From: a virus
Length of the DNA stretch: 34,066 nt
IMG/VR virus record: IMGVR_UViG_3300050821_009355
Location: 1 to 34,066 of that record
Reading direction: 5' to 3' (one strand)
Shown here: positions 1 to 34,066 of the stretch, one piece after another
How positions within the stretch are numbered: the first letter of the stretch is position 1
Layout of the letters: each line of letters starts with the position of its first letter
Notes under the pieces: generated by a model
Database searches by the model: none
What the model was told of the DNA's origin: nothing
The model's input: the letters and a program-made list of their open reading frames with translations, nothing else
Program-made: the position numbers and the translations under genes

Positions 1-13
1 GCTTTCGCGGTAA
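1..13 (+). repeat. Partial copy of the GGTAA-tailed hairpin
   Basis: The window opens with CTTTCGC followed by GGTAA, which is the 3' arm and tail of the hairpin seen complete at 8106, 8956 and 32004. The 5' arm lies outside the window. Because complete copies sit between genes, another gene probably ends just upstream of position 1. Confidence 0.7.
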
Positions 14-23
14 AGATGTCGGC

Positions 24-159
24 AGTCGTAGCTGTTCGGTGAGTCCCGGTAGGTCACAGGCCGCCGAATAGATTTTCGGATGAATCGAGCAGCTACGACT
101 TCCGGCACGGATTCCTCAAAATCATCGCGGGCCATTGACGCGAAGGCGTGTTGGCCCGC
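24..159 (+). ncRNA. Structured leader: three-way-junction-like fold plus long hairpin
   Basis: Bases 24-38 pair with 86-100 over 15 positions, with one G-T wobble. Inside that stem, 39-42 pairs with 54-57 and 64-68 pairs with 75-79, giving a three-helix junction. A second hairpin follows: 127-133 with 153-159 (7 bp, perfect) enclosing 138-141 with 146-149 around a GAAG loop. No reading frame with a ribosome binding site lies here. It could be a 5' UTR of the capsid-like operon, a processed small RNA, or a packaging or regulatory RNA. It does not fit a tRNA. The pairing is seen in the sequence; the function is unknown. Confidence 0.5.
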
Positions 160-183
160 ACGCAGTACGCAGGACGCGGGGAA

Positions 184-202
184 CGGCCCCGGTAAGGGGC
201 CG
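184..202 (+). repeat. Short GGTAA-loop hairpin before the first capsid-like gene
   Basis: A perfect 7-bp stem (CGGCCCC with GGGGCCG) is closed by a GGTAA loop. The inner stem and loop equal those of the larger hairpins, but the outer GCGAAAG arm and the tail are absent. It ends 14 bases before the ATG at 217, just upstream of the AGGAAG ribosome binding site. Confidence 0.65.
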
Positions 203-216
203 CATGAGGAAGTCAC

Positions 217-702
217 ATGTCCACGCAGGCAGCGGCGCTCAGCGCCGAGCAGCTTCAGGCGCTACAGCAAGACCCGCAAATTCAGGAGCTCGGCGGGCAG
301 CTTTATATTGCCAAGTTGTTTCACTACATCGTGAACAACACGCATGCGGGCAACGACACGGTCACGAACTCATTTCAAATCGATTCCGACGCCGATTTCC
401 AGCTTTTGTTTTTGATCGGCAGCCGCACCAGCGCAAGCGCCACGATCGAGGTGACCGAAGGCAGCGCCGGCGGACTCGCCTGGCAGAGCAATCCCGTGAA
501 TATCGACAACTTTCTCGGGACAGCGCAGAACCCGTTCCCGGCCGGGCTCATTCCGCAACTGATGCCCAAGAAACGGTCCTACAAAGTGAAGACCGTGGAC
601 ACGAGCGGCGCGGCGAATTCGATCCAAGTGGATTTCTGGGGCTACAAACTGTACCCGGCCGCGATGGCCGCGCAGTTGGGCGCTCTGCCTTCGGGTAACT
701 AG
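217..702 (+). CDS. Jelly-roll-like capsid or minor capsid protein (putative)
   Basis: A 161-residue protein with no signal peptide or membrane segment. After a helical Gln/Ala-rich start of about 30 residues it is beta-rich, with the pattern FQIDSDADF, then WQSNPVNIDNFLG, then IQVDFWGYKLYP. This is the hydrophobic-strand layout of small single-jelly-roll or spike-base proteins of viruses. The ATG at 217 has AGGAAG seven bases upstream. It overlaps the next gene by one base (TAGTG). Together with the genes at 860 and 1447 it forms a trio of mid-size beta proteins directly after the leader, and the capsid candidate at the right end of the window would precede it in a circular genome. Capsid role is inferred from composition and context. 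Confidence 0.55.
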   Translation: MSTQAAALSAEQLQALQQDPQIQELGGQLYIAKLFHYIVNNTHAGNDTVTNSFQIDSDADFQLLFLIGSRTSASATIEVTEGSAGGLAWQSNPVNIDNFLGTAQNPFPAGLIPQLMPKKRSYKVKTVDTSGAANSIQVDFWGYKLYPAAMAAQLGALPSGN

Positions 703-863
703 TGGATCGTGGTGACAAAATCGTCGCTTGGATATTGACGATTATCTCGGTCGCCATGTATGCCGCGTTAGTCGTTCGATTCCGAGGCCACTGGGGCGCG
801 CTGATTGGCGGAGGGGCTTTTATTTATGTCTTTCTTCGCATTGAAGTCTGGAAGAAACGATGA
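702..863 (+). CDS. Small two-helix membrane protein
   Basis: A 53-residue ORF starts at GTG 702, overlapping the previous stop, and ends with TGA at 861-863, overlapping the next ATG at 860. This tight coupling on both sides is the main support. Two hydrophobic stretches are clear: residues about 6-25 (KIVAWILTIISVAMYAALVV) and about 31-47, separated by RFRGH and followed by EVWKKR. Both ends would lie on the cytoplasmic side by the positive-inside rule. It could be a small virion membrane protein or a holin-like lysis protein. Confidence 0.6.
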   Translation: MDRGDKIVAWILTIISVAMYAALVVRFRGHWGALIGGGAFIYVFLRIEVWKKR

Positions 864-1360
864 TTAATCCTTGGACACAAGGTCGCGTGCCGGGTGTCGC
901 GCCAAATCCGCCACTCGGCGGATGGCTCGTCAAGCGCAAGATGGCTTCGCCCGCCTGGACGCTTCCTCAATGGGTGCGCGAATCGCTCAAGGGCGCGCAT
1001 CTCTACTGGTACCAGTTCCCGGAGCTCGTGCTGGCCGCCGGGGAAACGCAACTCACGCGCGTGACCGTGGGCGAGGATTTCTGGCTGGTAACCATCATGA
1101 GCCACGAATCCGTGGACATCGCCAACACCGGCTCGATCCGCGCGCAGATTTACGAAGACCAGCAAACCTACAAATATTCGAAGTACGGCTCGAACAAAAT
1201 CAATTTTGCGGGTAATGCGCGGGAGCCTGGCCTGAATTGCATCCCGCACTTTATCGCCGCAGGATCCCCGGTCAACTGCCGCGTGCAGAATCTCAGCGGC
1301 ACGCTTTCCAATACGGTGGACATCTGCATGTTCGGCTATTCCGGCTGGTGGAGGGAGTAA
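860..1360 (+). CDS. Capsid- or spike-like beta protein
   Basis: A 166-residue protein with no membrane segment. Residues 1-45 are basic and Trp/Pro-rich; from about 50 to the end alternating strands predominate (LTRVTVGEDFWLVTIMSH, then NTGSIRAQIYED, ending DICMFGYSGWWRE). Size, strand pattern and position match the proteins at 217 and 1447, so a paralogous or co-assembling capsid component is likely. The ATG overlaps the upstream stop (ATGA). I cannot name a family. Confidence 0.5.
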   Translation: MINPWTQGRVPGVAPNPPLGGWLVKRKMASPAWTLPQWVRESLKGAHLYWYQFPELVLAAGETQLTRVTVGEDFWLVTIMSHESVDIANTGSIRAQIYEDQQTYKYSKYGSNKINFAGNAREPGLNCIPHFIAAGSPVNCRVQNLSGTLSNTVDICMFGYSGWWRE

Positions 1361-1364
1361 AGGC

Positions 1365-1437
1365 AGTCGAAAGTTGACAGTTGAAAGTTAAGAGTTTTTT
1401 GGAAAACCTTTCGACTCTCAACTTTTGACTCTGAACT
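1365..1437. repeat. Inverted heptamer array
   Basis: Four AGTNNNN units (AGTCGAA, AGTTGAC, AGTTGAA, AGTTAAG) run from 1365 to 1392. After a T-rich and A-rich centre they are followed by four units ending in ACT (TTCGACT, CTCAACT, TTTGACT, CTGAACT) to 1437. The halves are imperfect inverted repeats able to fold into a long hairpin. The array fills the gap between two capsid-like genes and ends 9 bases before the next ATG. Confidence 0.8.
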
Positions 1438-1446
1438 GGGGTTTTC

Positions 1447-2163
1447 ATGGCCTACGACAAACTTTTTGCCGATCCTTCGGACGCCGCGGGCGAGCCGAAC
1501 ATCACGAATGCCGCCGCGTCCTCGATTCGCGCCTCCACGTGGCCCTACGCCGCGCGCGCGGACCGCTCGCTCGCACCGCCGATCGTGCTGCGTCCGCCGG
1601 CCGCGCCGTCGCAGACCGACGACCCGCTGATTTCCTCGATCTACGATCTTTCCGGGGTGATGCAGCAGGTGCAGCGCTCGGCGCGCCTGATTTCCGCGCC
1701 CTGGCTGATCGAGCCTCCCGACTCCGAATCGTTCCACAACGCGGCCGGTATTCTCCTGCCGGCCATTTCCGCCACGAACTTCACCACGGTCTTGAGCATC
1801 ACCTGCCCCACGGGTCGCAACGGCGTGATCAAGGAAATCGCCAACGTAATCGTGGGCGGCGCCTGGGCGGACTTTTCCGGGGCCGCTATCTGGCAAATCG
1901 TGCGCAACCCCGGAGCGGGCACGAATACCGGCGGCTTTGCCGAGCGCAACTACGAGAACATTCAGGCGTCGCTCGGCCTCGTGAACGCGCCAGTAAAAAT
2001 TTCCGGCATCCGCATTTTTGAAAACGATGTGATCCGTTGGGTCGTGCGCAACGTTTCGTTGCCCACGTCGGGAGTCGGAGCGGGCGCGCTCCTGGGCGGC
2101 TATTTCTATCCCAAGACGTGGGACGACCAGTTCGACGCCAGCGACAAGCCCAACGCCTGGTAA
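1447..2163 (+). CDS. Capsid- or spike-like beta protein, larger paralogue type
   Basis: A 238-residue protein, soluble by sequence. The first 75 residues are Ala/Pro-rich and probably extended; from about 95 on it is beta-rich (FTTVLSITCPTGRNGVIKEI, then GAAIWQIVRNPG, VKISGIRIFENDVIRWVVRN). The strand order with a C-terminal GGYFYPKTW block resembles the ends of the proteins at 217 and 860. Start ATG at 1447 is preceded by a weak GGGG element because the heptamer array occupies the upstream gap. Probably a virion surface or vertex component; no family recognised. Confidence 0.5.
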   Translation: MAYDKLFADPSDAAGEPNITNAAASSIRASTWPYAARADRSLAPPIVLRPPAAPSQTDDPLISSIYDLSGVMQQVQRSARLISAPWLIEPPDSESFHNAAGILLPAISATNFTTVLSITCPTGRNGVIKEIANVIVGGAWADFSGAAIWQIVRNPGAGTNTGGFAERNYENIQASLGLVNAPVKISGIRIFENDVIRWVVRNVSLPTSGVGAGALLGGYFYPKTWDDQFDASDKPNAW

Positions 2164-2204
2164 TTCCCTTGGCCGACTATAGCCAATGGGAAACGTGGTC
2201 CGTC

Positions 2205-2360
2205 ATGAAGTTGCGAGCGGTGAATGCCGCCGATCTTCGCAAGCGCGCGGAAATGGTGAAGATCAGCGAAGGCGATGAAGACCTGGCCGTTTTAATTCCG
2301 TGGCCGCTGTACGTGGAAATGGCCAAATTGATCGAAGCGATGAAGCGGACGGTGCTGTGA
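2205..2360 (+). CDS. Small hypothetical protein
   Basis: A 51-residue, mostly helical charged protein (MKLRAVNAADLRKRAEMVKI, then LAVLIPWPLYVEMAKLIEAM). I chose ATG 2205; a TTG at 2169 in the same frame would add 12 residues. Neither has a strong ribosome binding site. Its stop overlaps the next ATG (TGATG), indicating translational coupling to the secreted protein downstream. No family recognised. Confidence 0.45.
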   Translation: MKLRAVNAADLRKRAEMVKISEGDEDLAVLIPWPLYVEMAKLIEAMKRTVL

Positions 2361-3532
2361 TGGCTCGACGTAAACTGAACATCCCGAAAGCGGCGCAGAT
2401 TCGCGGCATACGCAAGGCTCTGGCGAATCGCAAAACGCCGCGGCAATTCATTCCCGGCCTGAAAAAGCGACTGGCAAAACTGACAGCCTGCATCCTCTTC
2501 GCCTTCGCGGCGGCGTCCGTGGCGCGCGCGCAGGCTCCAGTCTCGATCGTACCGATCCAGCAAACCTTGGCCGCAGCTGGGACCGCCTGCATGGGAAGCG
2601 CTCAATCCTTTACCGCAAATAATCGAAACCAGAATCAGCACACGGCAACGCTCGTTCTTTCCGGGTCCACTGCCGTCGTTTCGCTGCAAATTCAAGGTGT
2701 CGATTCGGCGGGAAATACGTTCATCATTTCGCCTACGGCTCAAGGCGGCGCGCTTTTCAATGGCGTCAGCGCGATCGTGAGCGCATCGGGCTACTATCCG
2801 ACAATCAACGTGCTGGTCACTTGCACGGTCGGAAGCACCTTTACGCTGAGCTATGTGGGAACGCAGGCCAGTCCCGTAATTTTGGCAGGTACGCAATTGC
2901 TCAGCCTGATCGATCAGCAAATTTTCACGGGATTGAGTGGCAATCAGAATAGTATTGTTTTCAATACTCCATTTGGGAATTCATCCGGCATCGTTCGATT
3001 TAATTACGTCACCACACCGGGCGCGGGCGGATCGATTCAGGTACTTTGTTTTACCGCCATCGGCGGCGTTAGCTCTCAATCCTTGCAGTTTATCTTCCCG
3101 CTGGCCAATTCCACGGCCACGCAGGTTTTCAAGGTGCCGCAATCTACCTGCACGCAGGCCCAGCTTATCTACACTGCTGGCGCGGCCAGCGGGAATGCCA
3201 ATGAGGAATACGTTTTCGATTTGCCCGGAGATGCCGTCAATACCACGCTGGGCAGCTACACCCATATCGTGGGAACGACGGCTACGGCAGTCAAGGCCAC
3301 GGCCGGCACGCTTCTAAATATCGTGATCAACACCCCTGCGGCCGGCACGATCAGCGTCTTTGACCTGGCGACGGCGGCCTGCACGGGCACGCCATCGACG
3401 AACACGGTCGCAGTGATTACGGTTGCGTCGGCGACGGATGCGCACGCCACGTTCAGCTATAACGATGCACTTTTGAACGGGATCTGCGTCAAGGCCAGCG
3501 CCGCGATGGACATTACCGTCTCAAGTCAATAG
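2360..3532 (+). CDS. Secreted beta-sandwich protein with N-terminally extended signal peptide
   Basis: A 390-residue protein. Residues 1-40 are unusually long and basic, followed by a hydrophobic core at about 41-55 and a cleavage-like ARA|QAP site, so it looks like a Sec signal peptide with a long n-region. The rest is Thr/Ser/Ala/Gly-rich with beta strands and scattered cysteines (pairs around CMGSAQ, TCTVGS, CFTAIG, CTQAQ, ACTGT, GICVK), compatible with tandem immunoglobulin-like or beta-sandwich domains stabilised by disulfides. Start ATG 2360 overlaps the upstream stop. It is the first of three consecutive exported proteins, so a surface fibre, spike or host-exposed adhesin is likely. 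Confidence 0.6.
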   Translation: MARRKLNIPKAAQIRGIRKALANRKTPRQFIPGLKKRLAKLTACILFAFAAASVARAQAPVSIVPIQQTLAAAGTACMGSAQSFTANNRNQNQHTATLVLSGSTAVVSLQIQGVDSAGNTFIISPTAQGGALFNGVSAIVSASGYYPTINVLVTCTVGSTFTLSYVGTQASPVILAGTQLLSLIDQQIFTGLSGNQNSIVFNTPFGNSSGIVRFNYVTTPGAGGSIQVLCFTAIGGVSSQSLQFIFPLANSTATQVFKVPQSTCTQAQLIYTAGAASGNANEEYVFDLPGDAVNTTLGSYTHIVGTTATAVKATAGTLLNIVINTPAAGTISVFDLATAACTGTPSTNTVAVITVASATDAHATFSYNDALLNGICVKASAAMDITVSSQ

Positions 3533-3545
3533 AGGAAAATTCCCC

Positions 3546-5639
3546 ATGAAAAAACTTCTCGCAGCGGGCTTTTTTCTTGCTTCCTGCCTCCTGCTTCCGG
3601 CCTCCAGTTACGCCCAGTTCACCACGGTGACGGCCACGGTGCAGGACCCGAACGGCATCCCCTACTCCGGCGCGATCATGAACGCCATCCTCGTGCCCGG
3701 CGCATCAGGTGGATACCGGCTTGGCGGGCAACCCTATTCCGGGCGCGTGGGACCCGTGACGCTAGACATCAATGGCAGTTTTACGGCGCAATTCGGCGAC
3801 GTCACCCTGATCACTCCCGGCAGCCCGCAATGGCAAATCACCATCGATTCCGCCGCCGCCACGATCCTGCCATCGCTGGGCACCGGCCCGCAGAGCTTCA
3901 CCTATACGAGCAGCGGCACCACGATCAGCGGCAGTTCGCCCGTGAGTCTCACGACCGCGTTGAACGCTCTCGCGCCCAAGCTCACGAATTTCGCAAGCGG
4001 CGGATCTGGGACAATCAGTTGTGCGATTTCAGCAGCAGTACTTTTTGAAACTGCTGCAAACACGGCTGGCTGCGCGACTGGATTTACGTTTTCGACACCA
4101 AATCTCACGATCCCGCTGAATGGTGCGTACGAAATCAATGGCGTTCCGATGCTTTTTTCTCCTGGACAGGGCAGCTCGCTCAACAATCTCGGCGTCGGCG
4201 GTCCCTCTACACTCTCGGCCATCACCACGGGAGTCAACAATGTGGCGGTAGGGCCATCTACAATGAATTTGACTACGTCCGGTTCTGGAAATACCGCCGT
4301 TGGTACTGGCGCCTTAGGTAGCGAAGCGGCAGGAGCGAGTAACAACACTGCGGTCGGATGGGATGCCTTACCATCCGTCACATCCAGTGCAAATACGGCC
4401 ATCGGCGAGGGTTCACTAGCGTCATTGATTTCCGGCAATAAAGATACCGCCGTAGGAACGGGAAGTGGCGGAATCACCACGGGTAGCTCGAATACCTTCG
4501 TCGGATTCGTTGCCGGAGGAAACACCACAACGGGAGGATCGAATATTATCCTCGGCGCAGATGATAATAATACGGTAACGACGGGAAGCGGTAACCTCGT
4601 TATTGGAAATGCTTTAAGCGGAATCACAAACACCTCGAGCAATCAGCTTGATGTGATGGATGCGATCATCGGTACGGGAATGAATGTACCGGCGACATCG
4701 ACCGTCGAATACAAAGGCAATCTAAAAATCGATGGAACCTGCACGGGATGTTCGAGTGGCGTGACTTCATTTTCCGGTGATGGCACGATCATCACGAACA
4801 GCGCTTCGACGGGCGCGGTGACGGCCACTATCGCGGGTACGAGCGGTGGTCAACCGTATTTCAATTCCGCATCATCTTGGGCATCTACAGGCGTTCTGGC
4901 GAATCACGCGATCCAAACTGGTGGTGGAGCGGGCGGTGCACCTACCACGGGCAATGGCGACTTCACAATCGATTCGACGGCGCATACGCTCCTAGCAGGT
5001 GCTGCCGGGCTTGTTGATTTACACGCCGAAGCAACGAGCGGGTTCAAACCGCCAGCAAGCGCTTCGACGTCGGTAACTGCGGCAGGCGCGTTAATGTATA
5101 GTTCTCAATTTGGTTCTGCCTTGCAATTAGGAACAGGGGCTTCTCAGGCGTGGATGGCTTGGGCTGGGGCCGTAGGATCGGGCAGTACCACATGCTCTTC
5201 AGCTTTTCAATACGTGACAGGAATCTCCGCGATCGCTGCGCCGACCTGTTCTTCTTTGGCCGTAGCCGGGGCGTTTACATCACAAAGAAACGAAACCGCT
5301 ACCGATAACAATGTATTGACGGTAACTCCAAATGCAGCGCCGGAAAGTTTTCGGGTCCGATTTGTACTTTCGGTCTCCGCAGCGACTGCAGCCGTGCTTG
5401 GCTGGACGATAACGTGGAAAGATTCCAACGGAAATGCGCAATCTCCAACGAATCTGACTCTCACTCAATCTGGTAGTGCTCTTCCCGCGCTTACTTTTAC
5501 CACCAGCGCAGCTGGGGATTATTACGGTCAAGCCGACATCGACGTCGATAATTCAGCGACGAACATCGTCGTCAAGTTCTTGTTGACCGGTGGCACGATC
5601 ACCGCGAAAGCTACAGCCACGATCGAAAGAATTATCTAA
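3546..5639 (+). CDS. Secreted receptor-binding fibre with YadA-head-type repeats
   Basis: A 697-residue protein. Residues 1-24 are a signal peptide (KK, hydrophobic core, SYA|QF); a LASC sequence at 11-14 also resembles a lipobox, but cleavage there would leave a hydrophobic N-terminus. Residues about 25-160 form a domain almost identical to that of the next gene. Residues about 225-360 carry repeated N-T-A-V-G units (GNTAVGTGAL, NNTAVGWDAL, ANTAIGEGSL, SNTFVGFVAG), the beta-roll repeats of YadA-type adhesin heads and phage tail fibres. The last 120 residues look like a compact beta-sandwich, perhaps the receptor-binding tip. Likely trimeric. The predicted export signal is odd for a phage fibre. 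ATG 3546 is preceded by GAGGAAAA. Confidence 0.75.
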   Translation: MKKLLAAGFFLASCLLLPASSYAQFTTVTATVQDPNGIPYSGAIMNAILVPGASGGYRLGGQPYSGRVGPVTLDINGSFTAQFGDVTLITPGSPQWQITIDSAAATILPSLGTGPQSFTYTSSGTTISGSSPVSLTTALNALAPKLTNFASGGSGTISCAISAAVLFETAANTAGCATGFTFSTPNLTIPLNGAYEINGVPMLFSPGQGSSLNNLGVGGPSTLSAITTGVNNVAVGPSTMNLTTSGSGNTAVGTGALGSEAAGASNNTAVGWDALPSVTSSANTAIGEGSLASLISGNKDTAVGTGSGGITTGSSNTFVGFVAGGNTTTGGSNIILGADDNNTVTTGSGNLVIGNALSGITNTSSNQLDVMDAIIGTGMNVPATSTVEYKGNLKIDGTCTGCSSGVTSFSGDGTIITNSASTGAVTATIAGTSGGQPYFNSASSWASTGVLANHAIQTGGGAGGAPTTGNGDFTIDSTAHTLLAGAAGLVDLHAEATSGFKPPASASTSVTAAGALMYSSQFGSALQLGTGASQAWMAWAGAVGSGSTTCSSAFQYVTGISAIAAPTCSSLAVAGAFTSQRNETATDNNVLTVTPNAAPESFRVRFVLSVSAATAAVLGWTITWKDSNGNAQSPTNLTLTQSGSALPALTFTTSAAGDYYGQADIDVDNSATNIVVKFLLTGGTITAKATATIERII

Positions 5640-5646
5640 GGGCCTA

Positions 5647-7782
5647 ATGGGAAAACGATTTTTGATTCTAATCTGCTTTCTCCTTGGGTTGGCCAGCCCT
5701 TCGTTTGCGCAGTTCACCACGGTGACGGCCACGGTCCAGGACCCGAACGGCATCCCTTATTCCGGCGCGGTGATGAACGCGATCCTGGTACCCAGCACGG
5801 GCGGCGGATATACGCTAGGCGGGCAACCCTATTCCGGGCGCGTGGGACCCGTGACGCTCGATTCCACTGGCAAATTCACCGCGCAATTTGGCGACGTAAC
5901 GCTGATTACCCCCGGCAGTCCTCAATGGCAAATCACGATCGATTCGGCGGCAGCTACGATTCAACCGCCGCTCGGAACCGGCCCGCAGAGTTTCACCTAC
6001 ACGAGCAGCGGCACCACGATCAGCGGCAGTTCCCCAGTGAGCCTTACCACGGCATTGAACGCTCTCGCGCCGAAGCTGACAAATTTCGCGACTTCTGGGA
6101 CGGTAACGAATGTCTCTGGGACATCTCCAATCGTTTCCTCTGGTGGCACGACGCCCGCCATCTCCTGCCCGACGTGTAATACCACGGTACCGCTCGCTCC
6201 GAACGGGCCGGGAATTCCGCAGCCGAATGGAACAACTTACGATCCCACGAATTTCGGCGCCAAATGGGACGCCCTAAGCGTAGTCGGCTGTTCCGGCACT
6301 GGCGGGCTGTTTGTCGTTACGTGCTCCAACGCGAATTTCAATATCCTAACGGATGTAGGTAAGGTGTTTTGGGGTTCGGGAACGCCGAATGCGACGCCGG
6401 ATGTTCCCGCTACCACGATCAGTACCGTCAACAGTTCCACGCAGGTCACTCTTACGGGCGCCCTTGCGCGTACAATGGTCGCAGGACAGATCGTCTATGG
6501 TCATGATGACACTACGCAAATCAATAACATGTGGGCAGCGCTTCTCACAAATGTGAATTGCGGCCATGCTCACTTCCCGTCTGGTGGAACAATTTTTTCC
6601 TCACAAATCATGACCACGGTTTCCCCGACCTGCACGTTCAATCAAAACAATCTCGGCTATACCCTGGCGGGCGAAGGCCAAATGAGTACGCAGTTTTTCG
6701 TGCCGCCGAACTTTACCTATTTCAGTCCCAGTAAGTGCAGCAATACGAGCATCGGCGCGTGTTTCGGTCCGGGTGCTGCCATTTACAAGGATTTTCAAAT
6801 CAGCGCCGGATTCGATCCCAACGGGGAAATTTACGCGAATACTTATAATGGGTGCTGGTTCCCTCTCGGTTCAACCGGGGCCATGCAGAACATCAACATC
6901 GCTGGTTTCATCGTCCCTGGAACGATGCGTACGGTGTGCGTCAGCACCGGCATTGCCACCATCTCGAATACTTTTATTCAAGCAAGTGGGAATGGAGGAA
7001 GTCCGTGCTCGGCACTGGGGATCGCAGGCGGCGACATCACCGTAGACGTGCTGTACGTGAATTCCGTCTGCACCAATGACGGTGGGGCCATCACGGCAAG
7101 CGGGCCAGACAACAATTTTTACAACGTATTCGACAGCGAAGCCGTGCAGAACCCGATTTTGATTACCGGGGGATCGTCTGATTTTTTTTCTCTCGCCCTG
7201 GGTGACGGCATCAAAGCGACGGGAGCCGGGACACAGGTCCACATTTCCAACAGCGACGTGGTCGAAAACGTTGCCAGCCTTACGAATATGATCACGGCTG
7301 CCGCCGGTGCAACCGTTACCCTCAGCGGATCGCGTTTTTCCAACGTCGCTGCGGGAACCAATTACGTCGTAGGCGTGGATGCGACTTCTACATTCATCGA
7401 TGGCTGCGGAAATACGTTTTCGTCGAATACGGCGACCGCGAATGTTAGCGCTGGCGGAATATTCGTCCCCTGTCCAGGCACGATTTACAAGGGAAGCCCA
7501 TCCACCCCGACCCTGACAGGTACCGGAGCATGCGCCACATTCAGCACGCAAAATGGCACATTGTACTACGGCTCGTTCGCATGCTCGGGAACGACGGGTG
7601 CGGCAACGATCACTATTACGCCGGGCACAACGGCATCTCACGGGTTTCGATGCGCGGCCTCGGATACGACGACTCCGGCGAACACAATTCCCACGGGACC
7701 ATTGGCTACGGGCGGCTGCGCCTTCAGTGCGGCAAACATCGCAAACGGAGACATAATCAGTTTTGAAATGATACCTTTTTGA
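5647..7782 (+). CDS. Secreted tailspike-like protein, pectate-lyase-type beta-helix
   Basis: A 711-residue protein from ATG 5647. Residues 1-21 are a signal peptide ending SFA|QF. Residues about 22-158 repeat, nearly residue for residue, the N-terminal domain of the preceding gene (QFTTVTATVQDPNGIPYSGA, then GSPQWQITIDSAAATI). After about residue 190 the sequence switches to the NFGAKWDA ... DDTTQINNMWAAL pattern that opens right-handed beta-helix tailspikes, with long beta-helical repeats after it. This is the plan of enzymes that bind or cut host polysaccharide; I cannot identify catalytic residues. The two genes form a modular pair with one attachment domain and two receptor modules. Confidence 0.75.
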   Translation: MGKRFLILICFLLGLASPSFAQFTTVTATVQDPNGIPYSGAVMNAILVPSTGGGYTLGGQPYSGRVGPVTLDSTGKFTAQFGDVTLITPGSPQWQITIDSAAATIQPPLGTGPQSFTYTSSGTTISGSSPVSLTTALNALAPKLTNFATSGTVTNVSGTSPIVSSGGTTPAISCPTCNTTVPLAPNGPGIPQPNGTTYDPTNFGAKWDALSVVGCSGTGGLFVVTCSNANFNILTDVGKVFWGSGTPNATPDVPATTISTVNSSTQVTLTGALARTMVAGQIVYGHDDTTQINNMWAALLTNVNCGHAHFPSGGTIFSSQIMTTVSPTCTFNQNNLGYTLAGEGQMSTQFFVPPNFTYFSPSKCSNTSIGACFGPGAAIYKDFQISAGFDPNGEIYANTYNGCWFPLGSTGAMQNINIAGFIVPGTMRTVCVSTGIATISNTFIQASGNGGSPCSALGIAGGDITVDVLYVNSVCTNDGGAITASGPDNNFYNVFDSEAVQNPILITGGSSDFFSLALGDGIKATGAGTQVHISNSDVVENVASLTNMITAAAGATVTLSGSRFSNVAAGTNYVVGVDATSTFIDGCGNTFSSNTATANVSAGGIFVPCPGTIYKGSPSTPTLTGTGACATFSTQNGTLYYGSFACSGTTGAATITITPGTTASHGFRCAASDTTTPANTIPTGPLATGGCAFSAANIANGDIISFEMIPF

Positions 7783-7810
7783 GATAAAGGCAACGGGGAC
7801 CGGGGGCCAT

Positions 7811-8101
7811 GTGGGTGGGTTGGAGTATCCGCCAAAATGCGATTTTAAGATGGAAGATGGCACGGATTGCCCTATCCCTGCGTCGCATTTCTGGGGTTCG
7901 CTCGGCGAGGGCGGCAAAGCGGTGAAAATGTGCTGCACGCACTTCGATCTCTTCGCGCCCACGCTGTTCAAAAAGCCGCTGGAGCCGGGCTACTTTCTTC
8001 CATCGTTTCACGCGCGGCATATTGAAATCGTGGAGGAATACAATCGCCAGTGCGGGCGCACGTCGCTGATTCCGGGAGCGAAATGCAGATCGAACGATTG
8101 A
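7811..8101 (+). CDS. Small cysteine/histidine-rich protein
   Basis: A 96-residue protein read from GTG 7811. Cysteines and histidines occur as C-x10-C, SHFWG and MCCTHFDLF, which could bind zinc, and a further pair lies near the C-terminus. An overlapping ATG at 7809 is in another, shorter frame. No family recognised. It lies between the spike genes and a cluster of small membrane proteins. Confidence 0.55.
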   Translation: MGGLEYPPKCDFKMEDGTDCPIPASHFWGSLGEGGKAVKMCCTHFDLFAPTLFKKPLEPGYFLPSFHARHIEIVEEYNRQCGRTSLIPGAKCRSND

Positions 8102-8105
8102 GTGA

Positions 8106-8140
8106 GCGAAAGGCCCCGGCGAGGAGCGCTTTCGCGGTAA
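8106..8140 (+). repeat. Bulged GNRA-loop hairpin with GGTAA tail
   Basis: GCGAAAG pairs with CTTTCGC, one unpaired G follows, then GCCCC pairs with GGAGC (one mismatch) around the loop GGCGA, and GGTAA follows at 8136. Here the loop is GGCGA instead of GGTAA, so the G+GNRA pattern is kept. It lies directly upstream of the gene at 8150. Confidence 0.8.
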
Positions 8141-8148
8141 GACTGTCC

Positions 8149-8169
8149 AGTGGCTAGTGGCGAGTGGTT
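8149..8169 (+). repeat. Short AGTGGCT heptamer array
   Basis: Three tandem units AGTGGCT, AGTGGCG and AGTGGTT. The first supplies the GTG start codon of the next gene and the array encodes its first residues. The same unit type recurs at 19707. Confidence 0.7.
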
Positions 8170-8383
8170 AGCGCTTTTGCCCGCGGCTGTGGGCGGGCTG
8201 CTCGGTGCTGGGGCAGCCTGGGCCACGATGCGGTTTCGGATCAGCAAGACAGCGGGCGATGTGAACGGCCTTGGGCGCAAGTTCGGGCGATTGACCGCGT
8301 TTCAGTTGCGCGCGCTGGCCGAAGAGGAACCGATTAGCAAGGCCAAACTCCTGCACCTGGCAGACCTGATCGATCCGAAGTGA
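8150..8383 (+). CDS. Small single-helix membrane protein
   Basis: A 77-residue protein starting at GTG 8150 inside the heptamer array. Residues about 6-26 form one membrane segment (WLALLPAAVGGLLGAGAAWA), followed by a basic, helical soluble tail (RFRISK ... KLLHLADLIDPK). An N-terminal anchor followed by a charged domain suits a virion membrane protein or a spanin- or holin-like protein. No ribosome binding site is evident, since the hairpin tail and array occupy the leader. Confidence 0.5.
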   Translation: MASGEWLALLPAAVGGLLGAGAAWATMRFRISKTAGDVNGLGRKFGRLTAFQLRALAEEEPISKAKLLHLADLIDPK

Positions 8384-8397
8384 AAGGAGACATCAGT

Positions 8398-8709
8398 ATG
8401 AATGGCATCGATCCAACGGTTTTGATTGCGATGATCAAAGCGCATCCGTACATGACCCTGGCGGCCGCTCTCTACTGGCTGTTCAGCAATCAGGTCCTCA
8501 AGATGAACCCAGTCACTCCCCAATCCTCGAAGCTTTACAAGACCGAATTCGCGGTGCTGCATTTCATCGCCGGTGCGCTCCCGCGAATCGCGAGCAACGG
8601 GCTGCTGCCTCCCTGGCTTGCGAAATTCATCGCCGGCGGAAATGGTGCGTCCACGGAAAATCCACAGGGCACGCCCGCGAAGGTTGACTCCGCGCCGCCG
8701 AAGGGATAG
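8398..8709 (+). CDS. Small membrane-associated hypothetical protein
   Basis: A 103-residue protein from ATG 8398, preceded by AAAGGAGA, which decides this start over an upstream in-frame GTG. A hydrophobic stretch (YMTLAAALYWLFSN) at about residues 18-31 and a second around VLHFIAGAL suggest membrane association. The C-terminus is Pro/Gly/Ser-rich and disordered. No family recognised. Confidence 0.55.
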   Translation: MNGIDPTVLIAMIKAHPYMTLAAALYWLFSNQVLKMNPVTPQSSKLYKTEFAVLHFIAGALPRIASNGLLPPWLAKFIAGGNGASTENPQGTPAKVDSAPPKG

Positions 8710-8721
8710 AAAAGGTTCGCC

Positions 8722-8949
8722 ATGCCCGAACAGGTCCAGAAGGCGGAACAGTATTTTCAGGACGCGATGCGCGACATTGGGGCGATCCTGCGCTCGACGC
8801 ATGCGACCGCCACGGCGGGCGAAAAGATCGTGCGCATCGCCTGGGTCATCGGCAACCTGCCCGAAGGACTGCGCGAAACGGTGATCGCCGAAGCGCAGAA
8901 CCGCGTGACGATCGGCTGGGCTTCTGGCATGAAACCGACCGACTGGTAA
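8722..8949 (+). CDS. Small helical hypothetical protein
   Basis: A 75-residue, probably all-helical soluble protein (MPEQVQKAEQYFQDAMRDIG, then EKIVRIAWVIGNLPEGLRE). It has AAAAGG before the ATG and follows the 8398 gene by 12 bases, so it is in the same operon. No family recognised. Confidence 0.5.
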   Translation: MPEQVQKAEQYFQDAMRDIGAILRSTHATATAGEKIVRIAWVIGNLPEGLRETVIAEAQNRVTIGWASGMKPTDW

Positions 8950-8955
8950 AAAGGA

Positions 8956-8990
8956 GCGAAAGGCCCCGGTAAGGGGCGCTTTCGCGGTAA
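8956..8990 (+). repeat. Bulged GNRA-loop hairpin with GGTAA tail
   Basis: The canonical form: GCGAAAG/CTTTCGC outer stem, single G bulge on the 3' side, GCCCC/GGGGC inner stem, GGTAA loop, and GGTAA again right after the stem. The tail GGTAAG lies seven bases before the ATG at 8998, where a ribosome binding site would be expected, and no other such site is present. Confidence 0.85.
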
Positions 8991-8997
8991 GACTTTC

Positions 8998-9840
8998 ATG
9001 AGGAAAACCCTCTGGACGCTGAACGTTGGGAACTACGCGCCGGAACTGTGCGAATTGACCTATCCGCTGCTCCTGGCCTACGCCAACAAGATGGGCGCCG
9101 ATTTCCAGATCATCAACGAGCGGCGCTTCCCTGAAATGCCGGTCACCTACGAAAAGCTGCAGATTTTCTACCTAGGGCGCGGGAACGACTGGAACATCTA
9201 CATCGATTCCGATGCGCTGATTTTCCCGGACATGTTCGACCTGACCGAGCGCATTCCCAAAGATACCGTGGCGCACTACCATCGCGACCACTCGATCAAC
9301 CGCTTCAAGTCGAACAACTATTTTCGGCGCGATGGGCGGGACATCGGCTCGGCGAATTGGTTCACCGTGGCGAGCGATTGGTGTATGGATTTGTGGCACC
9401 CGCTGTCAAGCGTCGCTAGTGAAAATATTTTGGCAAATCATCCTGAAACGCTTCAGGAAATCCGTCCGATTGTGGCCGAGCGGCAGGCGGGCATCACGCC
9501 AGAGCACTTGATCGACGATTACACGCTTTCGCTGAATATCGCGCGCTACGGGCTGAAATTCACCACCGTGGCGGAAATCATGCAGCGCACGAACGACCGC
9601 GGCGTCTACGCCTGGCACACGCATCGCATGCCGCTGGCGAAAAAACTGGAAGAGATTCGCGTGGGGATCGGCCCGCGCGGCGCGAACCTGATGGGACTCG
9701 AGGAATTCCTTGCCTGTAGAAAAGGCTCAGGACGTTTCGCTTTGGCCGATTGGCTCGCCGAATACGGCACGAGCCGCGCGAAGCCCCAGGTCGAAGAGAT
9801 GCGTACCACGAACGACAAGTACGGCCAGGCGGCACGGTGA
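8998..9840 (+). CDS. Glycosyltransferase, GT-A fold (putative)
   Basis: A 280-residue protein. The N-terminal part follows the nucleotide-sugar transferase plan: a first strand (TLWTLNVGNY), the segment ADFQIINERRFPE, a helix YEKLQIFYLGRGNDW, then the metal-binding D70-x-D72 in IYIDSDALIF. This layout matches GT-A families acting on cell-surface or protein glycans (galactosyltransferase GMA12/MNN10 or GT8-like). The C-terminal 60 residues are charged and may be flexible. Lying after the spike genes, it could modify host surface glycans to block superinfection, or decorate virion proteins. Substrate unknown. Confidence 0.7.
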   Translation: MRKTLWTLNVGNYAPELCELTYPLLLAYANKMGADFQIINERRFPEMPVTYEKLQIFYLGRGNDWNIYIDSDALIFPDMFDLTERIPKDTVAHYHRDHSINRFKSNNYFRRDGRDIGSANWFTVASDWCMDLWHPLSSVASENILANHPETLQEIRPIVAERQAGITPEHLIDDYTLSLNIARYGLKFTTVAEIMQRTNDRGVYAWHTHRMPLAKKLEEIRVGIGPRGANLMGLEEFLACRKGSGRFALADWLAEYGTSRAKPQVEEMRTTNDKYGQAAR

Positions 9841-9983
9841 TAAAACTTTGGCGGAAGAGGTGGTGGCATGTGGCAAGTGCCGCGATGTGGGGATGGAAGT
9901 CATTACAACGATTCGAAGTTTGGGCCATGAATCGACATCTTTTAATGAATCAGGTTCACCGCTCACGAATCGCTAGTCATTAG
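9837..9983 (+). CDS. Tryptophan-rich basic micropeptide
   Basis: A 48-residue ORF from GTG 9837 that overlaps the stop of the glycosyltransferase gene (GTGA) and ends at TAG 9981-9983, four bases before the next ATG. It has five tryptophans in the first 28 residues (LWRKRWWHVASAAMWGW), many Arg/Lys/His, and an amphipathic helix-like pattern. It could be membrane-active. Support is the coupling and tight fit between genes. Confidence 0.45.
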   Translation: MIKLWRKRWWHVASAAMWGWKSLQRFEVWAMNRHLLMNQVHRSRIASH

Positions 9984-9986
9984 CAC

Positions 9987-10214
9987 ATGGCCATTCAACT
10001 CACTGTTGACAAGCTGGAAGCGGATGGCACGATTCGCGTGCGGCACGTTTTCTTTGGCGAGACACTGGAAGAGTGCGAAACGGCGCGCGACCAGCACGGC
10101 GCGGGCTGTCAGGCGTTCGGCCCGGCCCTGAAGCGCGGCAACAAGGGCGTGATCGAACTGGTCGAGGAAATCGACGAAATCCCGGAATGGGAAGAGGATG
10201 AAGAAACCAGTTGA
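9987..10214 (+). CDS. Small acidic hypothetical protein
   Basis: A 75-residue protein with a beta-rich core (MAIQLTVDKLEADGTIRVRH) and a strongly acidic C-terminus (EEIDEIPEWEEDEETS). No family recognised. Its last codons overlap the first unit of the heptamer array at 10210, which supplies part of the stop region. Confidence 0.55.
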   Translation: MAIQLTVDKLEADGTIRVRHVFFGETLEECETARDQHGAGCQAFGPALKRGNKGVIELVEEIDEIPEWEEDEETS

Positions 10215-10281
10215 TAGTTCACAGTTGAAAGTTCAAAGGAAAGACTTTCGACTCTCAACTTTCAACTTTTAACTTTGCACT
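10210..10281. repeat. Inverted heptamer array abutting a start codon
   Basis: The left half has AGTTGAT, AGTTCAC, AGTTGAA and AGTTCAA; the right half has AAAGACT, TTCGACT, CTCAACT, a six-base TCAACT, TTTAACT and TTGCACT. AGTTGAAAGTT pairs perfectly with AACTTTCAACT across the centre. The last unit ends one base before the ATG at 10282, so there is no room for an ordinary ribosome binding site, and translation of the next gene must depend on something else. Confidence 0.8.
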
Positions 10282-10782
10282 ATGCCCTCCGTACCCAACG
10301 CCGTGCTTTTGACTCCTGCGCAGATCGCCTACTACGCGCAGAATGCGGGATTCTCTGGAAACGATCTCAACATCGCCGTGGCCATCGCCCTTGCCGAGAG
10401 TTTTCCATCCGGAAACCCCAATTCGTACAATCCCGAAACTGCGGCAGGCACGCCCGCGGGAGAAGGCTCCTACGGGCTGTGGCAAATCTACCTGCACGCG
10501 CATCCCGAATACGCCGGCGCGAACCTGTACGACCCGCAAACGAACGCCAACGCCGCTTACGCCATCTATTCCGCGACCGGCGGATTCTCTCCCTGGGCGA
10601 CCTACAATTCGGGAGCGTACCAGGCGCACCTTGCAAATTTCGGCCCGGAGATGGTCTCGATTCCAGGATTGACCACGGCGACGAGCGAGACGCCCGCGCC
10701 GGAAAGCTTTTCCATGACGGAAGTGCTGTGGATCGGCGCGGCCGTCCTGACCGGATGGTTTCTCTTCAGCCTCTGGGAGTGA
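10282..10782 (+). CDS. Membrane-anchored lytic transglycosylase (SLT/GH23-like)
   Basis: A 166-residue protein. The transglycosylase fold is shown by IAVAIALAES with catalytic Glu39, then GSYGLWQIY at 62-70, and NLYDPQTNANAAYAIYSATG with GFSPWATY, the conserved blocks of SLT domains. Residues about 145-163 form a C-terminal membrane helix (VLWIGAAVLTGWFLFSLW). It would cleave peptidoglycan glycan strands. A small transglycosylase with its own anchor recalls PRD1 P7, a membrane-bound virion enzyme used for genome entry, and fits a membrane-containing virion better than an endolysin. No signal peptide is seen. Confidence 0.8.
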   Translation: MPSVPNAVLLTPAQIAYYAQNAGFSGNDLNIAVAIALAESFPSGNPNSYNPETAAGTPAGEGSYGLWQIYLHAHPEYAGANLYDPQTNANAAYAIYSATGGFSPWATYNSGAYQAHLANFGPEMVSIPGLTTATSETPAPESFSMTEVLWIGAAVLTGWFLFSLWE

Positions 10783-10789
10783 TTTTTTC

Positions 10790-11011
10790 ATGGATACCGC
10801 CGAAATGCCGATCATGCACGGTGCTTCTATCATTTTCATGACCGGGAATCCGCCTGCGAATCCGGGCGACGTGGGGGTTATCGACATCTGCGTTTTGAAA
10901 TGCGCGTGCGGATTCGAAGCCAGAAGCAAATGCTGGCGCGACGCGGGCAGCATTCTCGACAATCACTTGTGGCAAAAGCTTCGTTCCAATGATACTGTCC
11001 CGCCGAAATGA
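10790..11011 (+). CDS. Small hypothetical protein with CxC and C pair
   Basis: A 73-residue protein from ATG 10790. It has LKCACGFEARSKCWRDAG near residues 36-53, a possible metal-binding cysteine cluster, after an Ile/Met/Gly-rich N-terminus. No family recognised. It follows the transglycosylase by seven bases with a weak leader (T-rich), so expression is likely coupled. Confidence 0.5.
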   Translation: MDTAEMPIMHGASIIFMTGNPPANPGDVGVIDICVLKCACGFEARSKCWRDAGSILDNHLWQKLRSNDTVPPK

Positions 11012-11030
11012 CAACCGCTTGGGAGTGAAC

Positions 11031-11546
11031 ATGGAAACTCAAACCAGCAATTTCGAAGGATGGGCCGTCGTGGAACTCTTCGGCCATCAGCGCGAAGTGG
11101 GATTCGTCACCACGCAGGTATTCGGCGCGGCGGTGCTCTTTCGAATCGACACGCCGGAGATACCTGAACGGGAATACACGCTCGAGCGACCGGAGCAGGT
11201 GAAGCAAGGAAACACGTATCTATGGGGCTCCATCGGCAGCAAGGTGAAGCGCGAAGGTATTCCCGCGAAAACGAAACTCGTGGGACCGTCCGCAATCTAC
11301 GCCATGACGCCGTGCACGGAACAGACCGCCCGCATGGCCATCGAGCGCATGATTCAACCGCCACTGATCCTTTTGGAATTGGCCACGACACCGATGCTGC
11401 CGGGAACCTTGCCCGGCGAATCTGCGAAGCGCGACGAAGGCGAGCGGTACTGTTCGGAGTGTGGCGCGACTCCCGAGGAAGATCACGAAATCGGTTGCAG
11501 CTTCAATTCGGGTTTGGACGACGATGAAAGCGACGATCCACTTTGA
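11031..11546 (+). CDS. Hypothetical protein with N-terminal beta domain and C-terminal zinc-ribbon-like motif
   Basis: A 171-residue protein from ATG 11031, preceded by GGGAG nine bases upstream; this is preferred to an in-frame start at 10989 that overlaps the previous gene. Residues 1-70 (FEGWAVVELFGHQREVGFVT ... VLFRIDTPEIP) look like a small beta-barrel domain that I have seen in phage proteins of unknown function. The C-terminus has YCSECGATPEEDHEIGC, a probable zinc-binding cluster, and an acidic tail (DDDESDDPL). Role unknown. Confidence 0.6.
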   Translation: METQTSNFEGWAVVELFGHQREVGFVTTQVFGAAVLFRIDTPEIPEREYTLERPEQVKQGNTYLWGSIGSKVKREGIPAKTKLVGPSAIYAMTPCTEQTARMAIERMIQPPLILLELATTPMLPGTLPGESAKRDEGERYCSECGATPEEDHEIGCSFNSGLDDDESDDPL

Positions 11547-11577
11547 GATTCGCTTCTTTTAATTGACGAGAGCGAAA

Positions 11578-11617
11578 CGGGGAACGGGCGTTCGGCTCCT
11601 AGGGCCGCCGTTCCCCG
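11578..11617 (+). promoter_or_regulatory. Strong hairpin before the lysozyme gene
   Basis: CGGGGAACGG (11578-11587) pairs perfectly with CCGTTCCCCG (11608-11617), and the intervening bases can pair further (CGG with CCG around CTCCTAGGG). No T run follows, so it is not a classic terminator. It lies 13 bases before the ATG at 11631, with GGAG overlapping the stem end, and could control access to that ribosome binding site. It is unrelated in sequence to the GGTAA hairpins, although preceded by GCGAAAC. Confidence 0.6.
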
Positions 11618-11630
11618 GAGTAGCAGCAAA

Positions 11631-12062
11631 ATGCCAGTGACCGAATGGATTACGAACATCTACAGCCAACTGCGACGCGATGAAGGGATTCGCTCGCATC
11701 CTTACACGGACACCGAAGGAAAACTCACCATCGGCGTGGGGCGCAACCTGACGGACAAAGGACTTTCCCAAAGAGAAATTGATTTTCTTTTGGGCAACGA
11801 CGTGAACGAAATGCTGGAAGGATTGCAGTCGCGGCTGCCATGGTTCGCGGCGCTCGATCCGGCGCGCCAGGGTGTGATCCTGAACATGGCATTCAACATG
11901 GGCATTGCCGGGCTCGACGGTTTTCCGCGTTTCTTACAGGCTGTGGCGCAGGGTAACTGGGAAACGGCGGCGGATGAGATGCGGGATTCGCTATGGGCGA
12001 AGGAAGTGGGCGAGCGCGCCGTGCGGCTCGAGCAGCAGATGCGTACCGGCGTCTGGGTCTAA
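11631..12062 (+). CDS. T4-type lysozyme, endolysin (GH24)
   Basis: A 143-residue muramidase. The catalytic triad has T4 lysozyme spacing exactly: Glu18 in RRDEGIR, Asp27 in YTDTEGK and Thr33 in LTIGVG. The C-terminal part (GVILNMAFNMGIAGLDGFPR) matches the family's helix with the N-M-x-F-N-x-G motif. It would cut the peptidoglycan backbone for host lysis. No signal peptide or membrane helix, so release would need a holin or membrane damage. Start ATG 11631 sits after GGAGTAGCAGCAAA and the hairpin at 11578. The genome therefore carries two peptidoglycan hydrolases, one anchored (10282) and one soluble. Confidence 0.9.
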   Translation: MPVTEWITNIYSQLRRDEGIRSHPYTDTEGKLTIGVGRNLTDKGLSQREIDFLLGNDVNEMLEGLQSRLPWFAALDPARQGVILNMAFNMGIAGLDGFPRFLQAVAQGNWETAADEMRDSLWAKEVGERAVRLEQQMRTGVWV

Positions 12063-12085
12063 ATCGAAAAGGGAGATTTCTCGAA

Positions 12086-12403
12086 ATGGCGCATTACCAA
12101 GTGAAGATTCAGATTTCATCGGTGCGCGTGCCCGATCCGCCCGCGCCGCCTCCGCAGGAGCCTTACGATCCGGGAAAGGACCCGGTCCATGAAGTCGCGC
12201 AGGTGATGCGCGAATCGATGGCCGCTCTTCGCGCGCCCGCAATTCCGATGCACGGATACGGATTTTTCCTCGAGAACGGCCTGACGCTCACAAAAGAAAT
12301 CGAGATTCACGCCGAATCGTTCGAAGAATTGGCCAAGGCTCTTGGGCAGTTCGATACACTCGCCGAACAAATCGAGTGCGCCAACCCCACGAAAAAGTGG
12401 TGA
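12086..12403 (+). CDS. Hypothetical protein with central Pro-rich stretch
   Basis: A 105-residue protein from ATG 12086, with GGGAGA upstream. It starts with a strand (HYQVKIQISSVRV), a Pro-rich linker (PDPPAPPPQEP), then helical and beta parts ending with an amphipathic helix (EELAKALGQFDTLAEQIE). No family recognised; operon partner of the lysozyme, 23 bases downstream. Confidence 0.55.
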   Translation: MAHYQVKIQISSVRVPDPPAPPPQEPYDPGKDPVHEVAQVMRESMAALRAPAIPMHGYGFFLENGLTLTKEIEIHAESFEELAKALGQFDTLAEQIECANPTKKW

Positions 12404-12439
12404 GCGAAAGGCTCCCGGTAAGGGGCGCTTTCGCGGTAA
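12404..12439 (+). repeat. Bulged GNRA-loop hairpin with GGTAA tail, GCTCC variant
   Basis: Outer stem GCGAAAG/CTTTCGC with the conserved G bulge. The inner stem reads GCTCC against GGGGC, so one C-G pair becomes a T-G wobble, still pairable. GGTAA forms the loop and the tail. The tail continues AATCTGTGG, like the copy at 26552. Confidence 0.8.
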
Positions 12440-12481
12440 ATCTGTGGTAGGATGCGCGGCAGAAGCGGAAGGGCTGGGACT

Positions 12482-12526
12482 CTCCCGTGCGGCGGCCCTG
12501 AGAGAACCGTCGCACGGGAGTTTTTT
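12482..12526 (+). terminator. Rho-independent terminator
   Basis: CTCCCGTGCG (12482-12491) pairs with CGCACGGGAG (12511-12520); the stem extends inward by four more pairs including one G-T, giving about 14 bp, and TTTTTT follows directly. It reads in the + direction after the lysozyme operon and 62 bases before the ATG at 12589, so it would end or attenuate late transcription here. Confidence 0.8.
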
Positions 12527-12588
12527 GAAGCGAACAGCGCACATCGAGTGCGCGGAGAATAGACGATGAGTGCGCGAGGGAAAACCAG

Positions 12589-12996
12589 ATGAGCGTGCTA
12601 AAAAAGATCGGGATTTTCATGGCCGGCGCGGGCTCGGACATCACCAAACTTCTCGGATTGCCGTTCATCAGCCAGTTGCTCGGAGCCATTCCCGGAAAGC
12701 TGGGCCAGGGAGTGAATGCCGCCGTCGCCGACGTCCGCACCGGCGTGGCGGACATGAACACGATATTTGGAATCCTCTCTATGGCCGAAATGATGTTTCC
12801 CTCGAAGGATGGCGCGAAGACTGGATCACAGAAGCTCGCCGGGGCCGCGCCGGTGATGGGCAAAATGGTTCAGGCCTGGGCCGATTCGAATTTGCCAGGG
12901 CACAACAAACTGCTCGTTTCGCCGGAAGTATTCGCCGCCAAGGTTCAGACCTGGACGAGCGACACCGCCGATGTTTTGAATTGCTTCGGGGAGTAA
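12589..12996 (+). CDS. Hypothetical membrane-associated or structural protein
   Basis: A 135-residue protein starting MSVLKKIGIFMAGAGSDITK with a moderately hydrophobic N-terminal helix, Gly/Ala-rich, and a helical middle (NTIFGILSMAEMMFP). No typical full-length membrane segment after residue 70. It is the last + strand gene before the - strand block and lies after a terminator, so it may have its own low expression. The ATG has GAGGGAAAACCAG upstream. No family recognised. Confidence 0.5.
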   Translation: MSVLKKIGIFMAGAGSDITKLLGLPFISQLLGAIPGKLGQGVNAAVADVRTGVADMNTIFGILSMAEMMFPSKDGAKTGSQKLAGAAPVMGKMVQAWADSNLPGHNKLLVSPEVFAAKVQTWTSDTADVLNCFGE

Positions 12997-13098
12997 CTTC
13001 GTCCTTCGCGCGGCGCGCATCCTGCGCCTGATTTCGCCGACCGGCGTTTCCATCGGCGGAAAGAAAAAGCCCACCAGACGTTCAAGCACGTTTCCCAT
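12826..13098 (-). CDS. Possible small protein, antisense-overlapping at its 3' half
   Basis: A 90-residue ORF whose ATG (complement of 13096-13098) is preceded by a strong GGGAGG ribosome binding site. The first 50 residues (MGNVLERLVGFFFPPMETPV, then GEIRRRMRAARRTKLL) look like a genuine short basic protein; the rest runs antisense through the + strand gene ending at 12996. Either the two genes overlap tail to tail by about 170 bases or the true product differs. Weak call based on the start signal. Confidence 0.35.
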   Translation of the reverse strand: MGNVLERLVGFFFPPMETPVGEIRRRMRAARRTKLLPEAIQNIGGVARPGLNLGGEYFRRNEQFVVPWQIRIGPGLNHFAHHRRGPGELL

Positions 13099-13252
13099 AA
13101 ATATCCTCCCAGGATGCGGTCAGTTTGGCTTCGCGCAGGAGCAGTTGCGCTTCGTCGTTCGATAGCGACCGGCCCACGACGCGCTCGATCCAGGCGTGCT
13201 CTTCGGGTGCCAGATTTGGCAGCGGTTCAGCGTTCTCGTGGGTGAATTCCAT
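13082..13252 (-). CDS. Small acidic helical protein
   Basis: A 56-residue ORF from the ATG at 13252 to TGA at 13082. It reads MEFTHENAEPLPNLAPEEHA, then WIERVVGRSLSNDEAQLLLR, an ordinary helical composition unlike the other frames here. Its end overlaps the start of the 13098 ORF. It belongs to the - strand operon coming from the SNF2-methyltransferase gene. Confidence 0.5.
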   Translation of the reverse strand: MEFTHENAEPLPNLAPEEHAWIERVVGRSLSNDEAQLLLREAKLTASWEDIYGKRA

Positions 13253-13446
13253 GCGGAGAGCATGGCGTTGGGACGCGGCGAGCCGGTATAGGACGCGGGT
13301 ACCGTTCGGCTGGTACTAAAGTTTTCCGTCAATTTTCGGAATGGATTTTTAGGACGTTTTTTCCAGATGACGTATCCGCCCAGTCCGTCTTCATCGAAGA
13401 GATAGACCAAAAACGGTACAGGTCCAGTTATAAGGCACAGGATCAA
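13120..13446 (-). CDS. Overlapping ORF with second membrane helix, possible frameshift product
   Basis: A TTG-started frame at 13446 overlaps the end of the 13391-13561 gene. Its first 45 residues look real: a membrane helix (ILCLITGPVPFLVYLF) and DEDGLGGYVIWKKRPKNPF. The rest (from about residue 46) looks like an out-of-frame reading of the 13082-13252 gene. GGGGATGA stands just before the TTG. Two explanations fit: an independent overlapping start, or a frameshift joining it to the 13561 gene so that a two-helix membrane protein results. Confidence 0.35.
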   Translation of the reverse strand: MILCLITGPVPFLVYLFDEDGLGGYVIWKKRPKNPFRKLTENFSTSRTVPASYTGSPRPNAMLSAWNSPTRTLNRCQIWHPKSTPGSSASWAGRYRTTKRNCSCAKPN

Positions 13447-13561
13447 TCATCCCCACATCATTAAGCGTTACCTGTTCCTTCTCTCGGAGGACCAAAAAGG
13501 GCATGATCGTGCCGAGCAAGAGCCACATTCCAATCGCGATTTTAGCTGCTAGGGGCATCAT
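13391..13561 (-). CDS. Small membrane protein coupled to the SNF2-methyltransferase gene
   Basis: A 56-residue ORF starting ATGATG at 13561, overlapping the TGA of the upstream gene at 13558 and preceded by GGAGGA. One membrane helix is clear at about residues 6-26 (KIAIGMWLLLGTIMPFLVL), followed by REKEQVTLNDVGM. The strong ribosome binding site and overlap make it a confident gene despite its size. The frame ends at TGA 13391, but see the overlapping ORF at 13446. Confidence 0.65.
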   Translation of the reverse strand: MMPLAAKIAIGMWLLLGTIMPFLVLREKEQVTLNDVGMIDPVPYNWTCTVFGLSLR

Positions 13562-16155
13562 AATTCCTCCGTGAGATTCAGGAGCGTGGGGGATTTCAGT
13601 TTTTGCACGGCCATTTCGGTGTACATGGCGCCGTCCAGAAAATACGAGCGGCAAAGCTCGATGCCGATGGCGCGGCGTCCCAGCTCGACGGCGCACATGG
13701 GCACCGTGCCGATCCCGGAGAAAGGGTCGAGTACGATTTCTCCCGGCATGGAATACTGCGCGATCACGCGGCGCGCGATATCGAATTGCATGGGGCACAG
13801 GTGCATCTGTTTGCCCTTTTGGGCTTGCAGCATGTTCAGCGTGCGCATGCGAGCCACGTCGGTCCACACTTCCGCGCTCCAGGAGGCGGGCTGCAGGAGC
13901 ATGAACGTCACGGGAAGGCGCTGCTTTTCGTCCAGCGATTCGGCCAGGCGCACGTGCTGCTCGAAACTGTAGATATTTTTCAGCGTGTATTCGCGGAACA
14001 TCTTGAAAATCGTGGCGTGCGGGATGCCTTCCAGGTCTTCGGGCGCGAGCGGGCGGTCGCCATTCGAGCGGGTAAATCCGTGGGCGTCCACCTGCCAGCG
14101 GCCGCGCGTGTATTCTTTCTTCGATTTCACGACGGGCGTATCCGCGTAACTGCGCTCCGTGCTCGTGGGCGGTTTTCGGAAAAGCATTAGGTATTCCGGC
14201 ATGCCCACGCCCATCTTGGTCGCGTCCTTGCACTGCTCGGTCCAGCCGAGGCGGTAGGTCTGATTGTTTTCCCGCACCACGTCCGTGACGATGGTTTTCA
14301 TGCCCAGGTAGCCGAAGCCGTGCCGCGTGTAGTGCGCGATGCAATCCGCGTGCAGCGGATAGACCGTCTGGAAACCGAGGCCCGTGAGACCGCCGGGAAC
14401 GATGCGGTCCTTGACGTGAATCACGGCGAGCCTGCCAGGACGCAGCGCGCGGAACAGGTGCGGCGTCAGAAAATCCATTTGCTCGAAGAAATGCGCGTTC
14501 GATTCGGTGTGGCCGAAGTCTTGATAGCTCGGCGAGTATTCGTACTGCGTCGAGAAGGGAATCGACGTGAGCACTAGATCGATCGAGGCGTCGGCGATGG
14601 ACGGCATTTCCTCAATGGCGTCGTTTTGGATGAGGCGGTAATTTTCCCCGGTAATTTCGACGCGCTCGGTGGAAAGCGTGCGATGCATGGCTTCCATGTT
14701 GTTCCTTTGCGAGAGCCCGTACTCGCGGATGATCTCGCTCATTTTGGCGGTTTGCTGCTTGTAGCGGTCCCACTTGGCAAAGAGCACGTCGCGAATGCGC
14801 TTTTCCGTGCTGGCGTAGATCAAATCGATGCGTACGGGCTGGGCTTGCAGGAAGCGGTGGATCCGGTGCAGGGCTTGAATCCAATCGTTGAATTTGAAAC
14901 CGATGCCCACGAACACGGCGCGATGACAGTGGTACTGAAAATTGCAGCCCGCGCCGGCCAGGACGGGCTTCGCGGCCAGATTGCGCAGGCGCCCTTCGCT
15001 AAAATCGATAATGATTTGCTCGCGTTCCTCGATGGGCTGCGCGCCGTAGACGCTGGCGGTGTACAGGAGCTCGGATTCGATGGCTTCGCGTTCGGCCTCG
15101 AGGTCATGCCAGAGAAGAAAATGCTCGCCGGGCGCTTCGTCGACAATCTCACGCATCTTGCCGATGCGCGCGAGCAGCGTGCTGCGCTTTTCGCGCGCCG
15201 CGTCCGTGACGCCGTGCGCGGCGTCGCGAAACATGCGGAATTGCCCGTCGCGTTCTTTTCCTCCGCCCGCGGCATCGGATACTTCGATGACGTGCTCGCG
15301 GATTTCCATTTCGGGAAGCGAGTAGCCTTCGTCGCTGTAACCTAGGTCGGACGGCTTTTGCAGGAAAATGGCCCACGAACTAACCCAGGTCCAGAAATCA
15401 TCCGCGTGGTGCGCGTGCAGGGTCAGCTTGTCGGCTTTCGTGGAATCGCGCTTAAAAAAGCGCGTCTTGGCTTGGGAAACGTCCATGATGCCGAGATAGG
15501 CGGAGTAGGCCAGGAGCTCGATGTATTCGTTCGGGTCCGGCGTGGCCGTGGCGACGAAGCGGTATTTCACCGTTTCGAAGGCGCGCATGAATTCGCGATA
15601 CGTTTTCGTTCCGCCGAAGGATCGCAGGATGGCGGCTTCATCCAGACTGGCCATGGCGAACTGCGCGACGTTGATTTTTCCTTCGCGCACGCTTTCGTAA
15701 TTGGTGACGAAGATGGGCTGCGTCTTGATGTAGTTCATCTGGCGCACGTCATCATCGGTGCGCACGAAGCGCGTTTCGATGCCGAGTTTCAGAGCGTCGC
15801 GGGCAAACTCCTGGCGCACGCCGAGCGGACACACGATCAATGACTTTGCTCCTCTTACCGAGGAGCAGATTTGCCGCGCGAGTTCCAATTGCATCAGCGT
15901 TTTGCCCAGGCCGAACGAGGCGAAGATGGCGCGACGCCCGCCGCGCGCGGCCCAGGCCACAACGTCACGCTGGTGCGGTTTCAGGGCGGGATGGATGGAA
16001 CCGATTTCGACGGCGATGCCGTGATCCTTGGCTAGGGTGATCTTTCTGCGGATGAATTCGCGGTAGGCTTCCGGCGATTGGATAGCTGGGGCGCCGGATG
16101 AGGTCCCAGCGGATTGCACGGTGGTCGCTACGGCCAGTTCTCGATTGATTTTCAT
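13558..16155 (-). CDS. SNF2-type helicase fused to a beta-class DNA methyltransferase
   Basis: An 865-residue fusion. The N-terminal two thirds is an SNF2/superfamily 2 motor: motif I ASFGLGKT (79-86), DEAA box (172-175), TATP (203-206), and motif VI QALHRIHRF (427-435). The C-terminal third is an amino-methyltransferase with motif IV (DLVLTSIPF, 526-534) before motif I (DPFSGIGT from residue 810), the beta-class order. The catalytic S/D-P-P-Y/F tetrad reads SIPF here, so activity may be altered. Helicase-methylase fusions in phages, such as P1 DarB, protect incoming or replicating DNA against restriction; this is a plausible role. Four bases separate it from the upstream small gene, and no good ribosome binding site is visible. 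Confidence 0.85.
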   Translation of the reverse strand: MKINRELAVATTVQSAGTSSGAPAIQSPEAYREFIRRKITLAKDHGIAVEIGSIHPALKPHQRDVVAWAARGGRRAIFASFGLGKTLMQLELARQICSSVRGAKSLIVCPLGVRQEFARDALKLGIETRFVRTDDDVRQMNYIKTQPIFVTNYESVREGKINVAQFAMASLDEAAILRSFGGTKTYREFMRAFETVKYRFVATATPDPNEYIELLAYSAYLGIMDVSQAKTRFFKRDSTKADKLTLHAHHADDFWTWVSSWAIFLQKPSDLGYSDEGYSLPEMEIREHVIEVSDAAGGGKERDGQFRMFRDAAHGVTDAAREKRSTLLARIGKMREIVDEAPGEHFLLWHDLEAEREAIESELLYTASVYGAQPIEEREQIIIDFSEGRLRNLAAKPVLAGAGCNFQYHCHRAVFVGIGFKFNDWIQALHRIHRFLQAQPVRIDLIYASTEKRIRDVLFAKWDRYKQQTAKMSEIIREYGLSQRNNMEAMHRTLSTERVEITGENYRLIQNDAIEEMPSIADASIDLVLTSIPFSTQYEYSPSYQDFGHTESNAHFFEQMDFLTPHLFRALRPGRLAVIHVKDRIVPGGLTGLGFQTVYPLHADCIAHYTRHGFGYLGMKTIVTDVVRENNQTYRLGWTEQCKDATKMGVGMPEYLMLFRKPPTSTERSYADTPVVKSKKEYTRGRWQVDAHGFTRSNGDRPLAPEDLEGIPHATIFKMFREYTLKNIYSFEQHVRLAESLDEKQRLPVTFMLLQPASWSAEVWTDVARMRTLNMLQAQKGKQMHLCPMQFDIARRVIAQYSMPGEIVLDPFSGIGTVPMCAVELGRRAIGIELCRSYFLDGAMYTEMAVQKLKSPTLLNLTEEL

Positions 16156-16159
16156 GGCG

Positions 16160-16402
16160 TTACGGGGCGCTAGGGCGCATTTTCGGGGCCATCTTAGGCT
16201 TGGGATGGCTTAGAGCGGCTTTTCGCGCGCCAGAAGCCCCCCTAGAGCTAAGAGCGGCCCTTTTAAGCTGCATGAAGATGTGCCGGCAGTAGAACGTTGC
16301 CCCTTGAATTTTCACTTTGATGGCAACACCATCGAGCCAGTAGATTTCGAATGGACCGGAATTTAATTCCCATCCATCTTGTTTTTGACGTTTGGGAGTC
16401 AT
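16160..16402 (-). CDS. Small basic hypothetical protein
   Basis: An 80-residue protein from the ATG at 16402, preceded by AGGAT. The first 50 residues (QKQDGWELNSGPFEIYWLDG, then VAIKVKIQGATFYCRHIFMQ) look like a small beta domain; the remaining 30 are Ala/Arg/Lys/Pro-rich and disordered. It follows the zinc-binding protein at 16417 within the operon. No family recognised. Confidence 0.5.
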   Translation of the reverse strand: MTPKRQKQDGWELNSGPFEIYWLDGVAIKVKIQGATFYCRHIFMQLKRAALSSRGASGARKAALSHPKPKMAPKMRPSAP

Positions 16403-16416
16403 AATCCTGCTAGTTT

Positions 16417-16644
16417 TCAGTAGGGCAATTCGATGTATCTCTTGCGATTCCACTGACGAGCGAGCCGCCGGGCCATCCAGCGCGTCCTCGTAAATGCCAA
16501 CGGAAATTGATTCGGGTCAATGCAGGGGCCTTTTCTGCCGCCGTCGACGCGGTGCTCGGTCATGCGGTTGCACCGCGCGCACCACGCCGTTGCCGTTTCC
16601 GTGTTCCGCGTGTAGTGCTCGGTCATAAACTTGGAAAGTTTCAA
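16417..16644 (-). CDS. Small zinc-ribbon-like protein
   Basis: A 75-residue protein. WCARCNRMTEHRVDGGRKGPC at about residues 21-41 gives C-x2-C and a third cysteine plus His, a short zinc knuckle. I took the TTG at 16644, whose TTGA overlaps the stop of the upstream gene; an ATG at 16626 would drop six residues. C-terminal part is Arg-rich, suggesting nucleic-acid binding. Role unknown. Confidence 0.55.
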   Translation of the reverse strand: MKLSKFMTEHYTRNTETATAWCARCNRMTEHRVDGGRKGPCIDPNQFPLAFTRTRWMARRLARQWNRKRYIELPY

Positions 16645-16901
16645 TGATACTTTGGCGGCATTCCGCGACCTGTTTCATCGAAGCTTCGAAATCGACCCTT
16701 CCGACGGGTGAACAACCGACGTTTCATTCCGCAATCGTTACAGAATGCCCCGCCAATTACGGCAGTGTTACCACACAGGACGCACCGGTTTTCTCGCCGC
16801 TTTTCTCGCTGCCACGCCGCCTGTCTGGTGATGCCTTCACGCTTCGCGATATCTGTAAGTCGCTGACCAGGAGGGCGCGTCTTATAGAACTTTTTACTCA
16901 T
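16641..16901 (-). CDS. Small HTH plus zinc-ribbon protein, probable DNA-binding regulator
   Basis: An 86-residue protein from ATG 16901 (a GTG at 16913, overlapping the ATPase stop as GTGA, is the alternative). Residues about 14-36 (QRLTDIAKREGITRQAAWQR) form a helix-turn-helix of the AsnC/sigma-4 flavour; CVLCG and CNDC in the middle make a zinc ribbon; the C-terminus is basic. Likely binds DNA and may regulate the phage operons. Confidence 0.6.
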   Translation of the reverse strand: MSKKFYKTRPPGQRLTDIAKREGITRQAAWQREKRRENRCVLCGNTAVIGGAFCNDCGMKRRLFTRRKGRFRSFDETGRGMPPKYH

Positions 16902-16909
16902 GCCGTACC

Positions 16910-18682
16910 TCACGCCTTCTGCACCATGACTTTCATTTCGGGGACTTCTTGGTAGCCGTCGGATTCCAGTGTGAGAAAACCCATTTCGGTTAGTTTGTTG
17001 AGCGGCTTGTACAGGTTCGTCGTGGGCTGGTGGACTCCCGTGCGGCGCTTGAGTTCCTTCTGGACGGCAGGGCCGTTGCGCGGAGATTTGAAAAAGCCCT
17101 CGTGGATCAGTCGCGCGATGCGGCCGTTCAGCTTCGAATCGTCCATGTCCACCGTCGGGCGCTCGACCTTGACGCGGAGCTCCGGCCGGCGGGCGATCAG
17201 CTCTAGCACTCCGGGGTCTTTTTCGAATTTCGCCTTGATGTAGGTGCAGATGTAGTCCAGTTGGGGAACGGTCAGGCTGAGACCGTTGCCGCTTTTCACG
17301 GCGGTAACGGCGTCGGGGGAGAATTGGGTTTGCGGGGAATCTTTTTCCGCCGGAGCGACGGCACTGCCGCCAAATCCTCGAATAGCGCCACGATCAGCGT
17401 CTGCGCCGACATGCCCATCTGAATCTCCAGGGCGATTCGTTCGATCCGCGTCTTGATCGCGCGCTGTTGGTACGGCGTCAACTGGCGGAATGGGTTCACT
17501 CTCTTCATCGGCGGGCGGCTCCTGAATCTGCACCTGCAACAACTGGTGCGGCTTTGCTTCGGGCTTTCGACTCTCGACTCTCGACTCTTGACGTTCCTTG
17601 AACGCCCTCAGCATTTGGCGGGCGCTGGTGACGCTTTCCTCGCCCTTGGCGATGGCTTGGGCGTGCAGCTCGCTCTCCATCCAGGCGGGTTGGACGTAGC
17701 ACTTCGTGACGCGCGCTTCGGGCGTGCGCACGAAGAATTCCCCAATTTTCAGCCGCGCGATGTCCACGGGGCGCAGTTGCGGCGTGAACAGGCCGGCGAG
17801 CGATCGATCGATTTCGTGCATTTCGGTTTGCACGCCGATGCCGACAATGGAGCAAGCGCGGAGCATAATCTTATCCACGGCGGCCATGTCTTGAGAGTCG
17901 AGCCACATGAAGTTTCGATTCGCGCCAGCTTTTCGTACAAGAGTCTCGCAGGCCATTTTAACCGGGGAGTTTTTCCCTTGCGGCACGAAGTCTTGCGCTT
18001 CCGGGACGATGACGCGGACGCCTTTTTCATGTTGGTAGACCCATTCCATGACGCTGCGGATGACGAGCGCCTGAGTTTCCATCGCGTATTCGCGCAGGTC
18101 CATCACGTTCAGACCGGGATGGAGCGTCAGCTTTTTGGTGTAGGGCAGGCGCGCCAGTTGCGGCATGACGATGTCGAAATAGGCTTTCAGGGACGTGTAG
18201 ACTCCGGCGTTGATCCCGCTGACGGGTTTGCGGCTGTACTTCCATTCCCTTTTCTTTTTCTTGCCGCGGCCTTTTTCGACGTACCCGCCTTCGCCGCCTA
18301 GCAGTGCCTTGATATTGGCGTGGACGTCGGCCAGCGTCTTCGCGCTTCGGGGATCCTCGCAGCAACGGATGATCCACGCTTCCTCGAAATTCAGTTTCCG
18401 CTGTTGGCTCGCTTCCAGGATCGATTTGACCCAGCGCCAGAGCGGCTGCTCTTCGTCGTTCGTGGGCTCGGAGAAATACGGCGGGATCATGCGCCCGGTG
18501 AGGAAACCGCCTTCGCCCTGCTTGGTGATGAACGCGACGGCGCGCAATTCACCGCGAAAGGCGATGGCCTCGAGCGCGGTCGTTTTCCCGGAGAGTTGCG
18601 TCTGGCCAAACCACGCCAGGTGCCCCGTCTCCGGGATTTCCACCCGTTTCCCAGTCCCGATTTCCCATCCGAGAAGAATCAT
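16910..18682 (-). CDS. FtsK/HerA-like P-loop ATPase, candidate genome-packaging ATPase
   Basis: A 590-residue protein. Walker A is GQTQLSGKT (26-34); Walker B is VRVIVPEAQDF with Glu228 in place of the usual D-E; a sensor-like block NRNFMWLDSQDM lies at 255-266 and R293 may act in trans. This is the HerA/FtsK layout used by packaging ATPases of non-tailed membrane phages such as PRD1 P9, although those are near 230 residues. Residues about 350-465 are a disordered linker, part of it encoded by AGTCGAG heptamers (QESRVESRK, 365-373). The last 120 residues look like a winged-helix domain (LNGRIARLIHEGFF ... LTEMGFLTLE), which could bind viral DNA. ATG 18682 overlaps the upstream stop. Confidence 0.7.
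   Translation of the reverse strand: MILLGWEIGTGKRVEIPETGHLAWFGQTQLSGKTTALEAIAFRGELRAVAFITKQGEGGFLTGRMIPPYFSEPTNDEEQPLWRWVKSILEASQQRKLNFEEAWIIRCCEDPRSAKTLADVHANIKALLGGEGGYVEKGRGKKKKREWKYSRKPVSGINAGVYTSLKAYFDIVMPQLARLPYTKKLTLHPGLNVMDLREYAMETQALVIRSVMEWVYQHEKGVRVIVPEAQDFVPQGKNSPVKMACETLVRKAGANRNFMWLDSQDMAAVDKIMLRACSIVGIGVQTEMHEIDRSLAGLFTPQLRPVDIARLKIGEFFVRTPEARVTKCYVQPAWMESELHAQAIAKGEESVTSARQMLRAFKERQESRVESRKPEAKPHQLLQVQIQEPPADEESEPIPPVDAVPTARDQDADRTNRPGDSDGHVGADADRGAIRGFGGSAVAPAEKDSPQTQFSPDAVTAVKSGNGLSLTVPQLDYICTYIKAKFEKDPGVLELIARRPELRVKVERPTVDMDDSKLNGRIARLIHEGFFKSPRNGPAVQKELKRRTGVHQPTTNLYKPLNKLTEMGFLTLESDGYQEVPEMKVMVQKA
17296..17508 (-). CDS. Overprinted ORF inside the ATPase linker
   Basis: A 70-residue ORF in another frame of the same strand, from ATG at 17508 with AGGAG ten bases upstream. 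It reads MKRVNPFRQLTPYQQRAIKT, then RIERIALEIQMGMSAQTLIV, a natural-looking helical protein. In the ATPase frame the same bases give low-complexity Asp/Gly/Arg-rich sequence. So either a nested gene has been overprinted on the linker, or the linker was formed by extension through a former separate gene. Seen: composition contrast and ribosome binding site. Function unknown. Confidence 0.45.
   Translation of the reverse strand: MKRVNPFRQLTPYQQRAIKTRIERIALEIQMGMSAQTLIVALFEDLAAVPSLRRKKIPRKPNSPPTPLPP
17565..17592 (-). repeat. Heptamer array inside coding sequence
   Basis: On the - strand this reads as AGTCGAG, AGTCGAG, AGTCGAA, the same family as the intergenic arrays. Three units equal 21 bases, so the ATPase frame is kept and the array encodes part of its linker. 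Confidence 0.7.
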
Positions 18683-19116
18683 CTAATTCTCGACGTATAC
18701 GTCTTAGTCTTTCTGATGTAGTACAGCGGAACTGCAATTTCATAAGCATGAGACAGCACCGCATCAAAAACACATTGGCCGAGGAATCGATCCGGTAACT
18801 GGACCGTTGCATTTGCAATTGGCATCCCGGAACCATCCACAAATTCAATTCTCAATTGCGGTGGTAGATACGGAGACTCGGGCGCTACGGCAGTCGACTC
18901 CGATCGCGCCCGGCTGGCTGGTGAAGAGCGTCCTCGCCTAGCTGCTCCGCTGTTTCTGGGGCGTCGAGAATCTCTAACCCTCGCCCCTTTTGCGCTGCGC
19001 AAATTCAATTTCATCTCGACACTCGGATAATCGCTTCCGGGCTTCGCTCGAACGCCATTAAGGCGAAATTCCTCTTGCGCGCTCTCGTAGTGCCGTGATG
19101 CGGGCGGCTTCGTCAT
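18679..19116 (-). CDS. Hypothetical protein with basic disordered N-terminus
   Basis: A 145-residue protein. Residues 1-80 are Arg/Ser/Ala-rich and disordered; residues about 85-145 look like a small beta domain (LRIEFVDGSGMPIANATVQL, then YEIAVPLYYIRKTKTY). ATGA overlaps link it to genes on both sides. No family recognised. Confidence 0.5.
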   Translation of the reverse strand: MTKPPASRHYESAQEEFRLNGVRAKPGSDYPSVEMKLNLRSAKGARVRDSRRPRNSGAARRGRSSPASRARSESTAVAPESPYLPPQLRIEFVDGSGMPIANATVQLPDRFLGQCVFDAVLSHAYEIAVPLYYIRKTKTYTSRIR

Positions 19117-19325
19117 GCGTCGTCATCATCAGCCCAGGATTTCGTTCCCTTGGGGCGGTATTGCGTCACGATCCGCGTCTGCACTTCCTCTTGCAATCGA
19201 TAAACTCCGAGTGTCTGTGCTTCGGAATCTGTCGCATCATCCAGGAAGGGCGAACCGATTAAATACGGCGGATCGCCCTCCCATCGAAGAAATACTCGAC
19301 CTGGAAACGCTTTCGGCTGTGCCAT
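19113..19325 (-). CDS. Small hypothetical protein
   Basis: A 70-residue, acidic-tailed protein (MAQPKAFPGRVFLRWEGDPP ... KSWADDDDA). Its ATGA overlap with the next gene supports the frame. No family recognised. Confidence 0.5.
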   Translation of the reverse strand: MAQPKAFPGRVFLRWEGDPPYLIGSPFLDDATDSEAQTLGVYRLQEEVQTRIVTQYRPKGTKSWADDDDA

Positions 19326-19337
19326 ATTAAGAAAACC

Positions 19338-19748
19338 TCAATTCGTGATGTGGATTCGGGATTCTTCCTTCACTTTGGCGTAGCCGAGCTGGTGCGCGCG
19401 GCGGCGCATGCTCACCCGGGACTGAAACATCATGGAAAAGAACGTCACCTGCGCTTCGTTCAGTTCGTCCGCGCACACAAGCGCCGTGCCCGTGCGCGCC
19501 TGAATCGTGAGCGCGTCGCCGTGCGCCGTCACCAGATGGTCGGCCCAGCCCTTCGTGGGCCACATGGGGAACCCGGCGCCGCAATGCTCGCAGTGGGACA
19601 TTTCGCCCGCGCAGACTTCCGCGATCCATTCGGAGTTTGGCCGCGCGTTGAGCGACGCGTCCCAATGCACTTCGGCAGCCTGCACGTCGCGAATCCAACT
19701 AGGTTCAGTGGCTAGTGGCGAGTGATCAGTGGCTAGTTTTTCCGTCAT
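19338..19748 (-). CDS. C2H2-like zinc-finger protein
   Basis: A 136-residue protein. CEHCGAGFPMW ... WADHLVTAH in the middle gives a C-x2-C ... H-x4-H arrangement, a C2H2-type zinc site. The ATG at 19748 has a strong GGAGGTGAATCC upstream. Residues about 5-16 (LATDHSPLATEP) are encoded by the AGTGGCT heptamer array at 19707, so the array extends the N-terminus. Possible DNA- or protein-binding early gene. Confidence 0.6.
   Translation of the reverse strand: MTEKLATDHSPLATEPSWIRDVQAAEVHWDASLNARPNSEWIAEVCAGEMSHCEHCGAGFPMWPTKGWADHLVTAHGDALTIQARTGTALVCADELNEAQVTFFSMMFQSRVSMRRRAHQLGYAKVKEESRIHITN
19707..19737 (+). repeat. AGTGGCT heptamer array in a gene's N-terminal codons
   Basis: Units AGTGGCT, AGTGGCG, AGTGATC, AGTGGCT, then AGT. 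Same unit class as at 8149 but here on the opposite strand to the gene it lies in. The 7-base phase is exact. Confidence 0.7.
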
Positions 19749-20224
19749 GGATTCACCTCCGCGCGGGGCGCGGCTTTCCAGCCGTCGTTGCGGCCGTCGG
19801 GCCAGATGTGGGTGTAGGCCGCGCCCAGGACGCCGTCGATCACGTGCGGCGTGATGGCCCGGGGAAGCACCCAGATCGGCCCGGTGGCGATGCGCGACGG
19901 GGTCCCGTTCGATGGGGTAAAAGGCATAGTGAGAGATGCGCCGTAGATTCTCTGAAACGCTTCCCCGTAGGGATGATTCAGATCGACGAGAACGGTGCGC
20001 ACGTCTCCATCGTTGCGAATGACGGTGCGGCAGTCATTGTATTTTTCCGTGGTATCCGCAAGCTGTTTGCGCAGCGCGTCGTTCAGTTGCGCGGTCTCCG
20101 CGCGATCGGCTTCCACTTGCCAGCGGAGTTGGTCGGTGCGAATCGCCGAAGGAATCCCGCCCAGCGCCAGTCCAAAGAGCACCAGCATCACCGAGCGCCA
20201 GATTTGTTTGTTGGGATTTTCCAT
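19745..20224 (-). CDS. N-terminally anchored coiled-coil protein
   Basis: A 159-residue protein. Residues about 10-28 form one membrane helix (WRSVMLVLFGLALGGIPSA), then about 30-60 a coiled coil (QVEADRAETAQLNDALRKQL), then a soluble C-terminal domain with conserved-looking YGEAFQRIYG. This topology resembles Rz/i-spanin-like lysis proteins or periplasm-facing proteins, but the C-terminal domain is longer than in spanins and the position in the early block argues against lysis. GGAG lies 11 bases before the ATG. Confidence 0.5.
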   Translation of the reverse strand: MENPNKQIWRSVMLVLFGLALGGIPSAIRTDQLRWQVEADRAETAQLNDALRKQLADTTEKYNDCRTVIRNDGDVRTVLVDLNHPYGEAFQRIYGASLTMPFTPSNGTPSRIATGPIWVLPRAITPHVIDGVLGAAYTHIWPDGRNDGWKAAPRAEVNP

Positions 20225-20235
20225 CGTAATTCTCC

Positions 20236-20285
20236 AGTTGAAAGTTGACAGTTAAGAGTTGAAAGCCTTTCGACTTTCAACTCTT
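20236..20285. repeat. Inverted heptamer array with 12-bp perfect hairpin
   Basis: Units AGTTGAA, AGTTGAC, AGTTAAG, AGTTGAA on the left; TTCGACT, TTCAACT on the right. AAGAGTTGAAAG (20254-20265) pairs perfectly with CTTTCAACTCTT (20274-20285) across an eight-base loop. The array supplies the TGA stop of the gene ending at 20277. Confidence 0.8.
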
Positions 20286-20657
20286 CCGCGGACTCACATT
20301 TAGAAGTGCCGGATTGAGCACCGATCCTTTTTCGTTGGCCCTCTCACCCTCTGTACCGATTTGCATTTTCAGATTGTGCCAACGCCGAAGTAAATCGCCG
20401 TACTTCCAAGTAGCAGCTAGAATCGAGACTGCCGCTCCGTACATAAAGACGGTGATTCCATCCGTGTCCGCCGCGTGCGCATCATCTTCCGCGTGATCGG
20501 CAAATATTCGTGTGATTTGCGGGTCGGTCGCGCCTTCAGGGATGCGTTTTTCCAACAGATCGGCCCATTCCTCCGCGTAGGTGAAGCAACGGCGACCGTA
20601 AGGATCAAGATTCGCCGCCAAACCCTTCTGCCATTGCTCTTGATCCACGATTTGCAT
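20277..20657 (-). CDS. Small hypothetical protein
   Basis: A 126-residue helical protein (QEQWQKGLAANLDPYGRRCF, then YAEEWADLLEKRIPEGATDP) with a weakly hydrophobic stretch at VFMYGAAVSILAATW. ATG 20657 has GAGGATT upstream. The stop codon is part of the heptamer array, so the last few residues may have been changed by the array's insertion. No family recognised. Confidence 0.55.
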   Translation of the reverse strand: MQIVDQEQWQKGLAANLDPYGRRCFTYAEEWADLLEKRIPEGATDPQITRIFADHAEDDAHAADTDGITVFMYGAAVSILAATWKYGDLLRRWHNLKMQIGTEGERANEKGSVLNPALLNVSPRKS

Positions 20658-20664
20658 TGAATCC

Positions 20665-20874
20665 TCACTTTCGACTTTTCATGTACGTGCTGACGTTTCC
20701 GTTGTAAAGCTCGTCCACAATTTCGAGCGCGCTGTGCCAGGCGTAAACCTCGAATGGCGCGACGGGATTCGGGCAGTTCGCGTTCTTGTCATCCTGTCGG
20801 GCCAGCGCCGCGCCCCATTCCCGCGAAACCTGCATCGCCACGCGATACAGGATTTGCCGGCCCTCGTGCGTCAC
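20665..20874 (-). CDS. Small hypothetical protein
   Basis: A 69-residue helical protein from GTG 20874, GTGA-coupled to the upstream gene. It reads THEGRQILYRVAMQVSREWG, then a domain with FEVYAWHSALEIVDELYNGN. No family recognised. Confidence 0.55.
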   Translation of the reverse strand: MTHEGRQILYRVAMQVSREWGAALARQDDKNANCPNPVAPFEVYAWHSALEIVDELYNGNVSTYMKSRK

Positions 20875-21320
20875 GCGCGTAAAACCTCAAACACATGCCA
20901 GACGTAACACTCACTGAATTCACCGGCGATTTGATAGGTACCCACATATTTGAACGTTCCTGATCCCATATCCTGCCCGGTCGGATGAATCTGGAACATG
21001 CGCGTTTCAGGTTCGGCGTCGGGATCTACTTTGGCCCAGATACACGGTTTGCCATACTGCAACTGAACACAGAGAATTTCCGCCCCTTTTGGTATTCGCC
21101 ACATCGAAGTAGCACCGTCGAATTGGTATTTCCAAATTTTCATCGCTTCCACTTTTGTCAGGCGCTCCGTTTCCAGGTCCCGCAAGCGCCTGCCGTATTC
21201 TCCGAACCAGATCGCCGCTTTCGCCGTCCAATCCCGGAGCCGATTCATTCGCACTGCCAAAACCCACAAAATGATAGTGTTCAGCGCAACATAAACCGTC
21301 ATGGCCTGCTGAAACGTCAT
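20871..21320 (-). CDS. Membrane-anchored protein with a phage DUF7352-like domain
   Basis: A 149-residue protein. Residues about 6-24 are a membrane helix (AMTVYVALNTIILWVLAVR), then a short helix. The rest, from KIWKYQFDG through IPKGAEILCVQLQYGKPCIW, then GTYQIAGEFSECYVWHVFEV, matches the pattern I know from a widespread small phage domain of unknown function (DUF7352), recalled rather than searched. The fusion to a membrane helix is unusual for it. Confidence 0.6.
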   Translation of the reverse strand: MTFQQAMTVYVALNTIILWVLAVRMNRLRDWTAKAAIWFGEYGRRLRDLETERLTKVEAMKIWKYQFDGATSMWRIPKGAEILCVQLQYGKPCIWAKVDPDAEPETRMFQIHPTGQDMGSGTFKYVGTYQIAGEFSECYVWHVFEVLRA

Positions 21321-21820
21321 TCCACACCGTGATTCAAAATCATCCCAGCGAACGCGCTGCGTTTCGCCGTTATGCGGCGGTCGAAGTCGGCGGAGGTGTG
21401 GGAGGCACGACGCCGAGGCGCTCGAGCGCGGACTGCGTCGTCGGCGCCGGGTCCTTCTGCGCCGTCATGAGTTCCTGCACGAAGGCGGGCTGTACTCCAG
21501 AATCGGCCGCTTCGAGCCGGTTCACCAGCGCCACGAAGGGTATCCCTTTCGCCGTCATCCCTTCCCAAACGCGAAAATTCATCCCGTTCAGAATGACGGT
21601 CTTGCTGGTGCTCTCCATCTGTGCTTTCATGCGGAAAACTCCTTAGTTGAGAGTTGACAGTTGAGAGTTGAAAGGTTTCGACTTTCGACTCTCGACTTTT
21701 GACTAACGCTATTTCTTGAGTCTGGAACCAGTCCTCGGCCTTAATCGCCAGATCGTGCCCGATCGCCAGAAACTTCCGCCACGCCCACCGTTTCAGGCTT
21801 TTTAGGATTCGAGTTTTCAT
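21317..21820 (-). CDS. Small basic protein whose C-terminus runs into a heptamer array
   Basis: The ATG at 21820 has GAGGTG five bases upstream, so a gene starts here. Residues 1-39 (MKTRILKSLKRWAWRKFLAI ... EDWFQTQEIAL) are a basic amphipathic, natural-looking segment. From residue 40 the codons are those of the array at 21645 (SRESKVETFQLS), and then the frame stays open out of phase across the 21370-21630 gene to TGA 21317. The original end was probably lost when the array was inserted. The functional part is likely the first 40 residues. Confidence 0.4.
   Translation of the reverse strand: MKTRILKSLKRWAWRKFLAIGHDLAIKAEDWFQTQEIALVKSRESKVETFQLSTVNSQLRSFPHESTDGEHQQDRHSERDEFSRLGRDDGERDTLRGAGEPARSGRFWSTARLRAGTHDGAEGPGADDAVRARAPRRRASHTSADFDRRITAKRSAFAGMILNHGVE
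21370..21630 (-). CDS. Small hypothetical protein
   Basis: An 86-residue protein (MESTSKTVILNGMNFRVWEG, then MTAKGIPFVALVNRLEAADS) with a Pro/Thr-rich C-terminus. ATG 21630 has AGGAG 11 bases upstream. No family recognised. Confidence 0.6.
   Translation of the reverse strand: MKAQMESTSKTVILNGMNFRVWEGMTAKGIPFVALVNRLEAADSGVQPAFVQELMTAQKDPAPTTQSALERLGVVPPTPPPTSTAA
21645..21704. repeat. Inverted heptamer array
   Basis: Left: AGTTGAG, AGTTGAC, AGTTGAG, AGTTGAA. Right: TTCGACT, TTCGACT, CTCGACT, TTTGACT. All eight units keep exact 7-base phase. It separates the starts of two - strand genes. Confidence 0.8.
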
Positions 21821-22004
21821 CAGACACCTCGTCGAGTCCAGCCATATGGTGATTCAGCACGTATCGGATCCACCAGGAAAGTGAACGGTCCACAGACTTC
21901 GCGATTTGCTTCCATTTCGCCACTTCTTCCGGCCGGGCCGAAAAGTTGCAGTAGAGCCATTGGCCTGTAGCCGACTTTCTTGGTGTTTGTATTTTCTTCG
22001 CCAT
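21741..22004 (-). CDS. Ribbon-helix-helix-like regulator (putative)
   Basis: An 87-residue protein from ATG 22004, first gene after the promoter at 22060. The segment LYCNFSARPEEVAKWKQIAK followed by SLSWWIRYVLNHHM has the strand-helix-helix pattern of small Arc/MetJ-type DNA-binding proteins. The C-terminal 35 residues are disordered. First position of an early operon and proximity to repeated operator-like boxes suit an autoregulator or replication initiator accessory. Not proven. Confidence 0.5.
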   Translation of the reverse strand: MAKKIQTPRKSATGQWLYCNFSARPEEVAKWKQIAKSVDRSLSWWIRYVLNHHMAGLDEVSDENSNPKKPETVGVAEVSGDRARSGD

Positions 22005-22059
22005 TTTATTTTTAATCAGCCCCTTGCCGGAGCCTTTCGCCTTTTTGCCAGGCAGGGAG

Positions 22060-22088
22060 AGAATACGCCGCGACAATGAAGTTGTCAA
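22060..22088 (-). promoter_or_regulatory. Sigma70-type promoter of the - strand operon
   Basis: Read on the - strand: TTGACA (22083-22088), a 17-base spacer, then TATTCT (22060-22065), close to consensus. Transcription would begin near 22053, about 50 bases before the ATG at 22004. The -35 box overlaps the palindrome AGTTGTCAACT (22080-22090), a likely repressor operator. Confidence 0.7.
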
Positions 22089-22480
22089 CTATTTTTATTT
22101 TAGTTGTGGAAATCTCAGATAACCCCTGTAGGCTCAAAAAGAAAGAAAGAGAAAGTTAGTGAACTGCGCTCTCCACAGACCATCCAATTTTATGATGTAT
22201 TTTTTACGTGGTACGCTCCGATGGGGGGTGTGGGAGAGAACGCTGGGCTTTACTGTGGAAAACTCGGCGAAGGGACGTAGAATCACGCACTTGCCAAATG
22301 CCCACCTAAATGCCCACAAATGCCCAAAATGCCCAAATGCCCACAGGGGGTGGGCATTTGGAACCTACTGTGTAGATTGACGTTAGGTTCTAAATGCCCA
22401 CTTTTCCTCTCTCTACGCGCGCGCGCGAGGCTGGGAGAATAGCTTTCGCCGTTTCTTCTCAGGTGGGCATTTGGGAATGT
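22089..22480. other. Control region with iteron-like AAATGCCCAC boxes, candidate replication origin
   Basis: The box AAATGCCCA(C) occurs in direct orientation at 22296, 22308, 22318, 22327, 22335 and 22392, and inverted at 22350-22359 and 22463-22472. The copies at 22335 and 22350 lie in a perfect 12-bp inverted repeat (CCAAATGCCCAC at 22333-22344, GTGGGCATTTGG at 22350-22361). Two DnaA-box-like sequences one or two bases off consensus occur at 22105 and 22254 (TGTGGAAAA). An AT-rich stretch lies at 22090-22105 and a purine-rich one at 22135-22155. No gene is visible in these 390 bases. Iterons next to a replicative helicase gene suggest an origin or operator cluster. Confidence 0.65.
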
Positions 22481-22482
22481 GT

Positions 22483-22605
22483 TTAGTCTAGACGTGCAGT
22501 ACGGCCCATGACGAGTTGGCCATCGACGAAGTGCCACGCCGAATAGCAATCTTCGCAGGTAAAGAAGCGTTCTGGTTAGTCAAGTATATTATCGCCCAAA
22601 ATCAC
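22483..22605 (-). pseudogene. Short broken ORF with CxxC motif downstream of the helicase gene
   Basis: A GTG at 22605 overlaps the helicase stop (GTGA). Its frame gives nine residues, then TAA, then an open stretch of 30 residues containing RFFTCEDCYSAWHFVDGQ, which looks like a real zinc-binding C-terminus. A single stop separates a normally coupled start from the sensible part, so this is either a decayed small gene, a sequencing error, or read-through. Confidence 0.35.
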
Positions 22606-24071
22606 ATATCCTCGCTGATTCCGCTGGCGGAGTACATGGCCAGGCCGCCGCGGCCTTTTTTCCCGCCGGCCACTTTTCTGACGAGCCCTTGCACGAGCCA
22701 AGCCTTGATGCGCCGCTGTGCGCTGGTGCGCGAAATGTTCATCACTTCCATGAGCGTGCGGATGTTCCACTCCGTGTCCATCTCTTCGATCGCGTTCGCC
22801 AACCCGTCGCCGTCCTCGAGCGATTCGAGGCGTACCGGCTGCGGCGAGGCCAGGTCCAGCACCATGCGCATGGGATCGACGCTGGGGCCGAGTTTGTTGT
22901 CCACTTCGATTTCCACGTGGGAGACGTTGCCCGTCATGGTTTTTCTTTTGAACTGGATCATGACGTTGGCCCAGCCGGGGAAATTGTAGCTGCCGGCGGC
23001 GGCGTTCATTAAGTCCGCGTCTTTTTTGTTTTCGTGGTGCACCAGCACGATGGCGGCGCCGGTGACGTCCCGGATGGCGTCGATCATCTCCAGAAATTTC
23101 GATGTGTCTGTGGGGCTGTTCAGATCCCCGTGGCCCTCGAAGATGCGCCGCAGTACGTCCAGGACGATCAGGTCGGCCTTGAATTCAATAGCCTGCTTCA
23201 CCAGCTTTTTGCACCACTGAGGCGTGAACCCCGTAAAATCCTTGCGCTTCACGACCCAAACGTTTTCCGCGTTGCAGTTCATGAATTGCGTGGTAGTGAG
23301 AAAATCGCGGATGCGCTTCTGGACGATTTGCTCGGGGTCTTCCACCTGCACGAGCATGGTCTTGATGGCTTTCTTCACTTCCAGCTTGCCCATCGCTTTG
23401 TCCGTCTCGATGGACGCGGCCAGCGCGAGCCCGGTGGTGAAAAAACTTTTCATGCGGTGCGGCAGGGCCACGATCATCACGGATGCGCCGCGCGGAATCA
23501 AACCTTCGATCAAGTGCTCCTGCGGGGGAAACTCCATCTTCAGAAAATCGATCAGCGAAGATCCCAGGTGCCCGTTGCCGTTTCCGTTGCCGTTGGCGTG
23601 GACCAGCGCATTCGATTCCAGCGAGCTTTTCAGCTCCTCTTCCAGGTTGCCCGCGTCCCAGGAGCCGTCCAGCGCGCGGCGTTGGATGAATTCGGTTTCC
23701 TTGATGATTTTCCGTAGCCGCGCTTTGCCTTGCACGATGTCCGCGTAGTGCGCGAGATTCGCGATCGTGGGGCGCCCGTCCATCAGCGCGTCGATGTAGC
23801 CGGGTCCGCCGGCGAGCTCCAGCGTCTTGGCCTTGGAAAGCCAGTCGATCACGTGGATCGAATCCATCGGCAATTCATCTTCGTGCAGGGCTAGGATGGC
23901 GTCGTAAATCTTTTTGTGATTCACGTGGTAGAAATAATCAGGGATCAGCTTTTCGGCCACGGAATCGAGCGCGGCGTTTTCGAGCATGATACCGCCCAGA
24001 ATGGCGCGCTCGGCTTCGATGTTGTGGGGAAGTTCGGGAGCGGTCTGCGCGGCGGATGCGGAGCGAGTCAT
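22602..24071 (-). CDS. DnaB/RepA-like replicative helicase with divergent P-loop
   Basis: A 489-residue protein. Residues about 14-130 form a DnaB N-terminal domain (PHNIEAERAILGGIMLE, then GGPGYIDALMDG). Residues about 185-400 are a RecA-like ATPase: the P-loop region reads ALPHRMKSF (202-210), keeping the Lys-Ser but not the glycines, and Walker B is ADLIVLDVLRRIF with Asp305, followed by GAAIVLVHHENKK. A winged-helix domain (NISRTSAQRRIKAWLVQGLV) ends it. This DnaB-N plus RepA/AAA_25 arrangement occurs in phage and plasmid replication helicases or loaders. ATGA overlap joins it to the methyltransferase gene upstream. Together with the iteron region it forms the replication module. Confidence 0.8.
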   Translation of the reverse strand: MTRSASAAQTAPELPHNIEAERAILGGIMLENAALDSVAEKLIPDYFYHVNHKKIYDAILALHEDELPMDSIHVIDWLSKAKTLELAGGPGYIDALMDGRPTIANLAHYADIVQGKARLRKIIKETEFIQRRALDGSWDAGNLEEELKSSLESNALVHANGNGNGNGHLGSSLIDFLKMEFPPQEHLIEGLIPRGASVMIVALPHRMKSFFTTGLALAASIETDKAMGKLEVKKAIKTMLVQVEDPEQIVQKRIRDFLTTTQFMNCNAENVWVVKRKDFTGFTPQWCKKLVKQAIEFKADLIVLDVLRRIFEGHGDLNSPTDTSKFLEMIDAIRDVTGAAIVLVHHENKKDADLMNAAAGSYNFPGWANVMIQFKRKTMTGNVSHVEIEVDNKLGPSVDPMRMVLDLASPQPVRLESLEDGDGLANAIEEMDTEWNIRTLMEVMNISRTSAQRRIKAWLVQGLVRKVAGGKKGRGGLAMYSASGISEDM

Positions 24072-24664
24072 GCGGACACTTTCACCGATGCAGTCTGGAA
24101 ACTTCGGCCGCTGCCGTCGAATCTAAATCCTGGAACTTTTGAGCCTTTGAATGTCGGCGGCATCAACGCCGGAATATCGCCCCAAAGATAATAGCTTCCG
24201 AAATGCCACGACGCGGAACCGACCCATCTTTCCGCACCGCGCACGTTCTCAATTACAAGTGGAATGTATCGCCCCGCCGCTTCGCTCGCTTCGTGTTGGA
24301 TGCGGAAGCAGGCGTTGAACAGTGCGATGAAATTGTGTGGCGGTCCGATCGCATTCAGCGCTTTAGCGCGATTCCACGGCATAGCGCGATAGCTCGGCTC
24401 CTGGCAGGGCGGCGAAGCCACGATGCAGGCCGCGTCCGCGAGTTGCGAGCCGTGAATGCTGCGCACGTCGCAAATGACCAGTTCGCCGGGATAGGTGCCC
24501 GTGCCGTAGTCGTGCTTTTCGATATCGTAGCCGATACAGGAAAAACCCTCGGAAAGAAAACCTTCGGCCCAGCCGCCGAGGCCGCAGTACAGGTCATAGC
24601 AAATCGGCCTTTTCTCAATGGGAGACGAAAAATCGGGAGAGCCGGATGGGAACCGTTTATCCAT
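24068..24664 (-). CDS. C5 cytosine DNA methyltransferase, short form
   Basis: A 198-residue protein from ATG 24664. Motif I is CYDLYCGLGGWAEGF, motif IV ASPPCQEPS with the catalytic Cys, and motif VI LVIENVRG with the Glu that contacts cytosine. The target-recognition domain and motifs IX-X of full-length enzymes are missing, so it is a core-only form, as seen in some phage proteins. A TTG at 24736 in frame would add 24 residues, but they lie within a hairpin. Likely role: modifying phage DNA against restriction or marking the origin. Confidence 0.75.
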   Translation of the reverse strand: MDKRFPSGSPDFSSPIEKRPICYDLYCGLGGWAEGFLSEGFSCIGYDIEKHDYGTGTYPGELVICDVRSIHGSQLADAACIVASPPCQEPSYRAMPWNRAKALNAIGPPHNFIALFNACFRIQHEASEAAGRYIPLVIENVRGAERWVGSASWHFGSYYLWGDIPALMPPTFKGSKVPGFRFDGSGRSFQTASVKVSA

Positions 24665-24682
24665 GTTTGCCAGGTCGAAACC

Positions 24683-24718
24683 GGGGCGCTCCGGAACCTG
24701 GCAAGGTAGAGCGCCCCG
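24683..24718. promoter_or_regulatory. Hairpin before the cytosine methyltransferase gene
   Basis: GGGGCGCTC pairs with GAGCGCCCC across about 18 bases. It lies about 20 bases upstream of the methyltransferase ATG and could influence its translation or end a transcript coming from the other direction. No T run is present on either side. Confidence 0.45.
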
Positions 24719-24732
24719 ATCCCCTCTAAGGG

Positions 24733-24786
24733 GCAAAAGGCCCCGGCTCGCACGGCGAGTGCGAATCAGAGCGCTTTTGCCGGTAA
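24733..24786 (+). repeat. GNRA-loop hairpin with nested insert and compensatory stem change
   Basis: The outer stem is GCAAAAG/CTTTTGC instead of GCGAAAG/CTTTCGC, a paired change that keeps the stem. The G bulge is kept and GGTAAGAC follows. The loop carries an extra hairpin, CGCAC-GGCGA-GTGCG, with the same G+GNRA loop type; the same insert occurs in the copy at 31083. It is the only copy lying between two - strand genes, yet has + orientation. Confidence 0.8.
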
Positions 24787-24899
24787 GACTATCTGCGGCG
24801 ACGAAGCTATGGTATTCCCAGTACGGAGGTCAAGAGGAAATCGCGGTGCTGTGCCTAAATCGCATGTGGAAAAGCTGTGAAAACGTTGAAACCGTTGAA
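24787..24899. other. Intergenic stretch without a convincing gene
   Basis: Together with the neighbouring hairpins and the array this forms a 400-base gap (24665-25070) between two - strand genes. It contains a TGTGGAAAA sequence at 24864 like those in the iteron region. No open frame with a start signal stands out. A + strand transcript starting after the hairpin at 24733 is conceivable but unsupported. Confidence 0.4.
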
Positions 24900-24967
24900 A
24901 GTTGAAAGTTGAGAGTCAAAAGTTTCGGAAGGTTCTACTTTGAACTTTCGACTGTGAACTTTCGACT
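24900..24967. repeat. Inverted heptamer array
   Basis: Left units AGTTGAA, AGTTGAG, AGTCAAA, AGTTTCG; right units TTCTACT, TTGAACT, TTCGACT, GTGAACT, TTCGACT. Nine units in exact 7-base phase on each side. It lies about 100 bases after the end of the - strand gene at 25071 and might act as its terminator. Confidence 0.8.
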
Positions 24968-25070
24968 GCCTTACAAACTACGGCCCGCGCGATGGTCGAA
25001 CCACCTACGGCGCGGGCCGGATCTAACTTCAATCGAGTGGAGGCGAGGCCCGTAGGCGCCGCCGGGGGTT

Positions 25071-26390
25071 TTATACCACCGCTGCGCCATTCGCGGCAAT
25101 CTTTTCCGCTTCGGCGGCGTCCTTGGCGATCTTCAGAAACTCGTCCAGGAGTTTTTCGAGGCGCGGATCGTCGGCGACCTGCGTCAGCACGTCGCATTGA
25201 AAATACTGCATCTGCGCGTCGCGGCTCTTGAAGAAGGCGACCAGTTGATCCTTGTTGAATTTCACGAGCTCGTCCAGGATCTCCGGCCAGGCGTTGCGCA
25301 GGTAGTCGTACATATCCTGCCCGGTGGACTTGGGATTTTTAATGCCCATCACCAGGCGGTGCAGGTGCGATTGCGCGATGATGGCTTGCGCCGTCTCCGG
25401 GGATACGGCGGTGGGCTGGGAGGGAGCCGCGGCGTTTGGCGCCGCCGCGGCCGTTTGCGTGGACTGTTGCGCGGATGAGGGCTGCGAAGGTTGCACGTCG
25501 ATGACGTTGGGATCGCTCGGACGCATCTCGCTGCGGCCGCCGCGCGCGGCGCGCTCGTTGGCTTCGGACGTGAGCCGGAATTCGTGCAGGCCACTCACCA
25601 TGCGATCCACGATCATCGGCAAATTATTTGCGAACGTGGCGGCCAGGTCCGCCTTGGGCGCGCCGCTCTGAATCAGTCCCGAAGTTTTCAGAGTGGTGAT
25701 GAGCGAGAGAATTTCGTCGATGCCTTTCTTCTCCGGCGAACCCACCACGCCCAATTCTTTGAGCACGCGAATCGTGTCCAAGAGCCCGTGCTCGCTGTTC
25801 CCGCTGCCGAGGATTTCCTTGGCCGTGCGCAGCGTTTCCAAGGGATTCTGCGCCACGGGCATCTGGCTCTTGATCAGCGCCATCGCTTCCGTGGCCGCCG
25901 TCACCATCATTTGCATCTGCATGCGCACGAATTCGGGATTGGCGTACATGCGCATGGCCTCGAGCGCCACGGTTTCGGAAGGATTTGCCGTCTGCGCGCC
26001 GTTGCGCGGGATCGTATTCACGATGGGATCGCCATCCAGCGTGGCCCGATACTTCGCCAAGAGCGTTTGCCGCTTCGGCGGCCCGTAGAGCCACAAAAGG
26101 AACCGTCCGCCGCCGAAACGCTTCCGCAGGTCTTCCTCGGTGAACGACGAAGTAAACGTGTTGTCGATCGGGGAAGAACTGCGGTCCCATTTCTCATCCG
26201 CGCGGTAGACGCGCATGATGTGCCCCTGCCACTGGTCTTGCGTAAGCTTTTGCACGACGGTTTCCCATTCATCGGCGTAAAAAGCGGAGGGTTGCGCGTC
26301 GGATGGGGAGCGATCCTCAGGTGGGATGACTTCGGTATATGTCGTTTTCTTGACCCGCATTCCGGGCGCGGGCTGCGTCATGGTTGCCAA
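25071..26390 (-). CDS. Unrecognised 439-residue protein, possibly structural or scaffold-like
   Basis: Start is TTG 26390, which has AGAGG seven to eight bases upstream; an ATG three codons later is less well spaced. Residues 85-125 contain EEDLRKRFGGGRFLLWLYGP, a block I recall from uncharacterised phage proteins. Residues about 140-270 are helical and Met/Gln-rich (FVRMQMQMMVTAATEAMALI); a Gln/Pro/Ala/Ser-rich linker follows (300-340); the last 100 residues are helical and charged (YDYLRNAWPEILDELVKFNK). No membrane segment. First gene of the - strand block; could be a scaffold, an internal or DNA-associated protein. No function can be assigned. Confidence 0.6.
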   Translation of the reverse strand: MATMTQPAPGMRVKKTTYTEVIPPEDRSPSDAQPSAFYADEWETVVQKLTQDQWQGHIMRVYRADEKWDRSSSPIDNTFTSSFTEEDLRKRFGGGRFLLWLYGPPKRQTLLAKYRATLDGDPIVNTIPRNGAQTANPSETVALEAMRMYANPEFVRMQMQMMVTAATEAMALIKSQMPVAQNPLETLRTAKEILGSGNSEHGLLDTIRVLKELGVVGSPEKKGIDEILSLITTLKTSGLIQSGAPKADLAATFANNLPMIVDRMVSGLHEFRLTSEANERAARGGRSEMRPSDPNVIDVQPSQPSSAQQSTQTAAAAPNAAAPSQPTAVSPETAQAIIAQSHLHRLVMGIKNPKSTGQDMYDYLRNAWPEILDELVKFNKDQLVAFFKSRDAQMQYFQCDVLTQVADDPRLEKLLDEFLKIAKDAAEAEKIAANGAAVV

Positions 26391-26591
26391 AGAAAAGCCT
26401 CTTTTCCCCTTGCCAAGCGTGCCTAGTAAAGCACACGGAATGGGGGGTTGTCACCCTTGCAATGGGTTGGTCCAATCGTTGCAGTAATCATTGAATCCAA
26501 TGGGATTGTAGTTTTCCTACGCTAAAACGCAAGGCATCCTTGCTCCCGTCAGCAAAAGGCCCCGGTAAGGGGCGCTTTTGCGCTAAATCTG
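26391..26591. promoter_or_regulatory. Divergent control region
   Basis: About 200 bases separate the - strand gene at 26390 from the + strand gene at 26592, so promoters for both directions are expected. A 26-base dyad at 26458-26483 (TGCAA ... TTGCA with TTGGTCCAA at the centre) and a palindrome-like ATCCAATGGGAT near 26494 may be operators. I could not identify clear -35/-10 pairs. Confidence 0.5.
26552..26586 (+). repeat. Bulged GNRA-loop hairpin, GCAAAAG variant
   Basis: GCAAAAG pairs with CTTTTGC (the compensated variant also seen at 24733), G bulge kept, GCCCC/GGGGC inner stem, GGTAA loop. The tail reads GCTAA instead of GGTAA. The ATG at 26592 follows five bases after the tail. Confidence 0.8.
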
Positions 26592-27416
26592 ATGATTTTT
26601 GAGACCACGCCGGGATTGCTTTACGCCGCGCCGCTGCTCGGCGGCGACGAAGGCACGGAACAAACCGTGGCGATGCTGCGCTCGCTCGTCGATGACGCGT
26701 GGAAAGACCCGTTCGTCAATCGCACGGCCATCGAAATCATCCGCAACGCGGGCGTGGCTCCCTTCGATCAGTGGGGCCAGATTCGCGCCATCTACGATTA
26801 CGCGCGCTCGTTTTATTTCGTGAACGATCCCATCACCAAGGAAGCGGTGCGGCCCACGCGCGAGCTCCTGCAACTGAAGGCCGGCGACTGCGATGACATC
26901 AACGCCAATATTTTGCCGGCGCTGCTCGGCACCATCGGATTTGAAACGCGGCTCGTGACTGTGGCCAGCGACCCGAACGTGCCCGATTATTTTTCACACG
27001 TGTACTGCGAAGTTTTCATTGACGGCGATTGGTACCCGCTGGATGCCGCGCGCCCCGGAGCCGTGATCGGCGTGGCTCCGGCGCATTTTTATCGTCGCGC
27101 GTGGTGGAGTCTTACGGACGGCTCGCACGGCGACTATCCCGTCGATGGAACCGGAATGCATGGATATCGCCCGCAAGTGCTGCGCGGGTTAGGAAACGTC
27201 ACGTCGGATTTGTCCGCGATTTTCGCGGATGCCAGCGGCGCGCTGCGTTCCGTGGGCGGGCAAAGCGTGCAGAACGTGCTCGGCCCATCGATCGGGCCGG
27301 GCGGCGCCGCGATGCAGGTTCCGCCCGCGCCGCAGCCGTTTCTTTCGTCCGGGCTTGGCGAACTGCTCGTCGTGGGCGCGATTCTCGGCGGCATCTGGCT
27401 GTTGACGAGAGACTGA
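26592..27416 (+). CDS. Transglutaminase-like cysteine peptidase with C-terminal membrane anchor
   Basis: A 274-residue protein. The catalytic triad of the transglutaminase/papain-like fold is visible: Cys100 in AGDCDDINA, His136 in YFSHVYCEV and Asp151 in WYPLDAARP. Residues about 255-271 form a membrane helix (LGELLVVGAILGGIWLL). Proteins of this fold act as peptidases, peptidoglycan amidases or cross-linkers; here it is probably a virion membrane protein that processes capsid or host-envelope components. It opens the + strand membrane-protein cluster. Its only leader is the GNRA hairpin and GCTAAATCTG, with no Shine-Dalgarno. Confidence 0.75.
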   Translation: MIFETTPGLLYAAPLLGGDEGTEQTVAMLRSLVDDAWKDPFVNRTAIEIIRNAGVAPFDQWGQIRAIYDYARSFYFVNDPITKEAVRPTRELLQLKAGDCDDINANILPALLGTIGFETRLVTVASDPNVPDYFSHVYCEVFIDGDWYPLDAARPGAVIGVAPAHFYRRAWWSLTDGSHGDYPVDGTGMHGYRPQVLRGLGNVTSDLSAIFADASGALRSVGGQSVQNVLGPSIGPGGAAMQVPPAPQPFLSSGLGELLVVGAILGGIWLLTRD

Positions 27417-27431
27417 AGGGAGGAAGCGTGC

Positions 27432-27587
27432 ATGGCTATGATTCTTTGGCCGATCCACTCCAGCGTGAAATGTCCGCGATGTAACCGAAAAACGCGCGGC
27501 AAGCTTTTTCAACCTAGCCATCATCCGGTGCGCGTTTGCGAAGGATGTCGGCGCGAATGCTACGCGACATTCAAACGCGTTCGATAG
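27432..27587 (+). CDS. Small four-cysteine zinc-ribbon protein
   Basis: A 51-residue ORF with GGGAGGAAG before ATG 27432. It holds CPRC and CEGC separated by 18 residues, the two knuckles of a zinc ribbon, plus a basic C-terminus. Transcription or nucleic-acid role likely. Confidence 0.65.
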   Translation: MAMILWPIHSSVKCPRCNRKTRGKLFQPSHHPVRVCEGCRRECYATFKRVR

Positions 27588-27594
27588 GAAAAAA

Positions 27595-28548
27595 ATGTCT
27601 TACGCGCGGCTCACAACTCGGAATCCCAACGGACTGCATCCTAGTCTGCGCGGCGGGCTCGGTTTCCTCGGCGATACCGCGAATCCCACGCTGACCGCCG
27701 AAGCCGCGCTGCAGCAAGCCATTTCCGCCTACGGTTCCGCGCACCTGAATCCCAAACAGTTTCAGGACCCCGGCTGGCTTTCCCAAGCGGCGAACGTGAT
27801 CCAATCGACGCAGTTTTCCGTCACCGGCGGATTTGGTCCCGATTGCGCCGGGCAAACCGCGCAGCCGCTGAATCTGTTCAAGACGGCCAGCGGGCTGGCG
27901 CTCAGCACTGGCGCGGCCACTACGGGAATCCTGGCTAGCACGCACGTGATCGCCGCCGCGGCCGTGCCAGTGATTGGTTGGGTCGTAGCCGGTGTGGGCG
28001 CCATCATTTCCCTGATCGGTGCCATTTTTCAGCATCACGCGCAGGCCGAGGCGCGCGATTTACAATTCGGCTGCTCGGCGATTCCTGCGGTGAATAACGC
28101 GTTCGCCGTCATTCGCCAGGGCGTGCAGGACGGTACGATCAAGCCCGCCGACGCCGCGGCCGCACTGCCGCAAATCTACGAGAACTACATGTCCGCGGGC
28201 GGCGCGTCCGGTTCGGCCACGGGGCCCGGCGCGATTCCGAGTGGCGGAAAAGCCATCAACGATTCGCCGTGGTGTAATTCCAACTGCGAGCTGAGCGTTG
28301 TGCTCTTGGGAATGGTTTTTTACTGGCAGGCGCAGTTTCAAGCGCTCGCAGCGCAGGCAGCCTATGAATCGCAGCAAGCGGCCGCCGCGTCCCAGCCTTC
28401 GGCGACATCGCCCGTGTCGCAGGGCGGCAGCACGGTTCCGAATCTCGTTTCTTCGCCGCACACCCCAGGCAGTTTTTCGCTTTCCGAAATTCCGGCGTGG
28501 GGATGGATCGCGCTGGCGCTCGCTGGCGCATGGGCGGTAGCGGGATGA
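27595..28548 (+). CDS. Multi-helix membrane protein, virion-like
   Basis: A 317-residue protein. The N-terminal TRNPNGLHPSLRGGLGFLG motif is shared with the protein at 28603. A hydrophobic hairpin occupies about residues 108-145 (HVIAAAAVPVIGWVVAGVGA, then IISLIGAIF), and a further helix closes the protein (EIPAWGWIALALAGAWAVAG). A stretch ELSVVLLGMVFYWQAQF near 245 is also hydrophobic. The middle and C-terminal parts are Ala/Gln-rich. Ribosome binding site AGGAAA. Likely a major internal-membrane protein. Confidence 0.6.
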   Translation: MSYARLTTRNPNGLHPSLRGGLGFLGDTANPTLTAEAALQQAISAYGSAHLNPKQFQDPGWLSQAANVIQSTQFSVTGGFGPDCAGQTAQPLNLFKTASGLALSTGAATTGILASTHVIAAAAVPVIGWVVAGVGAIISLIGAIFQHHAQAEARDLQFGCSAIPAVNNAFAVIRQGVQDGTIKPADAAAALPQIYENYMSAGGASGSATGPGAIPSGGKAINDSPWCNSNCELSVVLLGMVFYWQAQFQALAAQAAYESQQAAAASQPSATSPVSQGGSTVPNLVSSPHTPGSFSLSEIPAWGWIALALAGAWAVAG

Positions 28549-28601
28549 TCCGTTGGATTCATGATCGTTGGTTTTGGATGAAATGGTTTTCTTGGAATTG
28601 A
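28545..28601 (+). CDS. 18-residue tryptophan-rich micropeptide
   Basis: ATG 28545 overlaps the previous stop (ATGA), and its TGA (28599-28601) lies one base before the next ATG, so it exactly fills the gap. The product MIRWIHDRWFWMKWFSWN has five Trp, two Phe and several basic residues. Coupled at both ends; a second Trp-rich micropeptide is at 9837. Expression is unproven. Confidence 0.4.
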   Translation: MIRWIHDRWFWMKWFSWN

Positions 28602-28602
28602 A

Positions 28603-28941
28603 ATGGCATACGCGCGGCTGACAACTCGAAACGTGAATGCGCTGCATCCGAATTTTCGCGGACTAGGCGCCTACGCCGCGCTGTCCACGCAAAACCGCAA
28701 TGGCCTAAGTCCGAATTTCAGAGGATTGGGCGACACTCCGCTGACGAATATTTCCTTCGGCCCCGGCGGGCAGTTTTCCATCAGCACGGTCACGACGCCC
28801 ACGCAGGAAAGCCTTTCGGATCAAGTCCTGACGTGGCTCAGCGAATCCACATTCGTGCCCGGCATGCCCAATTCGGTGTTTGCCATCGGCGGAGGTTTGC
28901 TTGCGCTCGCCTGGCTCTTTGGTGGGAGGCGACGGCGATGA
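28603..28941 (+). CDS. Virion membrane protein with PGxPN C-terminal anchor (type 1)
   Basis: A 112-residue protein. Two N-terminal repeats of TRN/TQN...GL(H/S)PNFRGLG occur at about residues 6-22 and 29-43. After a short beta part, the C-terminus has LTWLSESTFVPGMPNSVFAI, a hydrophobic helix GGGLLALAWLFGG and RRRR. The motif PGxPN, helix, basic tail is shared with the next proteins. It probably anchors the protein in a membrane with the N-terminal part exposed. Confidence 0.7.
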   Translation: MAYARLTTRNVNALHPNFRGLGAYAALSTQNRNGLSPNFRGLGDTPLTNISFGPGGQFSISTVTTPTQESLSDQVLTWLSESTFVPGMPNSVFAIGGGLLALAWLFGGRRRR

Positions 28942-29084
28942 TGGTCGGAAACCGTAGCGGGAGAATATCCGCTCCTTATCTCGTCGAGCCTCTCAGATCG
29001 CGTACTTACGTGACGTGGTTCATCGACGCAGAGGTACGTGTACGTGGGCCGCGTCCCGACCGATTGGATGATCTCACAAAATGA
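28938..29084 (+). CDS. Small basic hypothetical protein
   Basis: A 48-residue ORF from ATG 28938 (ATGA overlap with the previous gene), ending in a stop overlapping the ATG at 29081. Tightly coupled on both sides. No membrane segment; SAPYLVEPLRSRTYVTWFID looks like a strand-rich domain. No family recognised. Confidence 0.5.
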   Translation: MMVGNRSGRISAPYLVEPLRSRTYVTWFIDAEVRVRGPRPDRLDDLTK

Positions 29085-29797
29085 GCTACGGCATGCTCAA
29101 TTCGCCGCTGCCTGGACTCACCGTTTCGTCCACAGGCGAACGCCGCTGCGGGATGCGTGGCTATCAGCCTGGTGCGCATGCGCTCTTGGGCGACGATTCC
29201 ATCGACTACACGGACATGACTTCGCTGATCGATCCCTATTCCGCGCCCGTCGATACCGGCATCCTGACGGATTTGCCGCTGCCGAATCAGCTTTCGCCGT
29301 CGCTCGAGTCTCTCTATCCCACGATCGTGGGCACGGAATTCACCAGCAACGGCGACGGTACCTACACGAACATTCAGACCGGGCAAACCGTGCCGTACTC
29401 GATCGCGGAACAAATCACGCAAGCCACGGCTCCCGTTGCGGTGGATACCACGCCCACGGGGCAAGGCCCGGAAGTGACCATTCAGGATCCCAATACGGGA
29501 GCCACTTCTTCGATCAGCACGAACAACCTGACCGCCGCCGCGCAAGCGCTGCAGGCCGCCGGCCAGCTCGTGAACGCTGCCGGGCAACTCACGTCGCAGG
29601 GCCGCGCGCTCCTGAACGGCGGAAATTTGTATCGGCTGCCGCCGTCGACGGGAATTTCGGGCGCAATGTCTTCGCTTACGTCCTGGATGACGGGCTCGAC
29701 GCTGTTTCCCGGCGTGCCGAATCTCGCCGTGATCGGCGGGGCGGTAGTTCTGGTGATGGTTCTGCCATCGATCATGCAGAGGAAAAAGAGGCGATGA
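29081..29797 (+). CDS. Virion membrane protein with PGxPN C-terminal anchor (type 2)
   Basis: A 238-residue protein. GYQPGAHALLGDD near residue 27 is shared with the protein at 30244. The middle is Thr/Gln-rich with beta and helical stretches. The C-terminus is MSSLTSWMTGSTLFPGVPN, a membrane helix LAVIGGAVVLVMVLPS, and MQRKKRR, the same module as at 28603 and 29794. Likely a spike- or capsid-linking membrane protein. ATGA links to both neighbours. Confidence 0.7.
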   Translation: MSYGMLNSPLPGLTVSSTGERRCGMRGYQPGAHALLGDDSIDYTDMTSLIDPYSAPVDTGILTDLPLPNQLSPSLESLYPTIVGTEFTSNGDGTYTNIQTGQTVPYSIAEQITQATAPVAVDTTPTGQGPEVTIQDPNTGATSSISTNNLTAAAQALQAAGQLVNAAGQLTSQGRALLNGGNLYRLPPSTGISGAMSSLTSWMTGSTLFPGVPNLAVIGGAVVLVMVLPSIMQRKKRR

Positions 29798-30219
29798 TCG
29801 CGATCAATCATCCCGCTCTGGGCATGAATCCGCATCAAAGCGGCGGTGACTGGACACCTATTTACGGCCCGGGTAGCCGCGCCGTGATGCCGCAACCGTT
29901 GCAACCGGTTCGTTCCGTGCAAACGACGCAGCCGGTCGCGCCCCCCGCGCCCGCGCCGGCGACAGTTCACGCTTTGCCGCCGGCTCCGAGCGCGACTCCG
30001 CCGCAGCCTTTGCCCATCGATTTGCAAGCTGCCGTTCCCGCATCGGCCGGCGCGACGGGCGGCACAGACGCCGCAGCCGCCGCTGCGAGTGCTCCCTTTT
30101 CGTTGAGCGACTGGCTGACGGAGGAAACGCTTTTTCCAGGCTATCCCAACGGACTCGTCGCCGCTGGCGGCGTGATCGTACTGGCTTGGATTATGGGCGG
30201 AAAGAAAGGGAGACGCTAG
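29794..30219 (+). CDS. Virion membrane protein with PGxPN C-terminal anchor (type 3)
   Basis: A 141-residue protein. Residues 30-90 are Pro/Gln/Ala-rich and extended, then FSLSDWLTEETLFPGYPNGL, a hydrophobic helix AAGGVIVLAWIMGG, and KKGRR. A long flexible stalk with a C-terminal anchor suits a capsid-membrane tether. ATGA overlap with the upstream gene. Confidence 0.7.
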   Translation: MIAINHPALGMNPHQSGGDWTPIYGPGSRAVMPQPLQPVRSVQTTQPVAPPAPAPATVHALPPAPSATPPQPLPIDLQAAVPASAGATGGTDAAAAAASAPFSLSDWLTEETLFPGYPNGLVAAGGVIVLAWIMGGKKGRR

Positions 30220-30234
30220 TCCCGGTAAGGGACT
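30218..30234 (+). repeat. Short GGTAA-loop hairpin
   Basis: AGTCCC pairs with GGGACT around a GGTAA loop. The stem sequence differs from the other copies although the loop is identical, which supports selection on structure and loop rather than primary sequence. It begins within the stop region of the previous gene and lies nine bases before the ATG at 30244. Confidence 0.7.
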
Positions 30235-30243
30235 GCTAGAAAA

Positions 30244-31083
30244 ATGTTGTTCCCGAATCATCCCGCGTACGCCGAAATCAGGCCCGGCATGGGGTTGGCC
30301 TACATGCCTGGCGCGAACGCGCTCGGCTATCAGCCCGGCGCGCACGCGCTGCTCGGTTACCATTCCGGCGCGCACGGCAACCTGGGCGATTTTTCGTCCA
30401 GCATGGAAAGCGCGGCGGTGGATTCGGGATACTCACAGAGCGATCTTGATTTGCTGAATTCGCTGGGAGCCACGGATCAGGATTTGGAAAACCTGATCAA
30501 TAAAAATATAACGCTTACCGCGTTATATGCCGAGTACGGCGTCACGATTCCGTCCGGTTCGACGGCCACGGCGAATTCTTCTTCATCGACGCCGATCATG
30601 TACAACGCGCCGCCGCAAGGACCATCGCCCGCCGCCGCGGGGCAAGTGCCCACGGGCAGCCAGGTTCATTACGTCGCGGGTTGGTCGCCAATTCACGGCA
30701 GCATTTCTGACGTGCAATCGGCCCTCAGCACGAAACTGCCGTCCTATGGAATGCAGCTTGTGGGGTTTTCTTCCACCGGCAGTTCGCTCCTGGGCATCGG
30801 CACAGCGGGATTCACGGCGCAGGTCGCGATCACCGGAGTGGGCTTCGCGCTCCTGAGCGACGTGCAATCCATCCTCGTGACCATCGTGCAAAGCGTGATC
30901 GGCACGGGCCATCTGACCACGAACGAAATTTCCTTGGTTTCGACGCCGTCGACGCCGGTGGGCACGACTCCTGCATCCGATTCGAGCCCATTGGCATGGA
31001 TTGAAAACAACGCGATCTACATCGCAGGCGCGGTGGCGGCCTTGGTGTTGCTGAATAATTTCACGGGCGGCAAACGCCGCTAG
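30244..31083 (+). CDS. Virion membrane protein with GYQPGAHALLG repeats and C-terminal anchor
   Basis: A 279-residue protein. Residues about 16-50 hold repeats GLAYMPGANALGYQPGAHAL, then LGYHSGAHGNLGD, related to the 29081 protein. Residues about 145-235 resemble a domain with VHYVAGWSPIHGSISDVQSA and an internal hydrophobic stretch (FALLSDVQSILVTIVQSVIG). The C-terminus is NAIYIAGAVAALVLLNNFTGG followed by KRR, without PGxPN. Probably part of the same membrane set. Confidence 0.65.
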   Translation: MLFPNHPAYAEIRPGMGLAYMPGANALGYQPGAHALLGYHSGAHGNLGDFSSSMESAAVDSGYSQSDLDLLNSLGATDQDLENLINKNITLTALYAEYGVTIPSGSTATANSSSSTPIMYNAPPQGPSPAAAGQVPTGSQVHYVAGWSPIHGSISDVQSALSTKLPSYGMQLVGFSSTGSSLLGIGTAGFTAQVAITGVGFALLSDVQSILVTIVQSVIGTGHLTTNEISLVSTPSTPVGTTPASDSSPLAWIENNAIYIAGAVAALVLLNNFTGGKRR

Positions 31084-31141
31084 CGAAAGGCCCCGGCTCG
31101 CACGGCGAGTGCGGCGCAAAAAAGGGGCGCTTTCGCGGTAA
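31083..31141 (+). repeat. GNRA-loop hairpin with nested insert and GGTAA tail
   Basis: GCGAAAG/CTTTCGC outer stem, G bulge, GCCCC/GGGGC inner stem. The loop is replaced by a 29-base insert containing CGCAC-GGCGA-GTGCG, shared with the copy at 24733 and followed here by an A-rich run. The tail GGTAAAGGAG supplies the ribosome binding site of the gene at 31156. Confidence 0.8.
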
Positions 31142-31155
31142 AGGAGAAAGAGACG

Positions 31156-31368
31156 ATGACGATGAAGGCAACAGAATTTGAGGCGGGCGATGAAGTGACC
31201 GTCAATTGCGACGGCGTGGACGTGGACGGCGTCGTGCGCACGGTTCAGGCGGCAAAGAATCTGGTCGACGTGCAGGTGTACAAGCAAGGGCACCTGAAAC
31301 ACGGGCTGACCGTTCCTTTTCCGCCCGAACAGGTAAAACCGCGAGGCAAGAAAGCGGCGTCAGCCTAA
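31156..31368 (+). CDS. Small SH3-like or beta-barrel protein
   Basis: A 70-residue protein from ATG 31156 with AAGGAG upstream. The alternating strand pattern (AGDEVTVNCDGVDVDGVVRT, then LVDVQVYKQG) is typical of small SH3-like barrels. Basic C-terminus (PRGKKAASA). It may bind nucleic acid or other virion proteins; no family assigned. Confidence 0.5.
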   Translation: MTMKATEFEAGDEVTVNCDGVDVDGVVRTVQAAKNLVDVQVYKQGHLKHGLTVPFPPEQVKPRGKKAASA

Positions 31369-31382
31369 CCGCGAAAATCCTC

Positions 31383-32000
31383 ATGCGAACGAAAAAGAAA
31401 AATCCGGCGGAACTGGTGCTCATGAGCGCCAATCCTGCGGAGCTCGTTCTCATGGGCGCGAATCCCGGCGCGCGCGCGAGGCGGTCGCGCAAGCGAAACA
31501 GTAGCGCGCTCGCCGGTGCGACGGAAGTCTGCGAAGAGTTTCGTGGCTCGCCATGCCCCACGGTGGAAACGTACGTCGAACCGGAACCGCGGCCGGCGAG
31601 CCTTGGCCAGCTTGGCGTGCTCGTGGAACTTCAGGTGAAACGCACCAGTGGCTGGAAGTGGGGCGTTCTGGATTTCGTTGGGAAAGACGTGCAGGTCGCG
31701 GGCAACGTGGGGCATTCGCAGATTTATTTCATCGGCGGCGACCAGAAAATCACGCGCGGCCAACTTTCGCATCTCGGCGTGGACAATTCGAAGGAAATGA
31801 TCGACCTGGGCGAGTGCATGGCCATCGCCTACCGCGCGAAGAAAATGCAGGTCAACGGCATCGACGCGGATTACGAGCACAAGTTTGGAGACGTGTCGGG
31901 CCGTCGTCCCCGGCTGATGTACGACCGTCGCGGCCCTCAAGGTCGGCTTTTCCTTGTGGGCGGGGAATACACCATCGAACCGGAAGGAATCGTGAACTAG
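31383..32000 (+). CDS. Hypothetical protein with tandem NPAELVLM repeat
   Basis: A 205-residue protein from ATG 31383. Residues 7-28 are two tandem ten-residue repeats, NPAELVLMSA and NPAELVLMGA, then NPGARARRSRKR, a short basic stretch. The rest is a beta-rich domain (GVLVELQVKRTSGWKWGVLD). The N-P motif followed by basic residues also appears in the 32864 protein (RHRNPF). This may be a shared assembly signal. Function unknown. Confidence 0.55.
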   Translation: MRTKKKNPAELVLMSANPAELVLMGANPGARARRSRKRNSSALAGATEVCEEFRGSPCPTVETYVEPEPRPASLGQLGVLVELQVKRTSGWKWGVLDFVGKDVQVAGNVGHSQIYFIGGDQKITRGQLSHLGVDNSKEMIDLGECMAIAYRAKKMQVNGIDADYEHKFGDVSGRRPRLMYDRRGPQGRLFLVGGEYTIEPEGIVN

Positions 32001-32003
32001 AAA

Positions 32004-32038
32004 GCGAAAGGCCCCGGTAAGGGGCGCTTTCGCGGTAA
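32004..32038 (+). repeat. Bulged GNRA-loop hairpin with GGTAA tail
   Basis: The canonical form, identical to the copy at 8956 in stem, bulge, loop and tail start. The tail continues GGTAAGGAAGTC, so it provides TAAGGA, a Shine-Dalgarno match, before the ATG at 32047. Confidence 0.85.
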
Positions 32039-32046
32039 GGAAGTCA

Positions 32047-32769
32047 ATGCTAGCGGGAGCCGATCACGGGATCAGCAAGGCCAACATCGTCACGGGCGCG
32101 GCGAAAGATCTCGATTTGTGCCTGAAAATCAGCCGCGAGCGCATGCGCGCAGGTCCGCGCAAGGGCTACAACATTTTCGGCATGATCGAAACGATTTATT
32201 TCGAGCCGGATCGCGATTGCCGCATGCCGCTTGAAAAAGCGGCCAAGGTGGGGCGGCGGCTGTATTGGCCAGAGAATGGTCCGATTCTCGCCGTCAGCGT
32301 CCCGGAAAGCGATCTTTTAATTGTGTCGCGGCTGCCGCTGCGCCGAGGTCTCGCCTGGCTGCCAGACGTTCCCGATCCAGCGCGCCCGGCGGAAAATCCC
32401 TATGACGTGGACCAGCACGGGCAATCGCATCTCACGCCCGACGAAAAAGAGCACGAAGCGCCGAAGTTCAAGCAACTGCTCGAGGAAGTGGCCAGCGCCA
32501 AGTTTCGGAATTTCCTGATCTTTCATCCCGTGGCGCAAATCATCGCCATTCCCACAGGTTCAAAAAAGGCGACCTGGGCGTCGCTTGGCAGCGTGCGTCA
32601 ACCGATTTCATCGTTCAGTAGTTTCGACGGCACGAAGATGGCGATGCTCGTCGATCCGTACACGGGCGAAATGTTTTTGAAGGGCGGCCGCGCCAGCATC
32701 TCGGATCATCTTGATCCGAGTGCGGTGCCGCAAAAGGCGGCCGCGCCCTTAGTGAATTTGGGAGCCTGA
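32047..32769 (+). CDS. Hypothetical 240-residue protein
   Basis: A soluble protein with a helical start (NIVTGAAKDLDLCLKISRER), a beta-rich middle (PILAVSVPESDLLIVSRLPL) and further blocks (AKFRNFLIFHPVAQIIAIPT). No signal peptide or membrane helix. It follows the hairpin at 32004 and abuts the next gene. No family recognised; probably a virion or assembly protein by context. Confidence 0.5.
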   Translation: MLAGADHGISKANIVTGAAKDLDLCLKISRERMRAGPRKGYNIFGMIETIYFEPDRDCRMPLEKAAKVGRRLYWPENGPILAVSVPESDLLIVSRLPLRRGLAWLPDVPDPARPAENPYDVDQHGQSHLTPDEKEHEAPKFKQLLEEVASAKFRNFLIFHPVAQIIAIPTGSKKATWASLGSVRQPISSFSSFDGTKMAMLVDPYTGEMFLKGGRASISDHLDPSAVPQKAAAPLVNLGA

Positions 32770-32770
32770 C

Positions 32771-33334
32771 ATGGCAATCGTCAGACTCGTGAATCCGACG
32801 TATGACGCTCGCCGGCGTCGCGCGGAATCGAGACACCACAACGGCGGGGAAGGAGGTTTTCCTATGGCACGTCACAGACATCGCAATCCCTTTGCCGCCG
32901 GCAGCATCAATTCGCTGGCGGTGAAGGTGGTGGGCGGTTTCGGTGGGCTCCTCGCCGCGTCTGCGGTGCCCGCGATGGTCAGCCCGACACTCAATACGGG
33001 TTGGGCCGGCGCGGGTATGGCCTTCGGCGTCGCGTTTCTGGGCGCATGGCTGCTCAATAAAATGAGCGTCAACGCCAGCGAAGGTTTTCTGATCGGCGGG
33101 GCGGTGCAGGGCGCGTCCCGTGTGGTCACGATTCTGACCGGCAGAACGCTGGTCAGCGCTTCGCTCGGGCAGTACGGGCCGCTGAACTTCACCATTCCCA
33201 CGCCCGCGTATCAGCAACAGCCGGCGATCGCCGCGTCCGCGTCCAAGACCACGCCCGCCAAGGGCGGCGCTCAAAGCGCCGCTACGATGGGCATGCTTGG
33301 CCCGCGCCGCGCATTCTCGAAGTACGTCAGCTAA
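32771..33334 (+). CDS. Membrane protein with two in-frame starts
   Basis: The long form begins at ATG 32771 (187 residues); a second ATG at 32864 is preceded by an excellent GGAAGGAGG and gives a 156-residue form starting MARHRHRNPFAAG. The ribosome binding site favours 32864 as the main product; the 31-residue extension is basic (DARRRRAESRHH). Hydrophobic stretches lie in about residues 55-100 of the long form (VKVVGGFGGLLAASAVPAMV, then GMAFGVAFLGAWLLNKM), and the C-terminus is Ala/Thr/Gln-rich. Likely a second major virion membrane protein next to the capsid gene. Confidence 0.6.
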   Translation: MAIVRLVNPTYDARRRRAESRHHNGGEGGFPMARHRHRNPFAAGSINSLAVKVVGGFGGLLAASAVPAMVSPTLNTGWAGAGMAFGVAFLGAWLLNKMSVNASEGFLIGGAVQGASRVVTILTGRTLVSASLGQYGPLNFTIPTPAYQQQPAIAASASKTTPAKGGAQSAATMGMLGPRRAFSKYVS

Positions 33335-33345
33335 CCAGTGATCGG

Positions 33346-33401
33346 CCCGCCGTCGCCAAACTTCGGCTATGGCGGGTAAACGCTCTCAGCTAAACGCTGA
33401 G
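33346..33401 (+). promoter_or_regulatory. Hairpins in the leader of the capsid candidate
   Basis: CCCGCC (33346-33351) pairs with GGCGGG (33371-33376), followed by GTAAA, and CTCAGC (33385-33390) pairs with GCTGAG (33396-33401) around a TAAAC loop. AAAGGAG and AAGGAAA then precede the ATG at 33421. The GGGTAAA after the first stem echoes the GGTAA tail of the repeat family, but the fold differs. Confidence 0.5.
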
Positions 33402-33420
33402 GGAAAGGAGACCAAGGAAA

Positions 33421-34066
33421 ATGAAAAGTCTGAATGCAAAACGATTCGCTCATTTGCCGGAGATTTCGGCGCACGAAATCGGCAGACCCCGTTTCCGCCT
33501 GCGCAACATGCTGGCGGCCGGGCTCGGCGATTTCGTGGTTCAGCCGGAATGGGACTACTACGGCGTGGCGGTGTCGACGGCGGTTGTGAAGCAAACGCTG
33601 TTCTCGATCGTGCAGAACAATAACTTCACCATCACCGGCGGCGCGACCGTGGCAAAAACCCTGCAAATGACCAGCATGGTCCAGCCAAACCAGTTACAGG
33701 CTCCCGAGCGGATGCTCGTTCGTGGAATCTGTTGCGTTTTGGATAACCTGTGCAACCAAACCGACGCCATCAAGTTCGGAAGCCAAACGATCGTGAACTT
33801 CTTCATCTCCACGAAGTCGTTCTTCGTGATCGCGCACTTCATGAAACTTCCGGCGGGCGGCGGCCTCTGGGCGCAGCAATTCGGCGCCACGGCGGCCACC
33901 ACCATCATCGGGCCGGTTGGAAACGGCATGCCATCGGAGCACCAGGGATTCCGCTTGACCGATCCCGGATGCGACGGCACTCCCGGCATCGACCAGTTTC
34001 CCAACATCGACGGCATTTTGATCGCGCAGCAACAGGCGTTCAAAGTGGAAGTCGATCCGACGCTGG
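33421..34066 (+). CDS. Double-jelly-roll-like major capsid protein (partial, putative)
   Basis: The frame is open from ATG 33421 to the window end (215 residues seen, no stop), so the gene is truncated by the boundary. It is beta-rich with TLFSIVQNNNFTITGGATVA, then TLQMTSMVQPNQLQAPERML, LVRGICCVLDNL and VIAHFMKLPAGGG. The block T-x-x-M ... P-x-Q-L-x-A-P-x-x-x-L-V-R-G-I resembles the beta-strand region of double-jelly-roll capsid proteins of PRD1/PM2-type phages, as I recall their alignments. No search was possible. Position after membrane protein genes and, in a circular genome, before the capsid-like trio supports a capsid role. Confidence 0.6.
   Translation, partial: MKSLNAKRFAHLPEISAHEIGRPRFRLRNMLAAGLGDFVVQPEWDYYGVAVSTAVVKQTLFSIVQNNNFTITGGATVAKTLQMTSMVQPNQLQAPERMLVRGICCVLDNLCNQTDAIKFGSQTIVNFFISTKSFFVIAHFMKLPAGGGLWAQQFGATAATTIIGPVGNGMPSEHQGFRLTDPGCDGTPGIDQFPNIDGILIAQQQAFKVEVDPTL

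Follow-up and report, generated by a model that had tools for sequence, protein, structure and literature searches.

Candidate group of unusually large tailless, membrane-containing phages with an FtsK/HerA-type ATPase

IMG/VR record IMGVR_UViG_3300050821_009355 probably represents a tailless phage of unusual size that has an internal membrane; a candidate is proposed for its shell protein. The whole record, 34,066 nt, was analysed and is called the window here. We give a probability of roughly 0.7 to the reading that the window and its relatives make up a new group, at family level, of dsDNA phages that lack a tail and contain a membrane, with genomes roughly double the 7-18 kb reported for double-jelly-roll viruses of prokaryotes (PMC5894146).

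The gene order of the window was common to ten relatives, 34.5-37.5 kb in size. Exact terminal overlaps of 77-127 nt were present in nine of them; these are direct overlaps, the signature of circular assembly, and the nine are therefore complete circular (or circularly permuted) genomes. The window itself is an almost complete genome of about 34 kb, the gap from the record end (inside the gene at 33421) to the record start being only about 160 nt. The first-pass annotation had left room for a missing segment with tail genes; a gap of this size, and nine complete relatives in which no such segment occurs, speak against it. Together these sequences constitute a group of at least 11 circular bacterial-virus genomes, previously unlinked. 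IMG/VR searches for distant relatives of the ATPase and of the 33421, 217 and 1447 proteins, which were pattern-based and which remote relatives may escape, returned the same group and one 18.8-kb fragment only. In an 84,980-species genome collection, neither the 33421 protein nor the ATPase had a relative, so that no host or provirus was identified, and among the papers listed by our literature searches, no description of this phage group was recognised.

The ATPase and the search for tailed-phage genes

The minus-strand gene at 16910..18682 encodes an ATPase with a Walker A motif (GQTQLSGKT), a Walker B motif (VIVPEA) and a possible C-terminal winged-helix region. The Walker B motif is followed by the block GKNSP...RKAG...SQ....VDK..LRAC, collinear with PM2 P9, the two proteins having GK.SP, RK.G and Q....DK..R.C in common. 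When the ATPase was compared by single-sequence hhalign, PM2 P9 came first of 252 at a non-significant level, and the kinship was then settled by a family profile: against a profile of nine corticovirus/tectivirus packaging ATPases, the protein ranked third of 262 (hhalign E = 5e-5), with just E. coli FtsK and one tectivirus packaging ATPase ahead of it, and a score of 43.5 versus 22.9 for the best unrelated protein. The relation was visible by profile comparison only, as PM2 P9 used as a query against the eleven genomes gave no match. Judged from sequence, the protein belongs to the FtsK/HerA superfamily, a hallmark of Varidnaviria, which bears out the assignment made in the first-pass annotation. 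No match was obtained to the DUF87, TraG and Terminase_6N models. The lack of a Pfam match is not counter-evidence, because PRD1 P9 itself matches no Pfam model. A PHROG terminase match of the ATPase (E = 0.045) was not significant, and a scan with the degenerate motif PEAQDF gave only chance matches outside the group. Within the group, the ATPase core (residues 1-362) is 88-95% identical. A role in packaging would fit the protein class. Its gene lies amid replication genes on the strand opposite to the capsid genes, which counts against our preferred reading; in SH1, too, the ATPase gene and the capsid genes are divided between the strands.

The first-pass annotation had also noted that terminase, portal, tape-measure and tail genes were missing. 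Pfam and PHROGs searches, including the HMM search proposed for terminase and portal families, agreed with this: the window yielded no gene for a terminase, portal, HK97 capsid, tape measure or tail, and neither did three complete relatives, in G003 over the full list of matches and in G006 and G008 among the matches listed. The Caudoviricetes hallmark set (terminase large subunit, portal, HK97 capsid) therefore had no match in the window or, within that scope, in these relatives. The PHROG labels "lytic tail protein" and "baseplate hub subunit and tail lysozyme" mapped to lysozyme and transglycosylase domains, and "tail spike" and "virion structural protein" to the secreted 3546 protein. We consider it unlikely that the window comes from a tailed phage in which divergence has put terminase, portal, capsid and tail proteins alike out of reach of detection. 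Such a phage would account for structural proteins that, the secreted one excepted, have no known relative, and for DnaB, lysozyme and methyltransferase genes of tailed-phage-like character. Against it, there is no terminase-like ATPase, the sole translocase-type ATPase being FtsK/HerA-class, nothing resembling a long coiled-coil tape-measure gene was noticed, eight or more membrane proteins are encoded, mostly in the late cluster, and the three complete relatives agree, G006 and G008 among the matches listed.

Candidate virion proteins

A late plus-strand cluster extends from 26.6 kb across the record ends and up to about 8 kb. Its products comprise a transglutaminase-fold membrane protein, a C-terminally anchored set of membrane proteins, a multi-hydrophobic membrane protein, the 33421, 217, 860 and 1447 proteins and the secreted spike candidates. 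In the proposed scheme, membrane proteins and capsid protein would build an icosahedral shell enclosing a membrane vesicle, into which the FtsK/HerA-type ATPase would pump DNA.

The 33421 protein (33421..34066, plus strand; cut by the record end at 215 of about 254 aa) shows the highest conservation of any protein in the group, with 84-96% identity to 10 relatives and a full length of 253-254 aa, and is the probable candidate for the major capsid protein. It had no significant match in Pfam, PHROGs, the PDB or phages. Profile comparison with PM2-type, PRD1 and FLiP capsid proteins gave no match, and PDB profile searches returned nothing usable. Surveys that start from the capsid would miss this group, since no relative of its capsid candidate can be detected. 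With eleven complete or near-complete genomes, the capsid question becomes testable.

Structure prediction had been proposed as a check on the capsid candidates, described at first as capsid-like beta proteins. AlphaFold2 run on seven sequences of the 33421 protein gave a meaningless model (pLDDT 27), which was set aside, and a double jelly-roll was demonstrated neither by sequence nor by structure. The part of the description that held concerns two other proteins. The 217 protein (217..702, plus strand; 161 aa), present in all 10 relatives, gave a usable model (pLDDT 75, pTM 0.68) in which N-terminal helices precede a single beta-sandwich. By VIA-align, this model matched 6h82_b, the penton of the haloarchaeal membrane virus HHIV-2, at Z 7.7 (111 of 135 residues) and the STIV turret at Z 8.1, but PHM, a non-viral enzyme, came top at Z 8.5; the penton resemblance of the model is weak and not unique, as unrelated beta-sandwiches reach the same score range. 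The absence of a family from the VIA list does not exclude that family. Foldseek matches of the model to a lysozyme inhibitor and furin (TM about 0.3) were dismissed as generic beta-sandwich. The 860 protein (860..1360, plus strand; 166 aa), also found in all relatives, is a paralogue of the 217 protein by hhalign (probability 87, E = 4e-6, the best among 91 window-family pairs) and is likewise predicted to be a beta-sandwich, and the two may tentatively be regarded, on the model, as vertex/penton-type candidates. The 1447 protein (1447..2163, plus strand; 238 aa), a conserved member of the structural cluster with 63-78% identity in all relatives, had no homologue in phages.

A hydropathy scan detected membrane segments in the proteins at 26592, 27595, 29081, 30244, 32771, 8150, 19745 and 20871, and weaker C-terminal segments in those at 10282, 28603 and 29794, in line with the earlier count of at least eight small membrane proteins. 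Such a number points indirectly to an internal membrane in the virion. All those of the late cluster described next are encoded on the plus strand. At 26592..27416 lies a transglutaminase/papain-fold protein (PF01841, 5e-8) with a C-terminal membrane segment, a possible maturation protease whose candidate Cys/His/Asp triad (GDC..FSH..PLD) is kept in 11 of 11 genomes. It is followed by a membrane protein with an N-terminal RG(G)LG motif (27595..28548; TM score 2.38, RG[LM]G in relatives) and by a small membrane protein (28603..28941) that has a C-terminal anchor and carries two RGLG motifs. Three further C-terminally anchored membrane proteins are encoded at 29081..29797 (ending FPGVPN-TM-KKRR), at 29794..30219, where the start overlaps the preceding stop (ATGA), and at 30244..31083, the last resembling the 29081 protein over a short C-terminal stretch. 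Beyond them are a conserved 240-aa protein (32047..32769; 64-86% identity in all relatives) and a hydrophobic membrane protein (32771..33334; 59-78% identity in all relatives) immediately 5' of the capsid candidate. A bolder version of the main reading, which we regard as a long shot, would make the group a new order-level lineage of tailless membrane phages near 35 kb, with a capsid of no known family and virion membrane proteins matured by the transglutaminase-fold cysteine protease at conserved [LMFV]RG[LM]G sites; such cleavage would be akin to that of GG-type sites by the adenovirus protease.

At the far end of the cluster, again on the plus strand, a variable secreted-type protein (2360..3532; hydrophobic N-terminal segment, 44-68% identity in relatives) may have a vertex or receptor-binding function. 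It precedes a 697-aa secreted host-binding or spike candidate (3546..5639) with a signal-like N-terminus and PHROGs similarity to virion structural (1e-11) and tail spike (2e-6) families, whose conservation in most relatives is limited to the N-terminal ~160-190 aa. The second secreted spike candidate (5647..7782) has a duplicated N-terminus: a 300-nt direct repeat in its gene matches the start of the 3546 gene at 83% identity. Signal-like N-termini, and in one of these proteins a weak tail-spike-family similarity, are what points to the putative secreted receptor-binding proteins that the first-pass annotation had granted the virus. Its C-terminally anchored transglycosylase was recovered at 10282..10782 (plus strand) as an SLT-type enzyme (Pfam SLT_3, 2e-21) with a C-terminal hydrophobic anchor. 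In five relatives the match is confined to the last 25-40 residues, and thus the anchor was kept and the enzyme replaced. A phage lysozyme, the endolysin candidate, is encoded at 11631..12062 (plus strand; PF00959, 7.5e-10; PHROG_7 endolysin, 3e-18). During infection, the spikes would attach to the host, and opening of the wall would fall to the anchored transglycosylase.

Known tailless viruses, rival readings and replication genes

With Corticoviridae/Vinavirales (PM2) the group has in common a circular genome, an ATPase of the FtsK/HerA packaging type and membrane proteins, and the capsid lengths are similar (269 aa for PM2 P2, 254 aa for the window candidate). In contrast, the PM2 genome (10 kb) is three times smaller and encodes its own type of replication initiator where the window has a DnaB-type helicase; also unlike PM2, the window has its ATPase on the opposite strand and a transglutaminase-fold protein. 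No similarity to PM2 P2 was found, a negative sequence comparison alone being weak; together with the genome size and the DnaB-type helicase, this sets the window apart from Corticoviridae. Sphaerolipoviridae/Matsushitaviridae (SH1, HHIV-2, P23-77) also have genomes large for tailless viruses, and the sphaerolipovirus penton is a beta-sandwich with an N-terminal helix (PMC6414509), as in the weakly matching 217 model. Sphaerolipoviridae genomes are linear with inverted repeats, whereas those of the window group are circular, and the window had no inverted terminal match. Halopanivirales have two single vertical jelly-roll major capsid proteins; the 217/860 paralogues resemble, weakly, penton or turret. 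Tectiviridae (PRD1, PR772) share the packaging ATPase superfamily, a transglycosylase gene and membrane proteins, but PRD1 has a linear 15-kb genome, a DNA polymerase and a terminal protein of its own, and a 395-aa double-jelly-roll capsid.

The window structural proteins had no sequence relation to those of PRD1, PM2, FLiP, P23-77 and SH1, and no sequence match to VP4, VP7, VP16 or VP17. The earlier description of a larger, divergent PRD1/PM2-like member is thus retained for a tailless, membrane-rich virus with an FtsK/HerA ATPase, an anchored lytic enzyme and a large genome; the step to PRD1/PM2-like is not, given the missing structural-protein relation and a single beta-sandwich as the sole usable model. 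If the viruses contain a membrane, their genomes, at 34-37 kb, are larger than the 7-18 kb range above and also than the 28-31 kb found in sphaerolipoviruses (PMC12643093), a size that itself counts against our preferred reading. Counts of tailless phages run too low, because the proteins of these phages diverge fast and surveys mostly take known capsid proteins as their starting point.

We consider improbable a shell-less membrane-vesicle virus of pleolipovirus or plasmavirus type, in which the anchored proteins would be envelope spikes and the soluble beta proteins internal or spike subunits. An anchor module common to several C-terminally anchored proteins and an ATPase far from the late genes would suit such a virus, but the most conserved late products of the window (33421, 217, 860, 1447) are soluble and devoid of membrane segments, and the genomes known for pleolipoviruses and plasmaviruses are far smaller. 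It is highly improbable that the window is a plasmid or another mobile element of non-viral nature, using an FtsK/HerA ATPase for DNA transfer along with a secreted/membrane apparatus: conjugation and partition also use FtsK/HerA ATPases and no virion has been seen, but the window encodes a phage lysozyme, an anchored transglycosylase and a spike-like protein, and no TraG/VirD4-type match and no Pfam relaxase match was found.

For the tailless membrane phage that we favour, DNA would be copied by the host polymerase and the phage helicase; no DNA polymerase gene was found in the window. The DnaB-like replicative helicase is encoded at 22602..24071 (Pfam DnaB, 7e-28; AAA_25, 4e-28; PHROG_19), on the minus strand like a conserved 439-aa protein (25071..26390; 57-69% identity in all relatives). 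Two accessory genes share this strand: a cytosine-C5 DNA methyltransferase (24068..24736; PF00145, 1e-5), present in two relatives, and a helicase-DNA methyltransferase fusion (13558..16155; PHROG_16, 1e-115), 94% identical in one relative and 29-43% identical or missing in the others.

Completeness and gene content of the genome group

Searches of IMG/VR with the ATPase encoded at 16910 and with the 33421 protein each returned the same ten further records (34.5-37.5 kb), and the 217 protein retrieved one additional fragment of 18.8 kb. All ten relatives were examined over their full length alongside the window record (34,066 nt). In nine of them the two ends carry identical stretches of 127, 119, 99 or 77 nt, lengths that are usual assembler k-mer values, and the start points of these nine differ along the common gene order. 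Given these identical ends and different start points, the nine genomes are complete, either circular or circularly permuted, and 34.4-37.4 kb long, in agreement with the size above 34 kb proposed in the first-pass annotation. The window's 33421 gene is broken off at residue 215 (253-254 residues in relatives); between this break and the beginning of gene 217 the relatives have about 375 nt, of which 216 nt are present in the window, so that the window lacks only about 160 nt of the genome. With this short gap and nine complete relatives, the earlier caveat that tail genes might lie outside the window is removed.

The core genes, found in the same order in 10/10 relatives, include those for a transglutaminase-fold protein (26592), membrane proteins (27595, 28603, 29081, 30244, 32771), a secreted protein (2360), the spike-like proteins in their N-terminal domain (3546, 5647), the ATPase, protein 25071, and the genes at 32047, 33421, 217, 860 and 1447. 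A DnaB-like helicase is likewise present in all ten, being just 33% identical in one, and the presence of methyltransferases, a helicase-methyltransferase fusion and a lysozyme varies. Pfam and PHROGs matches in the window were restricted to replication, DNA-modification and lytic genes, the transglutaminase-like core and a spike-like protein. In about 90 ORFs of three complete relatives, Pfam detected neither a terminase, a portal nor an HK97 capsid, and no tube, sheath or tape measure; PHROGs gave no terminase, portal, HK97 or tail genes for the same three, in the full list for G003 and among the 25 families listed for each of G006 and the pooled set, where "tail"-named matches were lysozyme, transglycosylase or spike domains. 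The lack of terminase, portal, tape measure and tail genes, first noted in the window, was likewise seen in these searches of three complete relatives.

ATPase, capsid and vertex candidates

The ATPase (16910-18682, minus strand) contains Walker A and a Walker B-like strand that closes with PE in place of DE; further downstream lies a block containing a sensor-type glutamine, to which PM2 P9 aligned in a single-sequence comparison (9 of 2,000 shuffles reached the score). Against a profile of nine packaging ATPases from corticovirus, Vinavirales and tectivirus, it scored 43.5 (E 5e-5; 262 sequences and families), outscored by just two entries, E. coli FtsK and the packaging ATPase of tectivirus PR772; the best unrelated score was 22.9. 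This ranking supports the FtsK/HerA-type class assigned in the first-pass annotation, and we infer that the protein packages DNA.

As a major capsid protein, 33421 is the strongest candidate, since it is the most conserved protein in the group (84-96% identity, median 95%), soluble by hydropathy, and encoded between a hydrophobic membrane protein and 217/860. No sequence relative of it was found among phages, Pfam, PHROGs, PDB, known tailless-virus capsid profiles or an 84,980-species genome collection; searching the latter with this protein and the ATPase revealed no host for the group.

The 217 and 860 proteins are paralogous, the best among 91 family pairs. AF2 prediction from an alignment of both subfamilies (pLDDT 75, pTM 0.68) gave N-terminal helices and a beta-sandwich. 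In a second-look structure alignment, residues 9-143 of the 217 model superposed on residues 39-173 of HHIV-2 chain 6h82_b (Z 7.7, 111/135 residues). By our own identification this chain is probably the penton, because the HHIV-2 penton is disordered over its first 40 residues and the corresponding HCIV-1 protein forms a single beta-barrel carrying a helix at its N-terminus (PMC6414509). The STIV turret (Z 8.1) was matched too, as were a non-viral monooxygenase (Z 8.5) and further beta-sandwich proteins; the predicted fold would suit a vertex protein without proving one. The capsid-like beta proteins proposed earlier stand as far as 217/860 are modelled as beta-sandwiches, but their viral resemblance is non-unique and 33421 yielded no usable model.

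Membrane proteins and nature of the virus

Hydropathy gave strong or moderate hydrophobic segments in at least eight proteins, the number first estimated. A module, "W....(T)(F/I)PG.PN - hydrophobic - K/R-rich end", recurs at the C-terminus of several late membrane proteins, in relatives as well, and may be a common virion-membrane anchor or sorting signal; carriers are adjacent at 28603-28941, 29081-29797 and 29794-30219. The transglycosylase (10282-10782) has the C-terminal anchor originally described, and five relatives match it in the C-terminal 25-40 residues only, the anchor being kept and the remainder of the protein replaced.

The reading that best accounts for the packaging-type ATPase, the late cluster rich in membrane proteins, the anchored lytic enzyme, the beta-sandwich vertex candidates and the complete genomes in which no tail or terminase genes were detected is a tailless virus containing an internal membrane; a tailed phage, a vesicle virus and a plasmid are each less likely. 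Because the capsid fold defines both the double-jelly-roll and single-jelly-roll kingdoms, and the candidate capsid is known from sequence alone, the group cannot be assigned to either. Prokaryotic double-jelly-roll viruses span 7-18 kb in an MCP-based survey (PMC5894146) and sphaerolipovirus genomes 28-31 kb (PMC12643093), so that at 34.4-37.4 kb the group would be large for either kind.

Sequence motifs, variable genes and intergenic repeats

The motif [LMFV]RG[LM]G occurs in the transglutaminase-fold protein (26592-27416, residue 197) and two membrane proteins (27595-28548, residue 18; 28603-28941, residues 18 and 39), and in nearly all relatives. Including one in the ATPase, the window holds 5 pooled occurrences against 0.5 in shuffles (0/1,000 reach 5), for a pattern picked post hoc. 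It resembles GG-type protease sites, for which the transglutaminase-fold enzyme could be the protease.

Two tandem secreted-protein genes are 83% identical over their 300-nt starts (3612-3911 and 5707-6006) and divergent beyond; relatives keep the N-terminal domain and differ downstream, an arrangement like that of interchangeable host-binding proteins on one base. A conserved 280-aa protein (8998-9840), glycosyltransferase-like by eye (DSD motif), had no match in Pfam, PHROG or NCBIfam.

An intergenic hairpin, GCGAAAGGCCCCGGTAAGGGGCGCTTTCGC followed by GGTAAG, is repeated at 8104-8147, 8954-8997, 12403-12446, 26550-26593 and 32002-32045, with partial copies at 1-20, 181-200, 24733-24780 and 31083-31148. 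Folded copies had z-scores of -2.6 to -3.9, and several end immediately ahead of a start codon. Counts of the core are similar in G004, G006 and G007 and few in other relatives; regulatory, terminator or REP-like functions are candidate roles. Heptamer-like repeat arrays, AGTTGAAAGTTGACAGTTGA / CTTTCGACTCTCAACT, lie between genes in both orientations (1364-1437, 10208-10282, 20221-20270, 21644-21719, 24892-24975), some extending into the coding ends of genes.

Follow-up and report, generated by a model that had tools for sequence, protein, structure and literature searches.

Fibre-like proteins of several unrelated phages carry predicted Sec signal peptides and appear to be disulphide-bonded outside the cytoplasm

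Introduction

Fibres of phages are held to be cytoplasmic proteins that lack signal peptides and join the virion inside the cell, and the classical receptor-binding protein (RBP) of a phage that does bear a signal peptide is pIII of the filamentous phages (Inoviridae). The locus considered here lies in a 34,066-base virus record (IMGVR_UViG_3300050821_009355), the whole of which is called the window below, and comprises ORFs that open at ATG codons at positions 2360, 3546, and 5647. An initial annotation read these as three consecutive Sec-secreted proteins, two of them RBPs, and offered three explanations: that spikes are added from the periplasm, that virion maturation takes place at the membrane or beyond it, or that the proteins act on the host surface rather than on virions. 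The locus thus raises the question of whether the three proteins are exported and, if so, what exported spikes would do.

Results

Three consecutive proteins with predicted signal peptides

The N-termini of protein 2360, protein 3546 (spike 1), and protein 5647 (spike 2) share a common layout, in which a positive n-region is followed by a hydrophobic core, an A-X-A-type site, and Gln. The predicted signal peptide of protein 2360 (2360–2530, plus strand) is MARRKLNIPKAAQIRGIRKALANRKTPRQFIPGLKKRLAKLTACILFAFAAASVARA, 57 residues with a conserved basic N-terminal extension of 40 residues, which makes the basic n-region unusually long; cleavage is predicted at ARA/Q, for a mature start of QAPVS. 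That of spike 1 (3546–3614, plus strand), whose start codon is preceded by a good ribosome-binding site (GAGG), is MKKLLAAGFFLASCLLLPASSYA with cleavage at SYA/Q, and that of spike 2 (5647–5709, plus strand) is MGKRFLILICFLLGLASPSFA with cleavage at SFA/Q. Both sites would expose QFTTV, which bears out the mature start QFTTVTATV proposed for the two spikes in the initial annotation. Among the 43 window genes, only these three encode an N-terminal hydrophobic segment together with an A-X-A site, and their products contain no further hydrophobic span at a KD19 of at least 1.6. Two minus-strand genes, at 19745 and 20871, encode N-terminal transmembrane segments and lie outside the signal-peptide set.

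Signal peptides were called with a hand-written rule in combination with conservation. The initial annotation had named signal peptide prediction as a check on its reading, and on this basis all three proteins were assigned one. The rule was also positive in 88 of 832 unrelated ORFs (10.6%) and is thus lenient, so that the argument rests on conservation. Shuffled N-termini, 730 of 3200 of which were still rule-positive, are a poor control because composition itself carries the signal.

Conservation of the signal peptides and gene order

Relatives were collected by scans of IMG/VR with the spike N-terminal domain (N-domain), the candidate capsid protein, and the ATPase of the window, which gave about 25 related contigs, mostly of 33–39 kb, in two groups. 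The capsid protein is 84–96% identical to that of the window in the first group (about ten contigs) and 37–42% identical to that of the contig L012 in the second (about fifteen contigs). Gene order was identical wherever it was mapped: the capsid candidate is followed by homologues of the genes at 217, 860, 1447, and 2360 and then by one to three spikes, so that the spikes stand in one to three tandem copies 3' of the capsid genes. In the window, the two small virion-type proteins (217–702 and 860–1360, both plus strand) are paralogues, with an hhalign probability of 100 that includes overlap between the families; the former has no signal peptide and no Cys. The conserved virion-type protein at 1447–2163 (plus strand), immediately upstream of the three predicted exported proteins, likewise has no signal peptide. 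Apart from the YadA-head-like part of spike 1, the virion-type proteins gave no useful result in searches of isolate phages, Pfam, PHROGs, and the PDB. The spike N-domain had no match among isolate phages or plasmids and revealed no provirus in 84,980 bacterial and archaeal genomes, where chance matches were seen in Streptomyces and an Acetobacteraceae bacterium.

Signal peptides were found in effectively all 26 members of the 2360 family (rule count 25/27, the two negatives being the window copy taken with an over-long start and a wrong-frame ORF) and in 36 of 37 spike homologues from about 25 genomes. Rule positives in the neighbouring virion-type and ATPase families were rare, with 1/32 for the capsid protein, 0/27 for protein 217, 0/26 for protein 1447, and 1/15 for the ATPase. 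Gln occupies position +1, as in signal peptides that obey the Q-rule for SPI, in 60 of 63 homologues (59 by the pattern A/G/S before Q, and ORF 4394 of L003, with IHA/Q, by eye). The spike signal peptides are only 28% identical in pairwise comparison versus 48% for the N-domain, and they keep their hydrophobicity, basic start, and A-X-A/Q site despite this divergence of letters, as in real signal peptides. One relative, L049, retains an exported 2360 homologue but has fibre candidates that lack a signal peptide and contain 0 and 8 Cys, so export of spikes is not indispensable.

The claim of three consecutive Sec-type signal peptides is thereby upheld at the level of sequence: proteins 2360, 3546, and 5647 are confirmed to carry classical Sec/SPI signal peptides, from which cleavage and export are predicted. 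Export of the three proteins, taken alone, is in our judgement highly probable.

Even numbers of cysteines after the cleavage site

A disulphide signature independent of the signal-peptide rule is suggested by the number of Cys residues that follow the predicted cleavage site, which is even in 25/25 complete 2360 homologues (mostly 6) and in 31/31 complete spike homologues (range 0–22), and hence in all 56 complete homologues, as expected of disulphide-bonded exported proteins. In the window, proteins 2360, 3546, and 5647 have one Cys within each signal peptide and 6, 6, and 18 Cys after it, so that the count becomes even only once the signal peptide is removed. The non-exported proteins of these genomes, in control families that include a few overlapping or stray ORFs, gave even/odd counts of 10/14 for the capsid protein, 10/24 for the 860 family, 0/19 for the 1447 family, and 7/7 for the ATPase. 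Six Cys are conserved in the 2360 family. When the C-terminal parts of the spikes were clustered with ten from tailed-type contigs (described below), about 24 groups that share no detectable similarity resulted, which indicates that even numbers of Cys arose many times and are not one inherited accident. By a rough estimate, the chance of such even parity is of the order of 1e-5 to 1e-6. Mature proteins predicted to be disulphide-bonded would need to leave the reducing cytoplasm.

Architecture of the spikes and of protein 2360

The two spikes share a paralogous N-domain, encoded at 3615–4000 in spike 1 and 5710–6105 in spike 2 (both plus strand), which is conserved and Ig-like with weak similarity to CarboxypepD_reg/Big_1 (best E 0.0015); a 300-nt direct repeat that includes it is 83% identical between the two genes. 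The C-terminal parts (4001–5639 and 6106–7782, both plus strand) are variable. That of spike 1 contains YadA-head-like repeats and resembles phage virion structural and tail spike families (PHROG 6002, E 1.4e-11; PHROG 4636 "tail spike", E 2e-6), a tail-spike match seen for protein 3546 only of the two; that of spike 2 holds the 18 Cys noted above. A conserved N-domain with an exchangeable C-terminal part, encoded among virion genes, is the build of a spike, and these features together with the tail-spike match of protein 3546 lead us to read proteins 3546 and 5647 as probable RBPs. A YadA-type membrane anchor barrel was sought in protein 3546, without a Pfam match at E values up to 1, and Pfam searches gave no beta-barrel or other surface anchor.

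The mature part of protein 2360 (2531–3532, plus strand) is encoded by a single-copy gene and is beta-rich, with the six conserved Cys. The N-terminal extension of the protein is 80% identical between relatives versus 52% for the mature part. Neither Pfam nor PHROG gave a match to the protein, and a PDB profile search with the 2360 family gave none that was convincing. It is possible that protein 2360 serves as a partner or base of the spikes.

The type of virus

The candidate major capsid protein is encoded at 33421–34066 (plus strand), where it is cut by the end of the window; it has 254 residues in relatives, is up to 96% identical to them, and has no signal peptide. A P-loop ATPase, the candidate packaging ATPase, lies at 16910–18682 (minus strand) and has an invariant Walker A motif (GQTQLSGKTT), with marginal family matches (AAA_10, 0.09; FtsK, 0.3) and one marginal terminase match (E 0.045). 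Among the window proteins scanned, no terminase, portal, HK97 head, or tail gene gave a convincing PHROG or Pfam match in a record that may be incomplete. A lytic transglycosylase (SLT_3, E 2e-21; 10282–10782, plus strand) and a lysozyme-type endolysin (PHROG 7, E 3e-18; 11631–12062, plus strand) suggest release by lysis. The window also encodes a DnaB-like helicase and a helicase-methyltransferase fusion, and several genes between 26592 and 33334 have hydrophobic spans.

Modelling of the capsid candidate from a shallow alignment gave a pLDDT of 27, and an AlphaFold run on 24 homologues yielded a beta-sandwich of moderate confidence (pLDDT 61, pTM 0.59). Most structural neighbours of this model are viral jelly-rolls, interspersed with unrelated beta-sandwich proteins, with VIA Z scores of 6.8 for satellite panicum mosaic virus (the best), 5.8 for P23-77 VP16, 5.3 for HCIV-1, 5.2 for HHIV-2, and 5.0 for SH1. 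Foldseek comparisons with the PDB or BFVD gave no significant match (E above 0.1), and no family is therefore claimed for the capsid candidate; PDB profile searches with the ATPase and the capsid protein gave no meaningful match. A tailless single-jelly-roll virus is our best guess.

The same trait in tailed phages

A wider search with the N-domain reached contigs of 48–55 kb. Two of these, L106 and L107, encode a terminase large subunit (PHROG 2, E 4e-21 and 5e-19, respectively) and a portal (PHROG 156), and L107 also a head protein (PHROG 9953). A third, L111, encodes a terminase large subunit (PHROG 38, E 4e-51), a portal (PHROG 1216/SU10_portal), and a head protein (PHROG 371/Mu-like gpT). 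By gene content, all three are tailed phages. In each, a run of two to four fibre-sized genes with predicted signal peptides lies 3' of the structural genes, several of them with the spike-type N-domain, and 13 of 14 such fibre-like proteins from L106–L109 and L111 have an even number of Cys after the cleavage site. No other fibre-like gene was seen by eye among ORFs of at least 180 residues in the fetched parts of L106 and L107, so their signal-peptide fibres are plausibly virion RBPs.

Since phages with a terminase, portal, and HK97-type head protein share the trait, it is not tied to a membrane-maturing virion. Exported fibre-like proteins would thus be a habit of several unrelated phages and not the result of one virion type. 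The initial annotation is sustained in its signal peptides and its QFTTV mature N-terminus, while its suggestion of virion maturation at or beyond the membrane is weakened by the tailed phages.

Discussion

It appears that the fibre-like proteins with secretion signals described here leave the cytoplasm and acquire disulphide cross-links outside it. In the mechanism that we propose, protein 2360 and the two spikes would be exported through Sec during infection, each spike being built of a signal peptide, a conserved Ig-like N-domain, and an exchangeable C-terminal part. Cleavage of the signal peptide would expose an N-terminal Gln (QFTTV in the spikes, probably as pyroglutamate), and the proteins would form several disulphides and fold in the periplasm, where trimerisation is probable. 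The mature spikes, acting as RBPs, would join cytoplasmically assembled virions via the conserved N-domain, possibly through protein 2360, at the moment when the endolysin and transglycosylase open the cell. Cleavage, oxidation, receptor binding, and virion attachment at lysis are the parts that we infer, and the whole chain, from Sec export up to attachment of the spikes at lysis, is given an even chance. Joining of spikes in the lysate would be chemically reasonable, by analogy with the tailspikes of P22 and the fibres of T4, both of which can be added to particles in vitro. We know of no phage that loads exported spikes at lysis, and searches of the open-access literature gave no report of fibre export in lytic phages, whether tailed or tailless, nor of membrane-phage spikes with signal sequences. 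More tentatively, and with somewhat less than even confidence, we suggest that a route of export first and attachment at lysis is shared by the tailless-type lineage with two or more tailed ones, and that it yields spike disulphides impossible in the cytoplasm.

A serious rival to periplasmic loading, although we think it rather unlikely to be the answer, is that the exported proteins are not parts of the virion and act from the periplasm, surface, or medium on the surfaces of the host or its neighbours, as adhesins, glycan-degrading enzymes, or agents of receptor masking or superinfection exclusion, with virion attachment left to, for example, proteins 217, 860, or 1447. Signal peptides and disulphides would suit an extracellular job directly, with no new assembly step, and secreted Q-rule proteins without an assigned function are known from phages of Porphyromonas gingivalis (PMC10367356). 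Yet RBPs usually show just the pattern seen here, in which a conserved N-domain is combined with C-terminal parts that are swapped and the genes are duplicated in tandem next to those of the capsid, no other fibre-type genes were seen in the tailed L106 and L107, and, with no surface anchor or beta-barrel by Pfam, the means of reaching the surface before lysis would go unexplained. Addition from the periplasm and action on the host surface both survive among the explanations first offered, as far as sequence can tell.

The remaining alternatives appear improbable. The hydrophobic N-termini could be uncleaved signal anchors in a virion membrane or the inner membrane, and the genes with hydrophobic spans at 26592–33334 suggest that the virus may contain membrane proteins, while the basic, cytoplasmic-type extension of protein 2360 is conserved. 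We nevertheless hold this to be improbable: A-X-A/Q is present in nearly all homologues, the n- and h-regions of the spikes are short, the same signals occur in tailed phages, which have no membrane, and in a virion membrane of inner-membrane origin the translocated part would lie inside the particle. Uncleaved anchors had been named in the initial annotation as one finding that would tell against it, and they are disfavoured by the A-X-A site, the Gln at +1 in 60/63, and the Cys parity, which is even only after the signal peptide is removed. Equally improbable, in our view, is maturation or budding at or across the membrane in the style of filamentous phages, with collection of membrane-exported adsorption proteins; pIII, the adsorption protein of those phages, does have a signal peptide, and the candidate capsid protein is of no known family, but the endolysin and transglycosylase suggest lysis, and tailed phages, which are assembled in the cytoplasm, have the same signal-peptide fibres. 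It would be very surprising if the N-termini were chance hydrophobic stretches or products of wrong start codons, even with a rule positive in 10.6% of unrelated ORFs, given the conservation across some 25 genomes, the occurrence in tailed phages unrelated to them, the Cys parity, and the ribosome-binding site before the start at 3546.

Like pIII, the spikes would be RBPs with a cleaved signal peptide, disulphide-bonded and periplasmic, as predicted here from sequence, but pIII is membrane-anchored and added during extrusion, and a second membrane span is absent here; the window virus is moreover a 34–37-kb element of another kind, with a lysis cassette. Spike 1 shares YadA-head-like C-terminal repeats with the spikes and fibres of tailed phages (PHROG 4636 and 6002; Achromobacter, Pelagibacter, and Prochlorococcus phage fibres), and the spikes share with them a conserved N-domain and variable C-terminus, whereas those known proteins are made and attached in the cytoplasm and lack signal peptides. 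A signal peptide with YadA-head-like repeats also recalls the trimeric autotransporter adhesins of YadA type, from which spike 1 differs in that no membrane anchor barrel was found. The model of the candidate capsid protein weakly resembles the small capsid proteins of the Sphaerolipoviridae and of further tailless viruses with a single jelly-roll (P23-77, SH1, HHIV-2, HCIV-1), and a P-loop ATPase in place of a terminase would be a further likeness, although there is no sequence match and the fold match is non-significant (Foldseek E above 0.1; VIA Z 5.0–5.8).

Q-rule signal peptides have been described as specific to Bacteroidetes (Bochtler 2018, PMC5837995), and the secreted Q-rule proteins of the P. 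gingivalis phages (Matrishin 2023, PMC10367356; noted in PMC10653852) resemble those described here in being phage-encoded with SPI signal peptides that expose an N-terminal Gln. Those phages are Bacteroidetes prophages, whereas the present proteins are fibre- or spike-like, lie beside capsid genes, and occur in tailless-type and tailed phages. The presence of Gln at +1 hints that the exported proteins of the host obey a rule of this kind. The host phylum is, at a guess, Acidobacteriota.

Several unrelated phages, probably of soil origin, would thus have in common a class of fibre-like proteins that is conserved, rich in disulphides, and exported by Sec. If this is true, either virions are completed by a new route or many proteins now annotated as tail fibres form a large class that phages secrete to act on surfaces, and either outcome matters for finding receptor-binding proteins in uncultivated viruses.

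Signal peptides and candidate membrane proteins

Protein 2360, the single-copy product of the gene starting at 2360, with its predicted Sec signal peptide, begins with a basic N-extension of 40 residues (2360-2482). Among close relatives this extension is conserved at 80%, compared with 52% for the mature part of the protein, and distant relatives are without it. The extension may serve a separate function, either cytoplasmic or at the membrane. Related locus L049, from the same virus group as the window, was the sole genome seen in that group in which the fibre candidates (L049 7989-9164 and 9175-11685; 0 and 8 cysteines) are without signal peptides; its homologue of protein 2360 retains one.

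A run of genes encoding hydrophobic spans is found at 26592-33334. The span is C-terminal in several of these genes, and some carry basic tails (RRRR, KKRR, and GGKRR). One further product of the run resembles transglutaminases (Pfam, E 5e-8) and has a transmembrane segment at its C-terminus; it and the other products of the run are candidate virion membrane proteins.

Other genes, intergenic repeats, and genome ends

An 865-residue helicase–DNA methyltransferase fusion is encoded on the minus strand at 13558-16155 (PHROG 16, E 1e-115); relatives sharing about 52% identity with it occur on replicons of Azospirillum and Mesorhizobium. A conserved 280-residue protein (8998-9840), present in most relatives of the virus, was without a match in a PHROG search; judged by eye, it looks like a GT-A glycosyltransferase, with the motif DSDALI.

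Two repeat families lie between genes. Copies of the self-complementary GCGAAAGGCCCCGGTAAGGGGCGCTTTCGCGGTAA are found on the plus strand at 8104-8147, 8954-8997, 12403-12446, 26550-26593, 31083-31146, and 32002-32045, with a further copy in the first bases of the window; these may be terminators or mobile repeats. The second family, (A)GTTGAAAGTTGACAGTTGAAAGTT with CTTTCGACTCTCAACTTT, occurs in either orientation (1364-1437, 10208-10288, 20221-20270, 21644-21719, and 24892-24975).

In the related 34.5-kb record IMGVR_UViG_3300027297_000001 (loci L019 and L021), the candidate major capsid protein gene is divided over both record ends, with overlap, which suggests that this genome is circular or terminally redundant.

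Follow-up and report, generated by a model that had tools for sequence, protein, structure and literature searches.

A shared C-terminal module, probably a membrane anchor, on consecutive proteins of an uncultured virus related to Salisaeta icosahedral phage 1

Three consecutive proteins of an uncultured virus (A, B and C in Table 1) end in one C-terminal module, which is probably the membrane anchor of proteins of a tailless, internal-membrane dsDNA phage related to Salisaeta icosahedral phage 1 (SSIP-1). The module is conserved, recurs in separate lineages and is confined, in the sequences searched, to elements of this kind, and the virus has homologues of SSIP-1 proteins. The DNA analysed (henceforth referred to as the window) comprises positions 1 to 34,066 of the IMG/VR virus record IMGVR_UViG_3300050821_009355, which, judging by the IMG dataset numbers, probably originates from soil. 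An earlier note on this DNA had described the ends of A, B and C as W...PGxPN followed by a Gly-rich helix and RRRR, RKKRR or KKGRR, and translation agrees: A terminates in WLSESTFVPGMPNSVFAIGGGLLALAWLFGGRRRR, B in WMTGSTLFPGVPNLAVIGGAVVLVMVLPSIMQRKKRR and C in WLTEETLFPGYPNGLVAAGGVIVLAWIMGGKKGRR. The fourth protein, D, terminates in WIENNAIYIAGAVAALVLLNNFTGGKRR, that is, in a helix and KRR with no PGxPN, as had also been noted. The mechanically called ORF for the C region is longer (29038-30219) than that in Table 1, where the start chosen gives the short overlap with the preceding stop.

Table 1. Positions in the window of the genes and C-terminal modules discussed in the text.
Feature	Position	Strand	Description	Remark
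P-loop protein	16910..18682	-	candidate packaging ATPase (GQTQLSGKTT ... RVIVPEAQDF)	motif only
Transglutaminase-like protein	26592..27416	+	own C-terminal helix	
Protein E	27595..28548	+	317 aa; A-type N-terminal motif; C-terminal IPAWGW helix, no basic end	
Protein A	28603..28941	+	112 aa; two N-terminal LxTxNxNxLxPNFRGLG copies, linker, C-terminal module	translation
Module of A	28816..28938	+	W...PGMPN, Gly-rich helix, RRRR	
Protein B	29081..29797	+	238 aa; N-terminal GYQPGAHALLG motif, C-terminal module	
Module of B	29669..29794	+	W...PGVPN, helix, RKKRR	
Protein C	29794..30219	+	141 aa; 4-nt overlap with B; conservation in relatives limited to the tail	
Module of C	30091..30216	+	W...PGYPN, helix, KKGRR	
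Protein D	30244..31083	+	279 aa; N-terminal GYQPGAHALLG repeats; C-terminal helix and KRR, without GxPN	
Putative anchor of D	30988..31080	+	PLAWIENNA-helix-GGKRR	
NP-rich protein	31383..32000	+	C-terminus GGEYTIEPEGIVN	start codon guessed; tests took codons from 31395
Candidate major capsid protein	33421..34066	+	215 of about 254 aa, cut at the window end	

The module-bearing genes lie in a block that runs from the transglutaminase-like gene through E, A-D and the NP-rich gene to further genes and, finally, the candidate capsid gene. LxTRNxNxLxPxxRGLG or GYQPGAHALLG recurs near the N-termini of E, A, B and D (27595-27660, 28603-28740, 29150-29200 and 30290-30390), and GYRPQVLRGLG, a motif of the same kind, follows the catalytic domain of the transglutaminase-like protein (27180-27200); the proteins may all dock, or be processed, at this recurrent motif. 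A small NP- and Arg-rich membrane protein is encoded directly before the capsid gene (32771-33334), with equivalents in L091 and L096 and a protein resembling it in L095. Elsewhere in the window we found an 865-aa protein in which helicase motifs are joined to a DNA methylase domain (13558-16155, minus strand) and two spike-like proteins with a common N-terminal domain (3546-5639 and 5647-7782), both of which start with apparent Sec signal peptides, an unusual feature in cytoplasm-made particle proteins. The P-loop protein matched no family below E 0.01 (its terminase match reached merely E 0.045), and no portal, large terminase or tape measure protein was recognised among the window proteins scanned. 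Rfam and ARAGORN gave no matches over the window, PHROGs gave nothing below 0.05 for ten proteins of the 26592-34066 block, and blastn of the block against phage records gave no match. Because relatives read through the join of the window end (34066) and start (1), the record is apparently a circular genome that was cut open within the capsid gene; about 140 bp seem absent in comparison with L010.

Scans with five proteins yielded a window group of 11 genomes (the window and ten relatives of 34-37 kb), together with a more distant virus, UViG 3300050821_014220 (L050, L096, L097), and a shorter contig (L055); UViG 3300020582_000003 carries the transglutaminase-like gene although one pattern search overlooked that record. 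The 11 genomes hold 32 modules, three per genome except for one genome with two. Both the W and GxPN are kept in every one of these modules, whereas the P before G is kept in just 21 (11/11 for the first protein, 8/11 for the second and 2/10 for the third), so that the strict motif is GxPN and not PGxPN as originally described. In D, GxPN is absent in 10/10 rows, and an (I/L/F)-E-x-N-A stretch, the helix and the basic end are kept. We scanned 28 sequences (summed length 485,676 bp, two of them overlapping) for the pattern and found the module in all window-group genomes and exclusively in transglutaminase-linked blocks; reversed sequence gave no matches, triplet-shuffled sequence gave one match in five repeats, and the module is thus more frequent than chance. 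When C was compared with its relatives by BLAST, the conserved part was the last 39-51 residues (54-71% identical). The W..N segment had the lowest pN/pS ratio in A (0.28, compared to 0.37 upstream and 0.38 in the helix and tail) as well as in B (0.36, compared to 0.42 and 0.76, respectively), which indicates that the turn is preserved and that the helix needs mainly hydrophobicity. A has its N-terminal repeat in common with E and its tail in common with B and C (BLAST), and therefore reads as a chimera of an E-type N-terminus and a B/C-type tail. The basic ends might have been a by-product of Shine-Dalgarno overlap with the next gene; this was ruled out, since CGN codons for Arg outnumber AGR codons 65 to 22 in the last six positions, and since the basic ends remain where the next start is >100 nt off.

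The earlier note had proposed a profile search for the module, and such a search recovered it from transglutaminase-encoding elements of one further virus and of three Acidobacteriota genomes. The profile (A9) was built from 25 rows, of which 24 were window-group tails and one was a tail of the virus record G006, and was searched against eight genomes or records. The Acidobacteriota genome G264 (5.3 Mb) did not contribute to the profile, and all of its 107 candidates were scored; three matches fell below E 0.001 (1e-6, 3.8e-4 and 4.4e-4), all at 82.8-96.5 kb of contig C10. The same region holds, by tblastn and in largely the same order, the transglutaminase-like gene, the capsid candidate, E and several other structural-block genes, and one module copy lies in the ORF immediately upstream of a spike-like gene. 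Since the structural-block genes there adjoin TruB, MacB-like and rhomboid genes, the 14-kb region looks like a provirus; with the whole chromosome scored, no tagged protein was found below E 0.01 outside it. In G006, a tail that was not part of the profile matched at E 4.3e-6 and reads SGLPD. Across the phylum the scoring covered at most 18 candidates in each genome, which makes absence softer here than in the fully scored G264; 4 of 396 Acidobacteriota genomes gave an A9 match at 0.01 or better. Three of these (G264, G197 and G181) are transglutaminase-linked; the match in G308 lies in an unrelated ORF, looks like chance and was discarded. In both G197 and G181, the transglutaminase-like gene (missed in G181 at a search threshold of 1e-8 and found in a separate search) is followed by three consecutive ORFs that end in W(or F)...PG(L/V)(K/R)N-helix-basic. 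Overall, the further elements display PGxKN, PGxRN, GIPN and SGLPD, and these variants give a general motif [P/A/S/G]-G-hydrophobic-[P/K/R]-[N/D] at the helix start, from which GTWNVPN (G006) and SAVIPN (G264) deviate. With copies in four further elements (G264, G006, G197 and G181), the module is not confined to the window paralogues as a simple duplication. The provirus-like regions in genomes of this phylum point to Acidobacteriota as the host of the relatives, as distinct from the window virus itself. Among the matches listed, no paper dealt with the module or with Acidobacteriota viruses of the SSIP-1 type; a paper on viruses of this phylum (PMC11924767) reports isolates that are tailed.

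The link to SSIP-1 comes from the transglutaminase-like and NP-rich proteins. The window transglutaminase-like protein gave 33.7 bits with Pfam Transglut_core (cut-off 23), and C100, H136 and D151 are invariant in 10/10 rows of its alignment. Although tblastn of this protein and of the P-loop protein against phage records gave no match, distant transglutaminase-like proteins reached SSIP-1 (5e-9 and 3e-14), the only named phage, and two unannotated fecal contigs. SSIP-1 gp34, annotated as structural, matched the transglutaminase-like profile A4 at 1.7e-8, and gp43, also structural, matched the family of the NP-rich protein at E 1.6e-4 over 57 proteins; the two homologues, which are two genes only, occur in the same order in the window and SSIP-1. 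The window virus thus appears, by protein homology, to be related to SSIP-1, which is listed among membrane-containing phages in an excerpt of PMC6356626 and given in part of PMC6260650 as 100 nm, T=49, with a circular dsDNA of about 44 kbp (43.8 kb) and 'single jelly roll?'. A viral-membrane role for the tailed proteins, as proposed in the earlier note, fits with this, since the relative is a membrane-containing phage. In a hydropathy scan, 10/57 SSIP-1 proteins contained a hydrophobic C-terminal segment, including the structural gp34, gp41 and gp53, which also finish in a helix, and gp46, which is probably a false positive; Pro directly precedes the segment in five. Comparable values were obtained for four comparator phages (11/98 selected proteins, five with Pro), so the Pro found before the helix in 5/6 window proteins examined is a common feature and not a diagnostic one.

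In SSIP-1, and likewise in the neighbourhoods of L062, L063, L064/L098, L094, L095 and L099, the transglutaminase-like gene is present but the module was not found, and the product of this gene is therefore not the dedicated partner of the module. That it acts as the peptidase of the tails, as once suggested, is unlikely for this reason and because it has a C-terminal helix of its own and its SSIP-1 homologue is annotated as structural. In the genome G004, the transglutaminase-like protein and the product of the following gene share a different tail, SPVVLIGLGLVGFMVM, and this suggests lineage-specific anchors, each used more than once. The G004 contig concerned (C231, here L095) is a compact 10.4 kb, with a replication-initiator-like gene (presumably of the HUH type), the transglutaminase-like gene and a capsid-like gene (capsid profile E 3.4e-4). 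A transglutaminase-like gene is also present on L062, L063 and L064, MAG contigs of Acidobacteria and Calditrichaceae that are possibly SSIP-1-like or domesticated elements. Behind it, in L063 and L064, lie paralogues whose N-termini read LTGY(L/V/I)(Y/H)EVP or similar; some of these end in poly-Arg without a membrane helix, and in L064 capsid-like genes come after the paralogues.

We consider that the module would work as follows. The Trp-led, often acidic short stretch would lie at the membrane surface, the [P/A/S]-G-x-[P/K/R]-[N/D] turn would cap and start the single Gly-rich membrane helix, and the Lys/Arg end would pin the far side of the membrane, the whole presumably staying uncleaved in virion proteins. 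Every anchored protein would contribute its own N-terminal part, with RGLG or YQPGAHALLG motifs, likely the capsid- or partner-facing parts, and long flexible linkers, so that several kinds of capsid-to-membrane linker could use one anchor. Anchored proteins would collect in the inner membrane of the host and bring the shell into register with it, as proposed for P3 and P6 of PM2. Topology is subject to opposite pulls: the positive-inside rule puts the basic end in the cytoplasm, in which case the N-terminal domains need export, yet they lack signal peptides, and this counts against the anchor reading. So do, with respect to its motif, the lack of GxPN in D and our failure to find GxPN in SSIP-1.

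A less probable variant, to which we give little credence, is that PG-phi-(P/K/R)-N tails are a transferable address tag of SSIP-1-like viruses that selects viral-membrane proteins, with a recogniser such as the transglutaminase-like virion protein or a capsid vertex component, and possibly with processing at the motif. It is about equally doubtful that the basic ends are the functional part, binding packaged DNA or a packaging factor inside the membrane vesicle while the helix merely holds them. The poly-Arg ends without a membrane helix next to the transglutaminase-like gene in L063 and L064 are in line with this, as is the retention of basic ends while codons vary; however, some tails in G197 and G181 are only mildly basic (MKQKQVVG, MSRKSAAPPVQP or MVRKASHKVIA), and 3-5 positive charges would have to be translocated.

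A slightly smaller probability still attaches to a processed sorting signal. On this view the tail would be cut at the motif, either by an exosortase/rhomboid-type enzyme of the host or by the transglutaminase-like protein of the virus, which would then transfer or set free the part N-terminal to the cut. The likeness on which the earlier note drew is real: motif, helix and basic cluster at the C-terminus of several proteins follow the tripartite plan of LPXTG, PEP-CTERM, GlyGly-CTERM and PGF-CTERM tails (PMC3237569 and PMC11980579, in excerpt). In addition, the window group, G264, G197 and G181 show a many-to-few pattern, with the module on at least two proteins by one transglutaminase-like gene, and the G264 chromosome has one exosortase-family protein (PF09721 match). 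However, substrates of those four systems have N-terminal signal peptides and a dedicated enzyme, and neither was found in the virus. Kyte-Doolittle windows over the first 40 residues of 31 A-D proteins of nine genomes (leaving out four C proteins with uncertain starts; L018 has no C) detected no N-terminal hydrophobic segment in the carriers, the highest 15-residue value being 1.09 as opposed to above 2.2 in spike-like controls, and PF09721 had no match in the virus records G000 and G006. Further, the positions before G (P, A, S, T, G) and before N (P, K, R) vary, the transglutaminase-like protein occurs without the motif, no other G264 protein bears the tag below E 0.01, and none of seven proteins exceeded a CTERM cut-off in NCBIfam (LPXTG_anchor reached 14.8 vs 15.9, on the helix and tail only). 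A PEP-CTERM search also gave no matches, but its controls were equally silent and it is not counted as absence. Cleavage at PGxPN is hence not supported: there are no signal peptides, no viral exosortase match, no conserved P before G and no tag elsewhere in G264. The sorting-signal reading is thus weak, and tripartite CTERM-like tails on viral proteins need not be sorting signals. Finally, recent duplication of one gene, by which common descent would explain the shared tails and leave the motif without a special role, was already disfavoured and is very improbable: B does resemble the relatives' C proteins upstream of the tail too, but A has an E-type N-terminus and only the tail in common with B and C, a copy lies just upstream of the spike-like gene in G264, and constraint is strongest in the W..N segment.

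The candidate capsid protein gave no further indication of lineage. Its best profile match in SSIP-1 was E 1.7 (profile A10), nothing significant was obtained with the P23-77, PM2, HCIV-1 and PRD1 proteins tested (best 0.029), tblastn against phage records gave none, the distant capsid candidate was likewise without an SSIP-1 match, and no match of the capsid profile to genome contigs was confirmed. A first structural model had a pLDDT of 27.7 and a second, all-beta model was weak (pLDDT 51, pTM 0.54). With the latter, Foldseek returned nothing at E 0.001 or better from the PDB and one match from BFVD, and VIA-align gave Z up to 6.3, with jelly-roll proteins among the top rows. Since both the model and the structural matches are weak, no virus lineage is claimed.

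Overall, the results describe an uncultured virus group, with provirus-like relatives in Acidobacteriota, that is tied to SSIP-1, the only named cultured phage to match the transglutaminase-like protein in these searches, and they provide, in the GxPN-type tail, a sequence signature for locating more such viruses. SSIP-1 differs from the window virus in its host (Salisaeta, not Acidobacteriota), in that the GxPN module was not found there and in that the candidate capsid protein and ATPase of the window have no sequence match in it; like the window, it has, in this order, a transglutaminase-like protein (gp34), several helix-ending proteins, gp43 with an IDERGILN end (compare the NP-rich protein in Table 1) and more structural genes. 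VP13 and VP10 of the internal-membrane virus HCIV-1 have no common motif or detectable homology with the module carriers but are likewise membrane proteins whose transmembrane helices are C-terminal; PMC6414509 locates them beneath pentons or proposes that they position the capsomers. The closest working analogue, judged by its layout, would be P3 of PM2 (Corticoviridae; a chain of PDB 2w0c), which with P6 is suggested in part of PMC6356626 to be a template for capsomer registration. P3 is one gene of marginal sequence similarity (the best of 98 selected proteins of four phages with profile A9, E 0.009), and no similarity to the PM2 capsid was found; nevertheless, this 104-aa protein has, like the module, just one helix at its C-terminus, with GVPQ before it and a short basic end after it (FGVPQK-helix-RGNK). 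An internal-membrane phage may thus fix several different proteins to its membrane via one reusable anchor.
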